Shown piece by piece: positions 1-64,000 of a stretch of 64,000 nt of DNA (positions are counted from its first letter, which is position 1; each line of letters begins with the position of its first letter). The notes beneath the pieces were generated by a model that had not been told where the DNA came from, searched no databases, and worked only from the letters and a program-made list of their open reading frames with translations. The stretch is from Pontibacter akesuensis (GTDB lineage: Bacteria > Bacteroidota > Bacteroidia > Cytophagales > Hymenobacteraceae): the NCBI RefSeq assembly GCF_001611675.1, contig NZ_CP014766.1:1240001-1304000 (forward strand), read 5' to 3'. The position numbers and the translations under genes are program-made.

Positions 1-399
1 TCCGAAAGCAGCTTGGTACACCGAGATGCCCAGCAAGGCCAATACCTGCGGATTATACTTGTGCACCTTCTCCACCAGTTGCTTTCCTCCCTTTCTCAGC
101 TCCGCTATACTTAGGTCGGCGGCGGCTACGGTGGCCCGGTCTACCACATTCGTAATGCCGAACCCCAACGGCAACAACTCCTGTTGCTCTTCGGGCTTGA
201 ACAGCCTGGGAGTGAACCCAGCGGCAAACAAGGTGGGCCAGAAGCGGTTGCCGGGCCGCGCAAAATTATACGTAACTACCGCCGTGTACACGCTTGGGTT
301 GATGCCACAGAACAGCACCTTTAGGTTCGGGGCAATCACGTCAGGCACCGTACGACCAACGGCTGCCGCTAACTCCACTTTTGTAGGCTTGTGCACCAT
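1..399 (-). CDS. mug: G/U mismatch-specific uracil-DNA glycosylase, partial (C-terminus beyond the left edge)
   Basis: This gene reads leftward from an ATG at 399 and runs off the window, giving 133 residues; the family is usually about 170. Residues 31-36 (CGINPS) match the catalytic GINPG loop of Mug/TDG enzymes, in which the Asn (N34 here) activates water. FARPGNRFWPTL (47-58), GITNVVDR (81-88) and the LGISVYQAAF segment near the end are also typical. Known family role: removal of uracil or thymine from G mismatches and of ethenocytosine in base-excision repair. The identification is clear; only the last third is unseen. Overlapping open frames on the plus strand are shadows. Confidence 0.9.
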   Translation of the reverse strand, partial: MVHKPTKVELAAAVGRTVPDVIAPNLKVLFCGINPSVYTAVVTYNFARPGNRFWPTLFAAGFTPRLFKPEEQQELLPLGFGITNVVDRATVAAADLSIAELRKGGKQLVEKVHKYNPQVLALLGISVYQAAFG

Positions 400-740
400 A
401 ATAAGTATCTTTCATCTTGCTCTTTATACGTAGCCAACAGCCGCCTTGCAAGTACAGGGTGCATACCTGAAAGCACTTGCAAACAGCAGGCTTTAGAGAA
501 CCTCACCCCCTTTCCCTGCTAACGGTAGCTGCTTGCTTTACCCAATCCCAAACTGATTACAGCAGGGATGTACCTACACGCTTAAAACAACAATTTTTTA
601 CACCCTCTTTCACGGCACATTGAACATGGATTAGCAACCGCTAACCATATAATCATATTTAATATTTGTTTACAAATAATCAACTCATAAATTTTAACAT
701 TGATTTTTAAAGCAATTCCTGAAGCTTAACACTAAACATT
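400..740. other. Intergenic stretch between divergent mug and the TQGYWKNH lipoprotein gene
   Basis: This 341-base stretch has no credible gene. The left half is GC-rich and contains ACCTCACCCCCTTTCCCTG at about 504-522, which resembles the CCCTCACC-type dispersed repeats seen near 59.4 kb. The right half (about 590-735) is very AT-rich, as expected for promoters of the two divergent genes. A small palindrome ATTTGT-TT-ACAAAT lies at 664-677, about 65 bases before the ATG at 741, and could be an operator. No clear TAnnTTTG promoter was found. Confidence 0.45.
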
Positions 741-1901
741 ATGAGAACACGGTTATTTAAAACATGTACGGCAGCTGCCTGTATCGCTTTATTGTATGGT
801 TGTACCCCGGACAATGAGGAAATGGCGGATTTCGAAAAAATTAATAGAGCACAGGCAGCCATACTTGAGCCAGGATGCGAAATGGTTACGTTTGACCATG
901 TGGTAACCGGGACAAACGGCTTTGTAACAGCCGTTATGAGCAGCCCGGGGTCAGAACAGATCATGGTGCATGCCTATCAGAGAACAGCGAGCGGCTCCTA
1001 CCGCACAAACCTGAATGTTGCGAACATATTTGATTCCAGCCAGGATTGGTCGCAGCATCTACACGATATGCAGGTTGTGGATATTTTAACGCCGCACCAG
1101 GACTTTGGCGGAGGCGGCGTTGGAGCTGGCGGAGCGAGAGGTAGCGCTTATGCTAATGATAGTGACCTGGGTGACATGATGATCATTAACCGTTTTGACG
1201 AAGCGAACAAGCCTTACGACAATAACAGCGGCGGCATGATAAGCTTTGATTTCTCATCTATGGGAACAGTGACCATGAGCTCCATTACCGTGCTCGATGT
1301 TGACAGTTATGAGGGTGCGTCCAAGATAGAGCTCTTTGGCGCAAACGGAAACCTGCTAAGTGTGGTACCCGTCCAAATAAGCGAAAGCAACGGCAAGCAA
1401 ATCGTAGACCTTGGCAATACTGCAGGTGTAGCAAGAATGGTTGTTCACCTTGGTCCTGACGTAACTGGCGCTTCTACTGGTTCCGGAGCCGTGGACAACA
1501 TCGTGTTCTGCCGTCCGCCTCAGGAATATGGCTGTACTTACACTCAGGGCTACTGGAAAAACCACGCTACTGGCAAAAAGGCTGATGCAGCCTGGAACGG
1601 AATGCATGATGACCAATTCTACCAGAGCGGAAGCACCTACCTGCAAGTGCTGAACACAGCCCCTAAAGGAGGAAACGCTTACTACATTTTAGCACATCAG
1701 TTTATTGCGGCTAAATTGAACATGGTAAATGCTTCGTCAACGCCTGAGGTAACAGCGGCTTTTAACAGCGCAGAGGCTTATTTCTCAACTGCTACGCCTG
1801 CTAACCCTTATGGTGCTGCAAGCAGAGCAGACCTGATCAGATGGGCGGGTATACTGGCCGATTACAACGAAGGAAGAGTTGGCCCAGGCCATTGCGACTA
1901 A
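741..1901 (+). CDS. Secreted lipoprotein with C-terminal TQGYWKNH domain, function unknown
   Basis: The 386-residue product begins with a lipoprotein signal ending LLYGC (Cys21), so it is probably anchored at the cell envelope. Residues 45-255 look like a beta-sandwich with a glycine-rich loop (DFGGGGVGAGGARG, about 121-134) and a segment like those of surface adhesion or carbohydrate-binding modules. From about residue 264 the sequence CTYTQGYWKNH starts a second domain, rich in Trp, Tyr and His and ending in GPGHCD. I recall this motif from exported proteins of unknown function in several phyla. The gene is alone and is followed by a strong hairpin. Function is not assignable; a surface or matrix role is an inference. 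Confidence 0.8.
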   Translation: MRTRLFKTCTAAACIALLYGCTPDNEEMADFEKINRAQAAILEPGCEMVTFDHVVTGTNGFVTAVMSSPGSEQIMVHAYQRTASGSYRTNLNVANIFDSSQDWSQHLHDMQVVDILTPHQDFGGGGVGAGGARGSAYANDSDLGDMMIINRFDEANKPYDNNSGGMISFDFSSMGTVTMSSITVLDVDSYEGASKIELFGANGNLLSVVPVQISESNGKQIVDLGNTAGVARMVVHLGPDVTGASTGSGAVDNIVFCRPPQEYGCTYTQGYWKNHATGKKADAAWNGMHDDQFYQSGSTYLQVLNTAPKGGNAYYILAHQFIAAKLNMVNASSTPEVTAAFNSAEAYFSTATPANPYGAASRADLIRWAGILADYNEGRVGPGHCD

Positions 1902-1930
1902 GCAGATTAAGAACCTATAGTTCCTTACAC

Positions 1931-1968
1931 CATACGCCGTTGCCAGCTAGTCCTGGCAACGGCGTATG
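1931..1968 (+). terminator. Strong hairpin after the TQGYWKNH lipoprotein gene
   Basis: A perfect 16-bp stem (CATACGCCGTTGCCAG and its complement) closes a 6-base loop, CTAGTC. It starts 29 bases after the stop codon and is followed by AATTTTA. This fits an intrinsic terminator with a weak U tract. Confidence 0.75.
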
Positions 1969-2180
1969 AATTTTATGCCGCTCCCACCTTGCACTCAGGT
2001 ACCACCTCCAAAGAGCAAATGTGTGGCAAAAAGACAGAAGCCATAACCACAACCTTACGGCTGGTTTACTGCAGCACTCCTATTACACTTTAGAAAAGAA
2101 GAACTAAGCCACGTCAGAATCGCTGCTGTCTCTTATGGGAGGAACAACATCACTGCTTTTGCGTTTATTCGTCTTCAAGT

Positions 2181-3239
2181 ATGAACGTAAAACAGATCAA
2201 CCATACCCGTATTAACAAAAGCCTGCTGACCATTTTCCTGGTAGCCATTCTTCTGTATCTGGGCAAGTCGTTTCTTGTACCGGTGGCCATTGCCGCTTTC
2301 TTTGCTATGCTGCTGTTTCCGGTGGTATTAAGGCTGCAGCGGCGGCGCATTAAAAGACCCATAGCTGCCCTGATTTCCATTCTGCTGCTCTTAAGCGTAA
2401 TCACTGCCATAGGCACCCTGGTATATTACCAGACTAAAAGCCTGGAGGCGGACCTGCCCCGGCTGGAGGAAAGAATAGAAAAAAAGACGGCCAGGCTGCA
2501 ATGGCTGCTTTACGAGACCACTGACTTGACGGCATATGAGCAGGAGGAAATTCTGGAAGAGAAAAAGCCGGATATTGCCAAGGCTGTGTTTAAAAGTGTA
2601 AGAGATTTACTGGTGCAGGGATTTACCATTCTGCTGTTCATCTTCATCGTGCTCACCTATACCTTCTTCTTCCTGCTCTACCAGCAAAAGATACAGAACT
2701 TCCTGGTTAGATTACATGTGTTTGACAGCACAAAAGAATCGAAGGTGCTGCTTGCCCGTATCTCCCGCATCATCCACGACTACCTGAAGGGCACCTTTAC
2801 AGTCATTTTTATTTTGGGTGTGGCCTACGCATTGGGATTTTGGGCAATAGGCATTGAGCATGCCTTACTCTTTGCAATGATTACGGCGCTGCTACGCATC
2901 ATCCCCTACTTCGGATCTTTCCTGGGGATTGCCTTTCCCATTGCATTCGCTTTCCTCACCAAAGATTCTATGTGGTATCCGGTGCTGGTGCTAGCGTTTT
3001 TCATGGTTACCCAGCTACTCGAAGCCAACCTGCTAACGCCCTACATCACCGGCTCCAGGGTAAAACTCAACCCCATGGCCACGATTCTGGTCATCTTATT
3101 TGGCAACCTGCTGTGGGGCATTCCGGGTATGATCCTGTTCGTGCCTTTGTTTGCCAGCCTCAAAGTTGTTTTTGATCAGATCCCACAGTTAAGCCCTTAC
3201 GCTTACATTCTTGGAAAAGAAGATGAAGGTCTTGCCTGA
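2181..3239 (+). CDS. AI-2E family transporter (PerM-type permease)
   Basis: A 352-residue membrane protein with paired hydrophobic segments at the N-terminus (about 13-65), a charged extracytoplasmic region (about 85-150), and a dense C-terminal membrane part. The motif LLRIIPYFGSFLGIAFP near residue 236 is the conserved signature of the AI-2E/PerM/YdiK family. Members export autoinducer-2 or act as sodium/proton antiporters, so the exact substrate cannot be read from sequence. It stands alone; glutaminase follows about 185 bases later on the same strand. The start is supported by the immediate hydrophobic segment. Confidence 0.9.
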   Translation: MNVKQINHTRINKSLLTIFLVAILLYLGKSFLVPVAIAAFFAMLLFPVVLRLQRRRIKRPIAALISILLLLSVITAIGTLVYYQTKSLEADLPRLEERIEKKTARLQWLLYETTDLTAYEQEEILEEKKPDIAKAVFKSVRDLLVQGFTILLFIFIVLTYTFFFLLYQQKIQNFLVRLHVFDSTKESKVLLARISRIIHDYLKGTFTVIFILGVAYALGFWAIGIEHALLFAMITALLRIIPYFGSFLGIAFPIAFAFLTKDSMWYPVLVLAFFMVTQLLEANLLTPYITGSRVKLNPMATILVILFGNLLWGIPGMILFVPLFASLKVVFDQIPQLSPYAYILGKEDEGLA

Positions 3240-3423
3240 CCTTGCTTGTAGCCTTCCTCAGGCACAAAGGGAAGTATGCCTGTTTTTCTCCCTGAAGTAT
3301 TTCTGCTGACGAAAAAAGTCATAGCCCGTTCCTGGTGAAGTGTACTCAGAAACAGTTGCCAGTTCGAAGTCCGCTGCATTGAGAACGGTTAAGCAAAACA
3401 CTATTTTATTGAAAGGAGTAAAA

Positions 3424-4398
3424 ATGCCCGGAGCTTTAAAGCAGCAAAATCACCTTTCCAAGTACAAAATGAAGGTAGGCACAACAGATTATCAAAAGAT
3501 ACTGAATCAGATTCAGCAAGAACTTTCTCAAGCAGAAGTTTCCGGGAAAGTAGCCGCCTATATACCTGAGCTTGCCAAGGTTTCGCCCGAGAAGTTCGGA
3601 ATGCACCTCTACAACCTGGAAGGGGAAAACTACTGCTTCGGGAACAGTGAGGAACGCTTTTCTATCCAAAGTATTTCCAAGGTTTTTTCCCTGGCACTTG
3701 CCATGAAAATAATAGATTCTGATCTATGGAAGCGGGTTGGGGTGGAACCTTCAGGAGCCCGTTTCAATTCACTTTCTCTGCTGGAAGACAATGGCGGCAT
3801 ACCCCGAAACCCTTTTATCAATGCCGGAGCGCTTGTGGTAGCAGATGTACTGGTTTCCTGTTTCAGCAACCCCAAAGCTGCCTTCCTCTCTTTCATGCAC
3901 GAATTGACGGGCAACAGTACCATATCGTACGACGAAACAGTGGCCGCCTCTGAAAGGTCGGAAGGGTACCGAAATTTTGCCATGGCTAATTATTTGAAGT
4001 CTTTCGGAAACATTAAGAATGATGTAGAGGAGGTTTTGGATTTTTATTTTCACCAGTGTTCCATCACCATGTCATGCAAAGAGCTTTCGCAGGCTTTTAT
4101 CGTGTTTGCTAACAAAGGCAACCTACTGGACACAGACCGGCAATTACTCACAGGGAAACAAGTAAAACGCATCAACGCGCTCATGCTTACCTGCGGGTTT
4201 TACGATGAAGCGGGCGAGTTTAGTTTTGAAGTTGGCTTACCGGGGAAAAGTGGTGTTGGAGGTGGGATTGTAGCCGTTCACCCCAACCATTACGCCGTAG
4301 CCGTATGGAGCCCACCACTCAATCCTAAGGGAAACTCTGCTCGGGGCATGGCAGCCCTGGAAAGGCTCACGACGCTGACCGGTTATTCTATTTTTTAA
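3424..4398 (+). CDS. glsA: Glutaminase (serine-dependent beta-lactamase fold)
   Basis: This enzyme hydrolyses glutamine to glutamate and ammonia in the cytoplasm. The SxxK catalytic pair is S83-I-S-K86 within FSIQSISKVF. NPFINAGALV (about 130), NYLKSFGN and the GKSGVGGGIVA segment near the C-terminus are the other family blocks. I chose the ATG at 3424, giving 324 residues, because AAAGGAG lies just upstream; this is one of the few clear Shine-Dalgarno sites here. A longer in-frame start at 3340 adds an unconserved extension. A shorter one at 3469 would give about 309 residues, closer to the usual family length of about 305-310, but lacks a ribosome site. Confidence 0.93.
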   Translation: MPGALKQQNHLSKYKMKVGTTDYQKILNQIQQELSQAEVSGKVAAYIPELAKVSPEKFGMHLYNLEGENYCFGNSEERFSIQSISKVFSLALAMKIIDSDLWKRVGVEPSGARFNSLSLLEDNGGIPRNPFINAGALVVADVLVSCFSNPKAAFLSFMHELTGNSTISYDETVAASERSEGYRNFAMANYLKSFGNIKNDVEEVLDFYFHQCSITMSCKELSQAFIVFANKGNLLDTDRQLLTGKQVKRINALMLTCGFYDEAGEFSFEVGLPGKSGVGGGIVAVHPNHYAVAVWSPPLNPKGNSARGMAALERLTTLTGYSIF

Positions 4399-4510
4399 CG
4401 TTGCCCTGCTAGCGCGAACCTCCAGTTCACGCCATTCTTCCTCGACGCTACTTTGCCTCCTCCAGCATGAACAGCGGTACGTGCCACAAGTACGCATTAA
4501 GCTTTGAATT

Positions 4511-6259
4511 CTAAATCCTCGCCTGGTAAGTATACAGCTGGTAATATCTTCCCTTCTTCTCCAGCAACTCCTCATGCCTGCCTTGCTCCACAATGTTGCC
4601 TTGCTCTATCACCAGTATCTGATCGGCCTGGCGGATGGTGCTGAGGCGGTGGGCGATTACAAAGGTGGTGCGGCCTTGCATCAGGGTTTTGAGACTGGCT
4701 TGTATCAGGCTTTCGCTCTCCGTGTCCAAGTTGGAGGTGGCTTCGTCCAGAATCAGGATGCGCGGATCAGCCAGCACGGCCCGGGCAATGGCTATACGCT
4801 GCCTTTGCCCGCCCGAAAGCTTCACGCCTCGCTCCCCTATCAGCGTGTCAAGACCATCCTCAAACCGGTCGGTAAATTCCTGCACGTGGGCAGCCTGGAC
4901 CGCCTGCATCAGTTGGTCTTCGGTGGCATTGGGGCGCGGGAAAAGGATATTTTCCCGTATAGTGCCCTCAAACAGAAAATCATCCTGCAGCACCACACCC
5001 AGCTGACTCCTGTAGCTTTGCAGGTTTATTTTTTGCAGGTCGTGCCCATCCACCGTAATCGTGCCACTGTCCGGGTTCAGGAAGGAAGCCGCCAGGCCGG
5101 CGATGGTGGTTTTCCCTGAGCCCGAGGTGCCAACCAGTGCCGTTACCGAGCCAGCAGGGGCCTTGAAGCTGACTGATTTCACTACTTCCTTTCCTTCCTC
5201 GTAGGCGAAGGCTACGTTATCGAAAACAACGTCGCCGTGAATGTGATCCAGCTTCAGGGTTCTGTGGCCACCTTCGTCCTCAAGGGGCATGTTCAGGATT
5301 TCCTCGGTGCGGTCGAGGCCGGCAAAGGCTTCAGTAAACTGGCTGCCGATGTTGCTCATCTGCACGATTGGTGCAATCAGGAAGCCGAGGAAAAGCGTAT
5401 AGGCCACGAAGTCGCCGTAGGTCAGGTCGTTGTTCATGATTTGGTAACCGCCAATCCCCATAATGCCCGCCGATGCAATACCCAGCAGCAGGGTTGCCGC
5501 ACTGGTTACCAAGCTGGTGGTGACTAAGCTTTGCTTTACGTTCAGGAAAAGCCGGTTCACGCCATGTTCAAATATCCTGATCTCCTGCGCTTCCGCATTA
5601 AACCCTTTGATTACGCGCACCCCGCCCAGCGTTTCTGTAAGCCTGCCGGTTACCTGAGCATTTATCACCCCGCGATCCCTGAAGATTGGCCGAATCTTTC
5701 CAAAGGCCTTGAGCGAAATAATCCCGAAAATGGCCACTGGAATCAGCACGAATAAGGTCATCAGCGGACTGATGTAAATCAGGAGCACCAGGCAGATAAG
5801 CGAGGTAAGCACCCCACCGATCATCTGGGCAAAGCCAGTGCCTACCAGGTTTCGTACCCCTTCCACATCCGTCATGATGCGGGAAACAAGCTCACCTGTT
5901 TTTGTGTTGTCGAAAAAGCGGATTGGCAGCTGAATAATATGCCGCTGCACCTTTGCCCGCAGTTGGGAAATGAGGTGCTGTGCTTCCACACTTAATATCT
6001 GCGTAAGCGCAAACGAGGTAACGGACTGCACCACGATGGCTGCCACCACAGCCACAATCAGCCATTTTAGCATGATGAAGTCGTTGTTCGGTATTACATC
6101 ATCGATCAGGTACTTGCTGGCGCCCGGCAAAATCAATCCCGCTAAACGACTGATTATGATTAACCCAAGGCCAACAGAAAGATATTTCTTACGGGGCCAT
6201 ATAATTGTTTTAAAAACGTGCCCCAGCGTTACGTTCTTAAGTTTCTTAGATTTTGACAT
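4511..6259 (-). CDS. ABC exporter, fused membrane and ATPase domains (MsbA/lipid-exporter type)
   Basis: The 582-residue half-transporter has an N-terminal six-helix ABC membrane domain (about 20-310) and a C-terminal ATPase. Walker A is GTSGSGKTT (about 376-384), the signature is LSGGQRQR (about 479), and Walker B with the catalytic Glu is ILILDEATSNLD (about 496), followed by the H-loop IAHRLST. This layout is that of homodimeric exporters such as MsbA or multidrug pumps. MsbA-like lipid A flipping is possible but the substrate cannot be fixed from sequence. It is a single gene convergent with glsA. Confidence 0.92.
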   Translation of the reverse strand: MSKSKKLKNVTLGHVFKTIIWPRKKYLSVGLGLIIISRLAGLILPGASKYLIDDVIPNNDFIMLKWLIVAVVAAIVVQSVTSFALTQILSVEAQHLISQLRAKVQRHIIQLPIRFFDNTKTGELVSRIMTDVEGVRNLVGTGFAQMIGGVLTSLICLVLLIYISPLMTLFVLIPVAIFGIISLKAFGKIRPIFRDRGVINAQVTGRLTETLGGVRVIKGFNAEAQEIRIFEHGVNRLFLNVKQSLVTTSLVTSAATLLLGIASAGIMGIGGYQIMNNDLTYGDFVAYTLFLGFLIAPIVQMSNIGSQFTEAFAGLDRTEEILNMPLEDEGGHRTLKLDHIHGDVVFDNVAFAYEEGKEVVKSVSFKAPAGSVTALVGTSGSGKTTIAGLAASFLNPDSGTITVDGHDLQKINLQSYRSQLGVVLQDDFLFEGTIRENILFPRPNATEDQLMQAVQAAHVQEFTDRFEDGLDTLIGERGVKLSGGQRQRIAIARAVLADPRILILDEATSNLDTESESLIQASLKTLMQGRTTFVIAHRLSTIRQADQILVIEQGNIVEQGRHEELLEKKGRYYQLYTYQARI

Positions 6260-6449
6260 GCATGTTGTAAAGAGGGTACTGGTAATAAACTATAAGTGGG
6301 TTTGATGGATACTAAGCCAGTGCATACTGTAATTTAAGCCTAGTAAATGAAGCAGGAAATCTACCACAAATAAACCGTGCATGCACAGATAAGTTTAACA
6401 CCTGCCCCTGCACAACGGCCATACTTGTGCCTGTAAGTATGGTAGCTAC

Positions 6450-6484
6450 AAAAAAAGCTGCCCCCTTTCTAAAAGAGGCAGCCC
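6450..6484 (-). terminator. Intrinsic terminator of the M16 peptidase operon
   Basis: Read on the minus strand, a GGGCTGCC...GGGGCAGC hairpin (6457-6484) is followed by seven T residues. It lies about 20 bases after the stop of the second M16 gene at 6505, so it ends the two-gene operon. Confidence 0.8.
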
Positions 6485-6504
6485 TTAAATTTTGGAATGC
6501 TGCT

Positions 6505-7908
6505 TTACTGCGCGGCAGGTTTCTTCTTCAGATTAGCCTGGAACTGCTGTAGCTGTTTGTCGATCTGCTTTTTATCACCAACCACTACCAAGGTCATCTC
6601 ACCAGGTCGGATGTACTTTTCTGCTGTGGCTTGCACCTCCTGCGGCGTAATGGCATGTATGGCTTCTACCTGTTTGGTAAGGTATGTGTCCGGCAGGTCG
6701 TGCAAGTCCAGGAAGCTAAGCTGCCCGATAATGCCCCCCGGAGTAGAGTTCTGCAGCACGAACAGACCCGCAGCGTAATTCTTTATTCCTTGCAGTTCCT
6801 CTTCTGTCGGAGGCTCTTTCCGCAACCTGTTTATTTCATACACAATCTCACGCAGCGAATTACCGGTATGCTCTGTTGTTACATCGGCCGTCTGCGCCCA
6901 TTCCCCCACCCGGTAGCGGGAAGAAATGTAGCTTGAGGGAGAGTAGGTATAGCCTTTATCCTCCCGGATGTTGCGCGTAATCCGGGAGCCGAAGGAGCCG
7001 CCCAGCAGCGCGTTCGTAATGCGCAGGGCCATGTAATCCGGGTGCGATGGGTCCACCACCGGCAACCCAAACACGATGGTGGACTGTGGCGCCCCCGGCC
7101 TGTCTATCACCTGCATGGTTGATTTGGCAACAGGCTTTGCGACTGCAATATGCGGGGCAGGCCCCTCCTTCCAGTCGCTGAAAGCGGAGGTGATGGCTTG
7201 CTTCGTCTTACCTGCATCAAACTTACCTGCCACATACACGTTTGTGCGCTTGGCTCCGAATTGTTCTTCATAAAACCTGCGCACATCCTCCAGGGTAAAG
7301 CTATCGATTTCCTTGTCAGTGGGCATTACGCGGCCGTAGGGGTGGTTGGGATACAGCTGACTCCTGAATGCTTCCTGGGCCTGGGTGCCCGGTTGTGAAC
7401 GGGCGAGGTTCATCTGCCGCTTAAAATCGTTTTTGATACGCGCCAGCTCAGACTCTGGGAAAGACGGATGCTGCAATACATCGCTCATCAGCATGACCAA
7501 CTCAGGGCCGAACTCAGAAAGCACAGAACCATAAAGGGTGGTTTGATTCGGGCCGACACTCACGTTGAGTGACCCTCCCATACGGGCAACCTCATCCGCT
7601 ATTTGTTTGCCGTTGCGGGTGGCGGTGCCCTCCTCCATAAGTTTGCCCACAATGTCTGCCAGACCATTCTGGTTCTGCCCTTCGTGCACGTTGCCTGCCT
7701 CCACCACCATACTTACCGTAACTTTCGGAATCTCGCCAAAAGGAACCAGCGTCGCCTCCAACCCGTTAGGCAGGTTAAATTCCTGTTTAGGCGGCAACTT
7801 AAAGTTTGCCGGTGTGCCACCTTCCGGAGGCGTCTGTTTCTGTGCTGTGGCAGTGGTGGCACCCATAACCACTAGCAGGCCTATTGTAAAAGAAAGTAGT
7901 TTTTTCAT
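6505..7908 (-). CDS. M16 family peptidase-like subunit lacking the zinc site
   Basis: The 467-residue protein has a signal peptide (about 1-22, ending ATAQ) and two M16 domains. Where active members have HxxEH after GLA, this one reads GLADIVGKL (82-90), so both zinc histidines and the catalytic Glu are absent. In the family, such inactive subunits pair with an active one, as in mitochondrial processing peptidase and bacterial two-subunit M16B enzymes. The upstream gene, 12 bases away on the same strand, encodes an active form, so the two probably form a periplasmic heterodimer. Pairing is inferred from context. A terminator follows. Confidence 0.9.
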   Translation of the reverse strand: MKKLLSFTIGLLVVMGATTATAQKQTPPEGGTPANFKLPPKQEFNLPNGLEATLVPFGEIPKVTVSMVVEAGNVHEGQNQNGLADIVGKLMEEGTATRNGKQIADEVARMGGSLNVSVGPNQTTLYGSVLSEFGPELVMLMSDVLQHPSFPESELARIKNDFKRQMNLARSQPGTQAQEAFRSQLYPNHPYGRVMPTDKEIDSFTLEDVRRFYEEQFGAKRTNVYVAGKFDAGKTKQAITSAFSDWKEGPAPHIAVAKPVAKSTMQVIDRPGAPQSTIVFGLPVVDPSHPDYMALRITNALLGGSFGSRITRNIREDKGYTYSPSSYISSRYRVGEWAQTADVTTEHTGNSLREIVYEINRLRKEPPTEEELQGIKNYAAGLFVLQNSTPGGIIGQLSFLDLHDLPDTYLTKQVEAIHAITPQEVQATAEKYIRPGEMTLVVVGDKKQIDKQLQQFQANLKKKPAAQ

Positions 7909-7920
7909 GAGACGATAGCG

Positions 7921-9381
7921 TTATATCTGTGCCTGTGGGTTTATGATTAAAACGGTCCTGTTGGTTGGCCGCAAGTATTCCTGTATTGTTTTCTGCATCA
8001 GGGCCGGCGTTACTTTCCTGAACTCCGCTTCCAGTTCGTTAATGCGGGAGGGGTTGTCATCAAAAAGCGCAAAGGAAGCCAGCAGGTCTGCCTTGCCAAA
8101 ACCGTAAAGCCCGCTCATCTGGTCGTAAAGCGAAGAGCGCATTTTCACCATGGCCTGGTCCAGCAGTTCCTGAGAAACTCCTTCCCGCTGCAGCCGCTGA
8201 ATCTCCTGGTCCAGCACCGCTACAATAGAGTCGGCTGGCACACTTTTGTCGTGAATCAGGCTGCCTGTCCAGAGCATGGGCCCGTGGTAGTTGAACATGT
8301 TGCCAAGGTCTGCGTTGATGCCACCACCCACAGAACCCGTATAGCCCTTGTCCTGCACCAGCGCCTGATACAAGCGGCTGTTGTTGCCCTGCAGCAGTAT
8401 CTGGTCGAGTAAGCCCATAGCATAGTACTCCGGCGTATTGCGCTCCGGCATGTGGTAAGAAAATGCAAGTGCTGGGCGGTTTGCCAGTTTATCATCTTTC
8501 GTGAAGCGCTGCTCCTCTTCCTGGCGCGGCTCCGAAAGGTCAGGTATCGGCGGCACGTCTGCTGACTTGATATCGCCGAAGTACTGCTTTATCCACTCCT
8601 TGGCGGCCGGAATCTCAAAGTCTCCGACTACCACCACCACCGCGTTGTTGGGGGCATAGTAGGTATTGAAGAAGGAGCGCACATCCTCCAACGTGGCAGC
8701 ATCCAGGTCTTCCAGGTCGCCATAGAAATTGTGTGCGTTATGCCAGTTCTTGTTGGCATACTGTGGCATGTCGAGCCATGGAAAGCCGCCGTATGGTTGG
8801 TTTAGCACGTTCACTTTTACCTCGTTCTTCACCACACCCTGCTGGTTGGTCAGGTTTTCCTGAGTAATGTTGAGCCCCCGCATCCGGTCGGCTTCTGCCC
8901 ACAGCATGGTTTCCAGCTTATGGGCCGGCACAATCTGGAAGTAGTTCGTGTAATCGAAGCGGGTGCTCCCGTTAAGTATTCCCCCATTCTTCTGCACGAG
9001 CTGTATAAACTCCATTTTGCCTAGGTTGTCGGACCCCTGAAACATCATGTGCTCAAACAAATGGGCAAACCCGGTTCTATCTTTCGGCTCAATCCGGAAA
9101 CCGATGTTATAGTATACCGCCACTGTTGCAATCGGAGCCGTACGATCAGGAGATAGCACTACCTTCAAACCATTATCCAGAGTGTAGTACTCAACGGGCA
9201 CCTGGATGTTAGCGGTGGCTTCTGTGCCCGAAGCAGTTGTAGCAGCAGCAGCCGTCGCCGTGTCTGATGCCGTGGGAGTAGCCTCTTTTCCACAGGAGGC
9301 GGCCAGCACCATCGCTATACTTAGTAGCAGCCACGAAAGGGTGTACCTGATCGGTTGTAAGTAAATTGTTTTAGGATTCAT
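7921..9381 (-). CDS. M16 family zinc peptidase, active subunit, lipoprotein
   Basis: First gene of a two-gene operon with the inactive M16 subunit. I chose the start at 9381 (486 residues), because it puts a lipoprotein signal ending LAASC (Cys30) at the N-terminus; an in-frame start 30 codons earlier would bury it. The zinc motif is H107-L-F-E110-H111 (HLFEHMMFQGS) and the distal zinc ligand is probably E187 in VVKNEVK. Members degrade peptides in the periplasm. A low-complexity T/A-rich linker (about 34-57) joins the lipid anchor to the catalytic domain. Confidence 0.92.
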   Translation of the reverse strand: MNPKTIYLQPIRYTLSWLLLSIAMVLAASCGKEATPTASDTATAAAATTASGTEATANIQVPVEYYTLDNGLKVVLSPDRTAPIATVAVYYNIGFRIEPKDRTGFAHLFEHMMFQGSDNLGKMEFIQLVQKNGGILNGSTRFDYTNYFQIVPAHKLETMLWAEADRMRGLNITQENLTNQQGVVKNEVKVNVLNQPYGGFPWLDMPQYANKNWHNAHNFYGDLEDLDAATLEDVRSFFNTYYAPNNAVVVVVGDFEIPAAKEWIKQYFGDIKSADVPPIPDLSEPRQEEEQRFTKDDKLANRPALAFSYHMPERNTPEYYAMGLLDQILLQGNNSRLYQALVQDKGYTGSVGGGINADLGNMFNYHGPMLWTGSLIHDKSVPADSIVAVLDQEIQRLQREGVSQELLDQAMVKMRSSLYDQMSGLYGFGKADLLASFALFDDNPSRINELEAEFRKVTPALMQKTIQEYLRPTNRTVLIINPQAQI

Positions 9382-9700
9382 GAAGCGCCATTGTTTAAGT
9401 TTGAAATGTAATGTGCCTAAGTTCATAGCCTTATACGTCATAGTTCCCACACTTACACATTTATACCACAATTATTATTTAAATAGTATAAATATATTTT
9501 TCCTTTTCCGCATAACCTTACCGAGTATACTTGGGAGCATCCTGTACTTCTCTTCCAACTTTAAGTTTAAAGAAGTTCAATTCTGAATTGACTCTCCGCG
9601 AAGCAACGTCTGGTGCTGCTCCTGCCGTGGAAAGAACTTCAGCAGGGGGCAATCGTACATTCACCTGCACGTATTGCTATTGTATTTTATACCTGTACCT
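9382..9700. other. Divergent intergenic region between the M16 operon and the GerW-like gene
   Basis: No gene is supported in these 319 bases. The segment around 9470-9520 is very AT-rich (runs of TATTTAAATAG and TATAAATATATTTTT), which fits the promoter of the leftward M16 operon. A copy of the AAGTATR word sits near 9528. The rest shows no repeat or RNA structure that I can recognise. Confidence 0.4.
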
Positions 9701-10072
9701 ATGGAAACCAAAAACAGCTCCGGCAGCGCTTTGCAGCCAAGTTTCGTAGAACGGCTCGCCGAAAAGCTCGGCTCGACAGTTAACAGCTCTACAATCTATG
9801 GGGAACCAGTAGAGCGGGATGGAGTCACGGTGATTCCTGTTTCCAAAGCAATGTATGGCTTTGGCGGCGGTGCCGGCTTTAAGGCAAACGAAGAAGGCTC
9901 CGGAGGCGGCGGTGGTGCGGCCATTATGCCCGTAGGCTACATTGAGATAAAGCATGGAGAAACCCGCTTCCGCACCATCCGGGACCCGCAGGCCATCGTA
10001 AAAATAGTGGCTATCGGAAGTGTAGCCACATTGCTCATTGCCAGAAGCATCACAAAAATCTTCCGTAAGTAG
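9701..10072 (+). CDS. GerW/YtfJ family protein
   Basis: A 123-residue protein starting METKNSSG. The core VIPVSKAMYGFGGGAGF followed by a glycine run and AAIMPVGYIEI is the signature of the GerW/YtfJ family, first named for Bacillus spore germination but common in non-sporulating bacteria, where the function is unknown. The C-terminus has a hydrophobic stretch (about 100-118) and ends in basic residues, suggesting membrane association. I chose the start at 9701 because an upstream in-frame ATG adds only an unconserved nine-residue extension. No operon partner is evident. Confidence 0.88.
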   Translation: METKNSSGSALQPSFVERLAEKLGSTVNSSTIYGEPVERDGVTVIPVSKAMYGFGGGAGFKANEEGSGGGGGAAIMPVGYIEIKHGETRFRTIRDPQAIVKIVAIGSVATLLIARSITKIFRK

Positions 10073-10260
10073 AGACCACAGCGCCAGCTTATGGTTGATA
10101 GTGCCTTGTTAGCACTTTAAACTTACATCCGGGTTTATTACATCATGCTAGTAGCACATATCCAAAATGCCACTATCCTTTTTCGGTCTTCATTTCGTGG
10201 CTGCTTTTAGGCGAAGACACCGGAATGTTTTATTCTTGCATAACCTCTACTTCATTTGTT

Positions 10261-11370
10261 ATGAAACTTAGAAATACACTCCTTCTTGCAGTGCTTGGCT
10301 TCTTTTGCTTTGGCTGTAGCTCTCTGAAAAGTGATGCTGCAGAAAACAGCGTATTACCGGCAACGACGCTAAAACCCTATGGCCGAACGATGGTAAACGA
10401 TGCGCAGCAACTGGAGCTGATCACCTCTGCCGCACATTTCGGCTACACGTTTGAGGGAACTGAAAGCCAGGTATTTGCCTCCGTTCCTGATGGCGGAACA
10501 CATGGCTACCTGCAGTACGAACTGGACGGAAAATATCAGAAAAGGGTGAAAATCGCCCCCAACGCCACAGCACCTGTTCTGGTAAAAGCACCAACGGCTG
10601 GCAAACACACGGTCTGGATCTACAAAGCGACAGAGGCACACACCGGCCCCATCCGAATAGAGAAAGTAGTTGGGGAAAATGTTTCGGTTGTTCAGAAACC
10701 GGATGTCCCGCTTATTGAGTTTATCGGCAACAGTATCACCAGTGGCGCTGCCGCTGATCCGTCGGAGGTGCCTTGCAACACGGCCGAGTACCACGACCAG
10801 CACAATGCCTACATGGCCTACGGCCCTCGGGTAGCCAGGGCACTAGGAGCGGACTTTGTGCTGAACAGTGTGAGCGGCATTGGCGTTTACCGCAACTGGA
10901 ACAGCGACGGCCCCACCATGCCCCAGGTGTACGAGAAGCTGGATTTCCAGAAGGATACGCCCCATAGATGGAACTTCGACAAAGTTACCCCACAGCTTGT
11001 CAGCATTGCACTGGGTACCAATGATTTCAGTCTGGGCGACGGCATAAAAGAACGCCTGCCATTTGACAGCACACGGTTTGTGAACAACTACATCGAATTT
11101 GTGCAGCAGGTAAAAGCCAACTACCCACAGGCTCAGATTGCCCTCCTCAGCAGCCCCATGGTGCATGGCCAAAACGGCGCCACCCTTGAAAACAGCCTGA
11201 AAAGAGTGAAAGAAACGATCGACAGGCGCTATCCTTCAGACAAACCCGTGGCTTTATACTTTTTTCAGCCGATGCAGGCAAACGGCTGCACCGGACACCC
11301 TAGCGTGGAAGACCATGCCGTTATGGCAAAGGAGCTGGAGCCTTTTTTCAGGAAGCTTCTGGCGCAGTAA
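10261..11370 (+). CDS. SGNH-fold carbohydrate esterase, CE2-like acetylxylan esterase lipoprotein
   Basis: The start at 10261 gives 369 residues and a lipoprotein signal ending CFGC (Cys19). An N-terminal beta-rich jelly-roll domain (about 40-145) precedes an SGNH hydrolase domain, the arrangement of CE2 esterases. Catalytic blocks are GNSITSG with nucleophile S158, GTND (252-255), and GCTGHPS with His346. CE2 enzymes remove acetyl groups from xylan and other glycans. The neighbouring convergent gene is a GH8 glycosidase ending only three bases away, which supports a role in hemicellulose use. The exact glycan is inferred. Confidence 0.88.
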   Translation: MKLRNTLLLAVLGFFCFGCSSLKSDAAENSVLPATTLKPYGRTMVNDAQQLELITSAAHFGYTFEGTESQVFASVPDGGTHGYLQYELDGKYQKRVKIAPNATAPVLVKAPTAGKHTVWIYKATEAHTGPIRIEKVVGENVSVVQKPDVPLIEFIGNSITSGAAADPSEVPCNTAEYHDQHNAYMAYGPRVARALGADFVLNSVSGIGVYRNWNSDGPTMPQVYEKLDFQKDTPHRWNFDKVTPQLVSIALGTNDFSLGDGIKERLPFDSTRFVNNYIEFVQQVKANYPQAQIALLSSPMVHGQNGATLENSLKRVKETIDRRYPSDKPVALYFFQPMQANGCTGHPSVEDHAVMAKELEPFFRKLLAQ

Positions 11371-11373
11371 GTT

Positions 11374-12837
11374 CTATTTTTCCAGCGGGTTGTAGAAGTT
11401 GCCAGTCAGGGTGAAGAGGTATAGTACGCGCGTGTTGATGTTGAACCAGTACGTATCCCTAAGTTTGCTTAGCTCCGCACCAAACTTGTCGGCCCTGGCC
11501 TGGCTGTGGCTTGTGGCTGCCACGGCAAAGCCACCCAGAAAGGCGCTGTTCAGGCCGTTAGTACCACGGGGCGTTCCGTTTAGTTCATAGCCATCCACAA
11601 TGTTGGCAGGGCCAACTGTTTCAGCCCATCCCGACACTTTATCAGCCCAGGCATCGGCTTTTGCGTTGCCGTTCCACAGGTAATCGAGTGTGAGTCTCCA
11701 GGGAGCGCGGGCGGCATCATAGCCAAAGTAGCCTACTCTACCTCCAGGGCCGGGCGTACCAGTGGCTGTTTGCCAGTCAGGTACCAGGCCTGTTGTTGGG
11801 TTTGCGCCTGCCTCTAACAAAGTATAGGTATCATCGGCCAGCTGCGACCACACATTGTCTCCTGTTACGGCCGCAAACACACGGAAGAAAGCAGGCGTAT
11901 GGTACATCAAATCCGTCATGCCACAACCACCCCAGGCACCGTTGGAGTAACCGGGAGCAAGTATGTAAATGTTTCTGCCGCCCACCGCACACTGCACAAT
12001 CAGGTTAGTGCGCACGAGCTGTATGATCTCTTTGGCGGCATTCAGGTAAGAATCGCCCCAGTGCTTGCTGGCCACAATCAGGGCAAAGGCCACGTCAATA
12101 TCGCCATCGGTGGCGCTACCGGGGTCAAGAATACCGTCACAGGTTACCGACCAGGCCATCATATTTTTCGCCTCAGGTGTGCGTTTGCTGTTATAGAAGC
12201 GCAGAATGCCATCAAAAGTTGCCTTGTCTTCGGCATAGGCGGCCAGCAGCAGGCCAAAGCCAACGCCCTCTACCTTGGTTTCAGTGGCTGGGGCTGCTAT
12301 TACCCGCAATCCGTCGCCGCAGGTAACTACCTGAGTGCTTTTCCAGCGCTCATACTCGCTCATAGCCAACGCACGCGTCACGGTAGTAGGCAAGAAGCCA
12401 TGGGCATAACTTGTATTGCCTGTGGTTGGGGTGCTGTTGCTTTGCAGTACCAGTTCTTTGCTTATCGTCTCCCCTTCCTTGTAGGCAACGCTAACTGTTC
12501 CTTTCACATTAAACTGCGTTCCTTCCAGCACGGTGAAGTATAAAGTGCCTTCCTTTCCAAGGGTCGGGAACTGCCTTAAGTCAAAGCTGGAAACACCACT
12601 GGTGTTGGTAGAGGTAATCTTCAAAGCCTTTGCAGGGTCGCGCCCCTCTGCTTTGGTGGCAGGCTCTGAGAACATGTAGACATTCACGCCGGAAGCGATC
12701 GCCCCAGTGGCGTCTTTTACGGTGATATTGATTTGTGTAGCGGCAGGTGCAGCCGTAGGCTCGTCTTCTCCGCAGCTTGTAAGGGTTCCCAGCACCAGCA
12801 GTAAACAGCAGGTATAATAGTATAGCGCTTGCTTCAT
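11374..12837 (-). CDS. Glycoside hydrolase family 8 lipoprotein
   Basis: The 487-residue product has a lipoprotein signal ending LTSC (Cys22), an N-terminal Ig/CNA-B-like beta domain (about 33-132), and a GH8 (alpha/alpha)6-barrel domain from about 143. Expected catalytic features are the acid E190 in KVEGVGFG (family SEGQGYG), the Asp-rich ATDGDID (242-248), and YDAARAPWR (373-381). GH8 includes endoglucanases, chitosanases and reducing-end xylose-releasing xylanases. The adjacent acetylxylan esterase favours xylo-oligosaccharides, but specificity cannot be fixed. The lipid anchor suggests surface or periplasmic processing of oligomers. Confidence 0.88.
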   Translation of the reverse strand: MKQALYYYTCCLLLVLGTLTSCGEDEPTAAPAATQINITVKDATGAIASGVNVYMFSEPATKAEGRDPAKALKITSTNTSGVSSFDLRQFPTLGKEGTLYFTVLEGTQFNVKGTVSVAYKEGETISKELVLQSNSTPTTGNTSYAHGFLPTTVTRALAMSEYERWKSTQVVTCGDGLRVIAAPATETKVEGVGFGLLLAAYAEDKATFDGILRFYNSKRTPEAKNMMAWSVTCDGILDPGSATDGDIDVAFALIVASKHWGDSYLNAAKEIIQLVRTNLIVQCAVGGRNIYILAPGYSNGAWGGCGMTDLMYHTPAFFRVFAAVTGDNVWSQLADDTYTLLEAGANPTTGLVPDWQTATGTPGPGGRVGYFGYDAARAPWRLTLDYLWNGNAKADAWADKVSGWAETVGPANIVDGYELNGTPRGTNGLNSAFLGGFAVAATSHSQARADKFGAELSKLRDTYWFNINTRVLYLFTLTGNFYNPLEK

Positions 12838-13082
12838 ATTTTGTGATTTACATTCAACCTAACCAGGTATGCTACAGCATTTGGTACAGGCCAAACAGTT
12901 CTTCTCTTAATAACAGTTCAACTCTCAATATATAGCCAGATTGAAACAAATACTAAACATATAAAAAGTTTTTAGGCCATACTTCCCTTGGCACCTGTTG
13001 GTTGTACTTGCGAAAGACGACTGAACAATGTTGCCTGCCTGTGCAGATCCAGCCAAAAGTTCAAATCTCCGTATCTTGCCAC

Positions 13083-15632
13083 ATGGCAAAAAATCACCTA
13101 AATACTTCACCTAAAAATTTCTCCGGCTTTGTAACCATGCGCGGGGCGCGGGAGCATAACCTCAAAAACATAGACCTTTCCATTCCCCGCGATGCCCTAG
13201 TAGTATTTACAGGCGTGTCCGGCTCAGGTAAATCCTCACTGGCTTTTGGTACGCTTTACGCCGAGGCACAGCGGCGTTATCTGGAGTCGGTTTCGCCGTA
13301 TGCCCGACGGCTATTTCACCAGATGGCGGTGCCTGAGGTAGATGCTATTGAGGGACTGCCTCCGGCTGTGGCCCTGCAGCAGCAGCGCGGCACGCCCACC
13401 ACGCGCTCCTCAGTGGGCAGTGTCACCACGCTGTCGAACCTGGTCCGCATGCTGTATTCCCGGGCCGGTGATTATCCTCCAGGTCAATCTATCATTTATG
13501 CCGAAGCCTTTTCGCCGAACACCGCCGAAGGTGCCTGCCCTACCTGCCATGGCTTGGGCCGGATTTACGAGGTAACGGAGCAGTCGATGGTGCCGGATGA
13601 TTCGCTGACGATACGCGAACGGGCCATTGCCGCCTGGCCTACTGCCTGGGGAGGGCAAAATCAGCGCGACATTCTGGTTACGCTTGGCTACGATGTGGAC
13701 CGGCCCTGGCGGGAGCTGCCCCAGAAGGACCGCGACTGGATTCTGTTTACCGACGAGCAACCGGTGGTGCCGGTGTACCCAGGCTATACCCCCGAACAAA
13801 CGCAGCGCGCCCTTAAACGAAAAGAGGAGCCGAGCTACATGGGCACCTTCAGCAGCGCCCGCCGCCACGTGTTTCATACGTTTGCGAACACCAACAGTCC
13901 CCAGATGAAAAAGCGGGTGATGCAGTTCATGCTGAGCACCGACTGCCCTAACTGCCAGGGCAAGCGCCTGCGCCCGGAATCGCTTTCCGTGAAATTTGCG
14001 GCCTATGATATTACCGAGTTATCACGGCTGCCACTGAAGAAGATCGCGGCCATACTTACGCCTTTCGCTGAAGGCACGGCTAGTCGTCGTGAGCAGCAGG
14101 AAACCGAGCACCCGGAACAAACCATCGTGGCGCAGCGAATTGCAGAAGATCTGGTGGCACGCATTAAAGTTCTGCTCGACCTGGGACTGGGTTACCTGTC
14201 GCTGGAGCGCAGCACACCGACCCTATCGCCGGGGGAGCTGCAACGGCTGCGGCTTGCCACGCAACTGTACTCCCACTTGTTTGGCGTAGTGTATGTGCTT
14301 GATGAACCATCCGCAGGCCTGCATCCTTCTGACACAGTAGCACTTTTAACTGCCCTGGAAGGCCTGAAGAAGGCAGGCAATTCGCTTTTTGTAGTTGAGC
14401 ACAACCTGGACGTGATCCGACACGCCGATTGGCTGGTGGATGTCGGTCCGGAAGCCGGCGAAAAAGGCGGCGAGGTGCTATACAGTGGTCCGCCGGAAGG
14501 GCTGCAGCAGGTGGAGGCCTCTAAAACGGCAAAGTATCTTTTTGACGGCCATGAAGCTCCTGGCCATACCCCACGCACTCCCACCGGTTGGCTTCAGCTG
14601 AGTGGTGTTACCCGAAACAACCTGCACAACTTAGAAGCTGAGTTTCCGCTGGGCGTTTTCACCACCGTTACAGGAGTGTCGGGCTCGGGCAAATCAAGTT
14701 TGGTGAGCCAGGTGCTGGTGGAGTTGGTGGCTGATTCCCTGGGCCAGCCCCTACCGACTGAGGAAGAAGAGGGCGAGGCCTTAGAACGTACCGAACCTAT
14801 CCAGACCGATGGGCACATCACTGCGGGCATGGAAAGTATAAAGCGGCTGGTGCGGGTAGATCAGAAGCCGATCGGGCGTACGCCGCGCTCCAACATGGCC
14901 ACCTATACTGGCCTGTTCGACCACGTGCGCAAGCTTTTTGCGGCCACGCCCCTGGCAAAGGAACGCAAGTATGACGCAGGCCGCTTTTCGTTTAACGTAG
15001 CCAAAGGACGCTGCGAAAACTGCCAGGGCGAAGGTTTTGTGATGGTTGAATTACTCTTTTTGCCAAGTGTGTACGCCCCCTGCCCTGTCTGCCACGGCGC
15101 CCGCTACAACGCCAAAACCCTGGAGGTAACTTACCGCGACAAGAACATTGCTGAAGTACTGGCCATGACGGTAGATGCTGCTTGGGAGTTCTTCGCCGAG
15201 GAGCCACCGGTGCACCGGGCGCTTATCGTGCTGCGTGAGGTAGGCTTAGGCTACCTGCGTTTGGGGCAACCGGCCACAGAGCTTTCCGGCGGCGAGGCGC
15301 AACGCATCAAACTGGCTACCGAACTGCAACGGGCTCAGCGCGGAAACACGCTCTACATCCTCGATGAGCCCACCACCGGCCTTCATCCTGCCGACGTGGA
15401 GAAGCTGCTGGTGCAACTGAATAATTTGGTAGAAGCCGGCAACACGGTCATCGTGGTGGAGCACACCATGCGCGTAGTGGCAGGCAGCGATTGGGTGATA
15501 GACATCGGACCTGGAGCGGGCGAAGAGGGTGGTAAGGTGGTAGCGGCCGGCGCGCCTGCGCAGGTGGCCCAATCCATGGAGAGCAAGACGGCTCCTTTTC
15601 TGCGGCACCTGCTGGGCAGCGAGGCAGTTTAA
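13083..15632 (+). CDS. uvrA: UvrA-like excinuclease ABC-ATPase paralogue (short form)
   Basis: The start at 13083 (MAKNHL) gives 849 residues, shorter than the roughly 940 of housekeeping UvrA. Both ATPase halves are present: Walker A at 44-51 and about 531 (GVSGSGKSS), signatures LSPGELQR (about 382) and LSGGEAQR (about 733), and a C-terminal zinc module CENC...CPVC (about 643-670). The first signature is unusual, with P and L replacing G and A. The region after the first Walker A looks shortened, suggesting loss of most of the UvrB-binding part, as in UvrA2 and drug-resistance paralogues. It may recognise DNA damage or adducts rather than act as the main UvrA. Confidence 0.88.
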   Translation: MAKNHLNTSPKNFSGFVTMRGAREHNLKNIDLSIPRDALVVFTGVSGSGKSSLAFGTLYAEAQRRYLESVSPYARRLFHQMAVPEVDAIEGLPPAVALQQQRGTPTTRSSVGSVTTLSNLVRMLYSRAGDYPPGQSIIYAEAFSPNTAEGACPTCHGLGRIYEVTEQSMVPDDSLTIRERAIAAWPTAWGGQNQRDILVTLGYDVDRPWRELPQKDRDWILFTDEQPVVPVYPGYTPEQTQRALKRKEEPSYMGTFSSARRHVFHTFANTNSPQMKKRVMQFMLSTDCPNCQGKRLRPESLSVKFAAYDITELSRLPLKKIAAILTPFAEGTASRREQQETEHPEQTIVAQRIAEDLVARIKVLLDLGLGYLSLERSTPTLSPGELQRLRLATQLYSHLFGVVYVLDEPSAGLHPSDTVALLTALEGLKKAGNSLFVVEHNLDVIRHADWLVDVGPEAGEKGGEVLYSGPPEGLQQVEASKTAKYLFDGHEAPGHTPRTPTGWLQLSGVTRNNLHNLEAEFPLGVFTTVTGVSGSGKSSLVSQVLVELVADSLGQPLPTEEEEGEALERTEPIQTDGHITAGMESIKRLVRVDQKPIGRTPRSNMATYTGLFDHVRKLFAATPLAKERKYDAGRFSFNVAKGRCENCQGEGFVMVELLFLPSVYAPCPVCHGARYNAKTLEVTYRDKNIAEVLAMTVDAAWEFFAEEPPVHRALIVLREVGLGYLRLGQPATELSGGEAQRIKLATELQRAQRGNTLYILDEPTTGLHPADVEKLLVQLNNLVEAGNTVIVVEHTMRVVAGSDWVIDIGPGAGEEGGKVVAAGAPAQVAQSMESKTAPFLRHLLGSEAV

Positions 15633-15744
15633 CTTCCCATTGCTGTACCACCTTTGCCAAATTTCTGACTTAGCTAGCAGCTTTGCAAAACGCTTTCACG
15701 TACACCCATTGTTTTAGTAACTTGCAGCCTTTATTTCGCTTTTC

Positions 15745-16155
15745 ATGATACAAGAACTGACAAACCCTTTTGGGCGGGTATACCTGACAGTTGAAGATGA
15801 TAGAAGAAACAAGTGGGTGCGCGTAAACTGGATGGGCTATTTAACAGAAGAAAACGTTAAAAACGGTGCCCTTGCCTACACCAAAGTTCTTTCTGATGCA
15901 GGGTATAGTTGCGTGATCAACGACACTCGTCTGATAGTAGGCGGCTGGGACCATTCGCTGGAGTGGGTTTTAAACGATTGGGCTCCACGTGCGGCACGCG
16001 CCGGATTAAAGTATTTTGCCATGATCACGACACCAGAAACTTTTGGCGGCTCCACAGCATCTAACTTTTACGCAAAGCTAAAGGCTTTTCAAGCAAATGT
16101 ATTTGACGACAAAAGCGAGGCGGAAGAATGGCTAAAACAGGTTTCTAAAGCGTAG
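15745..16155 (+). CDS. SpoIIAA/STAS-like domain protein
   Basis: A 136-residue soluble protein with no signal peptide. The pattern of a short beta strand, WVRVNWMGYLTEENVKNG, CVINDTRLIVGGW, and a final amphipathic helix (EAEEWLKQV) fits the SpoIIAA-like/STAS-related proteins common in Bacteroidota. A second, distant member lies at 51.2-51.6 kb. The function is unknown; STAS domains usually bind nucleotides or partner proteins. It is monocistronic and ends in a long bidirectional hairpin. Confidence 0.75.
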   Translation: MIQELTNPFGRVYLTVEDDRRNKWVRVNWMGYLTEENVKNGALAYTKVLSDAGYSCVINDTRLIVGGWDHSLEWVLNDWAPRAARAGLKYFAMITTPETFGGSTASNFYAKLKAFQANVFDDKSEAEEWLKQVSKA

Positions 16156-16214
16156 GAACAGACACTCTCTCTTCTCTTCCAAAGAGTTCTTTTTTGATGA
16201 TCAAAGAGTTTATG

Positions 16215-16273
16215 ATATCCTAAAAAGGGAAGGCGGCTAACTGATAGTTAGCCGCCTTCCCTTTTTAGGATAT
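16215..16273. terminator. 28-bp perfect palindrome, bidirectional terminator
   Basis: Two perfectly complementary 28-base arms (16215-16242 and 16246-16273) enclose the loop GAT. The inner stem is GC-rich and flanked by A5/T5 runs, so transcripts from either side end with a U tract. It sits between the convergent genes ending at 16155 and 16315. Confidence 0.85.
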
Positions 16274-16314
16274 AGCTCATTTCATTAGAGCTGTCTCAGG
16301 GCCTGAACTATAAA

Positions 16315-17151
16315 TTAAAATCCGCCAAACTCAGACACACCCCGATCAGAGTTGTGCGAGGTATCGCCGGTGCTACTGCTGCGGCCGCCATAGGTGCTGC
16401 TGCCCATGGAACCGTAGCCCCCGTAGTTTCCGGCTGACGTGCCATAGGTATGGTTGCCAAACGAGCCGCCACGGTGGCCGCTCGCGTATCCGGTGCCGCC
16501 GCCGTAATTTTTCCCGCCGTAGGAGCTGCCGATACCAGAACCATAATCGTCCGCGAAGTTGCTTAGCCCGTAATTTGTATCAGGCACACCGTGGTGCGAC
16601 CCTGGGAATGCATCACCTACACCGCCGCCCAAGCGGGTGCTCCTGTAGCCATCTCTTGCCCCGGAGTAGTACGCCTGCTCATCGCCGGCTCCACCCCTGT
16701 TATGCTCGCTGTCCAGGGTGTTGAAGCGATCTGAGGTACCGTCGAAACTGGAGATGCCGTAGCCCTGGCGGATGTTTCCACGCAGGTCGTTGTCGCCCCT
16801 ATAATTGTCACTGTCTCTTCTGTAGTAAGTCGGGTCGTTTCTGAAATCGCTCTGGTAGCTGGTGCTACTGTACCTGTCCCTGTCCTGGCTGAAGTTGTTG
16901 GAGTACCTACCAAAACCATTTTCATCTCTCCTGTAGTTGCCGCCATAACTCCGGTCTCTGTCATCGTTGTAGCCGCGGTTCTGACTGTAGCGGTCACCGC
17001 TGCCCTCTTGCCTGTAGGTATTATTGCGCTGGTAGTCTCTTTCGAACTGATCCTGCATATCCCGGTAAGACCTGCCGTCCCGTTCGCGATCATACCTGTT
17101 ATCCTGTCTGTAGCCGCTGTTGTCGTAGCGGTCTCTGTTGTATCGTTCCAT
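16315..17151 (-). CDS. Intrinsically disordered R/Y/G/D/S-rich low-complexity protein
   Basis: The 278-residue product has almost no hydrophobic core: it is dominated by Arg, Tyr, Asp, Asn, Gly and Ser, with no Trp or Cys. The first half is made of RxxRYxxD-type repeats (for example RDRYDNSGYRQDNRYDRE), and the last third turns to GSSYGG/GYGS repeats. No fold, signal peptide or membrane segment is visible. Such composition resembles phase-separating RGG/Tyr-rich proteins, though that is only an analogy. Coding use looks normal for the window, with codon periodicity kept, so it is probably a real gene. It ends in a strong shared terminator. Confidence 0.75.
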   Translation of the reverse strand: MERYNRDRYDNSGYRQDNRYDRERDGRSYRDMQDQFERDYQRNNTYRQEGSGDRYSQNRGYNDDRDRSYGGNYRRDENGFGRYSNNFSQDRDRYSSTSYQSDFRNDPTYYRRDSDNYRGDNDLRGNIRQGYGISSFDGTSDRFNTLDSEHNRGGAGDEQAYYSGARDGYRSTRLGGGVGDAFPGSHHGVPDTNYGLSNFADDYGSGIGSSYGGKNYGGGTGYASGHRGGSFGNHTYGTSAGNYGGYGSMGSSTYGGRSSSTGDTSHNSDRGVSEFGGF

Positions 17152-17413
17152 AGCAGTTAATTAAATTATTAATCAAACACTATTTTTTTACGACAGCCCT
17201 GCCTCCCGGTTCAGAACTCCGGCAAACAGCCCACCATTTGTACTAGAAAGTACTTCCAGAAAGAATTGGGTGGGAAGATTGAAACAATGTTTTACTGCTT
17301 TGGGAGCATAATTTATACTTCGTGCTTGATGCAGGAACGATAGCGTGGCGGAACTTCAGGAAACAATTCTTAAAAGAGAGGCTTTGTCTGCAACTTACTT
17401 ATACTTTGCCCAC

Positions 17414-17959
17414 TCAGGAGACCCGCACCCGGGAAGCCAGTACCCTGAATAGTATAAACAGCAAGGCGAAAATGGCCATGGCAATTAAAGCCCATAACTT
17501 CTTCCGGTTCATTTCCTGCCAGTAATCCCGTTCCTTTTCGGTGCGTTTCAGCTGCTGCGCCAGCCCTTTGTTTGCGGTGCGCACCTGTCGTAGCTGCGTC
17601 CCTAGCGCCTGGAGCGTTGCTGTGTCCTGCAGGTAAACTGTTTCAATCGTGTGCGTGCCCTTACATTCCGGGCATCGTACCAGCGGGGAATATTGTCGGG
17701 CAGCCGGGCTTCGTTCCAGCAAAGGCCAGGGAGCAAGCCGCCCCGGCCGAATGGCTGCTGTCGGGGCTAAGGCTGGAGGCGTTGGCTTTACCGGAAAATG
17801 CTTCGCTGCGTAGGCGGCTCCGTGCTGCTGGGTGTAGGCTTCATTATCATCTACGTATGCCGCCAGCTCCTCCGGGTTGTCATCAAAATAGCGCTCTGCC
17901 CCACGTTGCGTAACGCAGGAGCTCAACAGCAGCAGCACCAGTAATAATGTCAACCTCAT
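17414..17959 (-). CDS. Lipoprotein with CPEC motif, coiled coil and C-terminal membrane helix
   Basis: A 181-residue protein of unrecognised family. It begins with a lipoprotein signal ending LSSC (Cys15), then a Pro/Ala-rich linker, RCPECKGTHT (about 93-102), a helical, probably coiled-coil segment (about 113-150), and a strong transmembrane helix (LWALIAMAIFALLFILF, about 155-171). A lipid anchor plus a C-terminal helix would tether both ends. The single CPEC pair is not a complete zinc site. It stands alone, with the acylase gene lying beyond it on the same strand. Confidence 0.65.
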   Translation of the reverse strand: MRLTLLLVLLLLSSCVTQRGAERYFDDNPEELAAYVDDNEAYTQQHGAAYAAKHFPVKPTPPALAPTAAIRPGRLAPWPLLERSPAARQYSPLVRCPECKGTHTIETVYLQDTATLQALGTQLRQVRTANKGLAQQLKRTEKERDYWQEMNRKKLWALIAMAIFALLFILFRVLASRVRVS

Positions 17960-18137
17960 GAGTTACTTTATACTTGTCAGTTTTCCACTAACGCATGAAT
18001 GGGCATACGTAAAAGGCTCGGTTCTGCGGTAGGGCTGCGGCATATTTATATGCAACCCGCAGCGTGTCTGCCCCTTCTGTTTTACCCGCACAAAGTTTTG
18101 CAGCGCTGCGCAGCGGGCTCTACCGGTGCGGGAACTG

Positions 18138-18175
18138 GCTAGCAAGTATAGGAGCCCATGTTTATACTTGCTAGC
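18138..18175. terminator. 13-bp perfect inverted repeat downstream of the acylase gene
   Basis: GCTAGCAAGTATA and its exact complement enclose a 12-base spacer. It lies 57 bases beyond the stop of the leftward acylase gene, so a terminator is possible, although no T tract follows. Both arms carry the recurring AAGTATA word. Confidence 0.4.
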
Positions 18176-18231
18176 AGAATTCAACAACGAAATCTTTGCG
18201 ATTGATACTTTCCTGTGGCTTTCCTTTCAGC

Positions 18232-20439
18232 TTACTTTCCCGGATGATACGTCCGCTGCGCCCGCTTCTCCACATCCTCGCGGTAATAGGCTACATCTTT
18301 AAACTCAGCATTCGCATACCGCTGTGCCTGGTCATCGAAGTGCGGCGATGCCGGATTGCCGCTTTGGCCTCCGGCCAGCAGTGTTTTGGCCTTTACCTTA
18401 TCGCCAAACTCCACCACGGCCACAAAACTGTTGCCGGATGTTCCGTAGAGGCGCTTGGTATCGTATATTCTCGCTCCAAACGAAGCCAGCGCACCCCAGT
18501 TGCCCGAGGCCATTCCTACCGGAAGGCTAGGCAGTGCATCGTTGAACTTCTGCTCAATGTCGCCGTTCAGGCGCTGGTAGCGGTTAATCTCTCCCCAAGG
18601 CGTGCGCCACTGGCCAAAGTCTTTTTCCACCTGGTCGATGGTCTGGCTAAAGATTTCCAGGCGCTCTTTCTCCGGTGCAGCAGTGGCGTAATAATTTATC
18701 CGCTCAATCAGGTTTAGCCCTTCAGGCGCACTGCCATTCCGCAATAAATTAGTGGCATAAAAATGGGCGAGCGACATGGCCACGGAATTTTCAGCCACAG
18801 CATAATTCCAGTTGCGCATTACCTCTACGGCTGCTTTCAACTTCGGGTCGTTCTGCTTTTGGCTGTCGTAAGCTTTCACAAGGCCCGGAATCAGCACCTC
18901 AAAGGCCGGCAGGTACGGATCGTAAGCCAGGTTAATCAGCTTGTCGAGCGTCAGATCGTCCGCCTTTTGCAGTAGTCGGATGGCATGTATCCCCCGGAAA
19001 TTCTCTGGCGATGGCGCCATGTATACCGGGTAGTTTTCCGGTTTTGGGCTGTAAGGGCCGGCGCTGGTGTAGGGCGTGGAGTTGCAGTTTTGTATCCAGC
19101 CGTTCGGCGGGTTGATCACGGTGATCGTCTCCTCCAGCGGGTGCAGGCCTTGCCAGTCTGTTTTAGGGTTGCTGCCATCCACGGGCTTGGAGTAATCGAA
19201 GGAAGTATCACGCACCGGGAAAAAGTTGCCATGGTAGTAGGCAATGTTGCCATCCGCATCGGCATACACAGTGGCGTTCGAAGAGTTTGTCCGCATCTTC
19301 ATCATCTCATGAAACTCTTCTAGGTTCTTCTTCTTGGTGCGGGTATACGATTGAATGAGCGCATCCACGGGTTTCCACATCAATGCTGTCGCAACCCATT
19401 TGTCGCCGTTTTTGTGTGTGATGGGGCCATGGTGGGTACGATACGTGGTAAAGGTTTTCTGCTTTACTTCATCGCCCTCCTTGTAGGCTAAGGTCACTTC
19501 GTTGGTTTCCACCGGGCGCAGTTCCTCGCCATACTTGTAAAACAGCTTTCCGTCCTGCTTCACAATCGTTTCCTCAAACTCGTCAATCACATCGGCATAG
19601 GCGGAGGTGTGCATCCAGCCGGTTTTATCGTTGAATCCCTGGTAAATAAAGAACTGGCCCCATGTTACGGCGCCATAGGCGTTCAGTCCCTCTTCGCTCA
19701 CGGCATGCACCTCGCCGCGGAAAAAGAAAGACGTATGCGGGTTAATCAGCAGCATGGCATCTCCGGAGGCAGTTTTCTCTCCGGCGATCGCAAATCCGTT
19801 GGAGCCTTTTGGCTCGGCCAGCAGCGCGGGCTGCACCAGTCCATGGCCATACTTGTTGTAGCCTAAGGATTTGTCGCTCTCATAAAATGCCTGAATTCTT
19901 TTGGTCGATATGCTTTCTATATCACCGCCAATAGAGCCTTCGCTAAAGTATAGGGGCATCCACGGCTCAAAGCGCGTGAGTAGTTTCGGCTTCACCTCCG
20001 GGTGTGTGTGCAGGTAATAGTTGATGCCATCGGCATACGCCTCACAAAGTGCTTTAAGCCATTCCGGGCTTTTCTCATACTGCTGCTTGGCTTCTTCTTC
20101 GGTCATGTACAGCTTGGCCCGCAGGTCGCTGTACAGCATTTCCTTTCCTTCCACCTCTGCCAATCGCCCGGTGGCCCACAGGTAGTTGCGCTCCACCCGG
20201 TTAAAATCATCCTCACACTGCGCGTACAGGAGGCCAAATACGGCATCGGCATCTGTCTTGCCATAGACATGCGGCACACCGAAATCATCCCGTATGATGG
20301 TCACGCGATCAGCCTGCGCCTTCCACTCCGACACTTCCGTGGAGGAGGTGGCTTTGTCCTGCTGGGAACAGGAGAAAAGGAGGGTAACCAACAGCAACAG
20401 CTGTACTGAACTTCTGAAATAGCTTCTCATATTTTCCAA
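18232..20439 (-). CDS. Penicillin acylase family protein (N-terminal nucleophile amidase), lipoprotein
   Basis: The 735-residue product has a lipoprotein signal ending LLFSC (Cys24), then an alpha chain with the FGVPHVYG block (53-60). The autoprocessing site precedes S213 in PKGSNGFAIAG, the new N-terminal Ser nucleophile of the beta chain. The family hydrolyses amide bonds of beta-lactams, acyl-homoserine lactones and related N-acyl compounds. The substrate here is unknown. Membrane anchoring suggests periplasmic or surface scavenging or quorum quenching. A second in-frame Met three codons later could be the real start. No operon partner. Confidence 0.9.
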   Translation of the reverse strand: MENMRSYFRSSVQLLLLVTLLFSCSQQDKATSSTEVSEWKAQADRVTIIRDDFGVPHVYGKTDADAVFGLLYAQCEDDFNRVERNYLWATGRLAEVEGKEMLYSDLRAKLYMTEEEAKQQYEKSPEWLKALCEAYADGINYYLHTHPEVKPKLLTRFEPWMPLYFSEGSIGGDIESISTKRIQAFYESDKSLGYNKYGHGLVQPALLAEPKGSNGFAIAGEKTASGDAMLLINPHTSFFFRGEVHAVSEEGLNAYGAVTWGQFFIYQGFNDKTGWMHTSAYADVIDEFEETIVKQDGKLFYKYGEELRPVETNEVTLAYKEGDEVKQKTFTTYRTHHGPITHKNGDKWVATALMWKPVDALIQSYTRTKKKNLEEFHEMMKMRTNSSNATVYADADGNIAYYHGNFFPVRDTSFDYSKPVDGSNPKTDWQGLHPLEETITVINPPNGWIQNCNSTPYTSAGPYSPKPENYPVYMAPSPENFRGIHAIRLLQKADDLTLDKLINLAYDPYLPAFEVLIPGLVKAYDSQKQNDPKLKAAVEVMRNWNYAVAENSVAMSLAHFYATNLLRNGSAPEGLNLIERINYYATAAPEKERLEIFSQTIDQVEKDFGQWRTPWGEINRYQRLNGDIEQKFNDALPSLPVGMASGNWGALASFGARIYDTKRLYGTSGNSFVAVVEFGDKVKAKTLLAGGQSGNPASPHFDDQAQRYANAEFKDVAYYREDVEKRAQRTYHPGK

Positions 20440-20711
20440 TGAAGGGTATTAAGTCAAGGCTAATTTAAGTAGATTTCAGAGAAGAATTTGAGAATATTTG
20501 CAGGCAGTTGAAGGAGTAACTGCCAGGATTGAAAAGCAGCACAGGGCCTTCTCCGCTACGTTTGCCATACCGTGCACGAGCCTGTCTCATCCCGAAAGCG
20601 CTTCATCTTCCAGATGGAGATTGTAAGTTATACTTCCCGAACAACACCTGGTATTCAGGCTTCATTTTGAAAATGACGGATAAGTTCTTTATTAGGAGCC
20701 AGACTATAAAA

Positions 20712-20903
20712 ATGAGGAACAACGGAATCAAAGTAATCGCCTTTTTCACCTTGCTTTTAGCTGGTTTGATGGTAAACCTGGTAGCTTCTACAACAATGGA
20801 GGAAGGAAAACTTCAAACACTCCTTCTGATCCTCGGATTTGCAACTGCTATCGTTTCATTCATCCTGATGGTGGATGCCCTGATAAGGTTGATTAGAAAT
20901 TAA
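20712..20903 (+). CDS. Small two-helix membrane protein, unknown
   Basis: The start MRNNGIK at 20712 gives 63 residues with two hydrophobic helices (about 7-26 and 38-58) separated by TTMEEGK and a basic C-terminus. A longer reading from 20529 adds 61 residues with no family resemblance, and an intermediate Met lies at 20673. The family is not recognised. It is monocistronic, and the evidence is composition and membrane topology only. Confidence 0.55.
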   Translation: MRNNGIKVIAFFTLLLAGLMVNLVASTTMEEGKLQTLLLILGFATAIVSFILMVDALIRLIRN

Positions 20904-21055
20904 GCCTATCCTTCCACCACTACTCCCCCAATAGTGCTTTTATTCTTGACGCTCCATTCATACTTGAAGTGCCGGGTAAAGGCATTTAGAATCCTGCTCG
21001 ATTAACCAGAAAGCTGCGGCAACGTTTTAGAAGACAGACCTAACCCTCTGTTTTT

Positions 21056-21862
21056 ATGAATGCTATACTTCTAAACCTACTTCTCTTTCTGCTCGCTTTT
21101 ACCTGGAGAATCTCACCTATCACGCAAACGCCACATTCCCCAAAACAAACCACAGTGCAGCAGCAACAGGCAGTACAAGGGGCCTGGCAACTAGCTTCGG
21201 GAGCGACACAATTCACGGAAATTCCGGAAGGAGCTACAGCCATTGCCTCCTTTGAAGACGGCTATTTTACAGTCGCCTATTTTGATAAGGACAACAAGAA
21301 GTTTATAGGCACATTTGGCGGCACCTACACTTCGGAAAACGGAAAGCTGACTCAAAAGCTGGAATGGAACACCCTCGACTCCACCACTGTTGGCGCTACT
21401 AACTCCTTCTCTTACACACTAAAAAATGGCCAGCTGCAACTTAAAGGCAACGGCCAAGGCAATAGTATAAAACAAACCTGGACGAAAGCAGCAGGGCGCA
21501 ACACTTCCTCACCGCTTACAGGGACCTGGCGCATCACAGGGCGCGCAGGCGAGGACGGCACCATCAATCCGATGCGACGTGGGCCGAGAAAAACACTCAA
21601 GATTTTGTCAGGCAACCGGTTTCAGTGGATCGCATTCAACCCGGAGACAAAGCAGTTTTCCGGCACCGGCGGCGGCACCTATACTGCAGAAAACGGGAAG
21701 TACACCGAGAACATTGAATTCTTCTCCCGCGACTCCAGCCGCGTGGGCGCTAATCTGACATTTGATTTCGAAGTAAAAGACGGCAAGTGGCACCATAGCG
21801 GACAGAGCAGCACTGGTAAAGCCATAAATGAAGTATGGGAGCGGGAATATGGGAAACTGTAA
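21056..21862 (+). CDS. Exported protein with two tandem lipocalin-like domains
   Basis: A 268-residue protein with an N-terminal hydrophobic segment (signal or anchor, about 1-20) and two homologous halves (about 42-145 and 150-265). The repeat core is FIGTFGGTYTSENGKLT in the first copy and FSGTGGGTYTAENGKYT in the second, each followed by a DS-VGA segment. The halves start with GAWQL and GTWRI, as in lipocalin-like and fatty-acid-binding beta-barrel proteins. Function is unknown; ligand binding in the periplasm is an inference. It is convergent with tmRNA, and a hairpin between them serves both. Confidence 0.75.
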   Translation: MNAILLNLLLFLLAFTWRISPITQTPHSPKQTTVQQQQAVQGAWQLASGATQFTEIPEGATAIASFEDGYFTVAYFDKDNKKFIGTFGGTYTSENGKLTQKLEWNTLDSTTVGATNSFSYTLKNGQLQLKGNGQGNSIKQTWTKAAGRNTSSPLTGTWRITGRAGEDGTINPMRRGPRKTLKILSGNRFQWIAFNPETKQFSGTGGGTYTAENGKYTENIEFFSRDSSRVGANLTFDFEVKDGKWHHSGQSSTGKAINEVWEREYGKL

Positions 21863-21920
21863 CATATAAATTCCTTTCGATCCTCCCTGACAGAACAATC
21901 AGCCAAAAAGGCATAAAAAC

Positions 21921-21957
21921 AAAAAGGCCACCCCGTTTTTAACGAGGTGGCCTTTTT
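21921..21957. terminator. Bidirectional terminator between the tandem-domain gene and tmRNA
   Basis: AAAAAGGCCACC...GGTGGCCTTTTT forms a 14-of-15-bp stem around a short AT loop. Read left, its T run lies just after the tmRNA 3' end at 21965. Read right, it lies 59 bases after the stop of the upstream gene. Confidence 0.8.
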
Positions 21958-21964
21958 GCTAATG

Positions 21965-22331
21965 TGGAGATGCAGGGATTCGAACCCTGGTCCAGACAAG
22001 GAAATTATCGGGCTTTCTACATGCTTAGGTTCATTCAGATTGTCGGGAGCTTGCAAGTATAAACCAAACTTATGCGCACTCCTTAGATGCTTTATTTCGC
22101 TTGTGCACCGCACCCTTACACAAGCTAGTCAAACGAGTCGAAGCCTCTGATGTGCAAGCAGTTTCACGAAACCTGCACGAGACTATGGCAATTGCTTAAT
22201 ACCTAGATTAAGCAGCCATGGCGTAATTAGATTCGCCAGTTATTGTTCGAACGAATTTTTAACAGGTGGTACGTTCATCACCCGGCATGCTTACACGCAA
22301 TCTGCGCAAGCTGTCAATTCCGGTCATCCCC
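21965..22331 (-). ncRNA. ssrA: tmRNA (transfer-messenger RNA), tag (A)GESNYAMAA
   Basis: The 367-base RNA starts GGGGATGACCGGAATTGACA on the minus strand and ends GCATCTCCA. The first seven bases pair with CATCTCC to form the Ala-type acceptor stem, and the T arm is CAGGGTTCGAATCCCTG. CCA is not encoded. The mRNA part (22237 down to 22208) reads GGC GAA TCT AAT TAC GCC ATG GCT GCT TAA, giving GESNYAMAA, the Bacteroidota tag type. It rescues stalled ribosomes and marks products for proteolysis. Short plus-strand frames over it are spurious. Confidence 0.96.
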
Positions 22332-22384
22332 AATAAGTAAAAGAACGTTGTTCTTGTGTTTTTCATACTTCAAGAAGTATGCCA

Positions 22385-22392
22385 CAAAGGTA
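22385..22392 (-). promoter_or_regulatory. Candidate TAnnTTTG promoter element of tmRNA
   Basis: The minus strand reads TACCTTTG, matching the Bacteroidota -7 element TAnnTTTG, 54 bases before the mature tmRNA 5' end. A 5' leader removed by RNase P is expected. Between them lie palindromes CATACTTC-AA-GAAGTATG (22364-22381) and AAGAAC-GTT-GTTCTT (22341-22355). No -33 TTTG is evident. Confidence 0.5.
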
Positions 22393-22522
22393 CGAAGTTA
22401 TACTTCTAAAGCTAGTGGCAGCTTTACTAAAACAGCGTTTAGCCGCGCAGGGTTTCACCCAGAAGTATAAAAAAAAGCAGGGGCCGATAAAACTGGCCTC
22501 TGCCCTATGCTGCAAGTATACC

Positions 22523-24880
22523 CTATTCTGATCGAAGTGAATTTACAGGGTTGGCTACCGCCGTTTTGATGGCATGGAAGCTTAGCGTAAACATGGCAAT
22601 GGCAAAGGTGGCTAGGAGCGCTATCGCAAAAATCCACCAGCTTAACTCGGTGCGCACGGCATAGTCGTTCAACCAGGCGTTCATCAGGTACCAGCTCAGG
22701 GGCAGTGCAACAATATTGGCCAGCAGCACCAGTTTCAGGAAATCCTTGCTTAGCATGAACACGATACCGGACACAGAGGCCCCCAGCACTTTTCGGACGC
22801 CGATCTCCTTTTTGCGTTGTTCAGCCGTGAACAGGGCCAGCCCGAACAGGCCAAGGCAGGAAATAAAGATGGCAATGCCGGCAAAGTAGTTCGTGAGTTC
22901 TCCTATCACGCTTTCGCTGCGGTACATTTGCTCGAACGTATCATCCATAAAGTGGTACTCGAAGGGGAAAGCGGGATTATGCTTTTGCAGCACATCTTCC
23001 ATAGAAGCCAGCGCGGATGTCGTTTTACCGGGGGCTACCCGCGCGAACAACAATCTCGTATTTTCAGGTGCCAGTTTGATGATCAGCGGCATATCCCCCA
23101 TCTCCATTTTCCGGGACTGAAAGTTTTTCACCACCCCGATGATCTGCCCACTCACATCCCACAGCTTTAGCGGCTGTCCCACCGGGTTTTCCAGTTGCAT
23201 GAGCCTTGCAGCCTCCTCGTTGATGATGTAGTTGGCCGTATCGGTGCCAAATTCCCTTGAGAAATCCCGACCATCTTTTAGCTTAATGCCATGCGCATCC
23301 AGGTAGCCGTAATCCACGTGCAGGTAATCTATCAGAATCTCGGCTCCCGGCACCTTGCCCGGCCATTCCACGTCACTTGTGTTAGAGCCCAGCGTGAGGG
23401 GATTGTTATCAGAGGCCGTCACGGCAAGTACACCTGGAATTTGCTGTACTTCCTGCTTTATCACGTCGTAGCGCTCACGCATCTGCCCTTCTATCGGGAT
23501 GTATACCATGTTCTCGCGCTGCAGGCCAATGTCGGTGGTGCGGATAAAGTGCAGCTGCAGGTACACCACCAGCGTGCTCACAATCAGCAGGGCCGAAAGG
23601 ATGAACTGAAACACCACCAGTCCCTTGCGAAAAAGCGTTACCCTGTCATTCAACTTCACCGTTCCTTTCAGGACCACCGCAGGGTTGAAGGACGACAGGA
23701 AGAAGGCTGGGTAACTGCCCGAAACAATACCCGTGAACAAAGCCACACCCAGCAGCAACAGAATCAGGCTTGGGTCAGACAAATCGAACTGCACTGCTTT
23801 TCCGGTTAAGTCGTTGAAGGCGGGCAGCAGGATTCCGGTCAGGTTTGCAGCGATGAAAAGCGCCAGGAAAGCGATCAGGACCGACTCTACCATGAACTGT
23901 TTGATAAGCGACTGCTTGCTGGCACCGATGGCCTTGCGAACGCCGACCTCCTTCGCGCGCTTGGCTGAGCGTGCCGTGGCCAGATTCATGAAGTTGATGC
24001 AGGCGATAAGCAGGATGAACACCGCCACCACCGAGAAAAGCTGCACATACATCACCAACCCAGAATTCGTTTTTCCCGGCCTGAAGTCAGAGTACAGGTG
24101 CATATCCTCCACCGCCTGCACAAACAAATCGGTGTCCCGCTCTCCTTTGTCGCCCTGCTTTAAAAACAGCTTTATTTTATTGTTGAATGCGGCAACATCC
24201 ACGTCGGGCTTCAGCTGCACATAGGTTAAGATGCCGTAATTGCCCCACTCTTTCAGCCACTCGTTTTGCTGCAGGTAGTCGTTAAAAGGCATAATGAAGT
24301 CGAACTGGAGCGAAGAGTTCTGCGGCACAGACTTCATGACCCCTGTTACTTTATAGCTTTCGCTGTTGTTTAGCTTCAGCATTTTACCCACCGCCTCGTT
24401 GGTTCCAAAAAACTTTTGCGCGATGCTGTCGCTAATCACAATAGACTTTGGCTGCTTGAGCACCTGCTTTGCGTCGCCGTGGATCAGCGGAAAAGTGAAG
24501 GCTTCAAAAAACGAATCGTCGGCGTAGTACCCTACCGCTTTAAACGATTTGTCGCCGTTGCTGAACAGGCTATTCATGTACCAGGTAACACGGATGGCAT
24601 CCTCCACCTCCGGCAACTCCTCCTCCATCGCTGGCCCCAATCTTCCTGGCCCGGCCGGAGTGGTCAGGTCGTCGGCACCTGGGTAATGCTGGGTGCCCAT
24701 TACGCGGTACAGCTTTCCCGTATTTGCATGGAAACGGTCGTAACTCAGCTCGTCCTGCACCCACAGCAGGATAAGAATGCTGCAGGTCATGCCGAGCGCC
24801 AGGCCCAGCACGTTGATGAGCGAAAAAACCTTGTGTCGCAGCAGGTTGCGGTAGGCTATTTTGAGGTAGTTCTTCAACAT
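22523..24880 (-). CDS. ABC transporter permease, MacB/FtsX type with two core domains
   Basis: I start at 24880 (MLKNYLKIAYRNLLRHK), giving 785 residues; a longer frame adds 44 unconserved residues. It has an N-terminal helix, two periplasmic MacB-type core domains, and two FtsX membrane blocks. Each block opens with the cytoplasmic motif KEVGVRKAIGAS or KEIGVRKVLGAS (helices about 285-420 and 665-785). This Bacteroidota family works with a separate ATPase, not present here, in export or mechanotransduction. The divergent NtrC regulator and kinase genes probably control it, and a sigma-54-like site lies about 80 bases before the start. Confidence 0.9.
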   Translation of the reverse strand: MLKNYLKIAYRNLLRHKVFSLINVLGLALGMTCSILILLWVQDELSYDRFHANTGKLYRVMGTQHYPGADDLTTPAGPGRLGPAMEEELPEVEDAIRVTWYMNSLFSNGDKSFKAVGYYADDSFFEAFTFPLIHGDAKQVLKQPKSIVISDSIAQKFFGTNEAVGKMLKLNNSESYKVTGVMKSVPQNSSLQFDFIMPFNDYLQQNEWLKEWGNYGILTYVQLKPDVDVAAFNNKIKLFLKQGDKGERDTDLFVQAVEDMHLYSDFRPGKTNSGLVMYVQLFSVVAVFILLIACINFMNLATARSAKRAKEVGVRKAIGASKQSLIKQFMVESVLIAFLALFIAANLTGILLPAFNDLTGKAVQFDLSDPSLILLLLGVALFTGIVSGSYPAFFLSSFNPAVVLKGTVKLNDRVTLFRKGLVVFQFILSALLIVSTLVVYLQLHFIRTTDIGLQRENMVYIPIEGQMRERYDVIKQEVQQIPGVLAVTASDNNPLTLGSNTSDVEWPGKVPGAEILIDYLHVDYGYLDAHGIKLKDGRDFSREFGTDTANYIINEEAARLMQLENPVGQPLKLWDVSGQIIGVVKNFQSRKMEMGDMPLIIKLAPENTRLLFARVAPGKTTSALASMEDVLQKHNPAFPFEYHFMDDTFEQMYRSESVIGELTNYFAGIAIFISCLGLFGLALFTAEQRKKEIGVRKVLGASVSGIVFMLSKDFLKLVLLANIVALPLSWYLMNAWLNDYAVRTELSWWIFAIALLATFAIAMFTLSFHAIKTAVANPVNSLRSE

Positions 24881-25186
24881 AGTTTTAGAAGTATGGTGAT
24901 GGTATGGATTTGTTTTTCCTGTCAGCTGAAAATTTATTTCCTGTTCTTCATCGGGAGACAAGAAATTAAGATGCCAAAAGTATAAATTACTGTTTCCCAA
25001 ATAGTTAATCACAATACACTAACTATAAGTGTTCGCTTCCGATACACCTGCCCCCGTGACACCTGTGCGCTTCCGTTACAAGTATAAACTGCTCTGGAAC
25101 AGCGGGTGCAGAGCCCTCTTTCGGCCATATTACATTTATCAGATAGATTATTTATCTTCGGTCATGAATCAGTTTATTTCTTAGCC
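24881..25186. other. Divergent control region between the permease and NtrC/kinase genes
   Basis: This 306-base region has no gene. It holds a sigma-54-like site reading toward the permease at 24961-24976 and three copies of the AAGTATR word (near 24890, 24980 and 25080). TTTATCTTCGG at about 25151, similar to a TAnnTTTG element, lies ahead of the regulator gene. The middle contains a run of purine/pyrimidine-mixed sequence with no clear hairpin. Confidence 0.4.
24961..24976 (-). promoter_or_regulatory. Possible sigma-54 promoter of the permease gene
   Basis: The minus strand reads TGGCATCTTAATTTCT, against TGGCACG-N4-TTGCA for sigma-54. The -24 GG is intact and the spacing is exact, but the -12 GC is TC. 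It would start transcription about 70 bases before the permease ATG. The divergent NtrC-type activator supports it; the mismatch weakens it. Confidence 0.35.
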
Positions 25187-26566
25187 ATGGCCTCTGTAAA
25201 AAATGCCCGCGTGTTAGTGGTGGATGACGAGACGGACGTTCTGTTCGCCCTGAAAATGCTGCTCAAATCTGAGGTGAAACAGGTAGTGACGGAAAAGAAC
25301 CCCGACAACCTGCCCGGCCTGCTGGAGCGCGAGAAGTTCGACGCTATATTCCTGGACATGAACTTCAAGAGCGCCCTCAACACCGGCAACGAGGGCATCT
25401 TTTGGCTGCGCCAGATCCTGGAGAAGGACAGAGAAGCCACGGTTATACTTATCACCGCTTATGGCGATGTGGAACTGGCAGTGCGGTCTTTGAAAGAGGG
25501 AGCGGCCGATTTTATCGTGAAGCCCTGGCACAACGACAAGCTGCTGGAAACGCTGCATTACGCGCTGGAAGCCAGGAAACCGAAGAAAGCCGGCGCCGCG
25601 AACACATCACCTAAAAAGAACACCAGCACCACCATACTTGGCGAGTCGGATGCCATCAAAGAGGTGCTGTACAAGATAGAAAAGATTGCACCCACTGAGG
25701 CCAACGTGCTTATACTTGGCGAGAACGGCACCGGCAAAGAATTGGTGGCGCGCGCCCTGCACGAGAAGTCGTTCCGGGCAAACAAGCCGTTTGTGAGCGT
25801 GGACATGGGCGCTTTAACCGATTCGCTGTTCGAAAGCGAGCTGTTCGGCTCCAAGAAAGGCGCTTTTACTGATGCCCGCGAAGACCGCGCCGGCAGATTT
25901 GAAGCAGCTAACGGCGGCACGTTGTTCCTGGATGAGATCGGGAATATCACGCCGCCGATGCAGGCAAAGCTGCTCACGGTGCTGCAAAACCGGCAGGTAA
26001 CGCCGCTTGGCTCCAACACACCCGTGCCGGTGGACATTCGCCTGATATCGGCCACCAATGAGCCCATCTATGAACTGGCGGCACGCAACCAGTTCCGTAA
26101 AGATTTGATCTACCGCATCAATACCGTCGAAATCACGCTGCCTCCGCTGCGCCAGCGCACTGGTGATGTGGAATTGCTGGCCCGCCATTTTGCCGCGCTT
26201 TATGCCCAGAAGAACCATAAGCCTGTACCTGAATTTGCGGAGGCTACGATGCAGAAACTGAAGCAGCACAGTTGGCCCGGCAACGTGCGGGAGCTGCAGC
26301 ATGCCGTGGAACGCGCCATCATACTTGCCGAAAGCAACACGCTGCAACCCCAGGACTTCAGCTTCTCTGCCATGGAGCTGGGACCGCCAGCAGCCACGAC
26401 TGCGTATGCTTCCGCTTCAGAAAAGCCAGTGCCGCTCATCGAACTGGAGCGGGAAACCATTGTCCGGACGCTGGAGAAAAATAAGGGCAACATCTCCCGC
26501 ACCGCCAAAGAACTGGGCCTTACCCGCACCGCCCTCTACCGCCGACTGAATAAGCATGATATTTAA
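25187..26566 (+). CDS. NtrC-family sigma-54-dependent response regulator
   Basis: The start at 25187 gives 459 residues. The receiver domain has the acidic pocket at D13/D14 and phosphoacceptor D57 (IFLDMNF). An AAA+ domain follows, with Walker A GENGTGKE (178-185), the sigma-54 contact loop reading GAFTDA (225-230) instead of GAFTGA, and Walker B LFLDE (about 246-250). The C-terminal Fis-type helix-turn-helix reads GNISRTAKELGLTRTALYRRL (split here only as a motif, about 434-454). The kinase gene overlaps its end by 11 bases. It probably activates the divergent permease gene. Confidence 0.93.
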   Translation: MASVKNARVLVVDDETDVLFALKMLLKSEVKQVVTEKNPDNLPGLLEREKFDAIFLDMNFKSALNTGNEGIFWLRQILEKDREATVILITAYGDVELAVRSLKEGAADFIVKPWHNDKLLETLHYALEARKPKKAGAANTSPKKNTSTTILGESDAIKEVLYKIEKIAPTEANVLILGENGTGKELVARALHEKSFRANKPFVSVDMGALTDSLFESELFGSKKGAFTDAREDRAGRFEAANGGTLFLDEIGNITPPMQAKLLTVLQNRQVTPLGSNTPVPVDIRLISATNEPIYELAARNQFRKDLIYRINTVEITLPPLRQRTGDVELLARHFAALYAQKNHKPVPEFAEATMQKLKQHSWPGNVRELQHAVERAIILAESNTLQPQDFSFSAMELGPPAATTAYASASEKPVPLIELERETIVRTLEKNKGNISRTAKELGLTRTALYRRLNKHDI

Positions 26567-27914
26567 GCGCCTGGAACTCGGGCTATTTGTCCGGTTTATA
26601 CTTTTGCTGGGGATGATGTACCTCACGCTGCACTACCTGGTGCAGTATACCTGGCTGCAGGTGGCCTCCGGCGTGCTGGTGATGCTGGCACAAGTATGGG
26701 AACTGGCCCTGTACGTGACGCGCAGCAACAACGAGCTGGCCAAGTTCCTGCAGGCCGTGAAGCAGCGCGATTTCTCGCAGCGCTTTAACGAACACACCAC
26801 CAACAGCTCTTTGCGGCAGCTGCATGCTTCCTTCAACCTCATCAACGACACGTACCGGCAGCTGCACATCGAGAAGGAGGCGCAGTTCCTGTACATGCAA
26901 ACTATCCTGCAGTTAATCGACACCGGTATTGTAGCCGTGGACGAAGAAACGGGTGAAGTGGAGTGGGTGAATGATGCCTTTAAAAAGATTCTGGGCGTGC
27001 CCCACCTGAAAAGCATCGCGAGCCTGGATATGCGCTACCCTGCGCTGTATGAGGCACTGCAAAGTATAAAAGCCGGCGACAACACACTCCTGAAGCTAAA
27101 ACTACCAAGTGGGCAGTCGCAGTTGCTGCTAACCGCCACGGCCTTTTCGATGCAGCAACGGCCGCTGCTGCTGGTTGCTTTGAAAAATGTGAGCGCCACC
27201 GTGGATGCCACCGAAACAGAGGCCTGGCAGAAGCTGCTCCGCGTGATGACGCACGAAATAATGAATTCTGTGGCCCCCATTGCCTCACTGGCCGACTCGT
27301 TAGGGCGCCACCTGCAGCACGAGCGCGAAAAGAAGGAACAGGAGCCGGATGCAGCGCCAGACCCGGAGTTGTTGCAGGACACCGAAGAAGGTATTTCCAT
27401 CATCAAAAAGCGGAGCGAAGGACTGCTGCGCTTTGCGCACTTTTACCGCAACCTGAACAAATCGCAGCACCTGTTGCTGACTACTGTTTATGTGCAGGAG
27501 CTTTTCAACAGCATCGACGGCCTGATGCGCCCACAGCTGGAGGCGCAGGGCGTGGAACTGATCTGCAAGGTATCGCCACAGGACCTGCAACTGAACGCTG
27601 ATGTGAATTTGCTGGAACAGGTGCTCATCAACCTCCTCCTGAACGCCCGCCGTGCGGTTCAGGGGCGACCGCAGCCACAAGTGTTACTCGCAGCGCACGA
27701 GCTAAACGGCAAAACGGTAATTGAGGTGGAGGACAACGGCACCGGCATCCCTGAGGAGCTGCTGGAAAGTATTTTCATTCCGTTCTTCACCTCACACAAA
27801 GACGGCTCCGGGATCGGCCTTAGCCTGGCCAAACATATTATGCTGCTGCACAAAGGCAGCATCGATGTGGAAACCAAAGAAGGCGTAGGCACTGTATTCC
27901 GGCTGACATTTTAG
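26556..27914 (+). CDS. Sensor histidine kinase, partner of the NtrC-type regulator
   Basis: The 452-residue membrane kinase overlaps the regulator gene by 11 bases, which indicates translational coupling. Two N-terminal helices (about 9-28 and 32-53) are separated by almost no loop, so sensing is probably within or near the membrane. A HAMP-like/PAS region follows (about 60-210, IDTGIVAVDEETGEVEWVN). The phosphoacceptor is H233 in MTHEIMNSVAPI, and ATP-binding boxes are LINLLLNARRA, VEDNGTGIP and GSGIGLSLAK. The stimulus is unknown. Bacteroidota pairs next to FtsX-type permeases often answer envelope stress; that is an inference. Confidence 0.93.
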   Translation: MIFKRLELGLFVRFILLLGMMYLTLHYLVQYTWLQVASGVLVMLAQVWELALYVTRSNNELAKFLQAVKQRDFSQRFNEHTTNSSLRQLHASFNLINDTYRQLHIEKEAQFLYMQTILQLIDTGIVAVDEETGEVEWVNDAFKKILGVPHLKSIASLDMRYPALYEALQSIKAGDNTLLKLKLPSGQSQLLLTATAFSMQQRPLLLVALKNVSATVDATETEAWQKLLRVMTHEIMNSVAPIASLADSLGRHLQHEREKKEQEPDAAPDPELLQDTEEGISIIKKRSEGLLRFAHFYRNLNKSQHLLLTTVYVQELFNSIDGLMRPQLEAQGVELICKVSPQDLQLNADVNLLEQVLINLLLNARRAVQGRPQPQVLLAAHELNGKTVIEVEDNGTGIPEELLESIFIPFFTSHKDGSGIGLSLAKHIMLLHKGSIDVETKEGVGTVFRLTF

Positions 27915-28114
27915 CGCGTCCTATACTTGCCTGACAACGCCCACTGCTCCCGGGTAATAACACCCGCTATTTCTCTTACTGCACTGTCCTTTGCTCCTAT
28001 CCGCCTTTTGAGGATTACTGGCTAACTATTAAGCTCTTAATACGTTACTCGTACTATATTAGGGAATACAAGTATAGCACCAGTCAATTCCTTCCACTCT
28101 CTAGCAATAAGGTT

Positions 28115-29236
28115 ATGAGCACCTCGGGCTTAAGGCAAAACGTGACGGATATTTTAGCGACAGCGGATATTAAAATTAACGGCCCCGATCCCTGGGACCT
28201 GCAGGTGCACGACGAGCGGTTTTTTAAGCGCCTGCTCTCGGAGGGTACGCTGGGCCTGGGTGAGTCGTACATGGACGGCTGGTGGGATTGCGCCAGTATA
28301 GATGAGTTCGTGAACAAAGCCTTCCGCGCTGACCTTTACCGCCAGGCCCGCTTTGGCTGGCGCACGAAGCTGGAGGTGCTACTGGCCAAGGTAACGAACC
28401 TGCAAACCAGGCGCAAAGCGGTAGACAACATCCAGCGCCACTACGACATTGGTAACCAGCTCTACCAACTGATGCTGGACAAGCGCATGACCTATACCTG
28501 TGCCTACTGGGAAAACGCCACCACCCTGGACCAGGCACAGGAAAATAAGATGGACCTGATTTGCCGGAAGATCGGGCTGCAGGCGGGGCAGCGGGTGCTG
28601 GACATTGGCTGCGGCTGGGGCAGCTTCGCCAAGTTCGCGGCAGAAAAGTATGGCGCTGTGGTGGTGGGCGTTACGATCTCGCAAAAGCAGCTGGAACTGG
28701 GGAGGGAGATGTGCCAGGGGCTGCCCGTGGAGCTGCGTTTCCAGGATTACCGCGACGTGAACGAGAAGTTCGACCATATCGTGTCCATCGGGATGGCCGA
28801 GGCCGTGGGTTACCGCAACCTGCGCACTTACATGCAGGTGGCCAACCGCTGCCTGCACGACAACGGCTTTTTCCTGCTGCACACCATCGGTCTCAACTTT
28901 TCACGCACCTCCCCCGACCCGTTCATCGACAAGTATATTTTCCCCAACTGCCTCATTCCCTCGCTGAAGCAAATGAGCGGCGCCATGGAGAAGCTTTTCG
29001 TGGTGGAGGACCTGCATAACTTCGGCCCCTACTACGACCCTACCCTGCTGGCCTGGTTCCGCAACTTCGATCAGAACTGGGACAAGATACAGGGCGAGTA
29101 TGGCGAACGGTTTTACCGCATGTGGAAATACTACCTGCTCTCCAGCGCCGGCTCTTTCCGTTCGCGCAACAACCAGCTCTGGCAAATTGTGCTCTCCAAA
29201 AAAGGCATGCCGGGCGGTTACCAGTCTATCCGGTAG
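28115..29236 (+). CDS. cfa: Cyclopropane-fatty-acyl-phospholipid synthase
   Basis: A 373-residue SAM-dependent enzyme that adds a methylene to double bonds of membrane lipids. The N-terminal LGLGESYMDGWWDC (about 46-59), YDIGNQLY (about 110-117), CAYWENATTLDQAQ, and the SAM motif VLDIGCGWGSFAKFA (about 162-176) are all characteristic. The N-terminal domain is present, so this is the full-length type. It stands alone behind an AAGTATA-containing intergenic segment. Cyclopropane fatty acids usually raise tolerance to acid, desiccation or stationary-phase stress. Confidence 0.93.
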   Translation: MSTSGLRQNVTDILATADIKINGPDPWDLQVHDERFFKRLLSEGTLGLGESYMDGWWDCASIDEFVNKAFRADLYRQARFGWRTKLEVLLAKVTNLQTRRKAVDNIQRHYDIGNQLYQLMLDKRMTYTCAYWENATTLDQAQENKMDLICRKIGLQAGQRVLDIGCGWGSFAKFAAEKYGAVVVGVTISQKQLELGREMCQGLPVELRFQDYRDVNEKFDHIVSIGMAEAVGYRNLRTYMQVANRCLHDNGFFLLHTIGLNFSRTSPDPFIDKYIFPNCLIPSLKQMSGAMEKLFVVEDLHNFGPYYDPTLLAWFRNFDQNWDKIQGEYGERFYRMWKYYLLSSAGSFRSRNNQLWQIVLSKKGMPGGYQSIR

Positions 29237-29527
29237 CATCTTCTACTTCAGTTCCATACTTGTCTGAACCACGGCTGCAACGGCTACTGGTTTAGCCGCT
29301 TCCTGCGCCTGCCCTTACATTTCGTTTAGGATGATGCCCTGTGCGGTAGCATGGCGTAGCAGCACAGAAAAAGCCTTTTTTCAGCGGCCATCAGCCACTG
29401 CAGGAACAGCTAAATATTTATCCCCTAACGTCACAAAATAATACTAAAAATGATTATTTTAGAGCCTAATTTGGCTATGGGAGTTTTGTTGTGATATGTT
29501 TCCGGTAGATCAAAAGCTGAAGTCATC

Positions 29528-30601
29528 ATGAAAAAGCATTACCGCTCCGATAAAAGCTGCCTGAACTGCGGCACTACTGTACCTGACAAGTTCTGCCCTA
29601 ATTGCGGGCAGGAGAACCTGGAGCTGCATGAAGACTTCCTGCATGTGGCTATACACAGCGTGGGGCATTATTTTCACTTCGAGTCGAAGTTCTTCAACAG
29701 CATCGTGCCGCTTTTCACGAGGCCAGGCTATCTAACCAAAGAGTACTTTGCTGGCAAACGGGCCTCCCACCTCAACCCGATCAGCATGTACATCTTCATC
29801 AGCATCCTCTTCTTTTTTCTTTTTACCGCCAACTCTAATATGGGTAAGAAGGACATCATAGAAGAGAAGACTGCTGCTGAGGCAACGAAAATTACAGAGG
29901 CAACCAAACAAGACCTCACCAAGCTGCGGAAAGCGGTAGAGAAAAAGGCGATCACCGGAGAAGTATCCGATAAAGCAGCGACTTATACGTACACCATCCT
30001 TGATAATGCTGAGGCGGCTCTTGATACGGGCACAAATGACCACAACGATGCGATAATATTCACCAACCCTGTTGGAAAAAAGGGAGCTCTGGTTGAAAAG
30101 TACGACCCGGAGCAGCAAGAGCTGGTTTTAGCTTCAGCCGAAGAAAGTGCCGTGTTGCACTCGCTCGAAGTTAAGGCGAGAGAAGTGGCCGATGACGACT
30201 TGAAAGGCCAGCTTTTCATTAACAAGCTGGTGAGTCACCTGCCGAAGATCATGTTTATTCTGCTGCCCCTGTTTGCACTGATCCTGAAACTGGTTAACTA
30301 CCGTTCCAAAACCAAATATTACGTGGAGCATCTGATTTACTCCATACACGTGCACTCGTTTCTTTTCCTGTTTGTCTCTATCCTGATCCTGATTAGCTGG
30401 ATTCTGCCGGGCACCGCAGACTGGCTGCAGTTTATCGGGGTGGTAGTGTCGCTGTGGTATATTTACCGCTCCATGCGCAACATATACCAAAGCTCCCGCT
30501 GGCGCACGATCTATAAGTTCTTTGTACTGTTCCTGTCTTACGGGGTGCTGCTTGTGGTAAGCGGACTGATCGTGGTGGTGGTGACGCTGTACACGGTGTA
30601 G
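29528..30601 (+). CDS. DUF3667 membrane protein with N-terminal zinc ribbon
   Basis: A 357-residue protein with a zinc ribbon at the start (Cys11, Cys14, Cys23, Cys26: CLNCG...CPNCG), followed by GHYFHFESKFFNSIVPLFTRPGYLTKEYFAGKR, the DUF3667 core. Hydrophobic helices lie near 88-105, 240-260, 283-305, 307-325 and 333-355. Between the first helix and the rest is a charged segment (about 105-235) likely outside the membrane core. DUF3667 is common in Bacteroidota and its function is unknown. The next gene starts 34 bases later, so the two may share a transcript. Confidence 0.85.
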   Translation: MKKHYRSDKSCLNCGTTVPDKFCPNCGQENLELHEDFLHVAIHSVGHYFHFESKFFNSIVPLFTRPGYLTKEYFAGKRASHLNPISMYIFISILFFFLFTANSNMGKKDIIEEKTAAEATKITEATKQDLTKLRKAVEKKAITGEVSDKAATYTYTILDNAEAALDTGTNDHNDAIIFTNPVGKKGALVEKYDPEQQELVLASAEESAVLHSLEVKAREVADDDLKGQLFINKLVSHLPKIMFILLPLFALILKLVNYRSKTKYYVEHLIYSIHVHSFLFLFVSILILISWILPGTADWLQFIGVVVSLWYIYRSMRNIYQSSRWRTIYKFFVLFLSYGVLLVVSGLIVVVVTLYTV

Positions 30602-30635
30602 TTGATTCTGACTCTCCGTTCCCACTCCTCTCAAC

Positions 30636-31367
30636 ATGAAGAATTTATACCTGCTTTTTGTTCTACTCCTAGCTGGTTGTGTGCCGGAACAAAAATCGGA
30701 TACCAGGCAAGTAGTCGAAGTAGAAAGCACGGTCAAGACAAAAGCTGAATGCGAAAAATGCCCTGCATCAAACTACGCAGGACCTGAGCCAGATACAGTA
30801 TTTACCTTCTCCAACGGTAAAAAGCTCCTCATCTGTGGCTATTCCGAGATACTGGATAACAGAAAGGCATACTCTGAATTTATACTTTCCGAGTGCGGAA
30901 ACGATAGCATCGTTGATTTCTGGGGCGCGGTAGAAGCGTATGAAGTGGAATATGCCTCAGACACGCTGCAGCTTCAAAAAATAGAGCTTCTCGCAGTTGG
31001 CGACAATCGTACACTTGTAAAAGAGAAATGGCTTACCGAATACTTCTACTATAAGGAGGACATACTTCAGCGGGAAAAGAAGCTGAATTCTAAAATAGGC
31101 TACAGTCAAAGCCAGATTGAGCAGACCTTGCAGGAGTATGAGCATACGCAATGGAAAACACAAAATGGTTCATCAGAAGCGTATACAGAGGAGAAGATGG
31201 AACTGGCAAACCGCCTGATGATTGCCGCAGCCTCAGGAAGTGGAAAAGCTGAAAGCTACTTCAAAAAATTCGACAGCGATTTCCAACCAGACGGGGCTTA
31301 TGCTGAATGGTATCAGCAGATGGCAGACTTACTGGCGTTCGCGAAGAAATACAGAACGCAAGAGTAG
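30636..31367 (+). CDS. Lipoprotein of unknown function
   Basis: The 243-residue product has a lipoprotein signal ending LLAGC (Cys15). The mature part is charged and mostly helical or mixed, with an early CEKCPASNY segment and an acidic C-terminal half (SYFKKFDSDF). No family is recognised. It follows the DUF3667 gene by 34 bases on the same strand, so co-transcription is plausible. AT content is somewhat higher than in the flanking cfa and dnaX genes, which may hint at a recent origin. Confidence 0.7.
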   Translation: MKNLYLLFVLLLAGCVPEQKSDTRQVVEVESTVKTKAECEKCPASNYAGPEPDTVFTFSNGKKLLICGYSEILDNRKAYSEFILSECGNDSIVDFWGAVEAYEVEYASDTLQLQKIELLAVGDNRTLVKEKWLTEYFYYKEDILQREKKLNSKIGYSQSQIEQTLQEYEHTQWKTQNGSSEAYTEEKMELANRLMIAAASGSGKAESYFKKFDSDFQPDGAYAEWYQQMADLLAFAKKYRTQE

Positions 31368-31456
31368 GTAAATGCTCAGCCATTGTGTTGCGCAGGAGCA
31401 GGGATGTGAAAACTAAAGCACCCTGATACCTTATATAGAACTGCCCTAGCTAAACT

Positions 31457-31990
31457 TTACTGATCTCCAAACAACTTCCCCTTCGCCCAGTTCACAGCTC
31501 CGGAGGCTTTGTCGGCATACTCGTTAATCTCGTTTACCACCTCCCCTACATGATGCTTCTCCCATAAGGTGCCGAAGGTCTTACTGCGAGGCTTTGCGAT
31601 GTTCAGAAATTTATCGGGTTTGGCCACACTTTTACCTTCATCCAGCCGAAAGCCTTTTACTTCTGTCAGCACGTAGTTTTGCTTGTTCAGGAGCACGTAA
31701 AACCGCTTCGCCTCCTCGGGCCGTACCTCGTAGGTGGCCGAGTCGATGTCGGTGTAAAACACCAGCTTTTCCTTCTGCCCGTTTACCTGTATGTGCAAAG
31801 AGTTCGGAGTGTACTCCGGCTTCACCGTCCAGAAACCACTCACGAAAACATCACCCACGCGCACGTTTACTTTGCTTGAATTTGCCTTTAGCAAGGGTAG
31901 CCCTTTGTAATTGCTTTGCCCCAGTGCCGGCGTTGCCAGTACTGCCAACAGAAGCAGGAAAGCTAGAAATAGGGACTTTTGCGTTTTCAT
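31457..31990 (-). CDS. Exported protein of unknown function
   Basis: The 177-residue product has a clear signal peptide (MKTQKSLFLAFLLLLAVLA, cleaved after ALG). The mature part is predicted beta-rich (VNVRVGDVFVSGFWTVKPEY, YEVRPEEAKRFYVLLNKQNY) with a helical tail (about 145-172). No family recognised. It is transcribed toward the DUF3667 lipoprotein gene, leaving about 90 bases between their ends. A periplasmic or surface role is the only inference I can support. Confidence 0.7.
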   Translation of the reverse strand: MKTQKSLFLAFLLLLAVLATPALGQSNYKGLPLLKANSSKVNVRVGDVFVSGFWTVKPEYTPNSLHIQVNGQKEKLVFYTDIDSATYEVRPEEAKRFYVLLNKQNYVLTEVKGFRLDEGKSVAKPDKFLNIAKPRSKTFGTLWEKHHVGEVVNEINEYADKASGAVNWAKGKLFGDQ

Positions 31991-32261
31991 GGCTTGATGA
32001 TGGGGAATCAGATTCTTCTATAGGCCTTGGCAATCATTACATCGTGAATTTCCCTAATGAGAGGCACAACAGTAACTTGACAGCTTTCGGCACAGCAATT
32101 TAATGTTAAACTATTAAATTTTTTAAATATACCACATTAAATTTTGGCTAAACCATGTTTGCGCTATCGCAGAAGCATATGGTGACTAGGTATGGCTGAA
32201 GTGGATAAATCTCTTGAAAAGTACTGGCTAAAAAGCTGTCACATCTCAGCTTCGGATTGCT

Positions 32262-32269
32262 TATCTTTG
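32262..32269 (+). promoter_or_regulatory. TAnnTTTG promoter element of dnaX, possibly leaderless
   Basis: TATCTTTG matches the Bacteroidota -7 element and ends five bases before the dnaX ATG at 32274. Transcription would start at or very near the first codon, so the mRNA may have almost no leader. The -33 TTTG box is not evident. Confidence 0.5.
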
Positions 32270-32273
32270 TTTA

Positions 32274-34187
32274 ATGGAAAATTTTGTAGTATCAGCGCGA
32301 AAATACCGTCCGACCACATTCGACAGTGTGGTGGGGCAGCACCATATAACGAATACACTTAAAAACGCTATCAGCAGCAACCACCTGGCACAGGCATTCC
32401 TATTCTGCGGGCCGCGCGGCGTGGGCAAAACCACCTGCGCCCGTATCCTGGCCAAAACCATCAACTGCCAGAATATTACCCCGGAGATTGAGGCCTGCAA
32501 CGTGTGCGAGTCGTGCCGCAGCTTTAACTCCAACAGCTCATTTAATGTGCACGAGCTCGATGCGGCCTCCAACAACTCGGTAGAGGATATCCGTAACCTG
32601 GTGGAGCAGGTGCGCTATGCACCGCAAACGGGCAAGTACAAGATCTATATTATAGATGAGGTGCACATGCTCTCGAACCAGGCCTTCAACGCGTTTCTGA
32701 AAACGCTGGAGGAGCCGCCTTCCTATGCCATCTTTATACTGGCCACCACCGAGCGGCACAAGATCATCCCAACCATCCTTTCCCGTTGCCAGATATTCGA
32801 CTTCAACCGGATTCGGATCGAGGACATGGTGCGCCACTTGGGCTCCATCGCCACAAAGGAAAGTATAGCAGCCGAGCCGGATGCACTGCACCTGATCTCG
32901 CAGAAAGCCGACGGTGCCCTCCGCGACGCCCTGTCTATCTTCGACCAGATGGTGACGTTCTCGGGCAGCAACGTGACCTATAAGGCCACAGTTGAGAACC
33001 TGCACATCCTGGACTACGACTACTATTTCCGCCTGACGGACCACCTGCTCGCGCAGAACCTGTCGGGTTCCCTGCTTTTGTTTGATGAGATACTGAAGAA
33101 CGGGTTTGATGCCCACAACTTCCTGGTGGGCATTGGCGAGCACTTCCGCAGTTTGCTGGTGTGCAAAGACGCGCAGACGGTGCAGCTGCTGGAGGTGTCG
33201 GATAACATCAAGGCCAAGTATGCCGAGCAATCGCAGCAGGCCAGCGTGAGCTTTCTGCTGTCCGGGTTAAACCTGGTAAGCACCTGCGACATGCACTACA
33301 AGAGCAGCAAAAACCAGCGCCTGCATGTGGAACTGTGCCTGATGAAGATGGCGCACCTGAATGCCGCGCTCAGCTTTGCACAAGAAGGAGAAACAGCAAA
33401 AAAAGCTAAGGTAGCAGCGCCGGCACCCGCCGCTACCGGATCACCCGCAGGTGCCACTTCTTCGCCATCGGCAGCCAAACAACCGCAGCAGGGCGAGGTG
33501 CCGTCTGAAAAGATGCAGCCCCCGCATACCCCGGAAACAGTACCATCCGAGCGCCTGCAGCAACCAACACCCGACAGCGTGCCCTCTGAAAAGCTACAGC
33601 AGCCGCCCACGCCGCAGGAAGTAACGCCCGATGCGCATATTGCCCCGGCCACGCCGCAAACACCTCCCGGCTCAGGCCCGGAAAAGCCACGCTCAGGAGT
33701 GAACCTGCCGCCGCCGAAAAAGCTGGGTAAGCTGCCTAGCTTGAAAGATCTGCAAAACCCGCAGGCCGCCGTAGCCGAAGTGGCCGTAGCCGAGGAGGAA
33801 GAAGACGCATATGGTGTAGCCATACCTGTGGACCAGGTCCGCCTGAAGACGGTGTGGCATGCCATTCTGCGCCGTAAAAAGGCAGAGAACATGATGGAGT
33901 TCACGCTCCTGAACCGGCAGTACCACGTGAGCGACGAAAACGAAATTGTGCTGCACCTGGAGAACCACGTGATGATGGACCAGTTCACCAGCCTGCGCCC
34001 TGCCATACTTGGCGAGCTGAAGCGCGAGTTGGGCAACCGCGGCATAAAGCTGCGGGCGGAGGTTGTGGAGCTGCAGGACGAAGGGCGCAAGCTTTATACT
34101 TCGCAGGATAAATTCAACTACCTCGCCGAGAAATACCCGGTGCTCGTCGATTTAAAGCAGCGCTTTGGGCTGGATGCTGATTTTTAA
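32274..34187 (+). CDS. dnaX: DNA polymerase III subunits gamma/tau
   Basis: The 637-residue tau form is the clamp-loader ATPase that also links polymerase cores. Domain I has Walker A GPRGVGKT (46-53), a four-Cys zinc module (65, 75, 78, 81), Walker B IIDEVH, and the sensor SRCQ near 172. Domains II-III run to about 365. A Pro-rich linker follows with three copies of a VPSE(K/R)LQQP-type unit (about 407-450), then a C-terminal domain (about 515-637). A candidate -1 frameshift signal at 33385-33437 would produce a gamma form of about 378 residues. The gene is monocistronic with a promoter just upstream. Confidence 0.96.
   Translation: MENFVVSARKYRPTTFDSVVGQHHITNTLKNAISSNHLAQAFLFCGPRGVGKTTCARILAKTINCQNITPEIEACNVCESCRSFNSNSSFNVHELDAASNNSVEDIRNLVEQVRYAPQTGKYKIYIIDEVHMLSNQAFNAFLKTLEEPPSYAIFILATTERHKIIPTILSRCQIFDFNRIRIEDMVRHLGSIATKESIAAEPDALHLISQKADGALRDALSIFDQMVTFSGSNVTYKATVENLHILDYDYYFRLTDHLLAQNLSGSLLLFDEILKNGFDAHNFLVGIGEHFRSLLVCKDAQTVQLLEVSDNIKAKYAEQSQQASVSFLLSGLNLVSTCDMHYKSSKNQRLHVELCLMKMAHLNAALSFAQEGETAKKAKVAAPAPAATGSPAGATSSPSAAKQPQQGEVPSEKMQPPHTPETVPSERLQQPTPDSVPSEKLQQPPTPQEVTPDAHIAPATPQTPPGSGPEKPRSGVNLPPPKKLGKLPSLKDLQNPQAAVAEVAVAEEEEDAYGVAIPVDQVRLKTVWHAILRRKKAENMMEFTLLNRQYHVSDENEIVLHLENHVMMDQFTSLRPAILGELKRELGNRGIKLRAEVVELQDEGRKLYTSQDKFNYLAEKYPVLVDLKQRFGLDADF
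33385..33437 (+). promoter_or_regulatory. Candidate programmed -1 frameshift signal in dnaX
   Basis: In order: an internal Shine-Dalgarno AAGGAG (33385-33390); seven bases; the slippery run of seven A's (33398-33404), phased A AAA AAA; a 5-base spacer; and a hairpin (33410-33437). The stem is GGTAGC/GCTACC, an A-C mismatch, then GCG/CGC, with an 8-base loop. After a -1 slip the ribosome reads AGC then TAA at 33407-33409. The arrangement parallels E. coli dnaX. Function is inferred; the elements are seen. Confidence 0.75.
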
Positions 34188-34234
34188 TCTAAAAAAATTC
34201 CTATATTTAGAGGTATAACCACAAACTCAAAACT

Positions 34235-37195
34235 ATGGCTAGTAAAAGAGGTTCATCTCTGTTGCTGCTTGCGTTGGGCCTTACGTTCACGCAATGTAAA
34301 AACGAAACTTATCAAACGCAGTCTTCCCCGGATGCGCCCGCCGCAACCGCCACAGCTCCTGCCCAAAAGGAGTACAAGTATGAAACTGCACCCAACGATC
34401 CGCTGAATGCCCGCATCTATACCCTGGACAATGGCCTGAAAGTATACCTGTCGGATTATGAGGAGGCGCCGCGCATTCAGACCTACATTGCTGTTCGGGC
34501 GGGCAGCAAAAACGACCCGGCCGATGCCACTGGCCTGGCCCACTACCTGGAGCACATGGTGTTTAAGGGTACCACGGAACTGGGCACAGCCGATTGGCAG
34601 AAAGAGCAGGAGGAGCTGGCAAAAATCGAGGCGCTCTACGAGAAGTATAGAAGCACTCAGGACGAGGCTGCCCGCAAGCGCATCTACGCCCAGATTGACT
34701 CTGTTTCCGGCGTTGCCGCCACTTATGCCATCGCCAACGAATATGACAAGCTACTGACGGCCCTCGGCGCAAAAGGCACTAACGCCTATACCTGGGTAGA
34801 CCAGACGGTGTACACCAACGACATCCCGAGCAACCAACTGGAGCGCTGGCTGGAACTGGAAGCTGACCGTTTCCAGGAAATGGTACCGCGCCTGTTCCAC
34901 ACCGAGCTGGAGGCCGTGTACGAAGAGAAAAACCGCACCCTCGATAGCGATGGCCGCAAAGTGGCAGAGGTCATCAACACTGAGTTGTTCCCGACGCACC
35001 AGTACGGCACTCAGACAACGATCGGAACAGTGGAGCACCTGAAGAACCCGTCGATCACCGCCATCAAGAATTACTTTGATAAGTATTATGTGCCGAACAA
35101 CATGGCCATTGCACTGTCCGGCGACATTGACTTTGACCAGACCATCCGCCTGATCGACAAGTTCTGGGGAGGAATCAACCAGGAGCCGGTGCCGAACTTT
35201 ACCGTAGCACAGGAGCAGCCAATCCAGAAGCCGATTGTGCGTGAGGTGCTGGGCCCGGATGCAGAGAACGTATCCCTGGCCTACCGCACGCCGGGTATCA
35301 ATACCCGCGAAGCTCTGGTGGTGCAGATGATCAGCCAACTGCTATATAACGGTGCGGCCGGCCTGATCGACCTGAACCTGAACCAGCAGCAGAAGGTGCT
35401 GCAGTCGTACGCCTACGACACGCCAATGAAGGACTATGGCACGTTCCGCATGACGGGTATGCCGCGCCAGGGACAGTCGCTGAACCAGGTGCGCGACCTG
35501 CTAATCGCTCAGCTCGACATGATCAAGAAGGGGCAGTTTGATGAGAAACTCATGCAGGCCGTGGTGAACAACGACAAGATCAACACCATGAAAGCCTACG
35601 AAGACAACGGCAACCGCGCCGACGCCTTTGTAACCGCCTTCATCTATGATATTCCGTGGCAGCAGTACGTGAGCCGCCCGAACGAATATGCCAGCATCAC
35701 TAAACAAGAGGTAGTAGATGTGGCGAACAAGTATTTCAACAACAACTACGTGCTGGTGTACAAGCGCAACGGCAAAGACCCGAACGCCCAGAAAGTAGAG
35801 AAGCCGCAAATTACGCCTGTAGCCGTAAACCGCGATGCGCAGTCTGATTACTATAAGGCTTTTATGGCGAAGGAAGTGGAGCCGCTGCAGCCCGTATTCA
35901 TCGACTACAGCAAAGACCTGGTGGAGACGAAACTGAAGCAGGACATTCCGCTCATCTACACCAAGAACAAGGACAACGGCCTGTTCCAACTGTACTACAT
36001 CCTGGACATGGGCACCAACAACGACCAGAAGCTGGGTATGGCGGTAAACTACCTCAAGTACCTGGGCACCGACAAGTATACCGCAGAGGAGCTGCAGAAG
36101 CAGTTTTACCAGCTGGGCACTTCATTTGACGTGTTCTCGTCAGGCGACCAGGTGTATGTGAGCTTAACTGGCCTGGATGAAAACTTCGAGCAGGGCCTTA
36201 GTTTGTTTGAAAGTGTACTGGCCAACGCCAAGCCAGATCAGAAAGCCTTGAACGACATGGTAGCCGGCACACTGAAGGCACGCCAGGACGCCAAGAAAAA
36301 CAAAGGCGTGATTCTGCAGCAGGCCATGGTGAACTTTGCCAAGTATGGCCCGAAGAACCCGTTCAACACGGTGCTGAGCGAGAAAGAGCTGAAAGCCGTG
36401 AAGCCGCAGGAACTGGTGAGCATCATCAAGAGCATCCCAAGCTACGAGCACCGCGTGCTCTACTATGGTCCACGTGAAACAGATAACCTGATCGCAGCGC
36501 TGAACGCCGGGCACAACGTTCCGGCTAAGCTGAAGCCTGTTCCGGCAGAGAAGGTTTACGCCGAGATCGACTTTAAGGAGCCAACAGTGTATTGGGCAGA
36601 TTACGACATGGTGCAGGCAGAGCTGCTGTTCCTGAGCAAGTCAATTCCTTACAACAAGGATATTGTACCGGTTGTGCGCCTGTACAACGAGTACATGGGT
36701 GGCATCGTGTTCCAGGACCTGCGTGAGTCGAAGGCCCTCGCCTACTCTACCTACTCCTACTATGGTACTGCTTCCAAGAAAGACCGCTCCAATTACCTGA
36801 TGTCTTACATCGGGGCACAGGCCGACAAGTTGGAGGAGGCCATGGCCGGTATGCAGGCACTGCTGACGGAAATGCCGCTGGCGGATGCCAACTTCCAGAA
36901 TGCCCGCGCCGCGCTGCGCAACAGCATCTCTACGGAGCGCATCACCAAGTCTGGCATTCTGTTCGATTATGAGCGTGCCAAGCGCCTGGGCCTGAACTAC
37001 GACATCCGCCAGGACGTGTACCAAAGCGCCAACAGCATGACGTTTGACCAACTGAAAGAATTCCAGCAGAAGTATGTGAAGGCCCAGCCACAGGCTATAC
37101 TTGTTATCGGCTCCAAAGACCGCCTGAACTTTAAGGCACTGGAGAAGTATGGCAAAGTGAAGCAGCTGGACCTGAAGACACTGTTCGGGTACTAG
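34235..37195 (+). CDS. Full-length M16 family zinc peptidase, lipoprotein
   Basis: The 986-residue product carries both halves of an M16 enzyme in one chain, unlike the two-gene pair at 6.5-9.4 kb. A lipoprotein signal ends FTQC (Cys21). The zinc motif is H103-Y-L-E106-H107 (HYLEHMVFKGT), and the distal Glu is probably in AVYEEKNRTLD (about 227). A roughly 100-residue insertion with coiled character lies between them. The C-terminal half lacks HxxEH, as is normal. Pitrilysin-like peptidases degrade oligopeptides outside the cytoplasm. A TATATTTA promoter-like site lies 26 bases before the start. Confidence 0.92.
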   Translation: MASKRGSSLLLLALGLTFTQCKNETYQTQSSPDAPAATATAPAQKEYKYETAPNDPLNARIYTLDNGLKVYLSDYEEAPRIQTYIAVRAGSKNDPADATGLAHYLEHMVFKGTTELGTADWQKEQEELAKIEALYEKYRSTQDEAARKRIYAQIDSVSGVAATYAIANEYDKLLTALGAKGTNAYTWVDQTVYTNDIPSNQLERWLELEADRFQEMVPRLFHTELEAVYEEKNRTLDSDGRKVAEVINTELFPTHQYGTQTTIGTVEHLKNPSITAIKNYFDKYYVPNNMAIALSGDIDFDQTIRLIDKFWGGINQEPVPNFTVAQEQPIQKPIVREVLGPDAENVSLAYRTPGINTREALVVQMISQLLYNGAAGLIDLNLNQQQKVLQSYAYDTPMKDYGTFRMTGMPRQGQSLNQVRDLLIAQLDMIKKGQFDEKLMQAVVNNDKINTMKAYEDNGNRADAFVTAFIYDIPWQQYVSRPNEYASITKQEVVDVANKYFNNNYVLVYKRNGKDPNAQKVEKPQITPVAVNRDAQSDYYKAFMAKEVEPLQPVFIDYSKDLVETKLKQDIPLIYTKNKDNGLFQLYYILDMGTNNDQKLGMAVNYLKYLGTDKYTAEELQKQFYQLGTSFDVFSSGDQVYVSLTGLDENFEQGLSLFESVLANAKPDQKALNDMVAGTLKARQDAKKNKGVILQQAMVNFAKYGPKNPFNTVLSEKELKAVKPQELVSIIKSIPSYEHRVLYYGPRETDNLIAALNAGHNVPAKLKPVPAEKVYAEIDFKEPTVYWADYDMVQAELLFLSKSIPYNKDIVPVVRLYNEYMGGIVFQDLRESKALAYSTYSYYGTASKKDRSNYLMSYIGAQADKLEEAMAGMQALLTEMPLADANFQNARAALRNSISTERITKSGILFDYERAKRLGLNYDIRQDVYQSANSMTFDQLKEFQQKYVKAQPQAILVIGSKDRLNFKALEKYGKVKQLDLKTLFGY

Positions 37196-37236
37196 CTTAG
37201 ATTTTAGACGCTAGTACTTAGATGCCAGACAATTGC

Positions 37237-37271
37237 AAAAGCGGCAGCCAAAGTATGGCTGCCGCTTTTTT
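37237..37271 (+). terminator. Intrinsic terminator of the large M16 gene
   Basis: A 13-bp stem (AAAAGCGGCAGCC and complement) closes the loop AAAGTAT and is followed by T residues. It lies 42 bases after the M16 stop. The loop and right arm together contain the AAGTATG word. Confidence 0.85.
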
Positions 37272-37382
37272 ATCGGTATGATTTTCGGTTTAGTCGAAAA
37301 CTGGAGCAATGAGTGTATCTAAGAAGCTCATTTTTATTACATTAGTACAGGAGCAAATTGTCGCTATAAAATAAAGCTGCAT

Positions 37383-37604
37383 ATGGAAAGTATAACCAAA
37401 CCCATGAAGTACGGCAAAGGCATGATCATGCTTTTGGCAGGTATAATTGCCCTCGCGGCATCCTTTTATTTTGGCGAAGATTCAGAAGCATACGGCTTCC
37501 TGATAGGTTTCGGCTACACTACTGCAGCAGGTGGTGTGATAGGTTTGCTATACTCTTATGTGAGGAATCAGAAGCTTAAGAAGCAACAGAGAGTGCAGCC
37601 GTGA
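37383..37604 (+). CDS. Small two-helix membrane protein, unknown
   Basis: A 73-residue protein with two hydrophobic helices (about 13-30 and 40-60) joined by FGEDSEAYG, and a strongly basic tail (RNQKLKKQQRVQP). The second helix is glycine-rich. No family recognised. It has its own leader of about 110 bases after the M16 terminator and is convergent with the S9 peptidase gene. Small size and lack of homology recall limit confidence, but the membrane topology and in-frame start look real. Confidence 0.6.
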   Translation: MESITKPMKYGKGMIMLLAGIIALAASFYFGEDSEAYGFLIGFGYTTAAGGVIGLLYSYVRNQKLKKQQRVQP

Positions 37605-37698
37605 TAACACGCGCTAGTTGTCGCCTTGCTGCTTTTCCTGTTACGAGTTTTCCTGACTCTAAACCTGAGGCACCTATGAGTAACTAAACTTCACAAAC

Positions 37699-37728
37699 AA
37701 AAAAGGCTACTCGATCACTCGGGCAGCC
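37699..37728 (-). terminator. Intrinsic terminator of the S9 peptidase gene
   Basis: Read on the minus strand, GGCTGCCCGA...TCGAGTAGCC forms a stem with one mismatch and one G-T pair, followed by six T residues. It lies 37 bases after the stop at 37765. Confidence 0.7.
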
Positions 37729-37764
37729 CTTCATTTTTAAACTTCCACAGATCAGCTAAAGCAG

Positions 37765-39708
37765 CTATTCCGTATCAGTGCTGGCAGGATTTGCTTCATC
37801 TCCTTTCAGATGTTCATTCAGGAAAGCGAGAATAGCGCTGTAGCCTTCAATCTGGTTTTCCTTCTTCACAAAACCGTGGCCTTCGTCATCGAACACCACA
37901 TACTCTACGGGTACATTGTTCTTCTTTACGGCCTCAACAATCTCATCCGACTCTACTTTGAGCACGCGAGGGTCGTTGGCGCCCTGAAGCACCATTAACG
38001 GCTTCTTGATCTGGTGAGCAAAGAACAGTGGCGATTTGTTGTACAAGGCTGCTGAGTCTGTCTCCGGGTTGCCCAATTCCTTGTAAAGCGCTTCCCTGAA
38101 CGACTCCCAGTAAGGAGGTATACTTTGAAGCGTGCGGAGCCAGTTGGCTACCCCAAATAGGTTTACCCCTACTGCAAATTCATCCGGCGTAAAGGCAAGG
38201 CCAGCCAGCACCATGTAGCCACCGTAACTGCCACCCATAATACCGATCTTATCCGCATCTACGTAACCGGTTGCAGCCAGGTACTCCTTTGCTGCTATAC
38301 AGTCTTTCAGGTCCACGTCGCCATGCTTCAGGTCATCAGCTGCGAAGAATGTTTTGCCGTAGCCAGAGCTGCCGCGGTTGTTTACCGCCAGCACCGCATA
38401 CCCGTGATTCACAAGATACTGCATCAGCGGGCTATAGTTCAGGCGCGTTTGCCCACCCGGTCCACCATGAATCCAAAGCACAGCAGGCACTTTGTTATCT
38501 GCGCTTGCATTCTTCGGCTTCATCAGCAGGGCAGGTATTTCCAGGCCATCATAAGATTTATACCGGATCACCTCTGTTTTCACCAGATCATCCGGGTTAA
38601 TCTCCGGGTTCATGGTGTTGGTTAATTGGGTGGTTTTTTCATTGCGGAAGTCGTGTACGAAGAGATTGCTGGATGAAGTAGGGCTATTCACGTAAAAAGC
38701 CATCAGGTTCTCATCATCCGAAAAATTTACGCCGGTAATGTCGCCTGTGGGCACGTTCGGCAACTGTACTTGCTTGCCGGTGGCAGCCTCGTACACTTTT
38801 ATTTCGATACGGGCATCGTTGTTGATAGATGTAACCCTATACTTGCCGTCGCGGGAGAAATATGTATTTGAGATGTCCCAGTTAGCCTTCTCTACATCAG
38901 CAATGTTACCTGTGCTGAGGTCATAGCTATTCAGCTCCATGAACTCACCTCCTTCATTCGTCAGGAAGTATAGTTTCTTGTTATCCGGTGTAAATGTCTC
39001 TGGCGAATACTTTACATCTTCTGTGTGATTGGTTAGCTTTTTCAGCTGTTTCGTATCTGTGTTGTACAGATACATGTCGTTGCTGTTTGTGTTTATACTT
39101 TTCAGCAGGCCGATGTGCTTTTTATCGCGGGAAATAGACACTACATCAAAGCCCTGCTCATTTTGCATCACCAATTTAGGTGTCATGGTTTGCAGGTCCA
39201 TTTCATACAGGTCAAAATACCTCGGGTCGCGTTTGTTAGAAAGGAAGAAGAAGCTGTTCTGGTCGTGGCTCCAACCTGCAAACGTTGCCTTGGCTTTAGG
39301 TTCAGGGGTAAGATCCTTCGTGGTGCCATCGGTGTTGCGCACGAAAAGGTGCGTGATCTCGTCCCCTCCCTTGTCACTGGAGTATAAGATGCGCTCGTCT
39401 TTCGGGAAATAAGATATACTATACACCGAATTGTCAGTGGAGGTAGTGAGCTGCCGTGGCTCGCCGCCTGCTACCGGAACCTCAAAGGCATTGAATACAC
39501 CGGTCTGGTTACTTGAATAAAGAATTTTAGAGTTATCAGGCGCGAAGTCATTTCCTGTGATAGAAGTGGTGTTCATGAACTGCTCAATGGTATAGGTCTG
39601 TACCACCGATTCAGCTGTCTGGTTTTCGCCAGACCTATTTTGCTGGCACCCGGCAAGCAGAGTTGCCACAGCAAAGGCAGCAGATGCCCAGGCGTAGATT
39701 TTTTTCAT
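37765..39708 (-). CDS. S9 family serine peptidase (prolyl oligopeptidase/acylaminoacyl type), lipoprotein
   Basis: The 647-residue product has a lipoprotein signal ending LLAGC (Cys21), an N-terminal WD40-like propeller (about 40-370, many DNSKILYSSN and PDNKKLYFL units), and a C-terminal alpha/beta hydrolase domain. The nucleophile is in GGSYGGYM (about 493), the acid in GANDPR, and the catalytic His in DEGHGF near the C-terminus. The family cleaves short peptides, sometimes after Pro or removing N-acyl amino acids. Anchoring suggests periplasmic peptide use alongside the M16 and M1 enzymes. Monocistronic. Confidence 0.93.
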   Translation of the reverse strand: MKKIYAWASAAFAVATLLAGCQQNRSGENQTAESVVQTYTIEQFMNTTSITGNDFAPDNSKILYSSNQTGVFNAFEVPVAGGEPRQLTTSTDNSVYSISYFPKDERILYSSDKGGDEITHLFVRNTDGTTKDLTPEPKAKATFAGWSHDQNSFFFLSNKRDPRYFDLYEMDLQTMTPKLVMQNEQGFDVVSISRDKKHIGLLKSINTNSNDMYLYNTDTKQLKKLTNHTEDVKYSPETFTPDNKKLYFLTNEGGEFMELNSYDLSTGNIADVEKANWDISNTYFSRDGKYRVTSINNDARIEIKVYEAATGKQVQLPNVPTGDITGVNFSDDENLMAFYVNSPTSSSNLFVHDFRNEKTTQLTNTMNPEINPDDLVKTEVIRYKSYDGLEIPALLMKPKNASADNKVPAVLWIHGGPGGQTRLNYSPLMQYLVNHGYAVLAVNNRGSSGYGKTFFAADDLKHGDVDLKDCIAAKEYLAATGYVDADKIGIMGGSYGGYMVLAGLAFTPDEFAVGVNLFGVANWLRTLQSIPPYWESFREALYKELGNPETDSAALYNKSPLFFAHQIKKPLMVLQGANDPRVLKVESDEIVEAVKKNNVPVEYVVFDDEGHGFVKKENQIEGYSAILAFLNEHLKGDEANPASTDTE

Positions 39709-39865
39709 GATAGTTTGGTTTTAAGTGCGGTAAGAGCAAGTTAAACTAACGAAATTCTAAGTAGAATCAAATTACAGCTGGCGTACACCCAAAGGGATAG
39801 CGCTACAGGTTTATTCTGTTTATGACACTGTCCCCGCGTATAGCCACTTATCTTATGGTGCCATC

Positions 39866-39897
39866 AAAAAAGGCTGCCCAATTTCTCAGGCAGCCTT
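39866..39897 (-). terminator. Intrinsic terminator of isocitrate dehydrogenase gene
   Basis: Read on the minus strand, AAGGCTGCC...GGCAGCCTT is a 9-bp stem with a 10-base loop, followed by a T tract. It lies 27 bases after the icd stop. Confidence 0.8.
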
Positions 39898-39923
39898 CTC
39901 TATATTTATACTTTATACTTCGC

Positions 39924-42501
<2,578 letters not shown>

Positions 42502-43848
42502 ATGAAAAACATACTTTGGCTCACCCGCCTGTTATCCTTAATCTGCCTGCTGTTCTTTAGTGTTACGTGCTCCATAACACCGGGCACGGCACAGTATAAA
42601 GTACTTACATTAGGCAATTCCATTACACAGGGCAACACGGAATTCCCCGGCTACAGGTACCCCCTTTGGAAGATGCTGGTAGACGAAGGCATGGACGTGG
42701 AACTGGTAGGCTCCCATGATACAAACGAAGGCGGCGACCCCGCCGTGAAAGGCACTGTGTATAACGGGAAAGTATACACCAACCGCAACGAGGGGCACTG
42801 GGGGTGGAGCACTGACGAAATCCTGAACGGTAGAGACATCATGACAGGCAATCTGGCCTCGTGGCTGGAAGACTATACCCCTGACATTGCGTTGATACAC
42901 CTGGGCACAAACGACATGTTCCGGCAGTGCGGAGGCAACCCAAACTGCTATGAGGAAACAATTAGCGAGCTGCGGGAAGTGGTGCGCGTACTTCGGAATG
43001 ACAACGCAAACATAAAAATTTTTATGGCCCAGCTCATTCCGGCTGATCCCCAGAAAGTCGGTCCTGCCATAGCCCAAAACATTGAGCGGCTGAATGCGCT
43101 TATCCCGGCACTGGTAAACGACTTGAACACGACCCGATCGCCGGTTGTGCTGGTGGATCAGTTTACAGGCTTTAACCCAACTATGGGAGTGGATACACAT
43201 GACGGCGTGCACCCGAACACCAGTGGAGAGTTGAAAATGGCCAGTAAATGGTTTGCAGCGATCGAACCCAGTATTACGCCTCTGCCTGTAGAACTTTCAT
43301 CCTTTACCGCCCGCAGCACCTCGCAGGGGTTTGTACAGTTGGCCTGGACTACCGCATCAGAGCAAGACAATGCTTTTTTTGAGGTGCAGCACTCATCGGA
43401 TGGGACTACGTTTACTGCGCGCTCACAAGTAAAGGGGGCAGGCACTACCGCTACCGCACAGCAGTATACTTACACAGACTCGGTGGCAGCGAACGGCCCT
43501 AACTACTACAGGCTAAAGCAGGTGGATACTGACGGCACCAGCAGCTACTCTAAGGTGGTGCAGGTGGAGGTGGCAGAAAAAGCGCAGGCGCTGAAAGTTT
43601 ATCCTACCAAAAGCAATGGCGCGGCACACGTCACACTTCATTTGCAACACAATGATCCCACGGCAGAAACGGCTGTAGATGTTTATACTTCAGAAGGCAG
43701 ATTGGTGCACCGGCAGCAGGGGCTGCAAAGCCGGGGCAGCAGCTTGCTTACCCGCATTCCTATTAACCTACTGCATGGCGCCGGACTTTACTTTGTTCGG
43801 GTTATGACCGGGGGCAGCGTGTATACATCGAAGTTTATTGTAGAGTAG
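42502..43848 (+). CDS. SGNH/GDSL esterase exported by the type IX secretion system
   Basis: The 448-residue product has a signal peptide (about 1-30), an SGNH hydrolase domain with nucleophile S40 (LTLGNSITQGN), GTND (near 136) and DGVHPN (about 235-240) carrying the catalytic His, and then a beta domain starting LPVELSSFTA (about 263). The C-terminal 80 residues, starting LKVYPTKSNG and ending YTSKFIVE, are a type A T9SS sorting domain. The enzyme is therefore probably attached to or released from the cell surface, and may deacetylate glycans. The T9SS machinery is not in the window. Monocistronic. Confidence 0.9.
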   Translation: MKNILWLTRLLSLICLLFFSVTCSITPGTAQYKVLTLGNSITQGNTEFPGYRYPLWKMLVDEGMDVELVGSHDTNEGGDPAVKGTVYNGKVYTNRNEGHWGWSTDEILNGRDIMTGNLASWLEDYTPDIALIHLGTNDMFRQCGGNPNCYEETISELREVVRVLRNDNANIKIFMAQLIPADPQKVGPAIAQNIERLNALIPALVNDLNTTRSPVVLVDQFTGFNPTMGVDTHDGVHPNTSGELKMASKWFAAIEPSITPLPVELSSFTARSTSQGFVQLAWTTASEQDNAFFEVQHSSDGTTFTARSQVKGAGTTATAQQYTYTDSVAANGPNYYRLKQVDTDGTSSYSKVVQVEVAEKAQALKVYPTKSNGAAHVTLHLQHNDPTAETAVDVYTSEGRLVHRQQGLQSRGSSLLTRIPINLLHGAGLYFVRVMTGGSVYTSKFIVE

Positions 43849-43990
43849 CGGCCACAGTATCGTCCTAAAGCCCGCTTGTTGCAACTCAATTGATGCAACC
43901 AAGTATGGCGCAGTTATTTAATGCTCGACCACACATGGTAAGTATATTTGAGCCAGGTACGGCTTAGTTTACAGAGTTGAAAGCAAACAG

Positions 43991-44020
43991 AAAAGGAGCG
44001 CCGTATAGCACTCCTTTTCT
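43991..44020. terminator. Bidirectional terminator between the esterase and dienelactone-hydrolase-like genes
   Basis: GAAAAGGAG and CTCCTTTTC form a 9-bp stem with a 12-base loop. It lies between two convergent genes, only two bases beyond the leftward stop at 44023. Confidence 0.65.
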
Positions 44021-44022
44021 CA

Positions 44023-44706
44023 TTAGGGCTGGTCCTGGTGCAGCGGGTGCTGCTTGCCTCGTTTCAGGTATTTCCTAAACCAGTCAGTTGCCAGCTGTGC
44101 CGCCATCTCGAGGGCACCGGGCTCCTCGAACTTATGCGTGGCATCGGGCACGATCTCTACGTCTTTTATAGTGAGTATCTGGTTCTGCGCCTGGATGTTC
44201 ATTTCAAGCACCGATTCGTCTTTGCCGCCCACAATCATCAACGTTGGCACCTGCAGGTCGGGAAGCACCGCATCCGCCAGATCCGGGCGACCACCGTAGC
44301 TCACCACCGCCTGCGCAATTTCAGAGCCCTCCGCCGCAGCGGCACCAATGGCAGCGGCTGCGCCAGTATCGAACCCCATATAGCCGATGCCGAAGTTTTC
44401 TGTGCGCGGATCCTGCTGCACCCAATACGTTGTCTGGATGAGGCGCTGGGTCAATCTAACGATGTCGCGCTCGTTTTTAGCATCTTCACCCTCTTCCTCT
44501 GTCAGCAAATCAAACAACAGGGTAGCGAAGCCGGAGCGCTGCAGGTGCTCGGCCACAAAGCGGTTCTTCTCGTTCAGCCGTCCATTGCCGCTGGCGTAGG
44601 AAAAAATCACCAGCCCCAGGGCATCTTTCGGAATGGCCAGGTCGCCTATAAGCGCAGCATCCTCCATGTCTATGCGGACGCTTTCATTCATTTTATAGTT
44701 TGTCAT
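44023..44706 (-). CDS. Alpha/beta hydrolase, dienelactone-hydrolase-like, with Asp at the nucleophile position
   Basis: A 227-residue cytoplasmic protein of the dienelactone-hydrolase-like family, which is sometimes fused to phosphoribosyltransferases. Recognisable blocks are GNGRLNEKNRFVAEHLQRSGFATLLFDLL (split here as a block, about 41-68), the nucleophile elbow, GGKDESV (acid region, about 176-182) and ATHKFEEPGALE (catalytic His). The elbow, usually GxSTGAAAA, reads G111-F-D113-T-G115: Asp replaces Ser. The codon is GAT, so a single base error cannot explain it from a Ser codon. The enzyme may use an Asp nucleophile or be inactive. Confidence 0.8.
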   Translation of the reverse strand: MTNYKMNESVRIDMEDAALIGDLAIPKDALGLVIFSYASGNGRLNEKNRFVAEHLQRSGFATLLFDLLTEEEGEDAKNERDIVRLTQRLIQTTYWVQQDPRTENFGIGYMGFDTGAAAAIGAAAAEGSEIAQAVVSYGGRPDLADAVLPDLQVPTLMIVGGKDESVLEMNIQAQNQILTIKDVEIVPDATHKFEEPGALEMAAQLATDWFRKYLKRGKQHPLHQDQP

Positions 44707-44817
44707 AGCGTGGTAGTATAGTTCGGGCAGCCAAACGGCTGCTCTTTAGGGTACGACCTGCCTTGCCCAAAGTTCGGAAGTACAACTCCGGTAGCCCCTC
44801 CTGCCGTACAGCAAAGT

Positions 44818-45510
44818 ATGGCTACCACACATTTTGCCCGCACCGGCAGTTGCCTTTTCCTGCTACTGCTTTGCCTCCTTGCCTCCTGCGGAAACGATGG
44901 AAAGCAGGAAGACACAACCCCTCTGACTCAAACAGATGCAATGGAGGCTGTGCAGGAAGAGCCGCTGCGCACAAAAGCGCCAGCCGTAGCCGATACAGCC
45001 AATTTTCAGGAGGCGTTCAACCAGTTCTTTAGTGCCCTGCAGGCCGGAGACACAGCCGCGCTAAATAGCTTTGTAGCTGAGAAAGCGGGAGTCTGGCTCA
45101 TAGAGCAGCCAGGCGCAGTGCCAGCCTATACTCATTTTTCAAGTATACAGGCGGTGAAGCGCAGTTACCGGCAACTGCCCTTCACAAGTATAAACCAGCA
45201 GGTACAACAGTGCCAGCTGCAGCAGCGCCAGACGCTCCCCTCATTTGATTGCGCCAACATGGATCAGGGCAGCACCGGCTTTGCGGAGGACGGCTGCTTT
45301 TACACAACTGCCACTGAAGACTTCAGGAATACAGACATGTGGAAGTATGCGAGCCTCACAAAAGAGCAGGCGACACAGGTACAGCAACTACAGCAACAGG
45401 TGGATGTAACTGTGCTGCACACGGCTAGTTCCTACCGTTTTCACTTCGGCTACCGCAACGGCCGCTGGCACCTCCTGTTCGCCGACCTCCGCGTGCCCTG
45501 CAGCGCCTGA
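44818..45510 (+). CDS. Lipoprotein of unknown function
   Basis: The 230-residue product has a lipoprotein signal ending LLASC (Cys24), then an acidic/Thr linker and a mixed domain with four further Cys residues (QQCQLQ, FDCANM, EDGCFY, RVPCSA), which could form disulfides in the periplasm. The C-terminus HFGYRNGRWHLLFADLRV resembles the beta end of NTF2-like domains, but I do not recognise the family. It is divergent from the hydrolase gene. Confidence 0.7.
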   Translation: MATTHFARTGSCLFLLLLCLLASCGNDGKQEDTTPLTQTDAMEAVQEEPLRTKAPAVADTANFQEAFNQFFSALQAGDTAALNSFVAEKAGVWLIEQPGAVPAYTHFSSIQAVKRSYRQLPFTSINQQVQQCQLQQRQTLPSFDCANMDQGSTGFAEDGCFYTTATEDFRNTDMWKYASLTKEQATQVQQLQQQVDVTVLHTASSYRFHFGYRNGRWHLLFADLRVPCSA

Positions 45511-45518
45511 TTTTAATT

Positions 45519-45659
45519 TTGAATGACTGAATGATTGAATTTTGAATGTGTGGTTGAGTGAATGGGCAAGTATGGCGAACTACGAAATCTGATGTACAAG
45601 TACAGCATTTCCTCCGTACACCATCATAATTCTTAATTCATCATTCATCATTAAAAACC
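45519..45659. repeat. AT-rich TGAATGA-type repeats before endonuclease V
   Basis: The left part (about 45519-45555) repeats TGAATGA and TTGAATTTTGAATG units. The right part (about 45633-45656) has TTCATCATTCATCATTAA, roughly the inverse of the left. Such sequences are dispersed in Bacteroidota intergenic DNA. One AAGTATG word is present between them. Confidence 0.5.
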
Positions 45660-46343
45660 ATGGCCTATTACAGAAATTTTGATGCACCCCCACCCGATCC
45701 GGTTGTGCTGAAGAAACTGACTGAGCAGCAGAATGAAATGCAGCAGCGTATCATTCTCCAGAAGCCGGATTTCGACCTGAAACTGATTGCCGGCTGCGAC
45801 TCGTCTTTTATTGGCGAGGATACCATTCTTTCGGCCTTTATACTTCTAAGCTATCCAGACCTGGAGGTGGTGGAGAAAGTATGGCACCATGGGCCGGTAG
45901 AACTGCCGTATATTCCCGGATTCCTGGCCTTCCGTGAGGCACCCAACCTACTCAAGGCTTACGAAAAGCTGCAACAGAAACCCGACCTGATCATGGTGGA
46001 TGGCCACGGCATTTCGCACCCGCGCCGTCTGGGTATTGCCACGCATCTGGGACTGCACCTGAACAAACCTACCATGGGCGTAGCCAAGAAAGTGCTGGTG
46101 GGCAAGTATACCGAGCCTGCTGTCACCAAAGGCTCCGTCTCTCCGCTCGTCTATAGAAATGAGGTAATCGCCAACGTGCTCCGAACGAAGGACAAAGTGA
46201 AACCCGTTTTCGTATCGCCTGGCCACCTGCTGGATTTGGAATCGGCCACAAGTATAGCCATGGCTTGCGCCATCAAACACAAACTGCCGGAGCCTACGCG
46301 GCTGGCGGACCATTATGCAGGAGAGTTCAAGAAGCTTGTCTGA
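45660..46343 (+). CDS. nfi: Endonuclease V
   Basis: The 227-residue enzyme nicks DNA near deaminated bases, mainly inosine. Metal ligands are in the expected order: D47 (IAGCDSSF), E93 (AFREAP) and D114 (VDGHGISHPRR). The wedge motif PYIPGFLAFRE (about 83-93) recognises the lesion. The length matches the family. Its stop codon (46341-46343) lies inside the left inverted repeat of the GxxExxY cassette, so that repeat now supplies the end of the gene. Preceded by AT-rich TGAATGA repeats. Confidence 0.95.
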   Translation: MAYYRNFDAPPPDPVVLKKLTEQQNEMQQRIILQKPDFDLKLIAGCDSSFIGEDTILSAFILLSYPDLEVVEKVWHHGPVELPYIPGFLAFREAPNLLKAYEKLQQKPDLIMVDGHGISHPRRLGIATHLGLHLNKPTMGVAKKVLVGKYTEPAVTKGSVSPLVYRNEVIANVLRTKDKVKPVFVSPGHLLDLESATSIAMACAIKHKLPEPTRLADHYAGEFKKLV

Positions 46344-46360
46344 ATCAGGATTTTCGGGAT
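46337..46360 (+). repeat. Left 24-bp inverted repeat flanking the GxxExxY gene
   Basis: It begins TGTCTGAATCAGGATTTTC and matches the complement of 46903-46926 at 23 of 24 bases. It overlaps the last codons and stop of nfi. Inside it, further CAGGATTT and AAGGAT units continue toward the gene. Confidence 0.75.
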
Positions 46361-46422
46361 GTGTAAGGATGGACAGGATTTTCAGCACGAGTTATTTTAA
46401 GGATTTAAATTTTTAGAATTAA

Positions 46423-46808
46423 ATGATGGAGTTGGATGAAGTAACTTATAAAGTAATCGGATGTGCAATGAAGGTGCATAACACTTTGGGAAGTGGCTTT
46501 CAGGAGGTGATTTACCAGCGTTGCCTGGCTATTGAACTGCAGCAGGCCGGACTAAATTTTGAGCGGGAGAAAGAGCAGGTAATTTTCTATAGTGGCATGG
46601 AGGTCGGTAGCAGGCGGGCAGACTTTATAATCGAGAACAGCATTGTAGTAGAGTTGAAAGCGCTAGTTAATCTTGAGGATATACACCTGGCGCAAGCTAA
46701 AACTATACTGTCGCCTACAACTTTCCGATTGGCCTGCTCATCAACTTCGGTGCCCTCAGCCTCCAATACAAAAAGGTGTTTAACAACAGCTACAAATCAA
46801 TACCATAA
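46423..46808 (+). pseudogene. GxxExxY family protein, frameshifted near its C-terminus
   Basis: The first 92 residues fit the GxxExxY family: KVHNTLGSGFQEVIYQRCL holds the GxxExxY motif, and RRADFIIENSIVVELKA has the D...ExK arrangement of PD-(D/E)XK nucleases. After AQAK (46699-46702, AAAA) the reading frame leaves the family; the unshifted frame runs to 46839. Adding one base gives NYTVAYNFPIGLLINFGALS and a normal end at 46808. So one base is missing in the A run, by mutation or sequencing error. Inverted repeats flank the gene. Family function is unknown. Confidence 0.8.
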
Positions 46809-46902
46809 TCTTAAAACTCTAAATTCAACAATCTCATAAATACTATTAACTCTCACACATCCTTAAATTTTACACCTACAGAAATCCTGCAAATTCTTAA
46901 AT

Positions 46903-46926
46903 ATCCTGAAAATCCTGATTCAGACA
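46903..46926 (-). repeat. Right 24-bp inverted repeat flanking the GxxExxY gene
   Basis: Complement of the left repeat at 46337-46360 with one mismatch. Inside it lie further AATCCTG and CCTTAAATT units that mirror the left side. The two repeats bound a 590-base cassette. No target-site duplication is evident. Confidence 0.75.
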
Positions 46927-47059
46927 TTTTGTCCTAAAATCCCGAATTTTCTCAAAAACAACCTGACATAATTACATAATTCTCATCAAAAAGTACCATT
47001 GGAGCGTAAATTGAAGGTATGTCTATTGTAAGTGAAACCAAAGGAAAACAGACGAAGAC

Positions 47060-49678
47060 ATGAACTTTAATAACTATACCATCAAAGCGCAGGAGGCCAT
47101 CCAAAAGGCCACCGAGATAGCAGGCGGCAACCAGCAGCAGGCTATCGAAACTGGGCATATTTTAAAAGCGATTCTCGCTACGGACGAGAACGTGACCAAC
47201 TTCCTGTTGCAGAAGCTGAACATTAACGGCAACATTCTCAACAGCAAGCTGGACGAAATTGTAGCAGCCTACCCAAAAGTAACCGGAGGCGGCCCGTACC
47301 TGGCAAATGATGCCAATGCGGCGCTGCAGAAAGCCACCTCTTTCCTGAAGGAGTTTGGCGATGAGTATGTTGCCATTGAGCACATGCTGCTGGGGCTGCT
47401 GGCTGGTCGCGATAAAGTGGCTGGCCTGATGAAGGATGTAGGCTTTAATGAGAAAGACCTCAAAAAAGCCATTAAAGAATTACGCGGTGGCGCGAAAGTA
47501 ACCGACCAGAACGCTGAGGCCAAGTATAACTCACTGAAGCGTTACGCGAAGGACCTGAACGAATTGGCGCGTGCCGGTAAAATTGACCCGGTAATTGGCC
47601 GTGACGAAGAAATTCGCCGCGTGCTCCAGATTCTGAGTCGCCGTACCAAAAACAACCCGGTGTTGCTGGGTGAGCCTGGTGTGGGTAAAACCGCCATCGT
47701 GGAAGGCCTGGCGCAACGCATTGTCTCTGGCGACGTGCCCGAGAACCTGAAGTCGAAGACGCTGATGAGCCTGGACATGGGCCTGCTGGTGGCAGGTGCC
47801 AAGTATAAAGGTGAATTTGAGGAGCGCCTGAAGGCAGTGATTAAAGAAGTAATTGACGCCGAAGGGGAGATTGTGCTCTTCATCGACGAGATTCATACGT
47901 TGATCGGTGCCGGTGCAGGCGGTGAGAGCGCCATGGACGCTGCCAACCTGCTGAAGCCAGCGCTGGCGCGCGGTGAGTTGCATGCTATCGGTGCCACGAC
48001 GCTGAAGGAATATCAGAAGTATATCGAGAAAGATAAAGCGTTGGAGCGACGTTTCCAGGCCGTGATGGTAGACGAGCCAAACGTACCAGATGCCATTTCC
48101 ATCCTTCGCGGTATCAAAGACAAGTATGAGCTGCACCACGGCGTGCGCATTAAAGACGATGCGATCATCGCCTCTGTGGAGCTGTCCAACCGCTATATTT
48201 CCGATCGCTTTTTGCCAGACAAGGCCATCGACCTGATGGACGAGGCGGCTGCGAAACTACGTATCGAGATTGATTCGCTACCCGTGGAACTGGATGAGAT
48301 TCAGCGCCGCATCATGCAGCTGGAAATTGAGCGTGAGGCCATCCGCCGTGAAAACGACAAGGACAAGGAGACGGTGCTCTCTAAGGAAATTGCTGACCTG
48401 AGTGGCAAGCGCGATGATCTGAAAGCCAAGTGGCAGAACGAAAAGCAGATAATCGAGGGGCTGCAGAAGGAGAAAGAAAACATTGAGCAGTATAAGCTGG
48501 AGGCTGAGCAGGCCGAGCGCGCAGGTGACTATGGCCGCGTAGCAGAGTTGCGTTACGGTAAAATTCAGGAAGCCGAGGCACATCTGAAGCAGTTGCAGGA
48601 GCAGGTGCGCGAAATGCAGGGCGAGAACCCAATGCTGAAGGAGGAAGTGAATGCCGAGGACATTGCCGAGGTGGTAGCCAAATGGACAGGTATTCCGGTA
48701 AGCAAAATGTTGCAGAGCGACCGCGAGAAACTGTTGCACCTGGAACAGGAATTGGGCAAACGCGTAGCTGGTCAGGAAGAGGCAATTGAGGCGATTTCTG
48801 ATGCCGTACGAAGAAGCCGTGCCGGTATGCAGGACCCACGTCGTCCGATCGGTTCGTTCATCTTCCTGGGTACAACCGGTGTGGGTAAAACAGAGCTTGC
48901 CAAGGCGCTGGCCGATTACCTGTTCAACGACGACAACGCCATGGTGCGCATTGATATGAGTGAGTATCAGGAGCGCCACGCGGTGAGCCGCTTGATTGGT
49001 GCGCCTCCGGGATACGTGGGATATGATGAAGGTGGCCAGCTGACAGAGGTTATTCGACGAAAGCCGTACTCTGTGGTGCTGCTCGACGAGATAGAGAAAG
49101 CGCACCCGGACGTGTTCAACATCCTGCTGCAGGTACTGGATGATGGCCGCCTGACAGACAGCAAAGGCCGTGTGGTGAACTTCAAGAATACTATCATCAT
49201 CATGACCTCGAACATTGGCTCACACATCATCCAAAGTAATTTCGAGAATATGGATGAGTTTAACCACGACGAGGTGATTGAGCGCACGAAGGATGAAGTT
49301 TTCGACCTGCTGAAGAAGTCGGTAAGGCCGGAGTTTCTGAACCGCATCGACGAACTGGTGATGTTCCGTCCGCTGAGCCGTGGCGACATCCGTAAGATTG
49401 TGACAATTCAGTTCCGCCACATTCAGGAGCGCCTGGAGGAAACAGGCATTCAACTAATCGCTACGGACGAGGTGCTGGATTACCTGGGTGAGCAAGGTTT
49501 TGACCCGCAGTTTGGTGCCCGTCCGCTGAAGCGTGTGCTGCAGCGCCAAATCCTGAACGAGCTTTCGAAGGATATCCTGGCTGGCAGAATCAGCAAGGAT
49601 TCCGTGGTGGAAGCCACGCTGGAAGATGGTAAAATCCGCTTCATAAACGTGGATGTGGAAATCCCTACGGGAGAGTAA
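47060..49678 (+). CDS. clpB: ATP-dependent disaggregase ClpB
   Basis: The 872-residue chaperone has an N domain (1-145), two AAA+ rings with Walker A GEPGVGKT (204-211) and GTTGVGKT (604-611), and the middle coiled coil (about 410-525) that defines ClpB rather than ClpC or ClpA. It lacks a ClpP-docking IGF loop, so it refolds rather than degrades proteins, working with DnaK. Arg fingers and sensor motifs lie in the usual places ([11 protein letters not shown]). A clear terminator follows. It is monocistronic; no heat-shock promoter could be assigned. Confidence 0.97.
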
Positions 49679-49708
49679 GGAGTATAAAGTTAAAAGTTTA
49701 GTTGATGC

Positions 49709-49737
49709 AAAAGCCTCACCCTTGGTGAGGCTTTTTG
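49709..49737 (+). terminator. Intrinsic terminator of clpB
   Basis: AAAAGCCTCACC and its complement form a 12-bp stem with loop CTT, followed by T residues. It begins 30 bases after the clpB stop. Confidence 0.85.
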
Positions 49738-49785
49738 TTTAGACTTATTTTGAAATCCTTTATATTTATAGAAAGCCCTGTAAGA

Positions 49786-50163
49786 ATGAAGCATATAAAC
49801 CAAATTATTCTCACTTATCTGTATAAGAATGACAATGGAGAATTCATAGATGTCACTCCTGCTTTCAAGAGCAAAATACCACCGAAGGAGAAATTAGATA
49901 ATGCATTTTATAACCTCCAAAAATTTGTTGAAAGGGAGTTCGCAGATGTCATTATATGGAATTTAGGAGATCCTGTGCCTAATCGAGAAGCTGAACCCTT
50001 ATCTAGAGTGCGTTTAACACAGGAAGGAAGAGATTATTTGAAAGATCAAGCACAGAAAGAAGAAACTTTAAGTTTAAGCAAAGCCTCATTGAAAATTGCA
50101 GCTGTTAGTGTCATTGTTGCCATCATTGCAATAGCTGTGGCTTATGCAACTTCAGGTTCATAA
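49786..50163 (+). CDS. Tail-anchored protein of unknown function, AT-rich
   Basis: The start at 49786 (MKHINQIILTYLYKND) gives 125 residues: a soluble, helix-rich N-terminal part, possibly winged-helix-like (LYKNDNGEFIDVT...RVRLTQEGRDYLKDQ), and a single C-terminal membrane helix (about 99-121, AAVSVIVAIIAIAVAYA). An upstream in-frame ATG at 49735 overlaps the clpB terminator and is unlikely. Base composition is clearly more AT-rich than in clpB, which hints at recent transfer. No family recognised. The tail anchor suggests a membrane-tethered DNA- or protein-binding role, which is inference. Confidence 0.6.
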   Translation: MKHINQIILTYLYKNDNGEFIDVTPAFKSKIPPKEKLDNAFYNLQKFVEREFADVIIWNLGDPVPNREAEPLSRVRLTQEGRDYLKDQAQKEETLSLSKASLKIAAVSVIVAIIAIAVAYATSGS

Positions 50164-50558
50164 ATTTGATAGAGGGGCTAGTTATAACATAATCAGTTTC
50201 AGTTGCTTCTATACAACACCGTTGGAGGCACACTTGCTTCTTTTCTGCTCATTATCAGTTATGTAATTCCATACTACTGATACTTAAGAAATCTCCCGCG
50301 AAGACCTCGCAGTGTGCGCAGCTCCTGCGAGCGTCTGGATGATGGAAAGGCTGTTGCTCCGTAGCGTCAGACGCTCGTGGGACCTTCGGACACCGCAAGG
50401 TCTTGTTGAACCTGTACAATTTTACCTCTATACCTCTTTAACCCTGAACTACTTATCTATCCTGTTAAATCTCCACAAGATTATACTTATCGTATATTAA
50501 AGTAGTACCTGCCTCCCCTCCCCAGCTTTAAAGGATTTTTTTACGTGCAGCTATACTT
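50164..50558. other. Intergenic stretch with a long imperfect palindrome
   Basis: The 395 bases carry the palindromic repeat described separately (50303-50402) and two AAGTATR-type words near 50483 and 50552. The remainder is ordinary AT-rich sequence. A short open frame crossing the repeat is a by-product of it. Confidence 0.5.
50303..50402. repeat. Dispersed palindromic repeat, copy 1
   Basis: Two 35-base arms (50303-50337 and 50368-50402) are complementary at most positions, around a 30-base loop that includes TGTTGCTCC. The arms begin GACCTCGCAGTGTGCGCAG and end AAGGTC. A related copy lies at about 51142-51232, and a partial one at 59363-59397. Confidence 0.75.
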
Positions 50559-51110
50559 ATGAAAGCGCTCTGTGTTCTCCTATTCCTCTGTCTGGCTGTT
50601 TGCACCGCAAACGCTCAGAACAGCGATGCCAAAATCGATTACCAGGTATGGGTACACGTGAAGGATAATCCGAGACCATTGAAAGGGGCCCTAATAGAGG
50701 TGCAGGACTCTGCCATACGAATTGTGCAACGGGTGTACATCCGGAAAAACAGCATTGTTTCTACAAATGCCTCTATGGTTGTGCCTGTTAGTTCTATCAG
50801 TAAAATTCAGGTCAGAAAAAAAGGTAAGGTGGCAAGAGGGGTCTTGCTCGGCGCTTTGGGTGGTATGGCAGTAGGCGCAATTGTGGGCTACGCCAGCGGC
50901 GATGACACCTGCCCCCCAGGCTCATGGTGCTTATTCCAGCTTTCTGCGGGGGATAAAGCCGTTATAGGCGGTGTAACCGGTATAGGCCCTGGAATGGCAC
51001 TTGGTGCCCTGGCAAGCAGCGGCAAAAAGACAACCATCATCAATGGCGATCAAACCCTGTATACCAATGCCAGACATCAGCTACAAAGTTTTGTGAACCA
51101 ACGGCAGTAG
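50559..51110 (+). CDS. Exported glycine-zipper protein of unknown function
   Basis: The 183-residue product has a signal peptide (about 1-19, ending TANAQ), a beta-rich domain (about 25-90, YQVWVHVKD...RVYIRKNSI), and a glycine-rich hydrophobic part (about 95-150) with LLGALGGMAVGAIVGYASG and a second GGVTGIGPGMALGALA run, a glycine-zipper pattern that can pack in membranes. A CPPGSWC pair between them could form a disulfide. Function unknown. It is flanked on both sides by copies of the same palindromic repeat. Confidence 0.7.
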   Translation: MKALCVLLFLCLAVCTANAQNSDAKIDYQVWVHVKDNPRPLKGALIEVQDSAIRIVQRVYIRKNSIVSTNASMVVPVSSISKIQVRKKGKVARGVLLGALGGMAVGAIVGYASGDDTCPPGSWCLFQLSAGDKAVIGGVTGIGPGMALGALASSGKKTTIINGDQTLYTNARHQLQSFVNQRQ

Positions 51111-51141
51111 CAAATGATTTGAGCTGTAGGGAGTTTTCCAG

Positions 51142-51232
51142 AATACTCAGCTTCGGGGAGCGCCTGACAAGGAAAGTTTGTTGCTCCGCAGCACCAGCCG
51201 CTCGCGAAACCTTCGGACACCGTGAGGTATTT
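51142..51232. repeat. Dispersed palindromic repeat, copy 2
   Basis: It shares TGTTGCTCCG, CCTTCGGACACCG and an arm of the GCGCCTGAC/CCGCTCGCG type with copy 1. The left arm is shortened. It runs up to the stop of the leftward SpoIIAA-like gene at 51235. Confidence 0.6.
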
Positions 51233-51234
51233 GT

Positions 51235-51600
51235 TTATTTTTCCTGCACCCACGCCATGGCCTCCTTCTTCTCCGATAGATCAAAGTAGCGTACGCCTTT
51301 CTTTTTAACGGGGCTGATAAGGTTGGCGGCCCACTCCTGCCACTTCTTCTCTCCTACCATGGCCACCCTGCCATAATCCAACCCGTGCACCACATCAAAC
51401 ATTCCGTTTTCTATGGCAGCCACAGCATTTACCTCCCCCAGGTCAAGATCTACCATTTCATAGTATAGATGTGCCTCTTTATACTTGCCCATCAGGTCGC
51501 GGAGCAGGTTGCGGTACTGGTCGAAGTCGGCAATGCTGAGGGCCTTGCTTACCCGTACAGCCAGTAGGTTATTGTGTGTTTCAGGTAATATCTCTAACAT
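51235..51600 (-). CDS. SpoIIAA-like (STAS/SEC14-type) protein
   Basis: The start at 51600 (MLEILPETHNN) gives 121 residues and drops a Cys-rich 19-residue extension that is not family-like. The layout, NLLAVRVSKALSIADFDQYR, then HLYYEMVDLD, GRVAMVGEKKWQEW, and a final YFDLSEKKEAMAWV, matches SpoIIAA-like proteins (PF11964 type). It is cytoplasmic. The function is unknown; members are thought to bind lipids or nucleotides. A more distant relative is at 15.7-16.2 kb. Confidence 0.78.
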   Translation of the reverse strand: MLEILPETHNNLLAVRVSKALSIADFDQYRNLLRDLMGKYKEAHLYYEMVDLDLGEVNAVAAIENGMFDVVHGLDYGRVAMVGEKKWQEWAANLISPVKKKGVRYFDLSEKKEAMAWVQEK

Positions 51601-51814
51601 AGGGCATAAATTTTGACTTGAGTTTAAGTGCCAGCACCCGCAGTGGCATACCACCACTATAGGGGAGCACCTGGTTTATACTTACGGAAGCAAAAGCTGC
51701 AAAGTGCCAGAACTAAGGCGAATAACAGTACGTTTAACCTGTAGCCGTTGCGCCCAAAACATACCTGCGCGCACCAGTGCTGTCCTTTAACTCCATATAC
51801 CTCATACCCTTTCC

Positions 51815-52222
51815 ATGAAGCTGTACGTACCACTCCTCGCCCTGCTTATACTTACTACACTTGCCGGCTTTACCTTCAGCAGCCAGCAAAACCATTATTC
51901 TATTGTGGGGCAGTGGAAACTGGTGGACATGCAGATCGGCAACAACAAAAAGGCTAAAGCCAGGAGCGGCATTAAGAAGTCTATTGCCCAAAACGAGATG
52001 CGGCTGGTGTTTGAGGAGTCGGGGCAGTTTATGATGGCCCTGGATGCAGATGGCAGAGGCCTGCGCGGTGGCTACTACTACGACACCACCAGCCAGGTGC
52101 TAAGTATAACGTACGGCGCCCACACCGATACCGCCCTGGTTTCGTGGGAGGGCGCAAACCGCATGGTGCACTCCACCACAGACGGCCAGACCAAAACCAT
52201 TATGGAGCGGGTAACAGAGTAG
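51815..52222 (+). CDS. Exported lipocalin-like protein
   Basis: A 135-residue protein with an N-terminal signal or anchor (about 1-22) and a beta-barrel start SIVGQWKLVDMQIG, then FEESGQFMMALDADG and RGGYYYDTTSQVLSITY, typical of lipocalin-like domains of Bacteroidota. Unlike the protein at 21.1-21.9 kb it has a single domain. Ligand unknown. It is divergent from the SpoIIAA-like gene and followed by the next membrane protein gene after about 115 bases. Confidence 0.72.
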   Translation: MKLYVPLLALLILTTLAGFTFSSQQNHYSIVGQWKLVDMQIGNNKKAKARSGIKKSIAQNEMRLVFEESGQFMMALDADGRGLRGGYYYDTTSQVLSITYGAHTDTALVSWEGANRMVHSTTDGQTKTIMERVTE

Positions 52223-52338
52223 CGCTGCATGTTCACCAGCCGCTCTAGGTTACTTGTTCAAACACCTTTTTTGGCTGTACCAGTTTTAATATATTATAAT
52301 TTCTTTATATTGTAGGACCATGACTTGTTCCTGTTCCT

Positions 52339-53016
52339 ATGAAAATATCCTTTAACACCACCCTGCACTCCTTTTGGCACCGTGTGCTCATCTGGCTCTT
52401 CTGCATGGCTGCTGGGTTTGCCATTCCTTTTTTCTTGTTTCCGGATGGGCAGCTAGTGCCTTTTGCCTTAACGCTAATTAGTTTGTTGGCACTGGCCTGG
52501 TACTTGTCAGAACGCTTTTGCCGCGGCATTGTGCGCCTTAGCTTAACCGATGCTGGCCTAAGCCGCGCCTGGCTGAAGCAGTTTCCGATGCAGCGCCGAC
52601 CGAACAGCACAATACAGTGGGGCGAAATAAAAACCTATACCATCATTAGTGGGGAGGAAGAGATCGTGAGCCAGTTAAAGTTAGAACTGCACAAAGGCAG
52701 GACCATCACCCTGGCTCATGATACGGCAGACATAAACCAGCATGGCTTTCTGGAGTTCCTGCAAGCGTTTGAAAAAGAGGTGATCATTCACAATAGCCAT
52801 ATTCAACAGCGGCAGCAAATCATGGCCGGCACACCGTTCTTCCAAACCAAAGCCGGCTTGGCCACCGTTTACGCCGTTGCCGCAGTTATACTTGGTACTT
52901 CCTTTTTCGTTTATGAAAGCCGTGTTACTTCTAATTATTTTATTCCTTTTATAGCTAGCTACCTGATTTACTGGGTTCACAACCAGGAAAAGAACACGCT
53001 ACGCAATTGGTTTTAG
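52339..53016 (+). CDS. Membrane protein with PH-like cytoplasmic part, unknown
   Basis: A 225-residue protein with two N-terminal helices (about 18-33 and 36-52), a soluble middle (about 65-150) whose TIQWGEIKTYTI and LELHKGRTITL strands resemble bacterial PH-like domains, and two further helices (about 175-195 and 200-215). Function unknown. It is convergent with the lactonase gene, with a strong shared hairpin between. Family assignment is a weak inference from topology. Confidence 0.65.
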   Translation: MKISFNTTLHSFWHRVLIWLFCMAAGFAIPFFLFPDGQLVPFALTLISLLALAWYLSERFCRGIVRLSLTDAGLSRAWLKQFPMQRRPNSTIQWGEIKTYTIISGEEEIVSQLKLELHKGRTITLAHDTADINQHGFLEFLQAFEKEVIIHNSHIQQRQQIMAGTPFFQTKAGLATVYAVAAVILGTSFFVYESRVTSNYFIPFIASYLIYWVHNQEKNTLRNWF

Positions 53017-53025
53017 CCAGTCTTA

Positions 53026-53062
53026 ACAAAAAAGACCAGCTGTACTAGCTGGTCTTTTTTGT
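53026..53062. terminator. Bidirectional terminator, 16-bp perfect stem
   Basis: ACAAAAAAGACCAGCT and its exact complement enclose the loop GTACT. A6/T6 runs on both sides let it stop transcripts from the rightward membrane-protein gene and the leftward lactonase gene. Confidence 0.85.
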
Positions 53063-53065
53063 GTT

Positions 53066-54289
53066 TTACTTTTCCTGACGGAACACCAGGTTAACCGGTT
53101 TGCTCACTTCCACCTCCTGTCCGGTGGCGGTCAGTTTGCCGGTAGTCTTATCTATTTTAAAGGTAGTAATGCTGTTTGAGCGCTCGTTTGCCACCAGCAG
53201 CACACTGCCGCTTGGGTCGATGGCAAAATCGCGGGGCCAATCGCCGCCCGTTGACACGTGTTGCACCAGGGCCAGTTTGCCCGTGTTTTCATCAACTGAA
53301 TAAACGACAATGCTGTTGTGCCCGCGGTTGGAGCCGTACACATACTTGCCGTCTGCCGACACCTTTACCGCGGCAGGCTGGTTGTTTCCCGTGAAATCTT
53401 CGGGTAAGGTAGGCAGTGTTTGTATCTCCGTGAAAGCGCCTGAGTCCGCGTTGTAGGCCAGGGCAGTCATGGTGGAGTTGAGTTCGTGCAGCAGGTACGC
53501 GTACTTGCCATTCGGGTGAAAGGCAAGGTGGCGCGGCCCGGATCCGGCCTCCGATGCATAGGCCACAGCTGGCTCGTTCGGAATTAATGTGCTTCCCTCC
53601 AGGCGGTAACCGAAAACCTTGTCAGCCCCCAAATCGACGGAATACACAAATTTACCGGAGGGGTCTGGCGCAATGTAATGGGCGTGCGGCGCCTCCTGCC
53701 GTTGCTGGTTAGGCCCGGTGCCTGCGTGTTGCAGCACCGAGGCAGCTTCGCCCAGTTGCCCGTTGTCCTTCACGGGGAAAGAAGCCACATTGCCCCCAAC
53801 GTAGTTTGCCACCAGCACCGTATTTTCATCCACGGCCACATAGCAGGGCGCGCCGCCCTTAGAAGCCACTCTGTTCAGCAAGGAGAGCTCCCCGTTCTGC
53901 TGGTTCACCGTGAAGGCACTCACCGCGCCGCCCGGCTGTCCCTCATACTCCTGAGTTTCGTTCACCGCGTATAGGTGCCTTCCTGCCGAGTCCAGTGCCA
54001 GATAAGAGGGGTTCTCGCCGCCGCCAAAGCTGTTAACTTTTGTTAACTCACCTGTGCCCGGGTTCAGGCGATACAGGAAAATGCCCGGGGCATCTGCCAC
54101 CGCATACGTACCGATGTAGACCATAGACGTTGATTCGCTTTCTGTTTCAGTTTCTGATACAACCGCATCAGTTTCCGCCTGCTCCGAGCCTGAGGAGTTA
54201 CAGGCGGTAAACGCCATGGAAAACCCGGCCAGGGCAAGGGCAGCTATTTTTACAAAGCTGCGGCGGTTATGGTTGTCAACTGTTCTCAT
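53066..54289 (-). CDS. Lactonase-family beta-propeller (6-phosphogluconolactonase type), exported
   Basis: The 407-residue product has a Tat-like signal with NRRSFVKIAALALAGF and a lipoprotein-type cysteine in FTAC (Cys30), so it is probably exported folded and lipid-anchored. The rest is a seven-bladed propeller with repeated PNGKYAYL and ADGKYVYGSNRG units, the PF10282 lactonase family related to YbhE/Pgl. Export argues against a role in the cytoplasmic pentose pathway, and hydrolysis of extracytoplasmic sugar lactones is more likely. The signal class is inferred from sequence. Confidence 0.88.
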   Translation of the reverse strand: MRTVDNHNRRSFVKIAALALAGFSMAFTACNSSGSEQAETDAVVSETETESESTSMVYIGTYAVADAPGIFLYRLNPGTGELTKVNSFGGGENPSYLALDSAGRHLYAVNETQEYEGQPGGAVSAFTVNQQNGELSLLNRVASKGGAPCYVAVDENTVLVANYVGGNVASFPVKDNGQLGEAASVLQHAGTGPNQQRQEAPHAHYIAPDPSGKFVYSVDLGADKVFGYRLEGSTLIPNEPAVAYASEAGSGPRHLAFHPNGKYAYLLHELNSTMTALAYNADSGAFTEIQTLPTLPEDFTGNNQPAAVKVSADGKYVYGSNRGHNSIVVYSVDENTGKLALVQHVSTGGDWPRDFAIDPSGSVLLVANERSNSITTFKIDKTTGKLTATGQEVEVSKPVNLVFRQEK

Positions 54290-54439
54290 TCTTTTTTCTT
54301 GCTGATTGGGTGCCGCTTCTATTGGATGGCAAATAAGTATAATACTGAACCCAAAGTAACTATTCTTCTTATATTAGCCTAAGTAAATCCTTACGCGTGC
54401 GCAGCAGACCCGTTGCCCGTAAGCCACATACTTTCACTT

Positions 54440-55291
54440 ATGATAAAAAGACGCTTACTCCTTCTGATCCTATCCCTCTTCTTTTTCGGTGCCAGCGCCG
54501 CCCAGGTAGATACGCTGGAAATTGCCAGTACAGCCATGGGCAAAACCCTGCGTGCCGGCGTAGTGGTGCCTGACTCCTACAAAAAGAAAAAGAATGGTCC
54601 TTACCCGGTTTTATACTTGCTGCACGGCTACAGCGGCGGCTTCAGAGACTGGCTAACCAAAACACCTGACAAAAACCTCGTGTCGGAGCTGGCAGATAAG
54701 TATCAAATGATCATCGTAACGCCCGACGGCGGCTACAGCGGCTGGTACCTCGACAGTCCGCTTGATAAAGCCAACCAGTATGAGACGTTCATCACGAAGG
54801 AGCTGGTGCAGCAGGTGGAGGGAAAATACCGCACGCTGCAGGATAAGAACAGCCGCTTTATCTCTGGCTTAAGTATGGGCGGGCACGGTGCTTTATATTT
54901 GTCTGCCCGCCACCCGGAGTTGTACCTGGCTGCCGGAAGCATGAGCGGCGCCGTAGACCTTTCTGCCATCGAGGGCGACATACTTACCACAGGCATAGCG
55001 CCGCTGCTGGGCCCGAAAGCAGAGAATATAGCGCGCTATAATGCAAGCTCGATAGTGTACCTGGTGCCACAGCTAAAAGCCAGCGGGGTAAAGCTCATCA
55101 TCGATTGTGGCGTGAATGATTTCCTGATAGAGGCTAACCGCGAACTGCACCGCCGCCTGGTTTACGAAAAAGTACCGCACGATTACATGGAGCGCCCCGG
55201 CGCCCACACCTGGCCTTACTGGGGCAATGCGCTGGAGTATCACCTGCTGTTTTTCCAGAAGGCACGGGCAGCGGCTATGGCGGGGAGTTGA
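54440..55291 (+). CDS. Exported esterase, S-formylglutathione-hydrolase/esterase D-like
   Basis: The start at 54440 (MIKRRLLLLILSLFFFG) gives 283 residues with a cleaved signal ending SAAQ. The catalytic domain has PVLYLLHGYSGG (about 55-66, oxyanion loop), nucleophile in GLSMGGHGAL (about 143-152), the acid region CGVNDFL, and the His in PGAHTWPYW. This family includes feruloyl and acetyl esterases as well as esterase D. An exported form may act on plant polysaccharide esters, in line with the GH8 and SGNH enzymes; the substrate is unproven. It precedes the large repeat island. Confidence 0.88.
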   Translation: MIKRRLLLLILSLFFFGASAAQVDTLEIASTAMGKTLRAGVVVPDSYKKKKNGPYPVLYLLHGYSGGFRDWLTKTPDKNLVSELADKYQMIIVTPDGGYSGWYLDSPLDKANQYETFITKELVQQVEGKYRTLQDKNSRFISGLSMGGHGALYLSARHPELYLAAGSMSGAVDLSAIEGDILTTGIAPLLGPKAENIARYNASSIVYLVPQLKASGVKLIIDCGVNDFLIEANRELHRRLVYEKVPHDYMERPGAHTWPYWGNALEYHLLFFQKARAAAMAGS

Positions 55292-56223
55292 TGATTGGTG
55301 TAAATGTGTTTAATCTTTTAGAGTGGTGTGTTTTGCTGCGGCTATATTTAGCGGCTGTTCAACTATCCCAAGCCATACTTCACATATTGGCGCAAGTCTT
55401 TAGACTTGTGTCTTGCTTTGATATTGATCTTGCAACTCGACTGGTTTGAAAAGCCATACTTGTTAGGCGGCGGCTATACTTGTTGCAGCCATCTTGCATA
55501 GCGGCTATACTTGCTACACTACCTGGCGCAAGCGTCCGCTTGTGCCGTCGATTGCTCCTGCTATACTTGCATAGTTTCTGTTAGCCGCATCTCCGAACAG
55601 GCTATCTTTCCTTGCTCCTGTTCACCCTACAGCTCCCAAATACCTACTGTTCCACTTCCTGCTTTGGAGCGCTCACGGCTGGGGTAGGGGCCCTATATAA
55701 GCAGGGCCCCGTCTTGGGGGTAGGGGCCCTCGATAAGGGTATCGCGCTGGGACCTTTTCTTTGCTCACTTCGCGTTGCAATCCCGCTCTCGCGGGACCGA
55801 AAAACTCCAAAGGCGCTCTTTTCGAGGGCCCCTACCCCCACCCAAGGACTGGAATCAGTTTAAATGGCCACTGCTAACGGAGCTTCGGCCAAGTCCCCCT
55901 TTGAAGGGGGTAGGGGGATGTTTCAGTACTGCTGATAATTCCCCTCCTCGGAGGGGTTAAGGGGTGGGTTCACCAGAATATCCTAAACCACAGCGCTTAT
56001 ACCTGAGGATCGGCAGTTACAAACTGCCCCTCCTTGGACAAGGAGGGGTTGGGGGTGGTTTGATACAGTACAGCAGCAGCACTCCCAACCCTGTTTTTAG
56101 GGGAGGGCTGGGGAGGGGTTACTCCTGCTGATTCACTACTCTTCACTTCGTCGACCTACAGACCATGTTCGTCTAATAAATGTTGCAACATCCGCTAAAC
56201 TGAGCACCCTCCATCCTGCTGCT
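55292..56223. repeat. Repeat-rich intergenic island
   Basis: The longest non-coding stretch in the window (932 bases). It contains five CATACTT/TATACTT words (55.37-55.57 kb); two related hairpins of GGCGCAAG type (55389-55412 and 55525-55546); a 126-base element with 19-bp inverted ends (55715-55733 and 55822-55840); and, at 55.88-56.12 kb, four variants of CCCCTCCT...AGGAGGGG-type palindromes. Open frames inside are repeat-derived. No gene, RNA or transposase is recognised. Confidence 0.75.
55715..55840. repeat. Composite element bounded by 19-bp perfect inverted repeats
   Basis: The left arm TGGGGGTAGGGGCCCTCGA (55715-55733) pairs exactly with 55822-55840. The 88-base interior contains a smaller palindrome, TCCCGCTCTCGCGGGA. 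A partial direct copy of the left arm (GGGTAGGGGCCCT) lies just before it at about 55681-55693. Confidence 0.7.
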
Positions 56224-56883
56224 TTGCAAATGCGCCTGTTCCTGCTTAATTTGCAACTTAGCTCATACTATCATACTTCACGTTACGCTGTGCCATCTGT
56301 TTTCTCCACGTACATCGAATTAGGCTTCCATCATATTTTTGATTTCAAAGCCTATGACCACATGCTGTTTCTGCTGGCGCTGAGTGCCATCTATACATTA
56401 AACGACTGGCAAAAAGTGATTGCACTGGTCACCTGCTTCACCATTGGGCACAGCATTACGCTGGCACTGGCCACGTTCAAGATCATCCAGTTCGATTCCG
56501 CTCTGATTGAGTTCCTGATTCCCGTAACCATACTGCTTACCTGCATCACCAACTTTTTCAAGCTGAAAGGCGCTGCCGCCAAACAAGCCACTATCCTTTC
56601 GCTGCACAACCTGATGGCTCTTTTCTTCGGACTGATCCATGGCATGGGTTTCTCAAACTTTCTGCGCCAGATGCTGGGCCGTAACGGCAATATCTGGCAG
56701 CAGTTGCTGGCCTTCAACATCGGCATTGAGCTGGGGCAGCTGCTGATTGTAGGCATCATTCTTGTTGCTAGCTTCGTGGCTATGAACCTGTTCCATGCCA
56801 AAAAGCGCGACTGGATTATGGTTCTTTCGAGTGCCGCGGCAGGTGTTTCCCTGATTTTGATGATGGAAACAAATATTTTTTAG
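56224..56883 (+). CDS. HupE/UreJ-family membrane protein
   Basis: A 219-residue protein. The core, TYIELGFHHIFDFKAYDHMLFLLALSAIY (as a block, about 36-64), with HH and DH, then CFTIGHSITLALAT (about 78-91) and GLIHGMGFSNFL (about 138-149) match the HupE/UreJ_2 family of nickel or cobalt-linked membrane proteins; the conserved His residues could bind metal. Six or so helices follow. The N-terminal 35 residues are unconserved, so the real start may be later. The M1 peptidase gene follows after about 65 bases. No nickel enzyme is nearby, so the role is open. Confidence 0.75.
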   Translation: MQMRLFLLNLQLSSYYHTSRYAVPSVFSTYIELGFHHIFDFKAYDHMLFLLALSAIYTLNDWQKVIALVTCFTIGHSITLALATFKIIQFDSALIEFLIPVTILLTCITNFFKLKGAAAKQATILSLHNLMALFFGLIHGMGFSNFLRQMLGRNGNIWQQLLAFNIGIELGQLLIVGIILVASFVAMNLFHAKKRDWIMVLSSAAAGVSLILMMETNIF

Positions 56884-56894
56884 CGATTGCACAC

Positions 56895-56902
56895 TATCTT
56901 TA
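56895..56902 (+). promoter_or_regulatory. TAnnTTTG-like element before the M1 peptidase gene
   Basis: TATCTTTA differs from the Bacteroidota -7 box in the last base, and lies about 48 bases before the ATG at 56950. A T-run upstream (about 56876) might act as the -33 element. Weak call. Confidence 0.35.
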
Positions 56903-56949
56903 TAAATCTATACTTCAAATCTTAACCGATCTACCTTAACCACAACATA

Positions 56950-59277
56950 ATGAGAAACCTAATTGCAGGGTTGGCGATGGTAAGCTTAGTGGCAGGCCCC
57001 CTGGCGGCGCTGGCACAGGATACCAAATTCGGCCAACTGGGCCAGGAATTGCCCACACCAAATACCTATCGCTCAGCTTCGGGCGCACCCGGACACCAGT
57101 ACTGGCAGCAGCGCGCCGACTATAACATTAAAGTAGAACTGGACGATACGAACCAGTCGATCACAGGCTCCGAAACCATCAACTACACCAACAACTCTCC
57201 CGATGTGCTGACGTACCTGTGGGTGCAGCTGGACCAGAACATCTTTGAGCCAAACTCCATGAGTAACCTGACCCGTACAGCTGAGCTGAACGAAAAGGTG
57301 CCGCTTCGCGCCGTGGAGTACATGACGCGCGAAGAGTTTGATGGTGGCTTCAAGATCAGCAAAGTAACCGACCGCAACGGCAAGCCGCTGAAGTACACCA
57401 TCAACAACACCATGATGCGTGTCGATTTGCCTTCGCCCCTGAAGCCAAACCAGAACTTTGCCTTCAACATCGACTGGAAGCACAACATCAACAACCAGAA
57501 AACACTGGGTGGCCGCTCAGGCTACGAGTATTTCCCGGGTGATGACAACTACCTGTACGAGATGGCCCAGTGGTTCCCGCGCATGGCTGTTTACGACGAC
57601 GTAAATGGCTGGCAGCACAAGCAGTTTCTGGGCAGCGGTGAGTTTGCCCTGCCTTTCGGCGACTACAAAGTGAGCATCACCGTTCCTGCCGACCACGTAG
57701 TGGCCGGTACCGGCGAGCTGCAGAATGCTAGCCAGGTACTTTCTTCCACGCACCAGAAGCGCTGGGCACAGGCCGCCAAGAGCGATAAGCCGGTGGTAAT
57801 CGTGACTCAGGAAGAGGCAACGCAGGCTGAGAAGAACAAAGCCAAAAATAAGAAAACATGGGTGTTCGCTGCCGATAACGTGCGCGACTTTGCCTGGGCC
57901 AGCTCCCGTAAATTCATCTGGGATGCGATGAACGTGAAAGTGGGCGGCAAAAACGTGCTGGCTATGTCTTACTACCCGAAAGAGGGTAACCCGCTGTGGG
58001 GCCAGTACTCTACTGAGGCCGTAGCCCATACGCTGGAAACCTACTCTAAGCGCACCATAGATTACCCTTACCCGGTGGCTATCTCGGTACACGGCCCGGT
58101 AGGCGGCATGGAGTACCCGATGATCTCCTTTAACGGCTACCGTCCTGAGCCGGATGGCACCTACTCAGACCGTACCAAGTATGGCTTGATCTCTGTGATC
58201 ATTCACGAAGTGGGCCACAACTTCTTCCCGATGATTGTGAACTCGGATGAGCGCCAGTGGACGTGGATGGATGAGGGCCTGAACACCTTTATGCAGTACC
58301 TGTCGGAGCAGGAGTGGGAGCGCAGCTATCCGTCGCGCCGCGGAGAGCCACGGGATATTGTGGAGTACATGAAGAGCGCCAAAAACACGCAGGTGCCGAT
58401 TATGACCAACTCAGAATCAGTGCTGCAGTTCGGGCCGAACGCCTATGGCAAACCAGCCACTGCCCTGAATGTTCTACGTGAAACAGTAATGGGCCGCGAG
58501 CTGTTCGACTACGCCTTTAAGGAGTACGCCAAGCGCTGGGCTTTCAAGCACCCGATGCCAGCCGACTTCTTCCGCACCATGGAAGATGCCTCTGGCGTGG
58601 ACCTGGATTGGTTCTGGAGAGGCTGGTTCTACACCACCGACCACACCGACATTGCCTTGACAGACGTGAAATGGTATACGATTGACTCGCAGGACCCGGC
58701 TTTTGTGAACGCACAGCTGCGTGAGCAGCAAAACCAGGCACCACAGACCTTGTCGCAGCAGCGCAACCTGAAAGATATTAAGAAGACGCGCGTAGACGAC
58801 AGGCCAGAGCTGAAGGATTTCTACAACAGCTACGACCCGCTGGCAACTACTGCAGCCGACGAGCAGGCATACCGCCAGTTCATGAGCAAGCTCTCGCCGG
58901 AGCAGAAGGAGACCCTTAATTCCGGGATGAACTTTTACGAGGTGAGCTTTGCTAACGAAGGTGGGTTAGTAATGCCGCTGATCGTGCGCATGAACTTTGA
59001 GGACGGCACAGAGGAAGTAGTGAACATCCCTGCCGAAATTTGGCGCTACAATAACGACGAGATTACAAAGGTATTCATCACTAAGAAGCCGGTAGTAAGC
59101 TTCGAATTGGACCCGTACCAGGAAACTGCTGACACGGACCTGTCGGACAACCAGTTCCCACGCCGTGCCGCGCCTTCTCGCTTTGAGATCTTCCAGCAGA
59201 AGAACAATGGCCAGAACCCGATGCAGAAAGAACGTGCCACCAGTAACCGCACTACTCCTGCTGGCAACGGTCAGTAA
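56950..59277 (+). CDS. M1 family zinc aminopeptidase, exported
   Basis: The 775-residue product has a signal peptide (about 1-23, ending ALAQ). An N-terminal beta-saddle domain leads to the catalytic domain with H419-E-V-G-H423 and, 18 residues on, E442 (WMDEGLN), the complete M1 zinc site. The substrate-binding GxMEN motif is represented by GGMEYP (about 388). The C-terminal 150 residues are charged and Gln-rich. It would trim peptides from their N-termini in the periplasm, complementing the M16 and S9 enzymes. A 21-bp stem terminator follows. Confidence 0.93.
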   Translation: MRNLIAGLAMVSLVAGPLAALAQDTKFGQLGQELPTPNTYRSASGAPGHQYWQQRADYNIKVELDDTNQSITGSETINYTNNSPDVLTYLWVQLDQNIFEPNSMSNLTRTAELNEKVPLRAVEYMTREEFDGGFKISKVTDRNGKPLKYTINNTMMRVDLPSPLKPNQNFAFNIDWKHNINNQKTLGGRSGYEYFPGDDNYLYEMAQWFPRMAVYDDVNGWQHKQFLGSGEFALPFGDYKVSITVPADHVVAGTGELQNASQVLSSTHQKRWAQAAKSDKPVVIVTQEEATQAEKNKAKNKKTWVFAADNVRDFAWASSRKFIWDAMNVKVGGKNVLAMSYYPKEGNPLWGQYSTEAVAHTLETYSKRTIDYPYPVAISVHGPVGGMEYPMISFNGYRPEPDGTYSDRTKYGLISVIIHEVGHNFFPMIVNSDERQWTWMDEGLNTFMQYLSEQEWERSYPSRRGEPRDIVEYMKSAKNTQVPIMTNSESVLQFGPNAYGKPATALNVLRETVMGRELFDYAFKEYAKRWAFKHPMPADFFRTMEDASGVDLDWFWRGWFYTTDHTDIALTDVKWYTIDSQDPAFVNAQLREQQNQAPQTLSQQRNLKDIKKTRVDDRPELKDFYNSYDPLATTAADEQAYRQFMSKLSPEQKETLNSGMNFYEVSFANEGGLVMPLIVRMNFEDGTEEVVNIPAEIWRYNNDEITKVFITKKPVVSFELDPYQETADTDLSDNQFPRRAAPSRFEIFQQKNNGQNPMQKERATSNRTTPAGNGQ

Positions 59278-59293
59278 TAGTTTTATACTTACT

Positions 59294-59341
59294 AAAACAA
59301 AAGCGCCCTCCGGAACTGTATCCGGAGGGCGCTTTTGTTTT
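59294..59341 (+). terminator. Very strong terminator of the M1 peptidase gene
   Basis: A perfect 21-bp stem (59294-59314 with 59321-59341) closes a 6-base loop, ACTGTA. It is GC-rich inside and A/T-rich outside, and begins 17 bases after the stop. Confidence 0.9.
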
Positions 59342-59362
59342 TATTTAAGGCTACCGTTCCTG

Positions 59363-59397
59363 CAGACACTCGCAGGAGCTGCGCACGCGACGAGGCC
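59363..59397. repeat. Dispersed palindromic repeat, partial copy 3 (reverse orientation)
   Basis: The complement of this segment reads like the left arm of copy 1, sharing GCGCAGCTCCTGCGAG and a terminal GTCTG. The second arm is missing. Confidence 0.6.
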
Positions 59398-59603
59398 TTT
59401 GCAGAGATCCCCTCACCTGGCAGGAGAGGGCTAGGGTGAGGTGGAGTGTTAGCCTATAGGACTGCCTTTTCTAAGAGCAAAATACCCCTCACGCTAGCCC
59501 TCTCCCCAAGGGGCGAGGGAACTTTGGCCATAGCACTTAACAAGCAGTCACCACTGTTTCAACAAAATGCCTAGCATCTAAAATCTAACTACTAAAGTTT
59601 AAG

Positions 59604-60950
59604 TTACTCCTCGCCATACTTGTTGATGAACTTGCGCTTGGCCCTGTCGCCTTTCCGAACAAATGGACGGATAATGAGGCGGGTGCCGTTCTCATAGGTG
59701 AAGAATTTATAGACCCAGTTGCTTAGCACCACCAGCTTGTTGCGGAAGCCCACCAGCGCCATCACATGCACGAACAGCCAGATGGCCCAGGCGAAGAACC
59801 CGCCGAAGTGCAGGTTTCCGGGCAGATCAGCCACGGCGCGGTTACGGCCGATGATGGCCAGCGAGCCCTTGTCTTTGTACTTGAATGGCTCCAGTGGCTC
59901 TTTCCGCAGGATGCGCTTCAGGTTTTTAGACAGTAGCTTGCCTTGCTGAATGGCTGGCTGCGCCACGCCCGGGTGCCCTTTCGGAAAATCCGGTGTTTTC
60001 ATGAAAGCAATGTCGCCGATGGCAAATACATTATCATAGCCCAGCACCTGGCTGTAGTCGTTTACCAGGATGCGGCCACGCTCCACCGATGTTTCTGGCA
60101 GGCCCGGAATCAAGGCGCCTGCCACTCCGGCAGCCCAGATAAGCGTATTGGTCCGGATCTGCTCTCCGCTTTTAAAGGTGGCCGTCTCCCCGTCATAGGA
60201 TTCCACCAACGTGTTCAGGCGCATCTCCACACCTAACTCCTTCAGGTATTTGTGCGTTTTCTCGCTTGCTTCCGCCGACATGGGTGGCAGCACGCGGTCC
60301 ATGCCCTCCACCAGAATAATGTTCATCTGGTTAAAGTCAAGCCCGGGGTAGTCGGTGGGCAGCACGTGGCGCTTCATCTCTGCCAGGGCACCCGCCAGTT
60401 CCACTCCCGTCGGACCACCGCCCACAATTACAAAGTTCATCAGGCTACGGCGCGTCTCTGGGTTTTTCGACATGCTGGCCTGCTCAAAGCACTGCAGCAT
60501 CTGGCTGCGCAAATTCAGCGCCTCCGGCACCTGCTTCAGCGGGAACGAGAACTTCTTGATCTGGTCGTTGCCGAAGTAGTTGGGTTTGGTGCCTGTGGCA
60601 ATCACGAGGTAATCGTAGGAAATATCGCCGATGATGGTAGACACGATCCTGCCTTCGGGGTTGATGTTGGTTACCTTTACCAACCGGAAGTGGAAGTCCT
60701 CGTAATCGTCGGAGCCGAACATCTTGCGGAGCGGCTCTGCAATGGAATCAGGCTCCAGACCGGCAGTAGCCACCTGGTAAAGCAGGGGCCAAAAACCGTG
60801 GTAGTTCTGTTTATCAAACATAATTACCTGGAAATCTTTACCCGAAAGCTTTTTGGCCAGGTTTATTCCCCCGAAACCGCCTCCGATGATAATGACGCGC
60901 GGCTTGGTGGTATCAGGTATATTTAAGGAGAGTTGATCTGGTTCAAGCAT
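59604..60950 (-). CDS. ndh: Type II NADH:quinone oxidoreductase (NDH-2)
   Basis: The 448-residue flavoprotein passes electrons from NADH to quinone without pumping protons. FAD binding is IIIGGGFGGINLAKKL (about 20-35), and the NADH site is FVIVGGGPTGVELAGALAEM (about 173-192). The quinone-site region AQPAIQQGK (about 327-335) and a C-terminal hydrophobic, amphipathic part (about 380-420, WAIWLFVHVMALVGFRN) that attaches to the membrane are typical. Single gene, no complex I subunits nearby. The ATG at 60950 fits the family start. Confidence 0.93.
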   Translation of the reverse strand: MLEPDQLSLNIPDTTKPRVIIIGGGFGGINLAKKLSGKDFQVIMFDKQNYHGFWPLLYQVATAGLEPDSIAEPLRKMFGSDDYEDFHFRLVKVTNINPEGRIVSTIIGDISYDYLVIATGTKPNYFGNDQIKKFSFPLKQVPEALNLRSQMLQCFEQASMSKNPETRRSLMNFVIVGGGPTGVELAGALAEMKRHVLPTDYPGLDFNQMNIILVEGMDRVLPPMSAEASEKTHKYLKELGVEMRLNTLVESYDGETATFKSGEQIRTNTLIWAAGVAGALIPGLPETSVERGRILVNDYSQVLGYDNVFAIGDIAFMKTPDFPKGHPGVAQPAIQQGKLLSKNLKRILRKEPLEPFKYKDKGSLAIIGRNRAVADLPGNLHFGGFFAWAIWLFVHVMALVGFRNKLVVLSNWVYKFFTYENGTRLIIRPFVRKGDRAKRKFINKYGEE

Positions 60951-61176
60951 AGTTTATGAGCTGTTTTGGGAATTGAGATAGCCTGCGGAAGCGGCACTGC
61001 ACTCCGTCGGCGTACCTGCGTGGCAGCGTACGCGTGTGGCTACACTGGAAAATAACGCATTGCACGGTTGTTAGTTACCAATATAGCCCCGGCGCGTTAA
61101 ATCACGGCCACAAATAGCCCTTTACCTGTTGCTGTACCAGCAGCAGGCAATACCTATACTAGTTTACTTGGGGAAT

Positions 61177-61857
61177 TTAGTTTCCGCTTTTCTGCTTAAA
61201 ATCGCCGTTCAGCAGCGACCTGAGCAATCCCGGAATGGCCATCATGTTAATCTGGGAGGGATACATGTAGCGCTGCTGCTGTTGCTGCATCTGCTGTTGT
61301 TGCCAGAACCGGAAGTTCTGCGCATCAGACATAGGCGTTATCCGGGCCATCTCGTCGAGCACCCGCGGGTCCAGGTTTTTGGTGATGATGGCGTTGCCCT
61401 TGTCCGGCAGCCGCACGTTGGCCACGGCCTCCTTAAAGTCGCGCTCCGTCGGCCACGGGAACACATCCACCGTCGGGAGTTCGGTTGGGTCTTCCTCCAT
61501 CTGCATAATCACCGAGTAGCTCTGGTTCTCGAAGTTCCTGGGGATGATGAGGTACTGTGTTTTAAAACCCAGGGCGCTGAAAAGCACGCTGTCGCCGGCC
61601 AGCACCGGCATGGAGAAATAACCAAACTGGTTGGTGTAGGTGCCGCGATTTGTTTTGGGTACATACACACCTGCCCCGGTTACGCCGTACAGGCTATCGC
61701 CGGTGGCCACAAAGCCGGACAGTTGCACCACCCGCTGCTTGCTTTGCGCCTGCGCCTGGTCTGGCAGCAGCAAAAGCAGCAGGGCCAGCAGCGGCAGAAA
61801 CAGCCATTTCAGTGTATTGGGGGAAGGCGTAAAATACGGTTTGGCAGCAAACGTCAT
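61177..61857 (-). CDS. Carboxypeptidase-regulatory-like domain protein, exported
   Basis: The start at 61857 (MTFAAKPYFTPSPNTLK) gives 226 residues with a signal segment (about 18-38, ending AQAQ). Residues 45-120 form a CarboxypepD_reg-like beta domain (LSGFVATGDSLYGVTGAGVYV...GYFSMPVLAGDSVLFSALGFK), the plug-side domain seen on TonB-dependent receptors, but no receptor follows. The C-terminal half is helical and contains a Gln-rich run (FWQQQQMQQQQQRYMY). Function unknown. It is divergent from the ArsR-type regulator. Confidence 0.8.
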   Translation of the reverse strand: MTFAAKPYFTPSPNTLKWLFLPLLALLLLLLPDQAQAQSKQRVVQLSGFVATGDSLYGVTGAGVYVPKTNRGTYTNQFGYFSMPVLAGDSVLFSALGFKTQYLIIPRNFENQSYSVIMQMEEDPTELPTVDVFPWPTERDFKEAVANVRLPDKGNAIITKNLDPRVLDEMARITPMSDAQNFRFWQQQQMQQQQQRYMYPSQINMMAIPGLLRSLLNGDFKQKSGN

Positions 61858-61934
61858 AAGGTACAATTATACTTATTTATCTTTTATAATAGCAGCTTTT
61901 GCCTAATTTTGTTCAGACCGCCCACTATTAACCC

Positions 61935-62321
61935 ATGAGACTTAAACACTTTAGCCTGACCTTTGGGCAACAGGTGCTAAAGGCACTGGCCGACGAATCC
62001 CGGCTTCGCATCCTCCACCTGATCCTGCACAACAAAGAGATGTGCACCTCTGACCTGGAGCAGGTGCTCGACTTTACGCAAACAAAAACATCGCGCCACC
62101 TCTCCTACCTGCGCAACGCCGGGCTGGTCATCAACCGCAAAACCGACCAGTGGGTGTACTATGCCATAAAAGACGAGGCAGCTGACTTTGTGACGCAGAT
62201 ACTCAACTACATGGAGCGCGATACTGTGCTGCAAAAAGACAGGGAAGTATACAACATCCTCTACTCCAACCGGGAGCTGGCGGCGAACAAACAGCAAACC
62301 CGCCGCTGGCCGGCCCCGTAA
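61935..62321 (+). CDS. ArsR-family transcriptional regulator
   Basis: A 128-residue winged-helix repressor. The block LADESRLRILHLILHN, then CTSDLEQVLDFTQTKTSRHLSYLRNAGLV (helix-turn-helix, about 38-66) and the wing RKTDQWVYYAI are standard for ArsR/SmtB proteins. The single Cys (C36, MCTSDLEQ) is not the usual CxCxxC metal site, so it may sense something other than metal or act constitutively. It is divergent from the carboxypeptidase-regulatory-like gene, which may be a target. Confidence 0.9.
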   Translation: MRLKHFSLTFGQQVLKALADESRLRILHLILHNKEMCTSDLEQVLDFTQTKTSRHLSYLRNAGLVINRKTDQWVYYAIKDEAADFVTQILNYMERDTVLQKDREVYNILYSNRELAANKQQTRRWPAP

Positions 62322-62448
62322 CGGCACTTTATACTTAACTCAAATACAGCGCTTTTAGTATTCGCCTGCTTGTCCGCAGTTGCCACTCCTTTAAAACAAC
62401 GCCGCCGCTCGCGCGTTGTATCCTTATCTAATCCTGAAATCAAGGCAA

Positions 62449-63150
62449 ATGAAAACATATACCCACATCCTCTTCGACCTAGACCACACCCTTTGGGACT
62501 TTGAGAAGAACTCCGAAGAGACGCTTTATACTTTATACGAGCAGTTCGGGCTTGGCAAGCACGGCAGGTTCGACTGCAACTCCTTTTACAACAAGTATAA
62601 ATTTATCAACACCCGCCTCTGGGACCTTTATAATAAAGGAAAGATCACCCAGAAAGAGCTGCGCGAAGACCGCTTCACCAAAACGCTTATAGGCCTGGGG
62701 CTGGCAGAGCATGAGCTGCCGCAGGGCATATCGGAGGCCTACACTTCCATGTGCCCCACCAAGACAGCCGTGTTTCCGCATACCTACGAGGTGCTGGAGT
62801 ACCTGCAGCCCAAGTATGGCCTGCACATCGTAACCAACGGCTTTAAGGAGGTGCAGCACATCAAAATGAGCTCATCTAAGCTACACGACTATTTTAAGGA
62901 GGTGATTACCTCGGAGTGCTGCGGCTACAAAAAGCCTGACCGCCGCATGTTTGAGCACCTGCTGGATAAGCTGGAGATAAAGCCGGAAAACTGCCTGATG
63001 ATCGGCGACAACTACGAGTGCGATGTGGAGGGTGCCCGTGCCGCCGGCATCGACCAGGTATACTTTAACCCGGAAAAGATAAAGGCCCGGAAGCACCCTC
63101 GGCCCACGCACGAAATCAGTTGCCTTAGTGAGCTGAAGCAGCTGCTGTAG
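62449..63150 (+). CDS. yjjG: YjjG-family HAD hydrolase, noncanonical pyrimidine nucleotidase
   Basis: The start at 62449 gives 233 residues. The HAD motifs are D10-L-D12-H-T (nucleophile and acid/base), motif II in VTNGFKEVQ (about 125-133), Lys in YKKPDRRMF (about 163), and DNYECDVEGA (motif IV, about 186-195). YjjG-type enzymes dephosphorylate modified pyrimidine nucleotides, keeping them out of DNA. Overall substrate specificity is inferred from family resemblance. The start codon follows AAGGCAA, a poor ribosome site, as is usual here. Confidence 0.88.
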   Translation: MKTYTHILFDLDHTLWDFEKNSEETLYTLYEQFGLGKHGRFDCNSFYNKYKFINTRLWDLYNKGKITQKELREDRFTKTLIGLGLAEHELPQGISEAYTSMCPTKTAVFPHTYEVLEYLQPKYGLHIVTNGFKEVQHIKMSSSKLHDYFKEVITSECCGYKKPDRRMFEHLLDKLEIKPENCLMIGDNYECDVEGARAAGIDQVYFNPEKIKARKHPRPTHEISCLSELKQLL

Positions 63151-63234
63151 TGCCTGTTCTTTACCCGGCAACAAGTATAAACCAGCGTTATGAGAGGCCA
63201 GTCCCCTGATGCGGCAAAATCAAAATATAAGCCT

Positions 63235-63242
63235 TACCTTTG
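63235..63242 (+). promoter_or_regulatory. TAnnTTTG promoter element of pruA
   Basis: TACCTTTG matches the Bacteroidota -7 box, 64 bases before the pruA ATG at 63307. A leader of about 58 bases is implied. No clear -33 box. Confidence 0.5.
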
Positions 63243-63306
63243 TTAAGGAGCCCTCCTAAGAGGTAACTGAGTTAGAAAATCATTCTGAATCTGTAACTAT
63301 AAAAAA

Positions 63307-64000
63307 ATGGCAACCGGATTTTTCAAAGTACCAACACCTGTTAACGAGCCTGTAAAATCTTACGCCCCGGGCTCACCGGAGCGCGAGGAATTGCAGCGTA
63401 CCTATAAAGCGCTGAAGTCGCAGCAACTGGATGTACCCATGTACATTGGCGGCGACAAAGTATACACTGATAACAAGCAGCCGATGCTGCAGCCACACGA
63501 CCACCAGCACCTGCTGGGCCATTTCAGCTATGGCGACGCGTCGCACGTGGAACAAGCGATAAACGCGGCTTTGGCTGCGCACGAGGCCTGGGCAAACATG
63601 CGCTGGGAGCACCGCGCCAGCATTTTCCTGAAAGCTGCCGAACTGCTGGCTGGCCCCTGGAGAGCCAGACTGAACGCCGCCACCATGCTGGGCCAGTCAA
63701 AGAACGCCTACCAGGCCGAGATTGACTCTGCCTGCGAGCTGATCGACTTCCTGCGCTTTAACGTGCAGTACATGACAGAAATTTACCAGATGCAGCCGGA
63801 ATCTTCTCCGGGCGTTTGGAACCGCATGGAGCACCGCCCGCTGGAAGGTTTTGTTTTTGCGCTGACGCCGTTCAATTTCACAGCCATTGCCGGTAACCTG
63901 CCTGCTTCTGCCGCTATGATGGGTAACGTGGTGGTGTGGAAGCCAGCCAACACTCAGGTGTATGCTGCGCACATGATCATGGAGCTGTTCCGCGAGGCTG
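63307..64000 (+). CDS. pruA: 1-pyrroline-5-carboxylate dehydrogenase, partial (C-terminus beyond right edge)
   Basis: The first 231 residues are present; the family is about 540. It oxidises glutamate semialdehyde to glutamate with NAD+ in proline breakdown. N-terminal MATGFFKVPTPVNEPVKSYAPGS and the middle NRMEHRPLEGFVFALTPFNFTAIAGNLP, with the NAD-binding block VVVWKPANTQV, match the Bacteroidota and eukaryote-like P5CDH. The start has a poor ribosome site but is the only well-placed ATG. The catalytic Cys and Glu are not in the window. A TACCTTTG promoter lies upstream. Confidence 0.95.
   Translation, partial: MATGFFKVPTPVNEPVKSYAPGSPEREELQRTYKALKSQQLDVPMYIGGDKVYTDNKQPMLQPHDHQHLLGHFSYGDASHVEQAINAALAAHEAWANMRWEHRASIFLKAAELLAGPWRARLNAATMLGQSKNAYQAEIDSACELIDFLRFNVQYMTEIYQMQPESSPGVWNRMEHRPLEGFVFALTPFNFTAIAGNLPASAAMMGNVVVWKPANTQVYAAHMIMELFREA

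Follow-up and report, generated by a model that had tools for sequence, protein, structure and literature searches.

The 64,000-nt stretch of Pontibacter akesuensis DNA analysed here, in its entirety called the window, is densely scattered with the heptanucleotide AAGTATR. We aimed to clarify what kind of iterated word this is, and what could have spread and maintained it. The evidence presented below identifies AAGTATR as the central part of a highly iterated Pontibacter word that comes in dialects and probably serves as a DNA uptake sequence.

Abundance and placement of AAGTATR in P. akesuensis

The two strands of the window together contain 126 copies of AAGTATR (78 AAGTATA and 48 AAGTATG), where about 16 are expected at even base composition, and 18 copies of AAGTATY (11 AAGTATT and 7 AAGTATC). 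An earlier note on this DNA had estimated about 120 and about 20 copies, respectively, and was thus close on both. The copies are distributed over the plus strand (61) and the minus strand (65), with a spacing of about one per 0.5 kb (Table 1). All six places quoted in the note contain the word, starting at the position given there or at its neighbour, and the word was indeed present in every codon phase, in the tmRNA gene, in a terminator-like loop, and in intergenic DNA.

In the whole genome, AAGTATR occurs 9,225 times and its reversed word 1,064 times; for AAGTATA alone, the numbers are 6,108 and 405. In a 464-kb portion of this genome, AAGTATA was counted 556 times against a dinucleotide expectation of 32.9 (17-fold), AAGTATG 292 times against 47.5, and AAGTATAAA 179 times against 2.8 (64-fold). 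The density was 1.47–2.4 words per kb in 19 of the 20 chromosome stretches checked. Copy numbers in the hundreds to thousands, far above expectation, are characteristic of uptake words. The check for strand skew that had been proposed revealed none, as 434 words were of the leading type and 409 of the lagging type in a 444-kb sample.

Table 1. Positions of AAGTATR and of associated features in the window. In the site lists, each number is the first base on the plus strand, followed by the strand of AAGTATR (126 sites).
Feature	Position	Strand	Context
AAGTATR sites, 54–12978	54- 106- 860- 2177+ 3272+ 4528+ 6420- 6435+ 7708- 9316- 9526- 11255- 11820+ 11959+ 12536+ 12978-		
AAGTATR sites, 14051–22514	14051- 14834+ 14967+ 17314- 17400- 17969- 18144+ 18163- 19530- 19848- 19946+ 20629- 20959- 21064- 21831+ 22055+ 22364- 22375+ 22399- 22463+ 22514+		
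AAGTATR sites, 24889–33216	24889+ 24978+ 25080+ 25444- 25633- 25711- 26320- 26597- 26692+ 27062+ 27922- 28070+ 28646+ 28931+ 29255- 30881- 31061- 32861+ 33216+		
AAGTATR sites, 34004–39914	34004- 34095- 34376+ 34440+ 34643+ 36074+ 36341+ 37070+ 37096- 37145+ 37251+ 37388+ 38119- 38838- 38966+ 39094- 39907- 39914-		
AAGTATR sites, 42316–48122	42316+ 42510- 42770+ 43465- 43684- 43901+ 43940+ 44814+ 45141+ 45186+ 45343+ 45568+ 45839- 45877+ 46104+ 46250+ 47522+ 47801+ 48017+ 48122+		
AAGTATR sites, 50482–56909	50482- 50552- 51480- 51677- 51847- 52102+ 52887- 53341- 54335+ 54427- 54612- 54871+ 54979- 55374- 55455- 55475- 55506- 55562- 56272- 56909-		
AAGTATR sites, 58177–63458	58177+ 59284- 59615- 61868- 62245+ 62330- 62527- 62593+ 62812+ 63059- 63173+ 63458+		
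AAGTATG, read AAG TAT GGC	28646..28652	+	inside ORF 28115-29236
AAGTATG, read ..C ATA CTT	25633..25639	-	inside ORF 25106-26566
AAGTATA in histidine-kinase-like gene	27062..27068	+	ORF 26556-27914
AAGTATA near end of dnaX-like gene	34095..34101	-	ORF 32274-34187
AAGTATA within tmRNA gene	22055..22061	+	Rfam tmRNA match 21962-22331, minus strand
AAGTATG in loop of GC-rich hairpin followed by T (terminator-like)	37251..37257	+	behind M16 peptidase gene
Inverted pair CATACTTC-AA-GAAGTATG	22364..22381		
Inverted pair CAAGTATA...TATACTTG	18144..18169		
Cluster of four same-strand words spanning 114 bases	55455..55568	-	
M16 peptidase gene	34235..37195	+	anchor for the orthologous 20-kb regions of other species; not part of the word system

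According to the earlier note, codon choice is not a sufficient explanation of the word, and synonymous shuffling confirmed this. The 349 genes used (our own greedy gene calls) contained 595 words, compared with 104.7 ± 7.1 words in 30 shuffles. The word was in excess in all six codon phases, by 3.6 to 14 times, and its density was highest between genes, with 178 intergenic copies of AAGTATA against 13.2 expected. The Lys-Tyr codons AAG TAT accounted for 175 of the 595 coding sites. A codon or amino acid effect is ruled out by the shuffling, and the occurrence on both strands, inside and between genes, is what would be expected of an uptake word. AAGTATR is thus far more frequent than shorter-word or codon composition predicts, and the refuting condition set in the earlier note did not hold.

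Dialects, conserved sites and transformation genes in Pontibacter

Dialects were assigned to 41 whole Pontibacter genomes by comparing each word with its reversed word. AAGTATA is the word of 18 genomes, with ratios to the reversed word from 8.8 (G021) to 38.5 (G013), AGGTATA that of 10 genomes (17.7 in G010 to 38.4 in G009), and AACTATA that of three, which contain 12,640–13,168 copies versus 626–833 of the reversed word. Two genomes (G040 and G046) carry AACTATA and AAGTATA together, two have a weak word (G006 and G050), and six, including G001 and G047, are wordless. The dialect words have the frame A[AG][GC]TATAR in common. Relative to the AAGTATA dialect, AACTATAG and AGGTATAG are words of alternative dialects.

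The dialects follow the species phylogeny, as they do for uptake words: on a one-protein tree of 39 genomes with five labels, 8 label changes were found versus 19.3 after shuffling, and none of 200 shuffles was as low. The wordless label alone was not clustered (105 of 500 shuffles were as low). Among 118 genomes of the order, P. akesuensis included, AAGTATA was strong only in the latter, and the next one, G087, reached 2.2 times the reversed word. In other families, represented by 13 genomes with single stretches of up to 20 kb, no dialect word exceeded 3.6 times its expectation. Other 8-mers were prominent in the stretches of G026, G027, G029, and G030.

Conservation in place was quantified for aligned sites of ordered genome pairs in the orthologous 20-kb region. 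Within a dialect, 565 of 952 AAGTATA sites and 537 of 766 AGGTATA sites were kept, compared with 52 of 192 for five pooled control words. Towards wordless genomes, AAGTATA was kept at 20 of 384 sites (same clade) and at 35 of 316 sites. Of 304 AAGTATA sites, 82 read AGGTATA in place. Relative to the flanks, the core columns were more conserved inside a dialect and less conserved in comparisons with wordless genomes. The alignment of relatives suggested in the earlier note thus revealed sites that are conserved within the dialect and hardly at all towards wordless species. Insertion of a mobile 7-mer is disfavoured, as indels were involved in just 66 of the 1,169 site alignments that made up the initial pairwise comparison. 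An uptake word should also be rich on chromosomes and poor in mobile DNA. This was found for two second contigs that are presumed plasmids, on which the word reached 2.1 and 3.0 times expectation versus 10.9 and 15.6 times on their chromosomes (40 of 116 kb in G000 and 20 of 74 kb in G020 were examined).

Head-to-head word pairs within 30 bases were counted with palindromes removed by hand, because spacings under 7 are missing from the null, whereas palindromes, with their 3-base spacing, enter the observed counts. There were 13 such pairs against 9.2 expected in this genome, 19 against 13.8 in the AAGTATR species, 2 against 3.2 for AACTATA, and 16 against 5.4 for AGGTATA, of which some are one site in several species. 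Same-direction pairs were likewise above expectation. With palindromes removed, little excess of such possible terminator pairs remained, AGGTATA excepted.

The proposed search for competence genes recovered the comEC, dprA, and comM families in all 41 genomes, with broken genes in some and all three open in, for example, the AAGTATA genomes G007, G022, and G049. Such genes are expected to accompany an uptake word. Because the wordless genomes also have these families, ComEC, DprA, and ComM were discarded as specificity genes. The comM gene is disrupted in six of the 41 genomes, five of which are AAGTATA genomes. Among the 17 AAGTATA genomes compared, these five, three of them from one clade, have the five lowest word densities in both the orthologous region and the whole genome, a clean separation that inclusion of G006, which is neither AAGTATA-rich nor wordless and was left out, would break. 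PGLS analyses of this association gave p values of 7e-5 to 3e-4, and of 0.02 when the ratio to the reversed word was used. Sites have been lost from the AAGTATA genomes in which comM is disrupted: they retain 26–59% of the sites of intact genomes, and 64–70% of their own sites are present in intact genomes.

Outside this group the results were not uniform. In G008, comEC, dprA, and comM are all broken, yet AGGTATA is present at full density and the site comparison indicated no loss (it retains 75% of the sites of other genomes, in which 59% of its own are present). G017 combines a frame change in comEC with a full AACTATA set. All three genes are open in the six wordless and the two weak genomes. 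Word content therefore tracks the state of comM among the 17 AAGTATA genomes, but not in G008, G017, the weak genomes, and the wordless genomes.

A probable self-recognition tag and its alternatives

The dialect differences, together with the scarcity of the word where comM is broken within one dialect group, led us to conclude that the word is likely a self-recognition tag for taking up the DNA of relatives. Incoming DNA would be recognised through the word by a putative DNA-binding protein of the cell surface or periplasm, and word-bearing fragments would enter via ComEC, be passed to DprA, and recombine with the help of ComM. The word would accumulate because a word-bearing copy would replace a wordless copy more often than the reverse, and the same donor-biased recombination could hold it in place. 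A changed preference of the binding protein at word positions 2 and 3 may start a new dialect, and the word would decay once transformation is lost. We lean, by a modest degree, towards a fuller picture in which the self-recognition uptake system of Pontibacter has a minimum of three dialects (AAGTATAR, AACTATAR, and AGGTATAR), originated outside the Proteobacteria, operates free of type IV pili, and has a putative receptor whose preference shifted at word positions 2 and 3. In this picture, mobile elements fight the system by insertion into comM, and decay of the word follows.

Known uptake-word systems are powered by pilus ATPases and include type IV pilus machinery with a pilin receptor. 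In the 41 genomes, a search with the pilus ATPase family did not recover this ATPase; it returned only fragments of about 38–66 of 370 positions with at most 25.9 bits, two of them just above the family cut-off of 24.9 bits. The pilin receptor ComP is therefore unlikely to be the reader. The missing ATPase counts against membership in the known pilus-dependent systems, not against working like one. No receptor was found: the sole candidate named beforehand, DUF5689 from a Riemerella screen, does not follow the word, as it occurs in 18 of the 41 genomes, of which three are wordless. At the three loci read, the DUF5689 form of about 430 residues adjoins a gene that appears SusD-like by eye.

It is improbable, in our estimate, that the word instead acts in the donor, by biasing what is packaged into or released in a gene transfer agent or a similar particle, with recipients using comEC, dprA, and comM. 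Recipients of gene transfer agents do use com genes, and the drive would be the same as for uptake, with a different recognising protein. This mechanism would also yield the dialects, the conservation of sites in place, the scarcity of the word on plasmids, and the link to comM. However, one site per 0.5 kb is far denser than a packaging start needs.

We give no better a chance to a word like HIP1, maintained by a DNA methyltransferase together with repair or mutation bias, with one enzyme per dialect. HIP1 also varies in some genomes, according to PMC4390886; the palindrome AACTATAGTT was counted 104 times against 0.5 in the AACTATA genome G044; and among the one-mismatch neighbours of AAGTATG, about half fall short of expectation (lowest 0.50). 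Against this, AAGTATA is non-palindromic in P. akesuensis (10 of 554 counts extend to AAGTATACTT), whereas HIP1 is a palindrome containing a methyltransferase target. The one-mismatch neighbours of AAGTATA were at 0.59 to 4.0 times expectation, 19 of 21 being above 1, with AAGTATG included at 6.2. As they are not strongly depleted, they argue against enzymatic conversion of a single variant into the word, and directed mutation of near-miss words is disfavoured. Moreover, methylation alone does not predict a word deficit where comM is broken.

Marginally less credible still is a site that ordinary selection keeps for an abundant protein of chromosome organisation or repair, as in a nucleoid-protein site, a Chi-type word, or a segregation signal. 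Such a site would suit the fairly even spread along the chromosome. However, Chi- and segregation-type (KOPS-type) words are strand-skewed, and the Chi-like reading was rejected because the strand bias is missing. Thousands of sites that switch between sister clades are difficult to obtain by site-by-site selection, and neither the sparseness on plasmids nor the comM link is predicted. Lastly, a functionless product of composition, codon use, or repeats can be virtually dismissed in spite of the 175 AAG TAT sites, being refuted for coding DNA by the shuffling and contradicted by the six codon phases, the dense intergenic sites, and wordless congeners such as G001 and G047. Thus, of the four analogues that the earlier note offered without preferring one, the uptake word agrees with dialects, in-place conservation, plasmid sparseness, and the comM link, while the Chi-like and HIP1-type words found no support.

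Comparison with known systems

To our knowledge, uptake words are confined to the Neisseriaceae and the Pasteurellaceae, both pilus-using Proteobacteria, and we know of no uptake or transformation experiment for any Pontibacter. The literature matches listed, with bioRxiv and most subscription papers outside the search, contained no such experiment on Pontibacter, no uptake word in Bacteroidota, and no AAGTATR motif. If true, a dialect system in Bacteroidota would represent an independent origin with a different reader, and would provide a handle on DNA import across the outer membrane of Bacteroidota, the parts of which are largely unknown. The 41 genomes, which include three dialects, mixed cases, losses, and broken genes, make it testable whether such a word originates by donor-biased recombination, and how one dialect gives way to another.

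Words of the Chi and KOPS type are likewise iterated and read by proteins, but are strand-skewed, and the Pontibacter word is not. Cyanobacterial HIP1, as described in PMC4390886, shares the very high copy number and the variants between genomes, and differs in being palindromic and containing methyltransferase targets. In Riemerella anatipestifer, which belongs to the same phylum as Pontibacter, transformation requires ComEC and DprA, YifB of the ComM family is needed for the full transformation frequency, and other essential proteins are without homologs in known uptake machinery; the sections of PMC8459023 covered mention no uptake word, and the distribution of the surface candidate reported there, the DUF5689 protein, does not match that of the word in Pontibacter. 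The Haemophilus influenzae USS, AAGTGCGGT as quoted in PMC5217627, is also short, non-palindromic, and of high copy number, and differs in word, phylum, and machinery. Terminator-forming paired words are common in H. influenzae, whereas in P. akesuensis they were not clearly over chance. From the Neisseriaceae DUS (PMC3630211), the Pontibacter word differs in phylum, in being another and shorter word, and in that no pilus ATPase was found. However, both exist as thousands of copies of a short word and form single-base dialects that track phylogeny, and the two dialects within the one genome of Simonsiella muelleri have their counterpart in G040 and G046.

Abundance of AAGTATR

The earlier note had claimed about 120 AAGTATR versus about 20 AAGTATY in the window; the exact counts on both strands were 126 and 18, and all six individual word positions that it named were real. 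The excess held for the whole genome of P. akesuensis (G000; 4.83 Mb, two contigs), with 9,225 AAGTATR versus 1,064 copies of the reversed word, i.e. the same letters backwards. In a 464-kb sample of this genome, with expectations computed from dinucleotides, AAGTATA was seen 556 times versus 32.9 expected, AAGTATG 292 versus 47.5, AAGTATAA 296 versus 9.5, and AAGTATAAA 179 versus 2.8. One-mismatch neighbours of AAGTATA were mostly over-represented, while about half of those of AAGTATG were under-represented. At 232 intergenic sites, the first base 3' of the core was A or G, with T in 4%, and the second was A or C in 74%. When strands were assigned from the GC skew of each stretch, 434 words were of the leading type and 409 of the lagging type.

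The second contigs of G000 (116 kb) and of another Pontibacter genome, G020 (74 kb), are presumed plasmids. They contained 15 AAGTATR versus 7.1 expected (two stretches, 40 kb) and 15 versus 5.1 (one 20-kb stretch), respectively; on the chromosomes, the word reached 10.9 and 15.6 times expectation. Among six proteins from the first stretch of the G000 contig were an AbiEii-family toxin-antitoxin protein and a transposase.

Head-to-head word pairs within 30 bases, palindromes excluded, numbered 13 versus 9.2 expected in P. akesuensis, 19 versus 13.8 in other AAGTATR species, 2 versus 3.2 in AACTATA genomes, and 16 versus 5.4 in AGGTATA genomes. Because this excess was modest and same-direction pairs were likewise above expectation, terminator pairing is no clear feature of the word. 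A codon effect, already judged inadequate in the earlier note, was ruled out as its origin: synonymous shuffling of 349 genes yielded 104.7 +/- 7.1 words versus 595 observed, all six phases were over-represented (3.6 to 14 times), with in-frame AAG TAT the biggest class (175) yet the least over-represented, and the density was 3.94/kb in intergenic regions versus 1.54/kb in genes (our own greedy calls, chromosomal stretches).

Dialects and evolution of the sites

Words and reversed words were counted in 41 whole Pontibacter genomes. An AAGTATA dialect was found in 18 genomes (ratio of word to reversed word 8.8 to 38.5), an AGGTATA dialect in ten (ratio 17.7 to 38.4), and an AACTATA dialect in G017, G044 and G051 (ratio 15 to 21); G040 and G046 carried both AACTATA and AAGTATA. 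Two genomes were weak (G050, 3,132 AGGTATA versus 545 reversed; G006, 2,905 AAGTATA versus 723), and six were wordless, with AAGTATA or AGGTATA ratios of just 1.3 to 3.9 (G001, G023, G024, G039, G041, G047). Words of foreign dialects also had raised ratios, which may reflect relics: AGGTATA stood at 3.3 to 6.7 in AAGTATA genomes, and AAGTATA at 2.4 to 2.8 where AGGTATA is the dialect and at 4.3 to 4.5 in G017, G044 and G051. A 180-kb sample of G044 contained AACTATAG 294 times versus 7.0 expected, and a 200-kb sample of G009 plus G014 contained AGGTATAG 230 times versus 3.0; in both samples, the base 3' of the core was T in 4%. The perfect palindrome AACTATAGTT, which packs two words into ten bases, was counted 104 times on both strands of stretches L049 and L236-L243 of the AACTATA genome G044, i.e. 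at 52 places, versus 0.5 expected.

In named stretches around the M16 peptidase gene (79-90% identity), AAGTATA was visible in P. cellulosilyticus, P. anaerobius, P. aydingkolensis, P. oryzae, P. vulgaris and P. ruber, and weak in Pontibacter strain E15-1; a dialect word was absent from the top words of P. pamirensis, P. diazotrophicus and P. ummariensis. On the M16-protein tree of 39 genomes, the five labels needed 8 changes, versus 19.3 when shuffled. AACTATA formed a single branch nested inside the AAGTATA genomes; G040 and G046 fell immediately outside this branch, on weaker support. Wordless lineages were scattered (105 of 500 label shuffles were as clustered).

Among 118 genomes of the order, AAGTATA was strong only in P. 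akesuensis, the sole Pontibacter in that draw, and eight genomes from a second genus of its family had ratios of 1.1 to 1.7. TATA/TAT-core words reached 4 to 12 times expectation in about 23 kb each of L082 (Chitinophaga MAG), L092 (Ohtaekwangia) and L098 (CGGTATA, CGCTATA, ATATACC; CTATATA; TACTATA, AGTATAG), possibly representing further word systems in other Bacteroidota. Dense local repeats were observed in 20 kb each of L288 (G027) and L287 (G026): GAGTACTC with 218 both-strand counts, ACCGGTAT with 22 and GCAGTCCA with 24.

Site conservation, proposed earlier as a check, was evident in ordered genome pairs across orthologous 20-kb regions. Between AAGTATA genomes (81% overall identity), 565 of 952 aligned AAGTATA sites were identical; within their own dialects, so were 537 of 766 AGGTATA and 114 of 195 AACTATA sites. 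Five control words of similar make-up were kept at 8/17, 2/29, 6/16, 34/85 and 2/45. Compared with wordless genomes, AAGTATA was kept at 20/384 sites within the same clade and 35/316 otherwise, and AGGTATA at 36/200. Core columns were conserved at 0.79-0.89 versus flanks of about 0.77 between AAGTATA genomes, and likewise above flanks between AGGTATA genomes; towards wordless genomes, the AAGTATA core (0.63-0.77) was less conserved than its flanks (about 0.74). The foreign word AAGTATA inside AGGTATA genomes was slightly above its flanks (about 0.84 versus 0.79, n=134). Six AGGTATA genomes had AGGTATA at 82 of 304 AAGTATA sites of G005, G049, G018 and G045, so that this switch occurred partly in place. 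Of 397 sites from seven AAGTATA genomes, 84 were still AAGTATA in AACTATA genomes and only 25 were AACTATA; this dialect therefore arose mostly at new positions.

Transformation genes and word density

The earlier note had suggested a search for competence genes, and comEC and dprA families were indeed present in all 41 genomes. Both were broken in G021 and G008, and comEC of G017 carried a frame change. ComM functions in transformation of other bacteria, and gene transfer agents use com genes. The comM family (yifB; PF13541) had an open frame of at least 512 codons in 35 genomes and a short one in six.

Positions of the anchor gene, a word-poor stretch and the comM lesions
Feature	Genome	Position	Observation
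M16 peptidase gene	G000	window 34235-37195 (+)	anchor of orthologous regions
20-kb chromosome stretch (L211)	G000	C1:3420001-3440000	just 0.75 AAGTATR/kb; possibly acquired island
comM (L315, L318, L320)	G011, G019, G045	codon 222-223	broken off, then unrelated DNA; integrase-type-domain gene adjoins break in G011 and G019
comM (L317)	G000	codon 355	broken off, different insert; unrelated DNA after base 1599
comM	G021		single in-frame stop
comM	G008		frame change

In the orthologous regions, AAGTATR density was 1.20 to 2.36/kb in five AAGTATA genomes with broken comM and 2.41 to 3.77/kb in twelve with intact comM; whole-genome AAGTATA separated the groups as well. PGLS on the M16 tree related regional and whole-genome density to comM state in these 17 genomes (p 7e-5 to 3e-4); when the word was measured relative to its reversed form, p was 0.009 to 0.02, without clean separation. 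Outside this comparison stood G048 (no close anchor-gene relative; comM open, whole-genome 1.47/kb, slightly above the broken-comM genomes), G040 and G046, which carry two dialects, and G006, a weak genome (comM open, only about 0.6/kb) whose inclusion would break the separation. The five AAGTATA genomes with broken comM retained 26-59% of the sites of intact genomes, whereas 64-70% of their own sites were present in intact genomes, and this asymmetry indicates that they lost sites; intact pairs shared 60%.

There were counter-examples. In G008 (L312, L313, L321), comEC, dprA and comM were all broken, yet AGGTATA was at full density and no site loss was seen (75% of others' sites retained versus 59% of its own retained elsewhere). 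G017 kept its AACTATA set despite the frame-changed comEC, and all three genes were open in every one of the six wordless genomes and in both weak ones. The losses in G008 and G017 may be recent, and DNA uptake in wordless species may be indiscriminate. G008 offers a natural case for dating decay of the word.

Uptake machinery and comparison with known systems

When the 41 genomes were searched for pilus ATPases, only short P-loop-type fragments matched the family, two of them barely above the cut-off; a type IV pilus receptor is therefore unlikely. According to a study of Riemerella, also of the Bacteroidota, transformation there uses ComEC, DprA, ComF, RecA and four proteins that do not resemble known components of uptake systems; it is much reduced in yifB mutants (PMC8459023). 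The DUF5689 family, a candidate from the Riemerella screen, was rejected, as its distribution does not track the word in Pontibacter. In L221, L222 and L218, a DUF5689 gene of about 430 residues adjoins a gene that looks SusD-like by eye and, in L221 and L222, neighbours that by eye look phospholipase-D-like or phosphatase-like; the cluster is perhaps a nucleic-acid scavenging operon.

Taken together, the word probably works like a DNA uptake sequence that comes in dialects, and donor-biased recombination during transformation most likely maintains it. With less assurance, we favor a putative non-pilus self-recognition uptake system with at least three dialects, in which comM insertions by mobile elements would lead to decay of the word. 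Both readings are weakened by G006 and G050, where the word is weak and the three genes are open, and by the small pair excess.

Acinetobacter comM receives mobile-element insertions; comM is an insertion target in Pontibacter, and its insertions resemble the island insertion in Acinetobacter. The pilus-based hallmark of known DNA uptake sequences was not found, so the Pontibacter word would be a variant of that kind rather than an established member.
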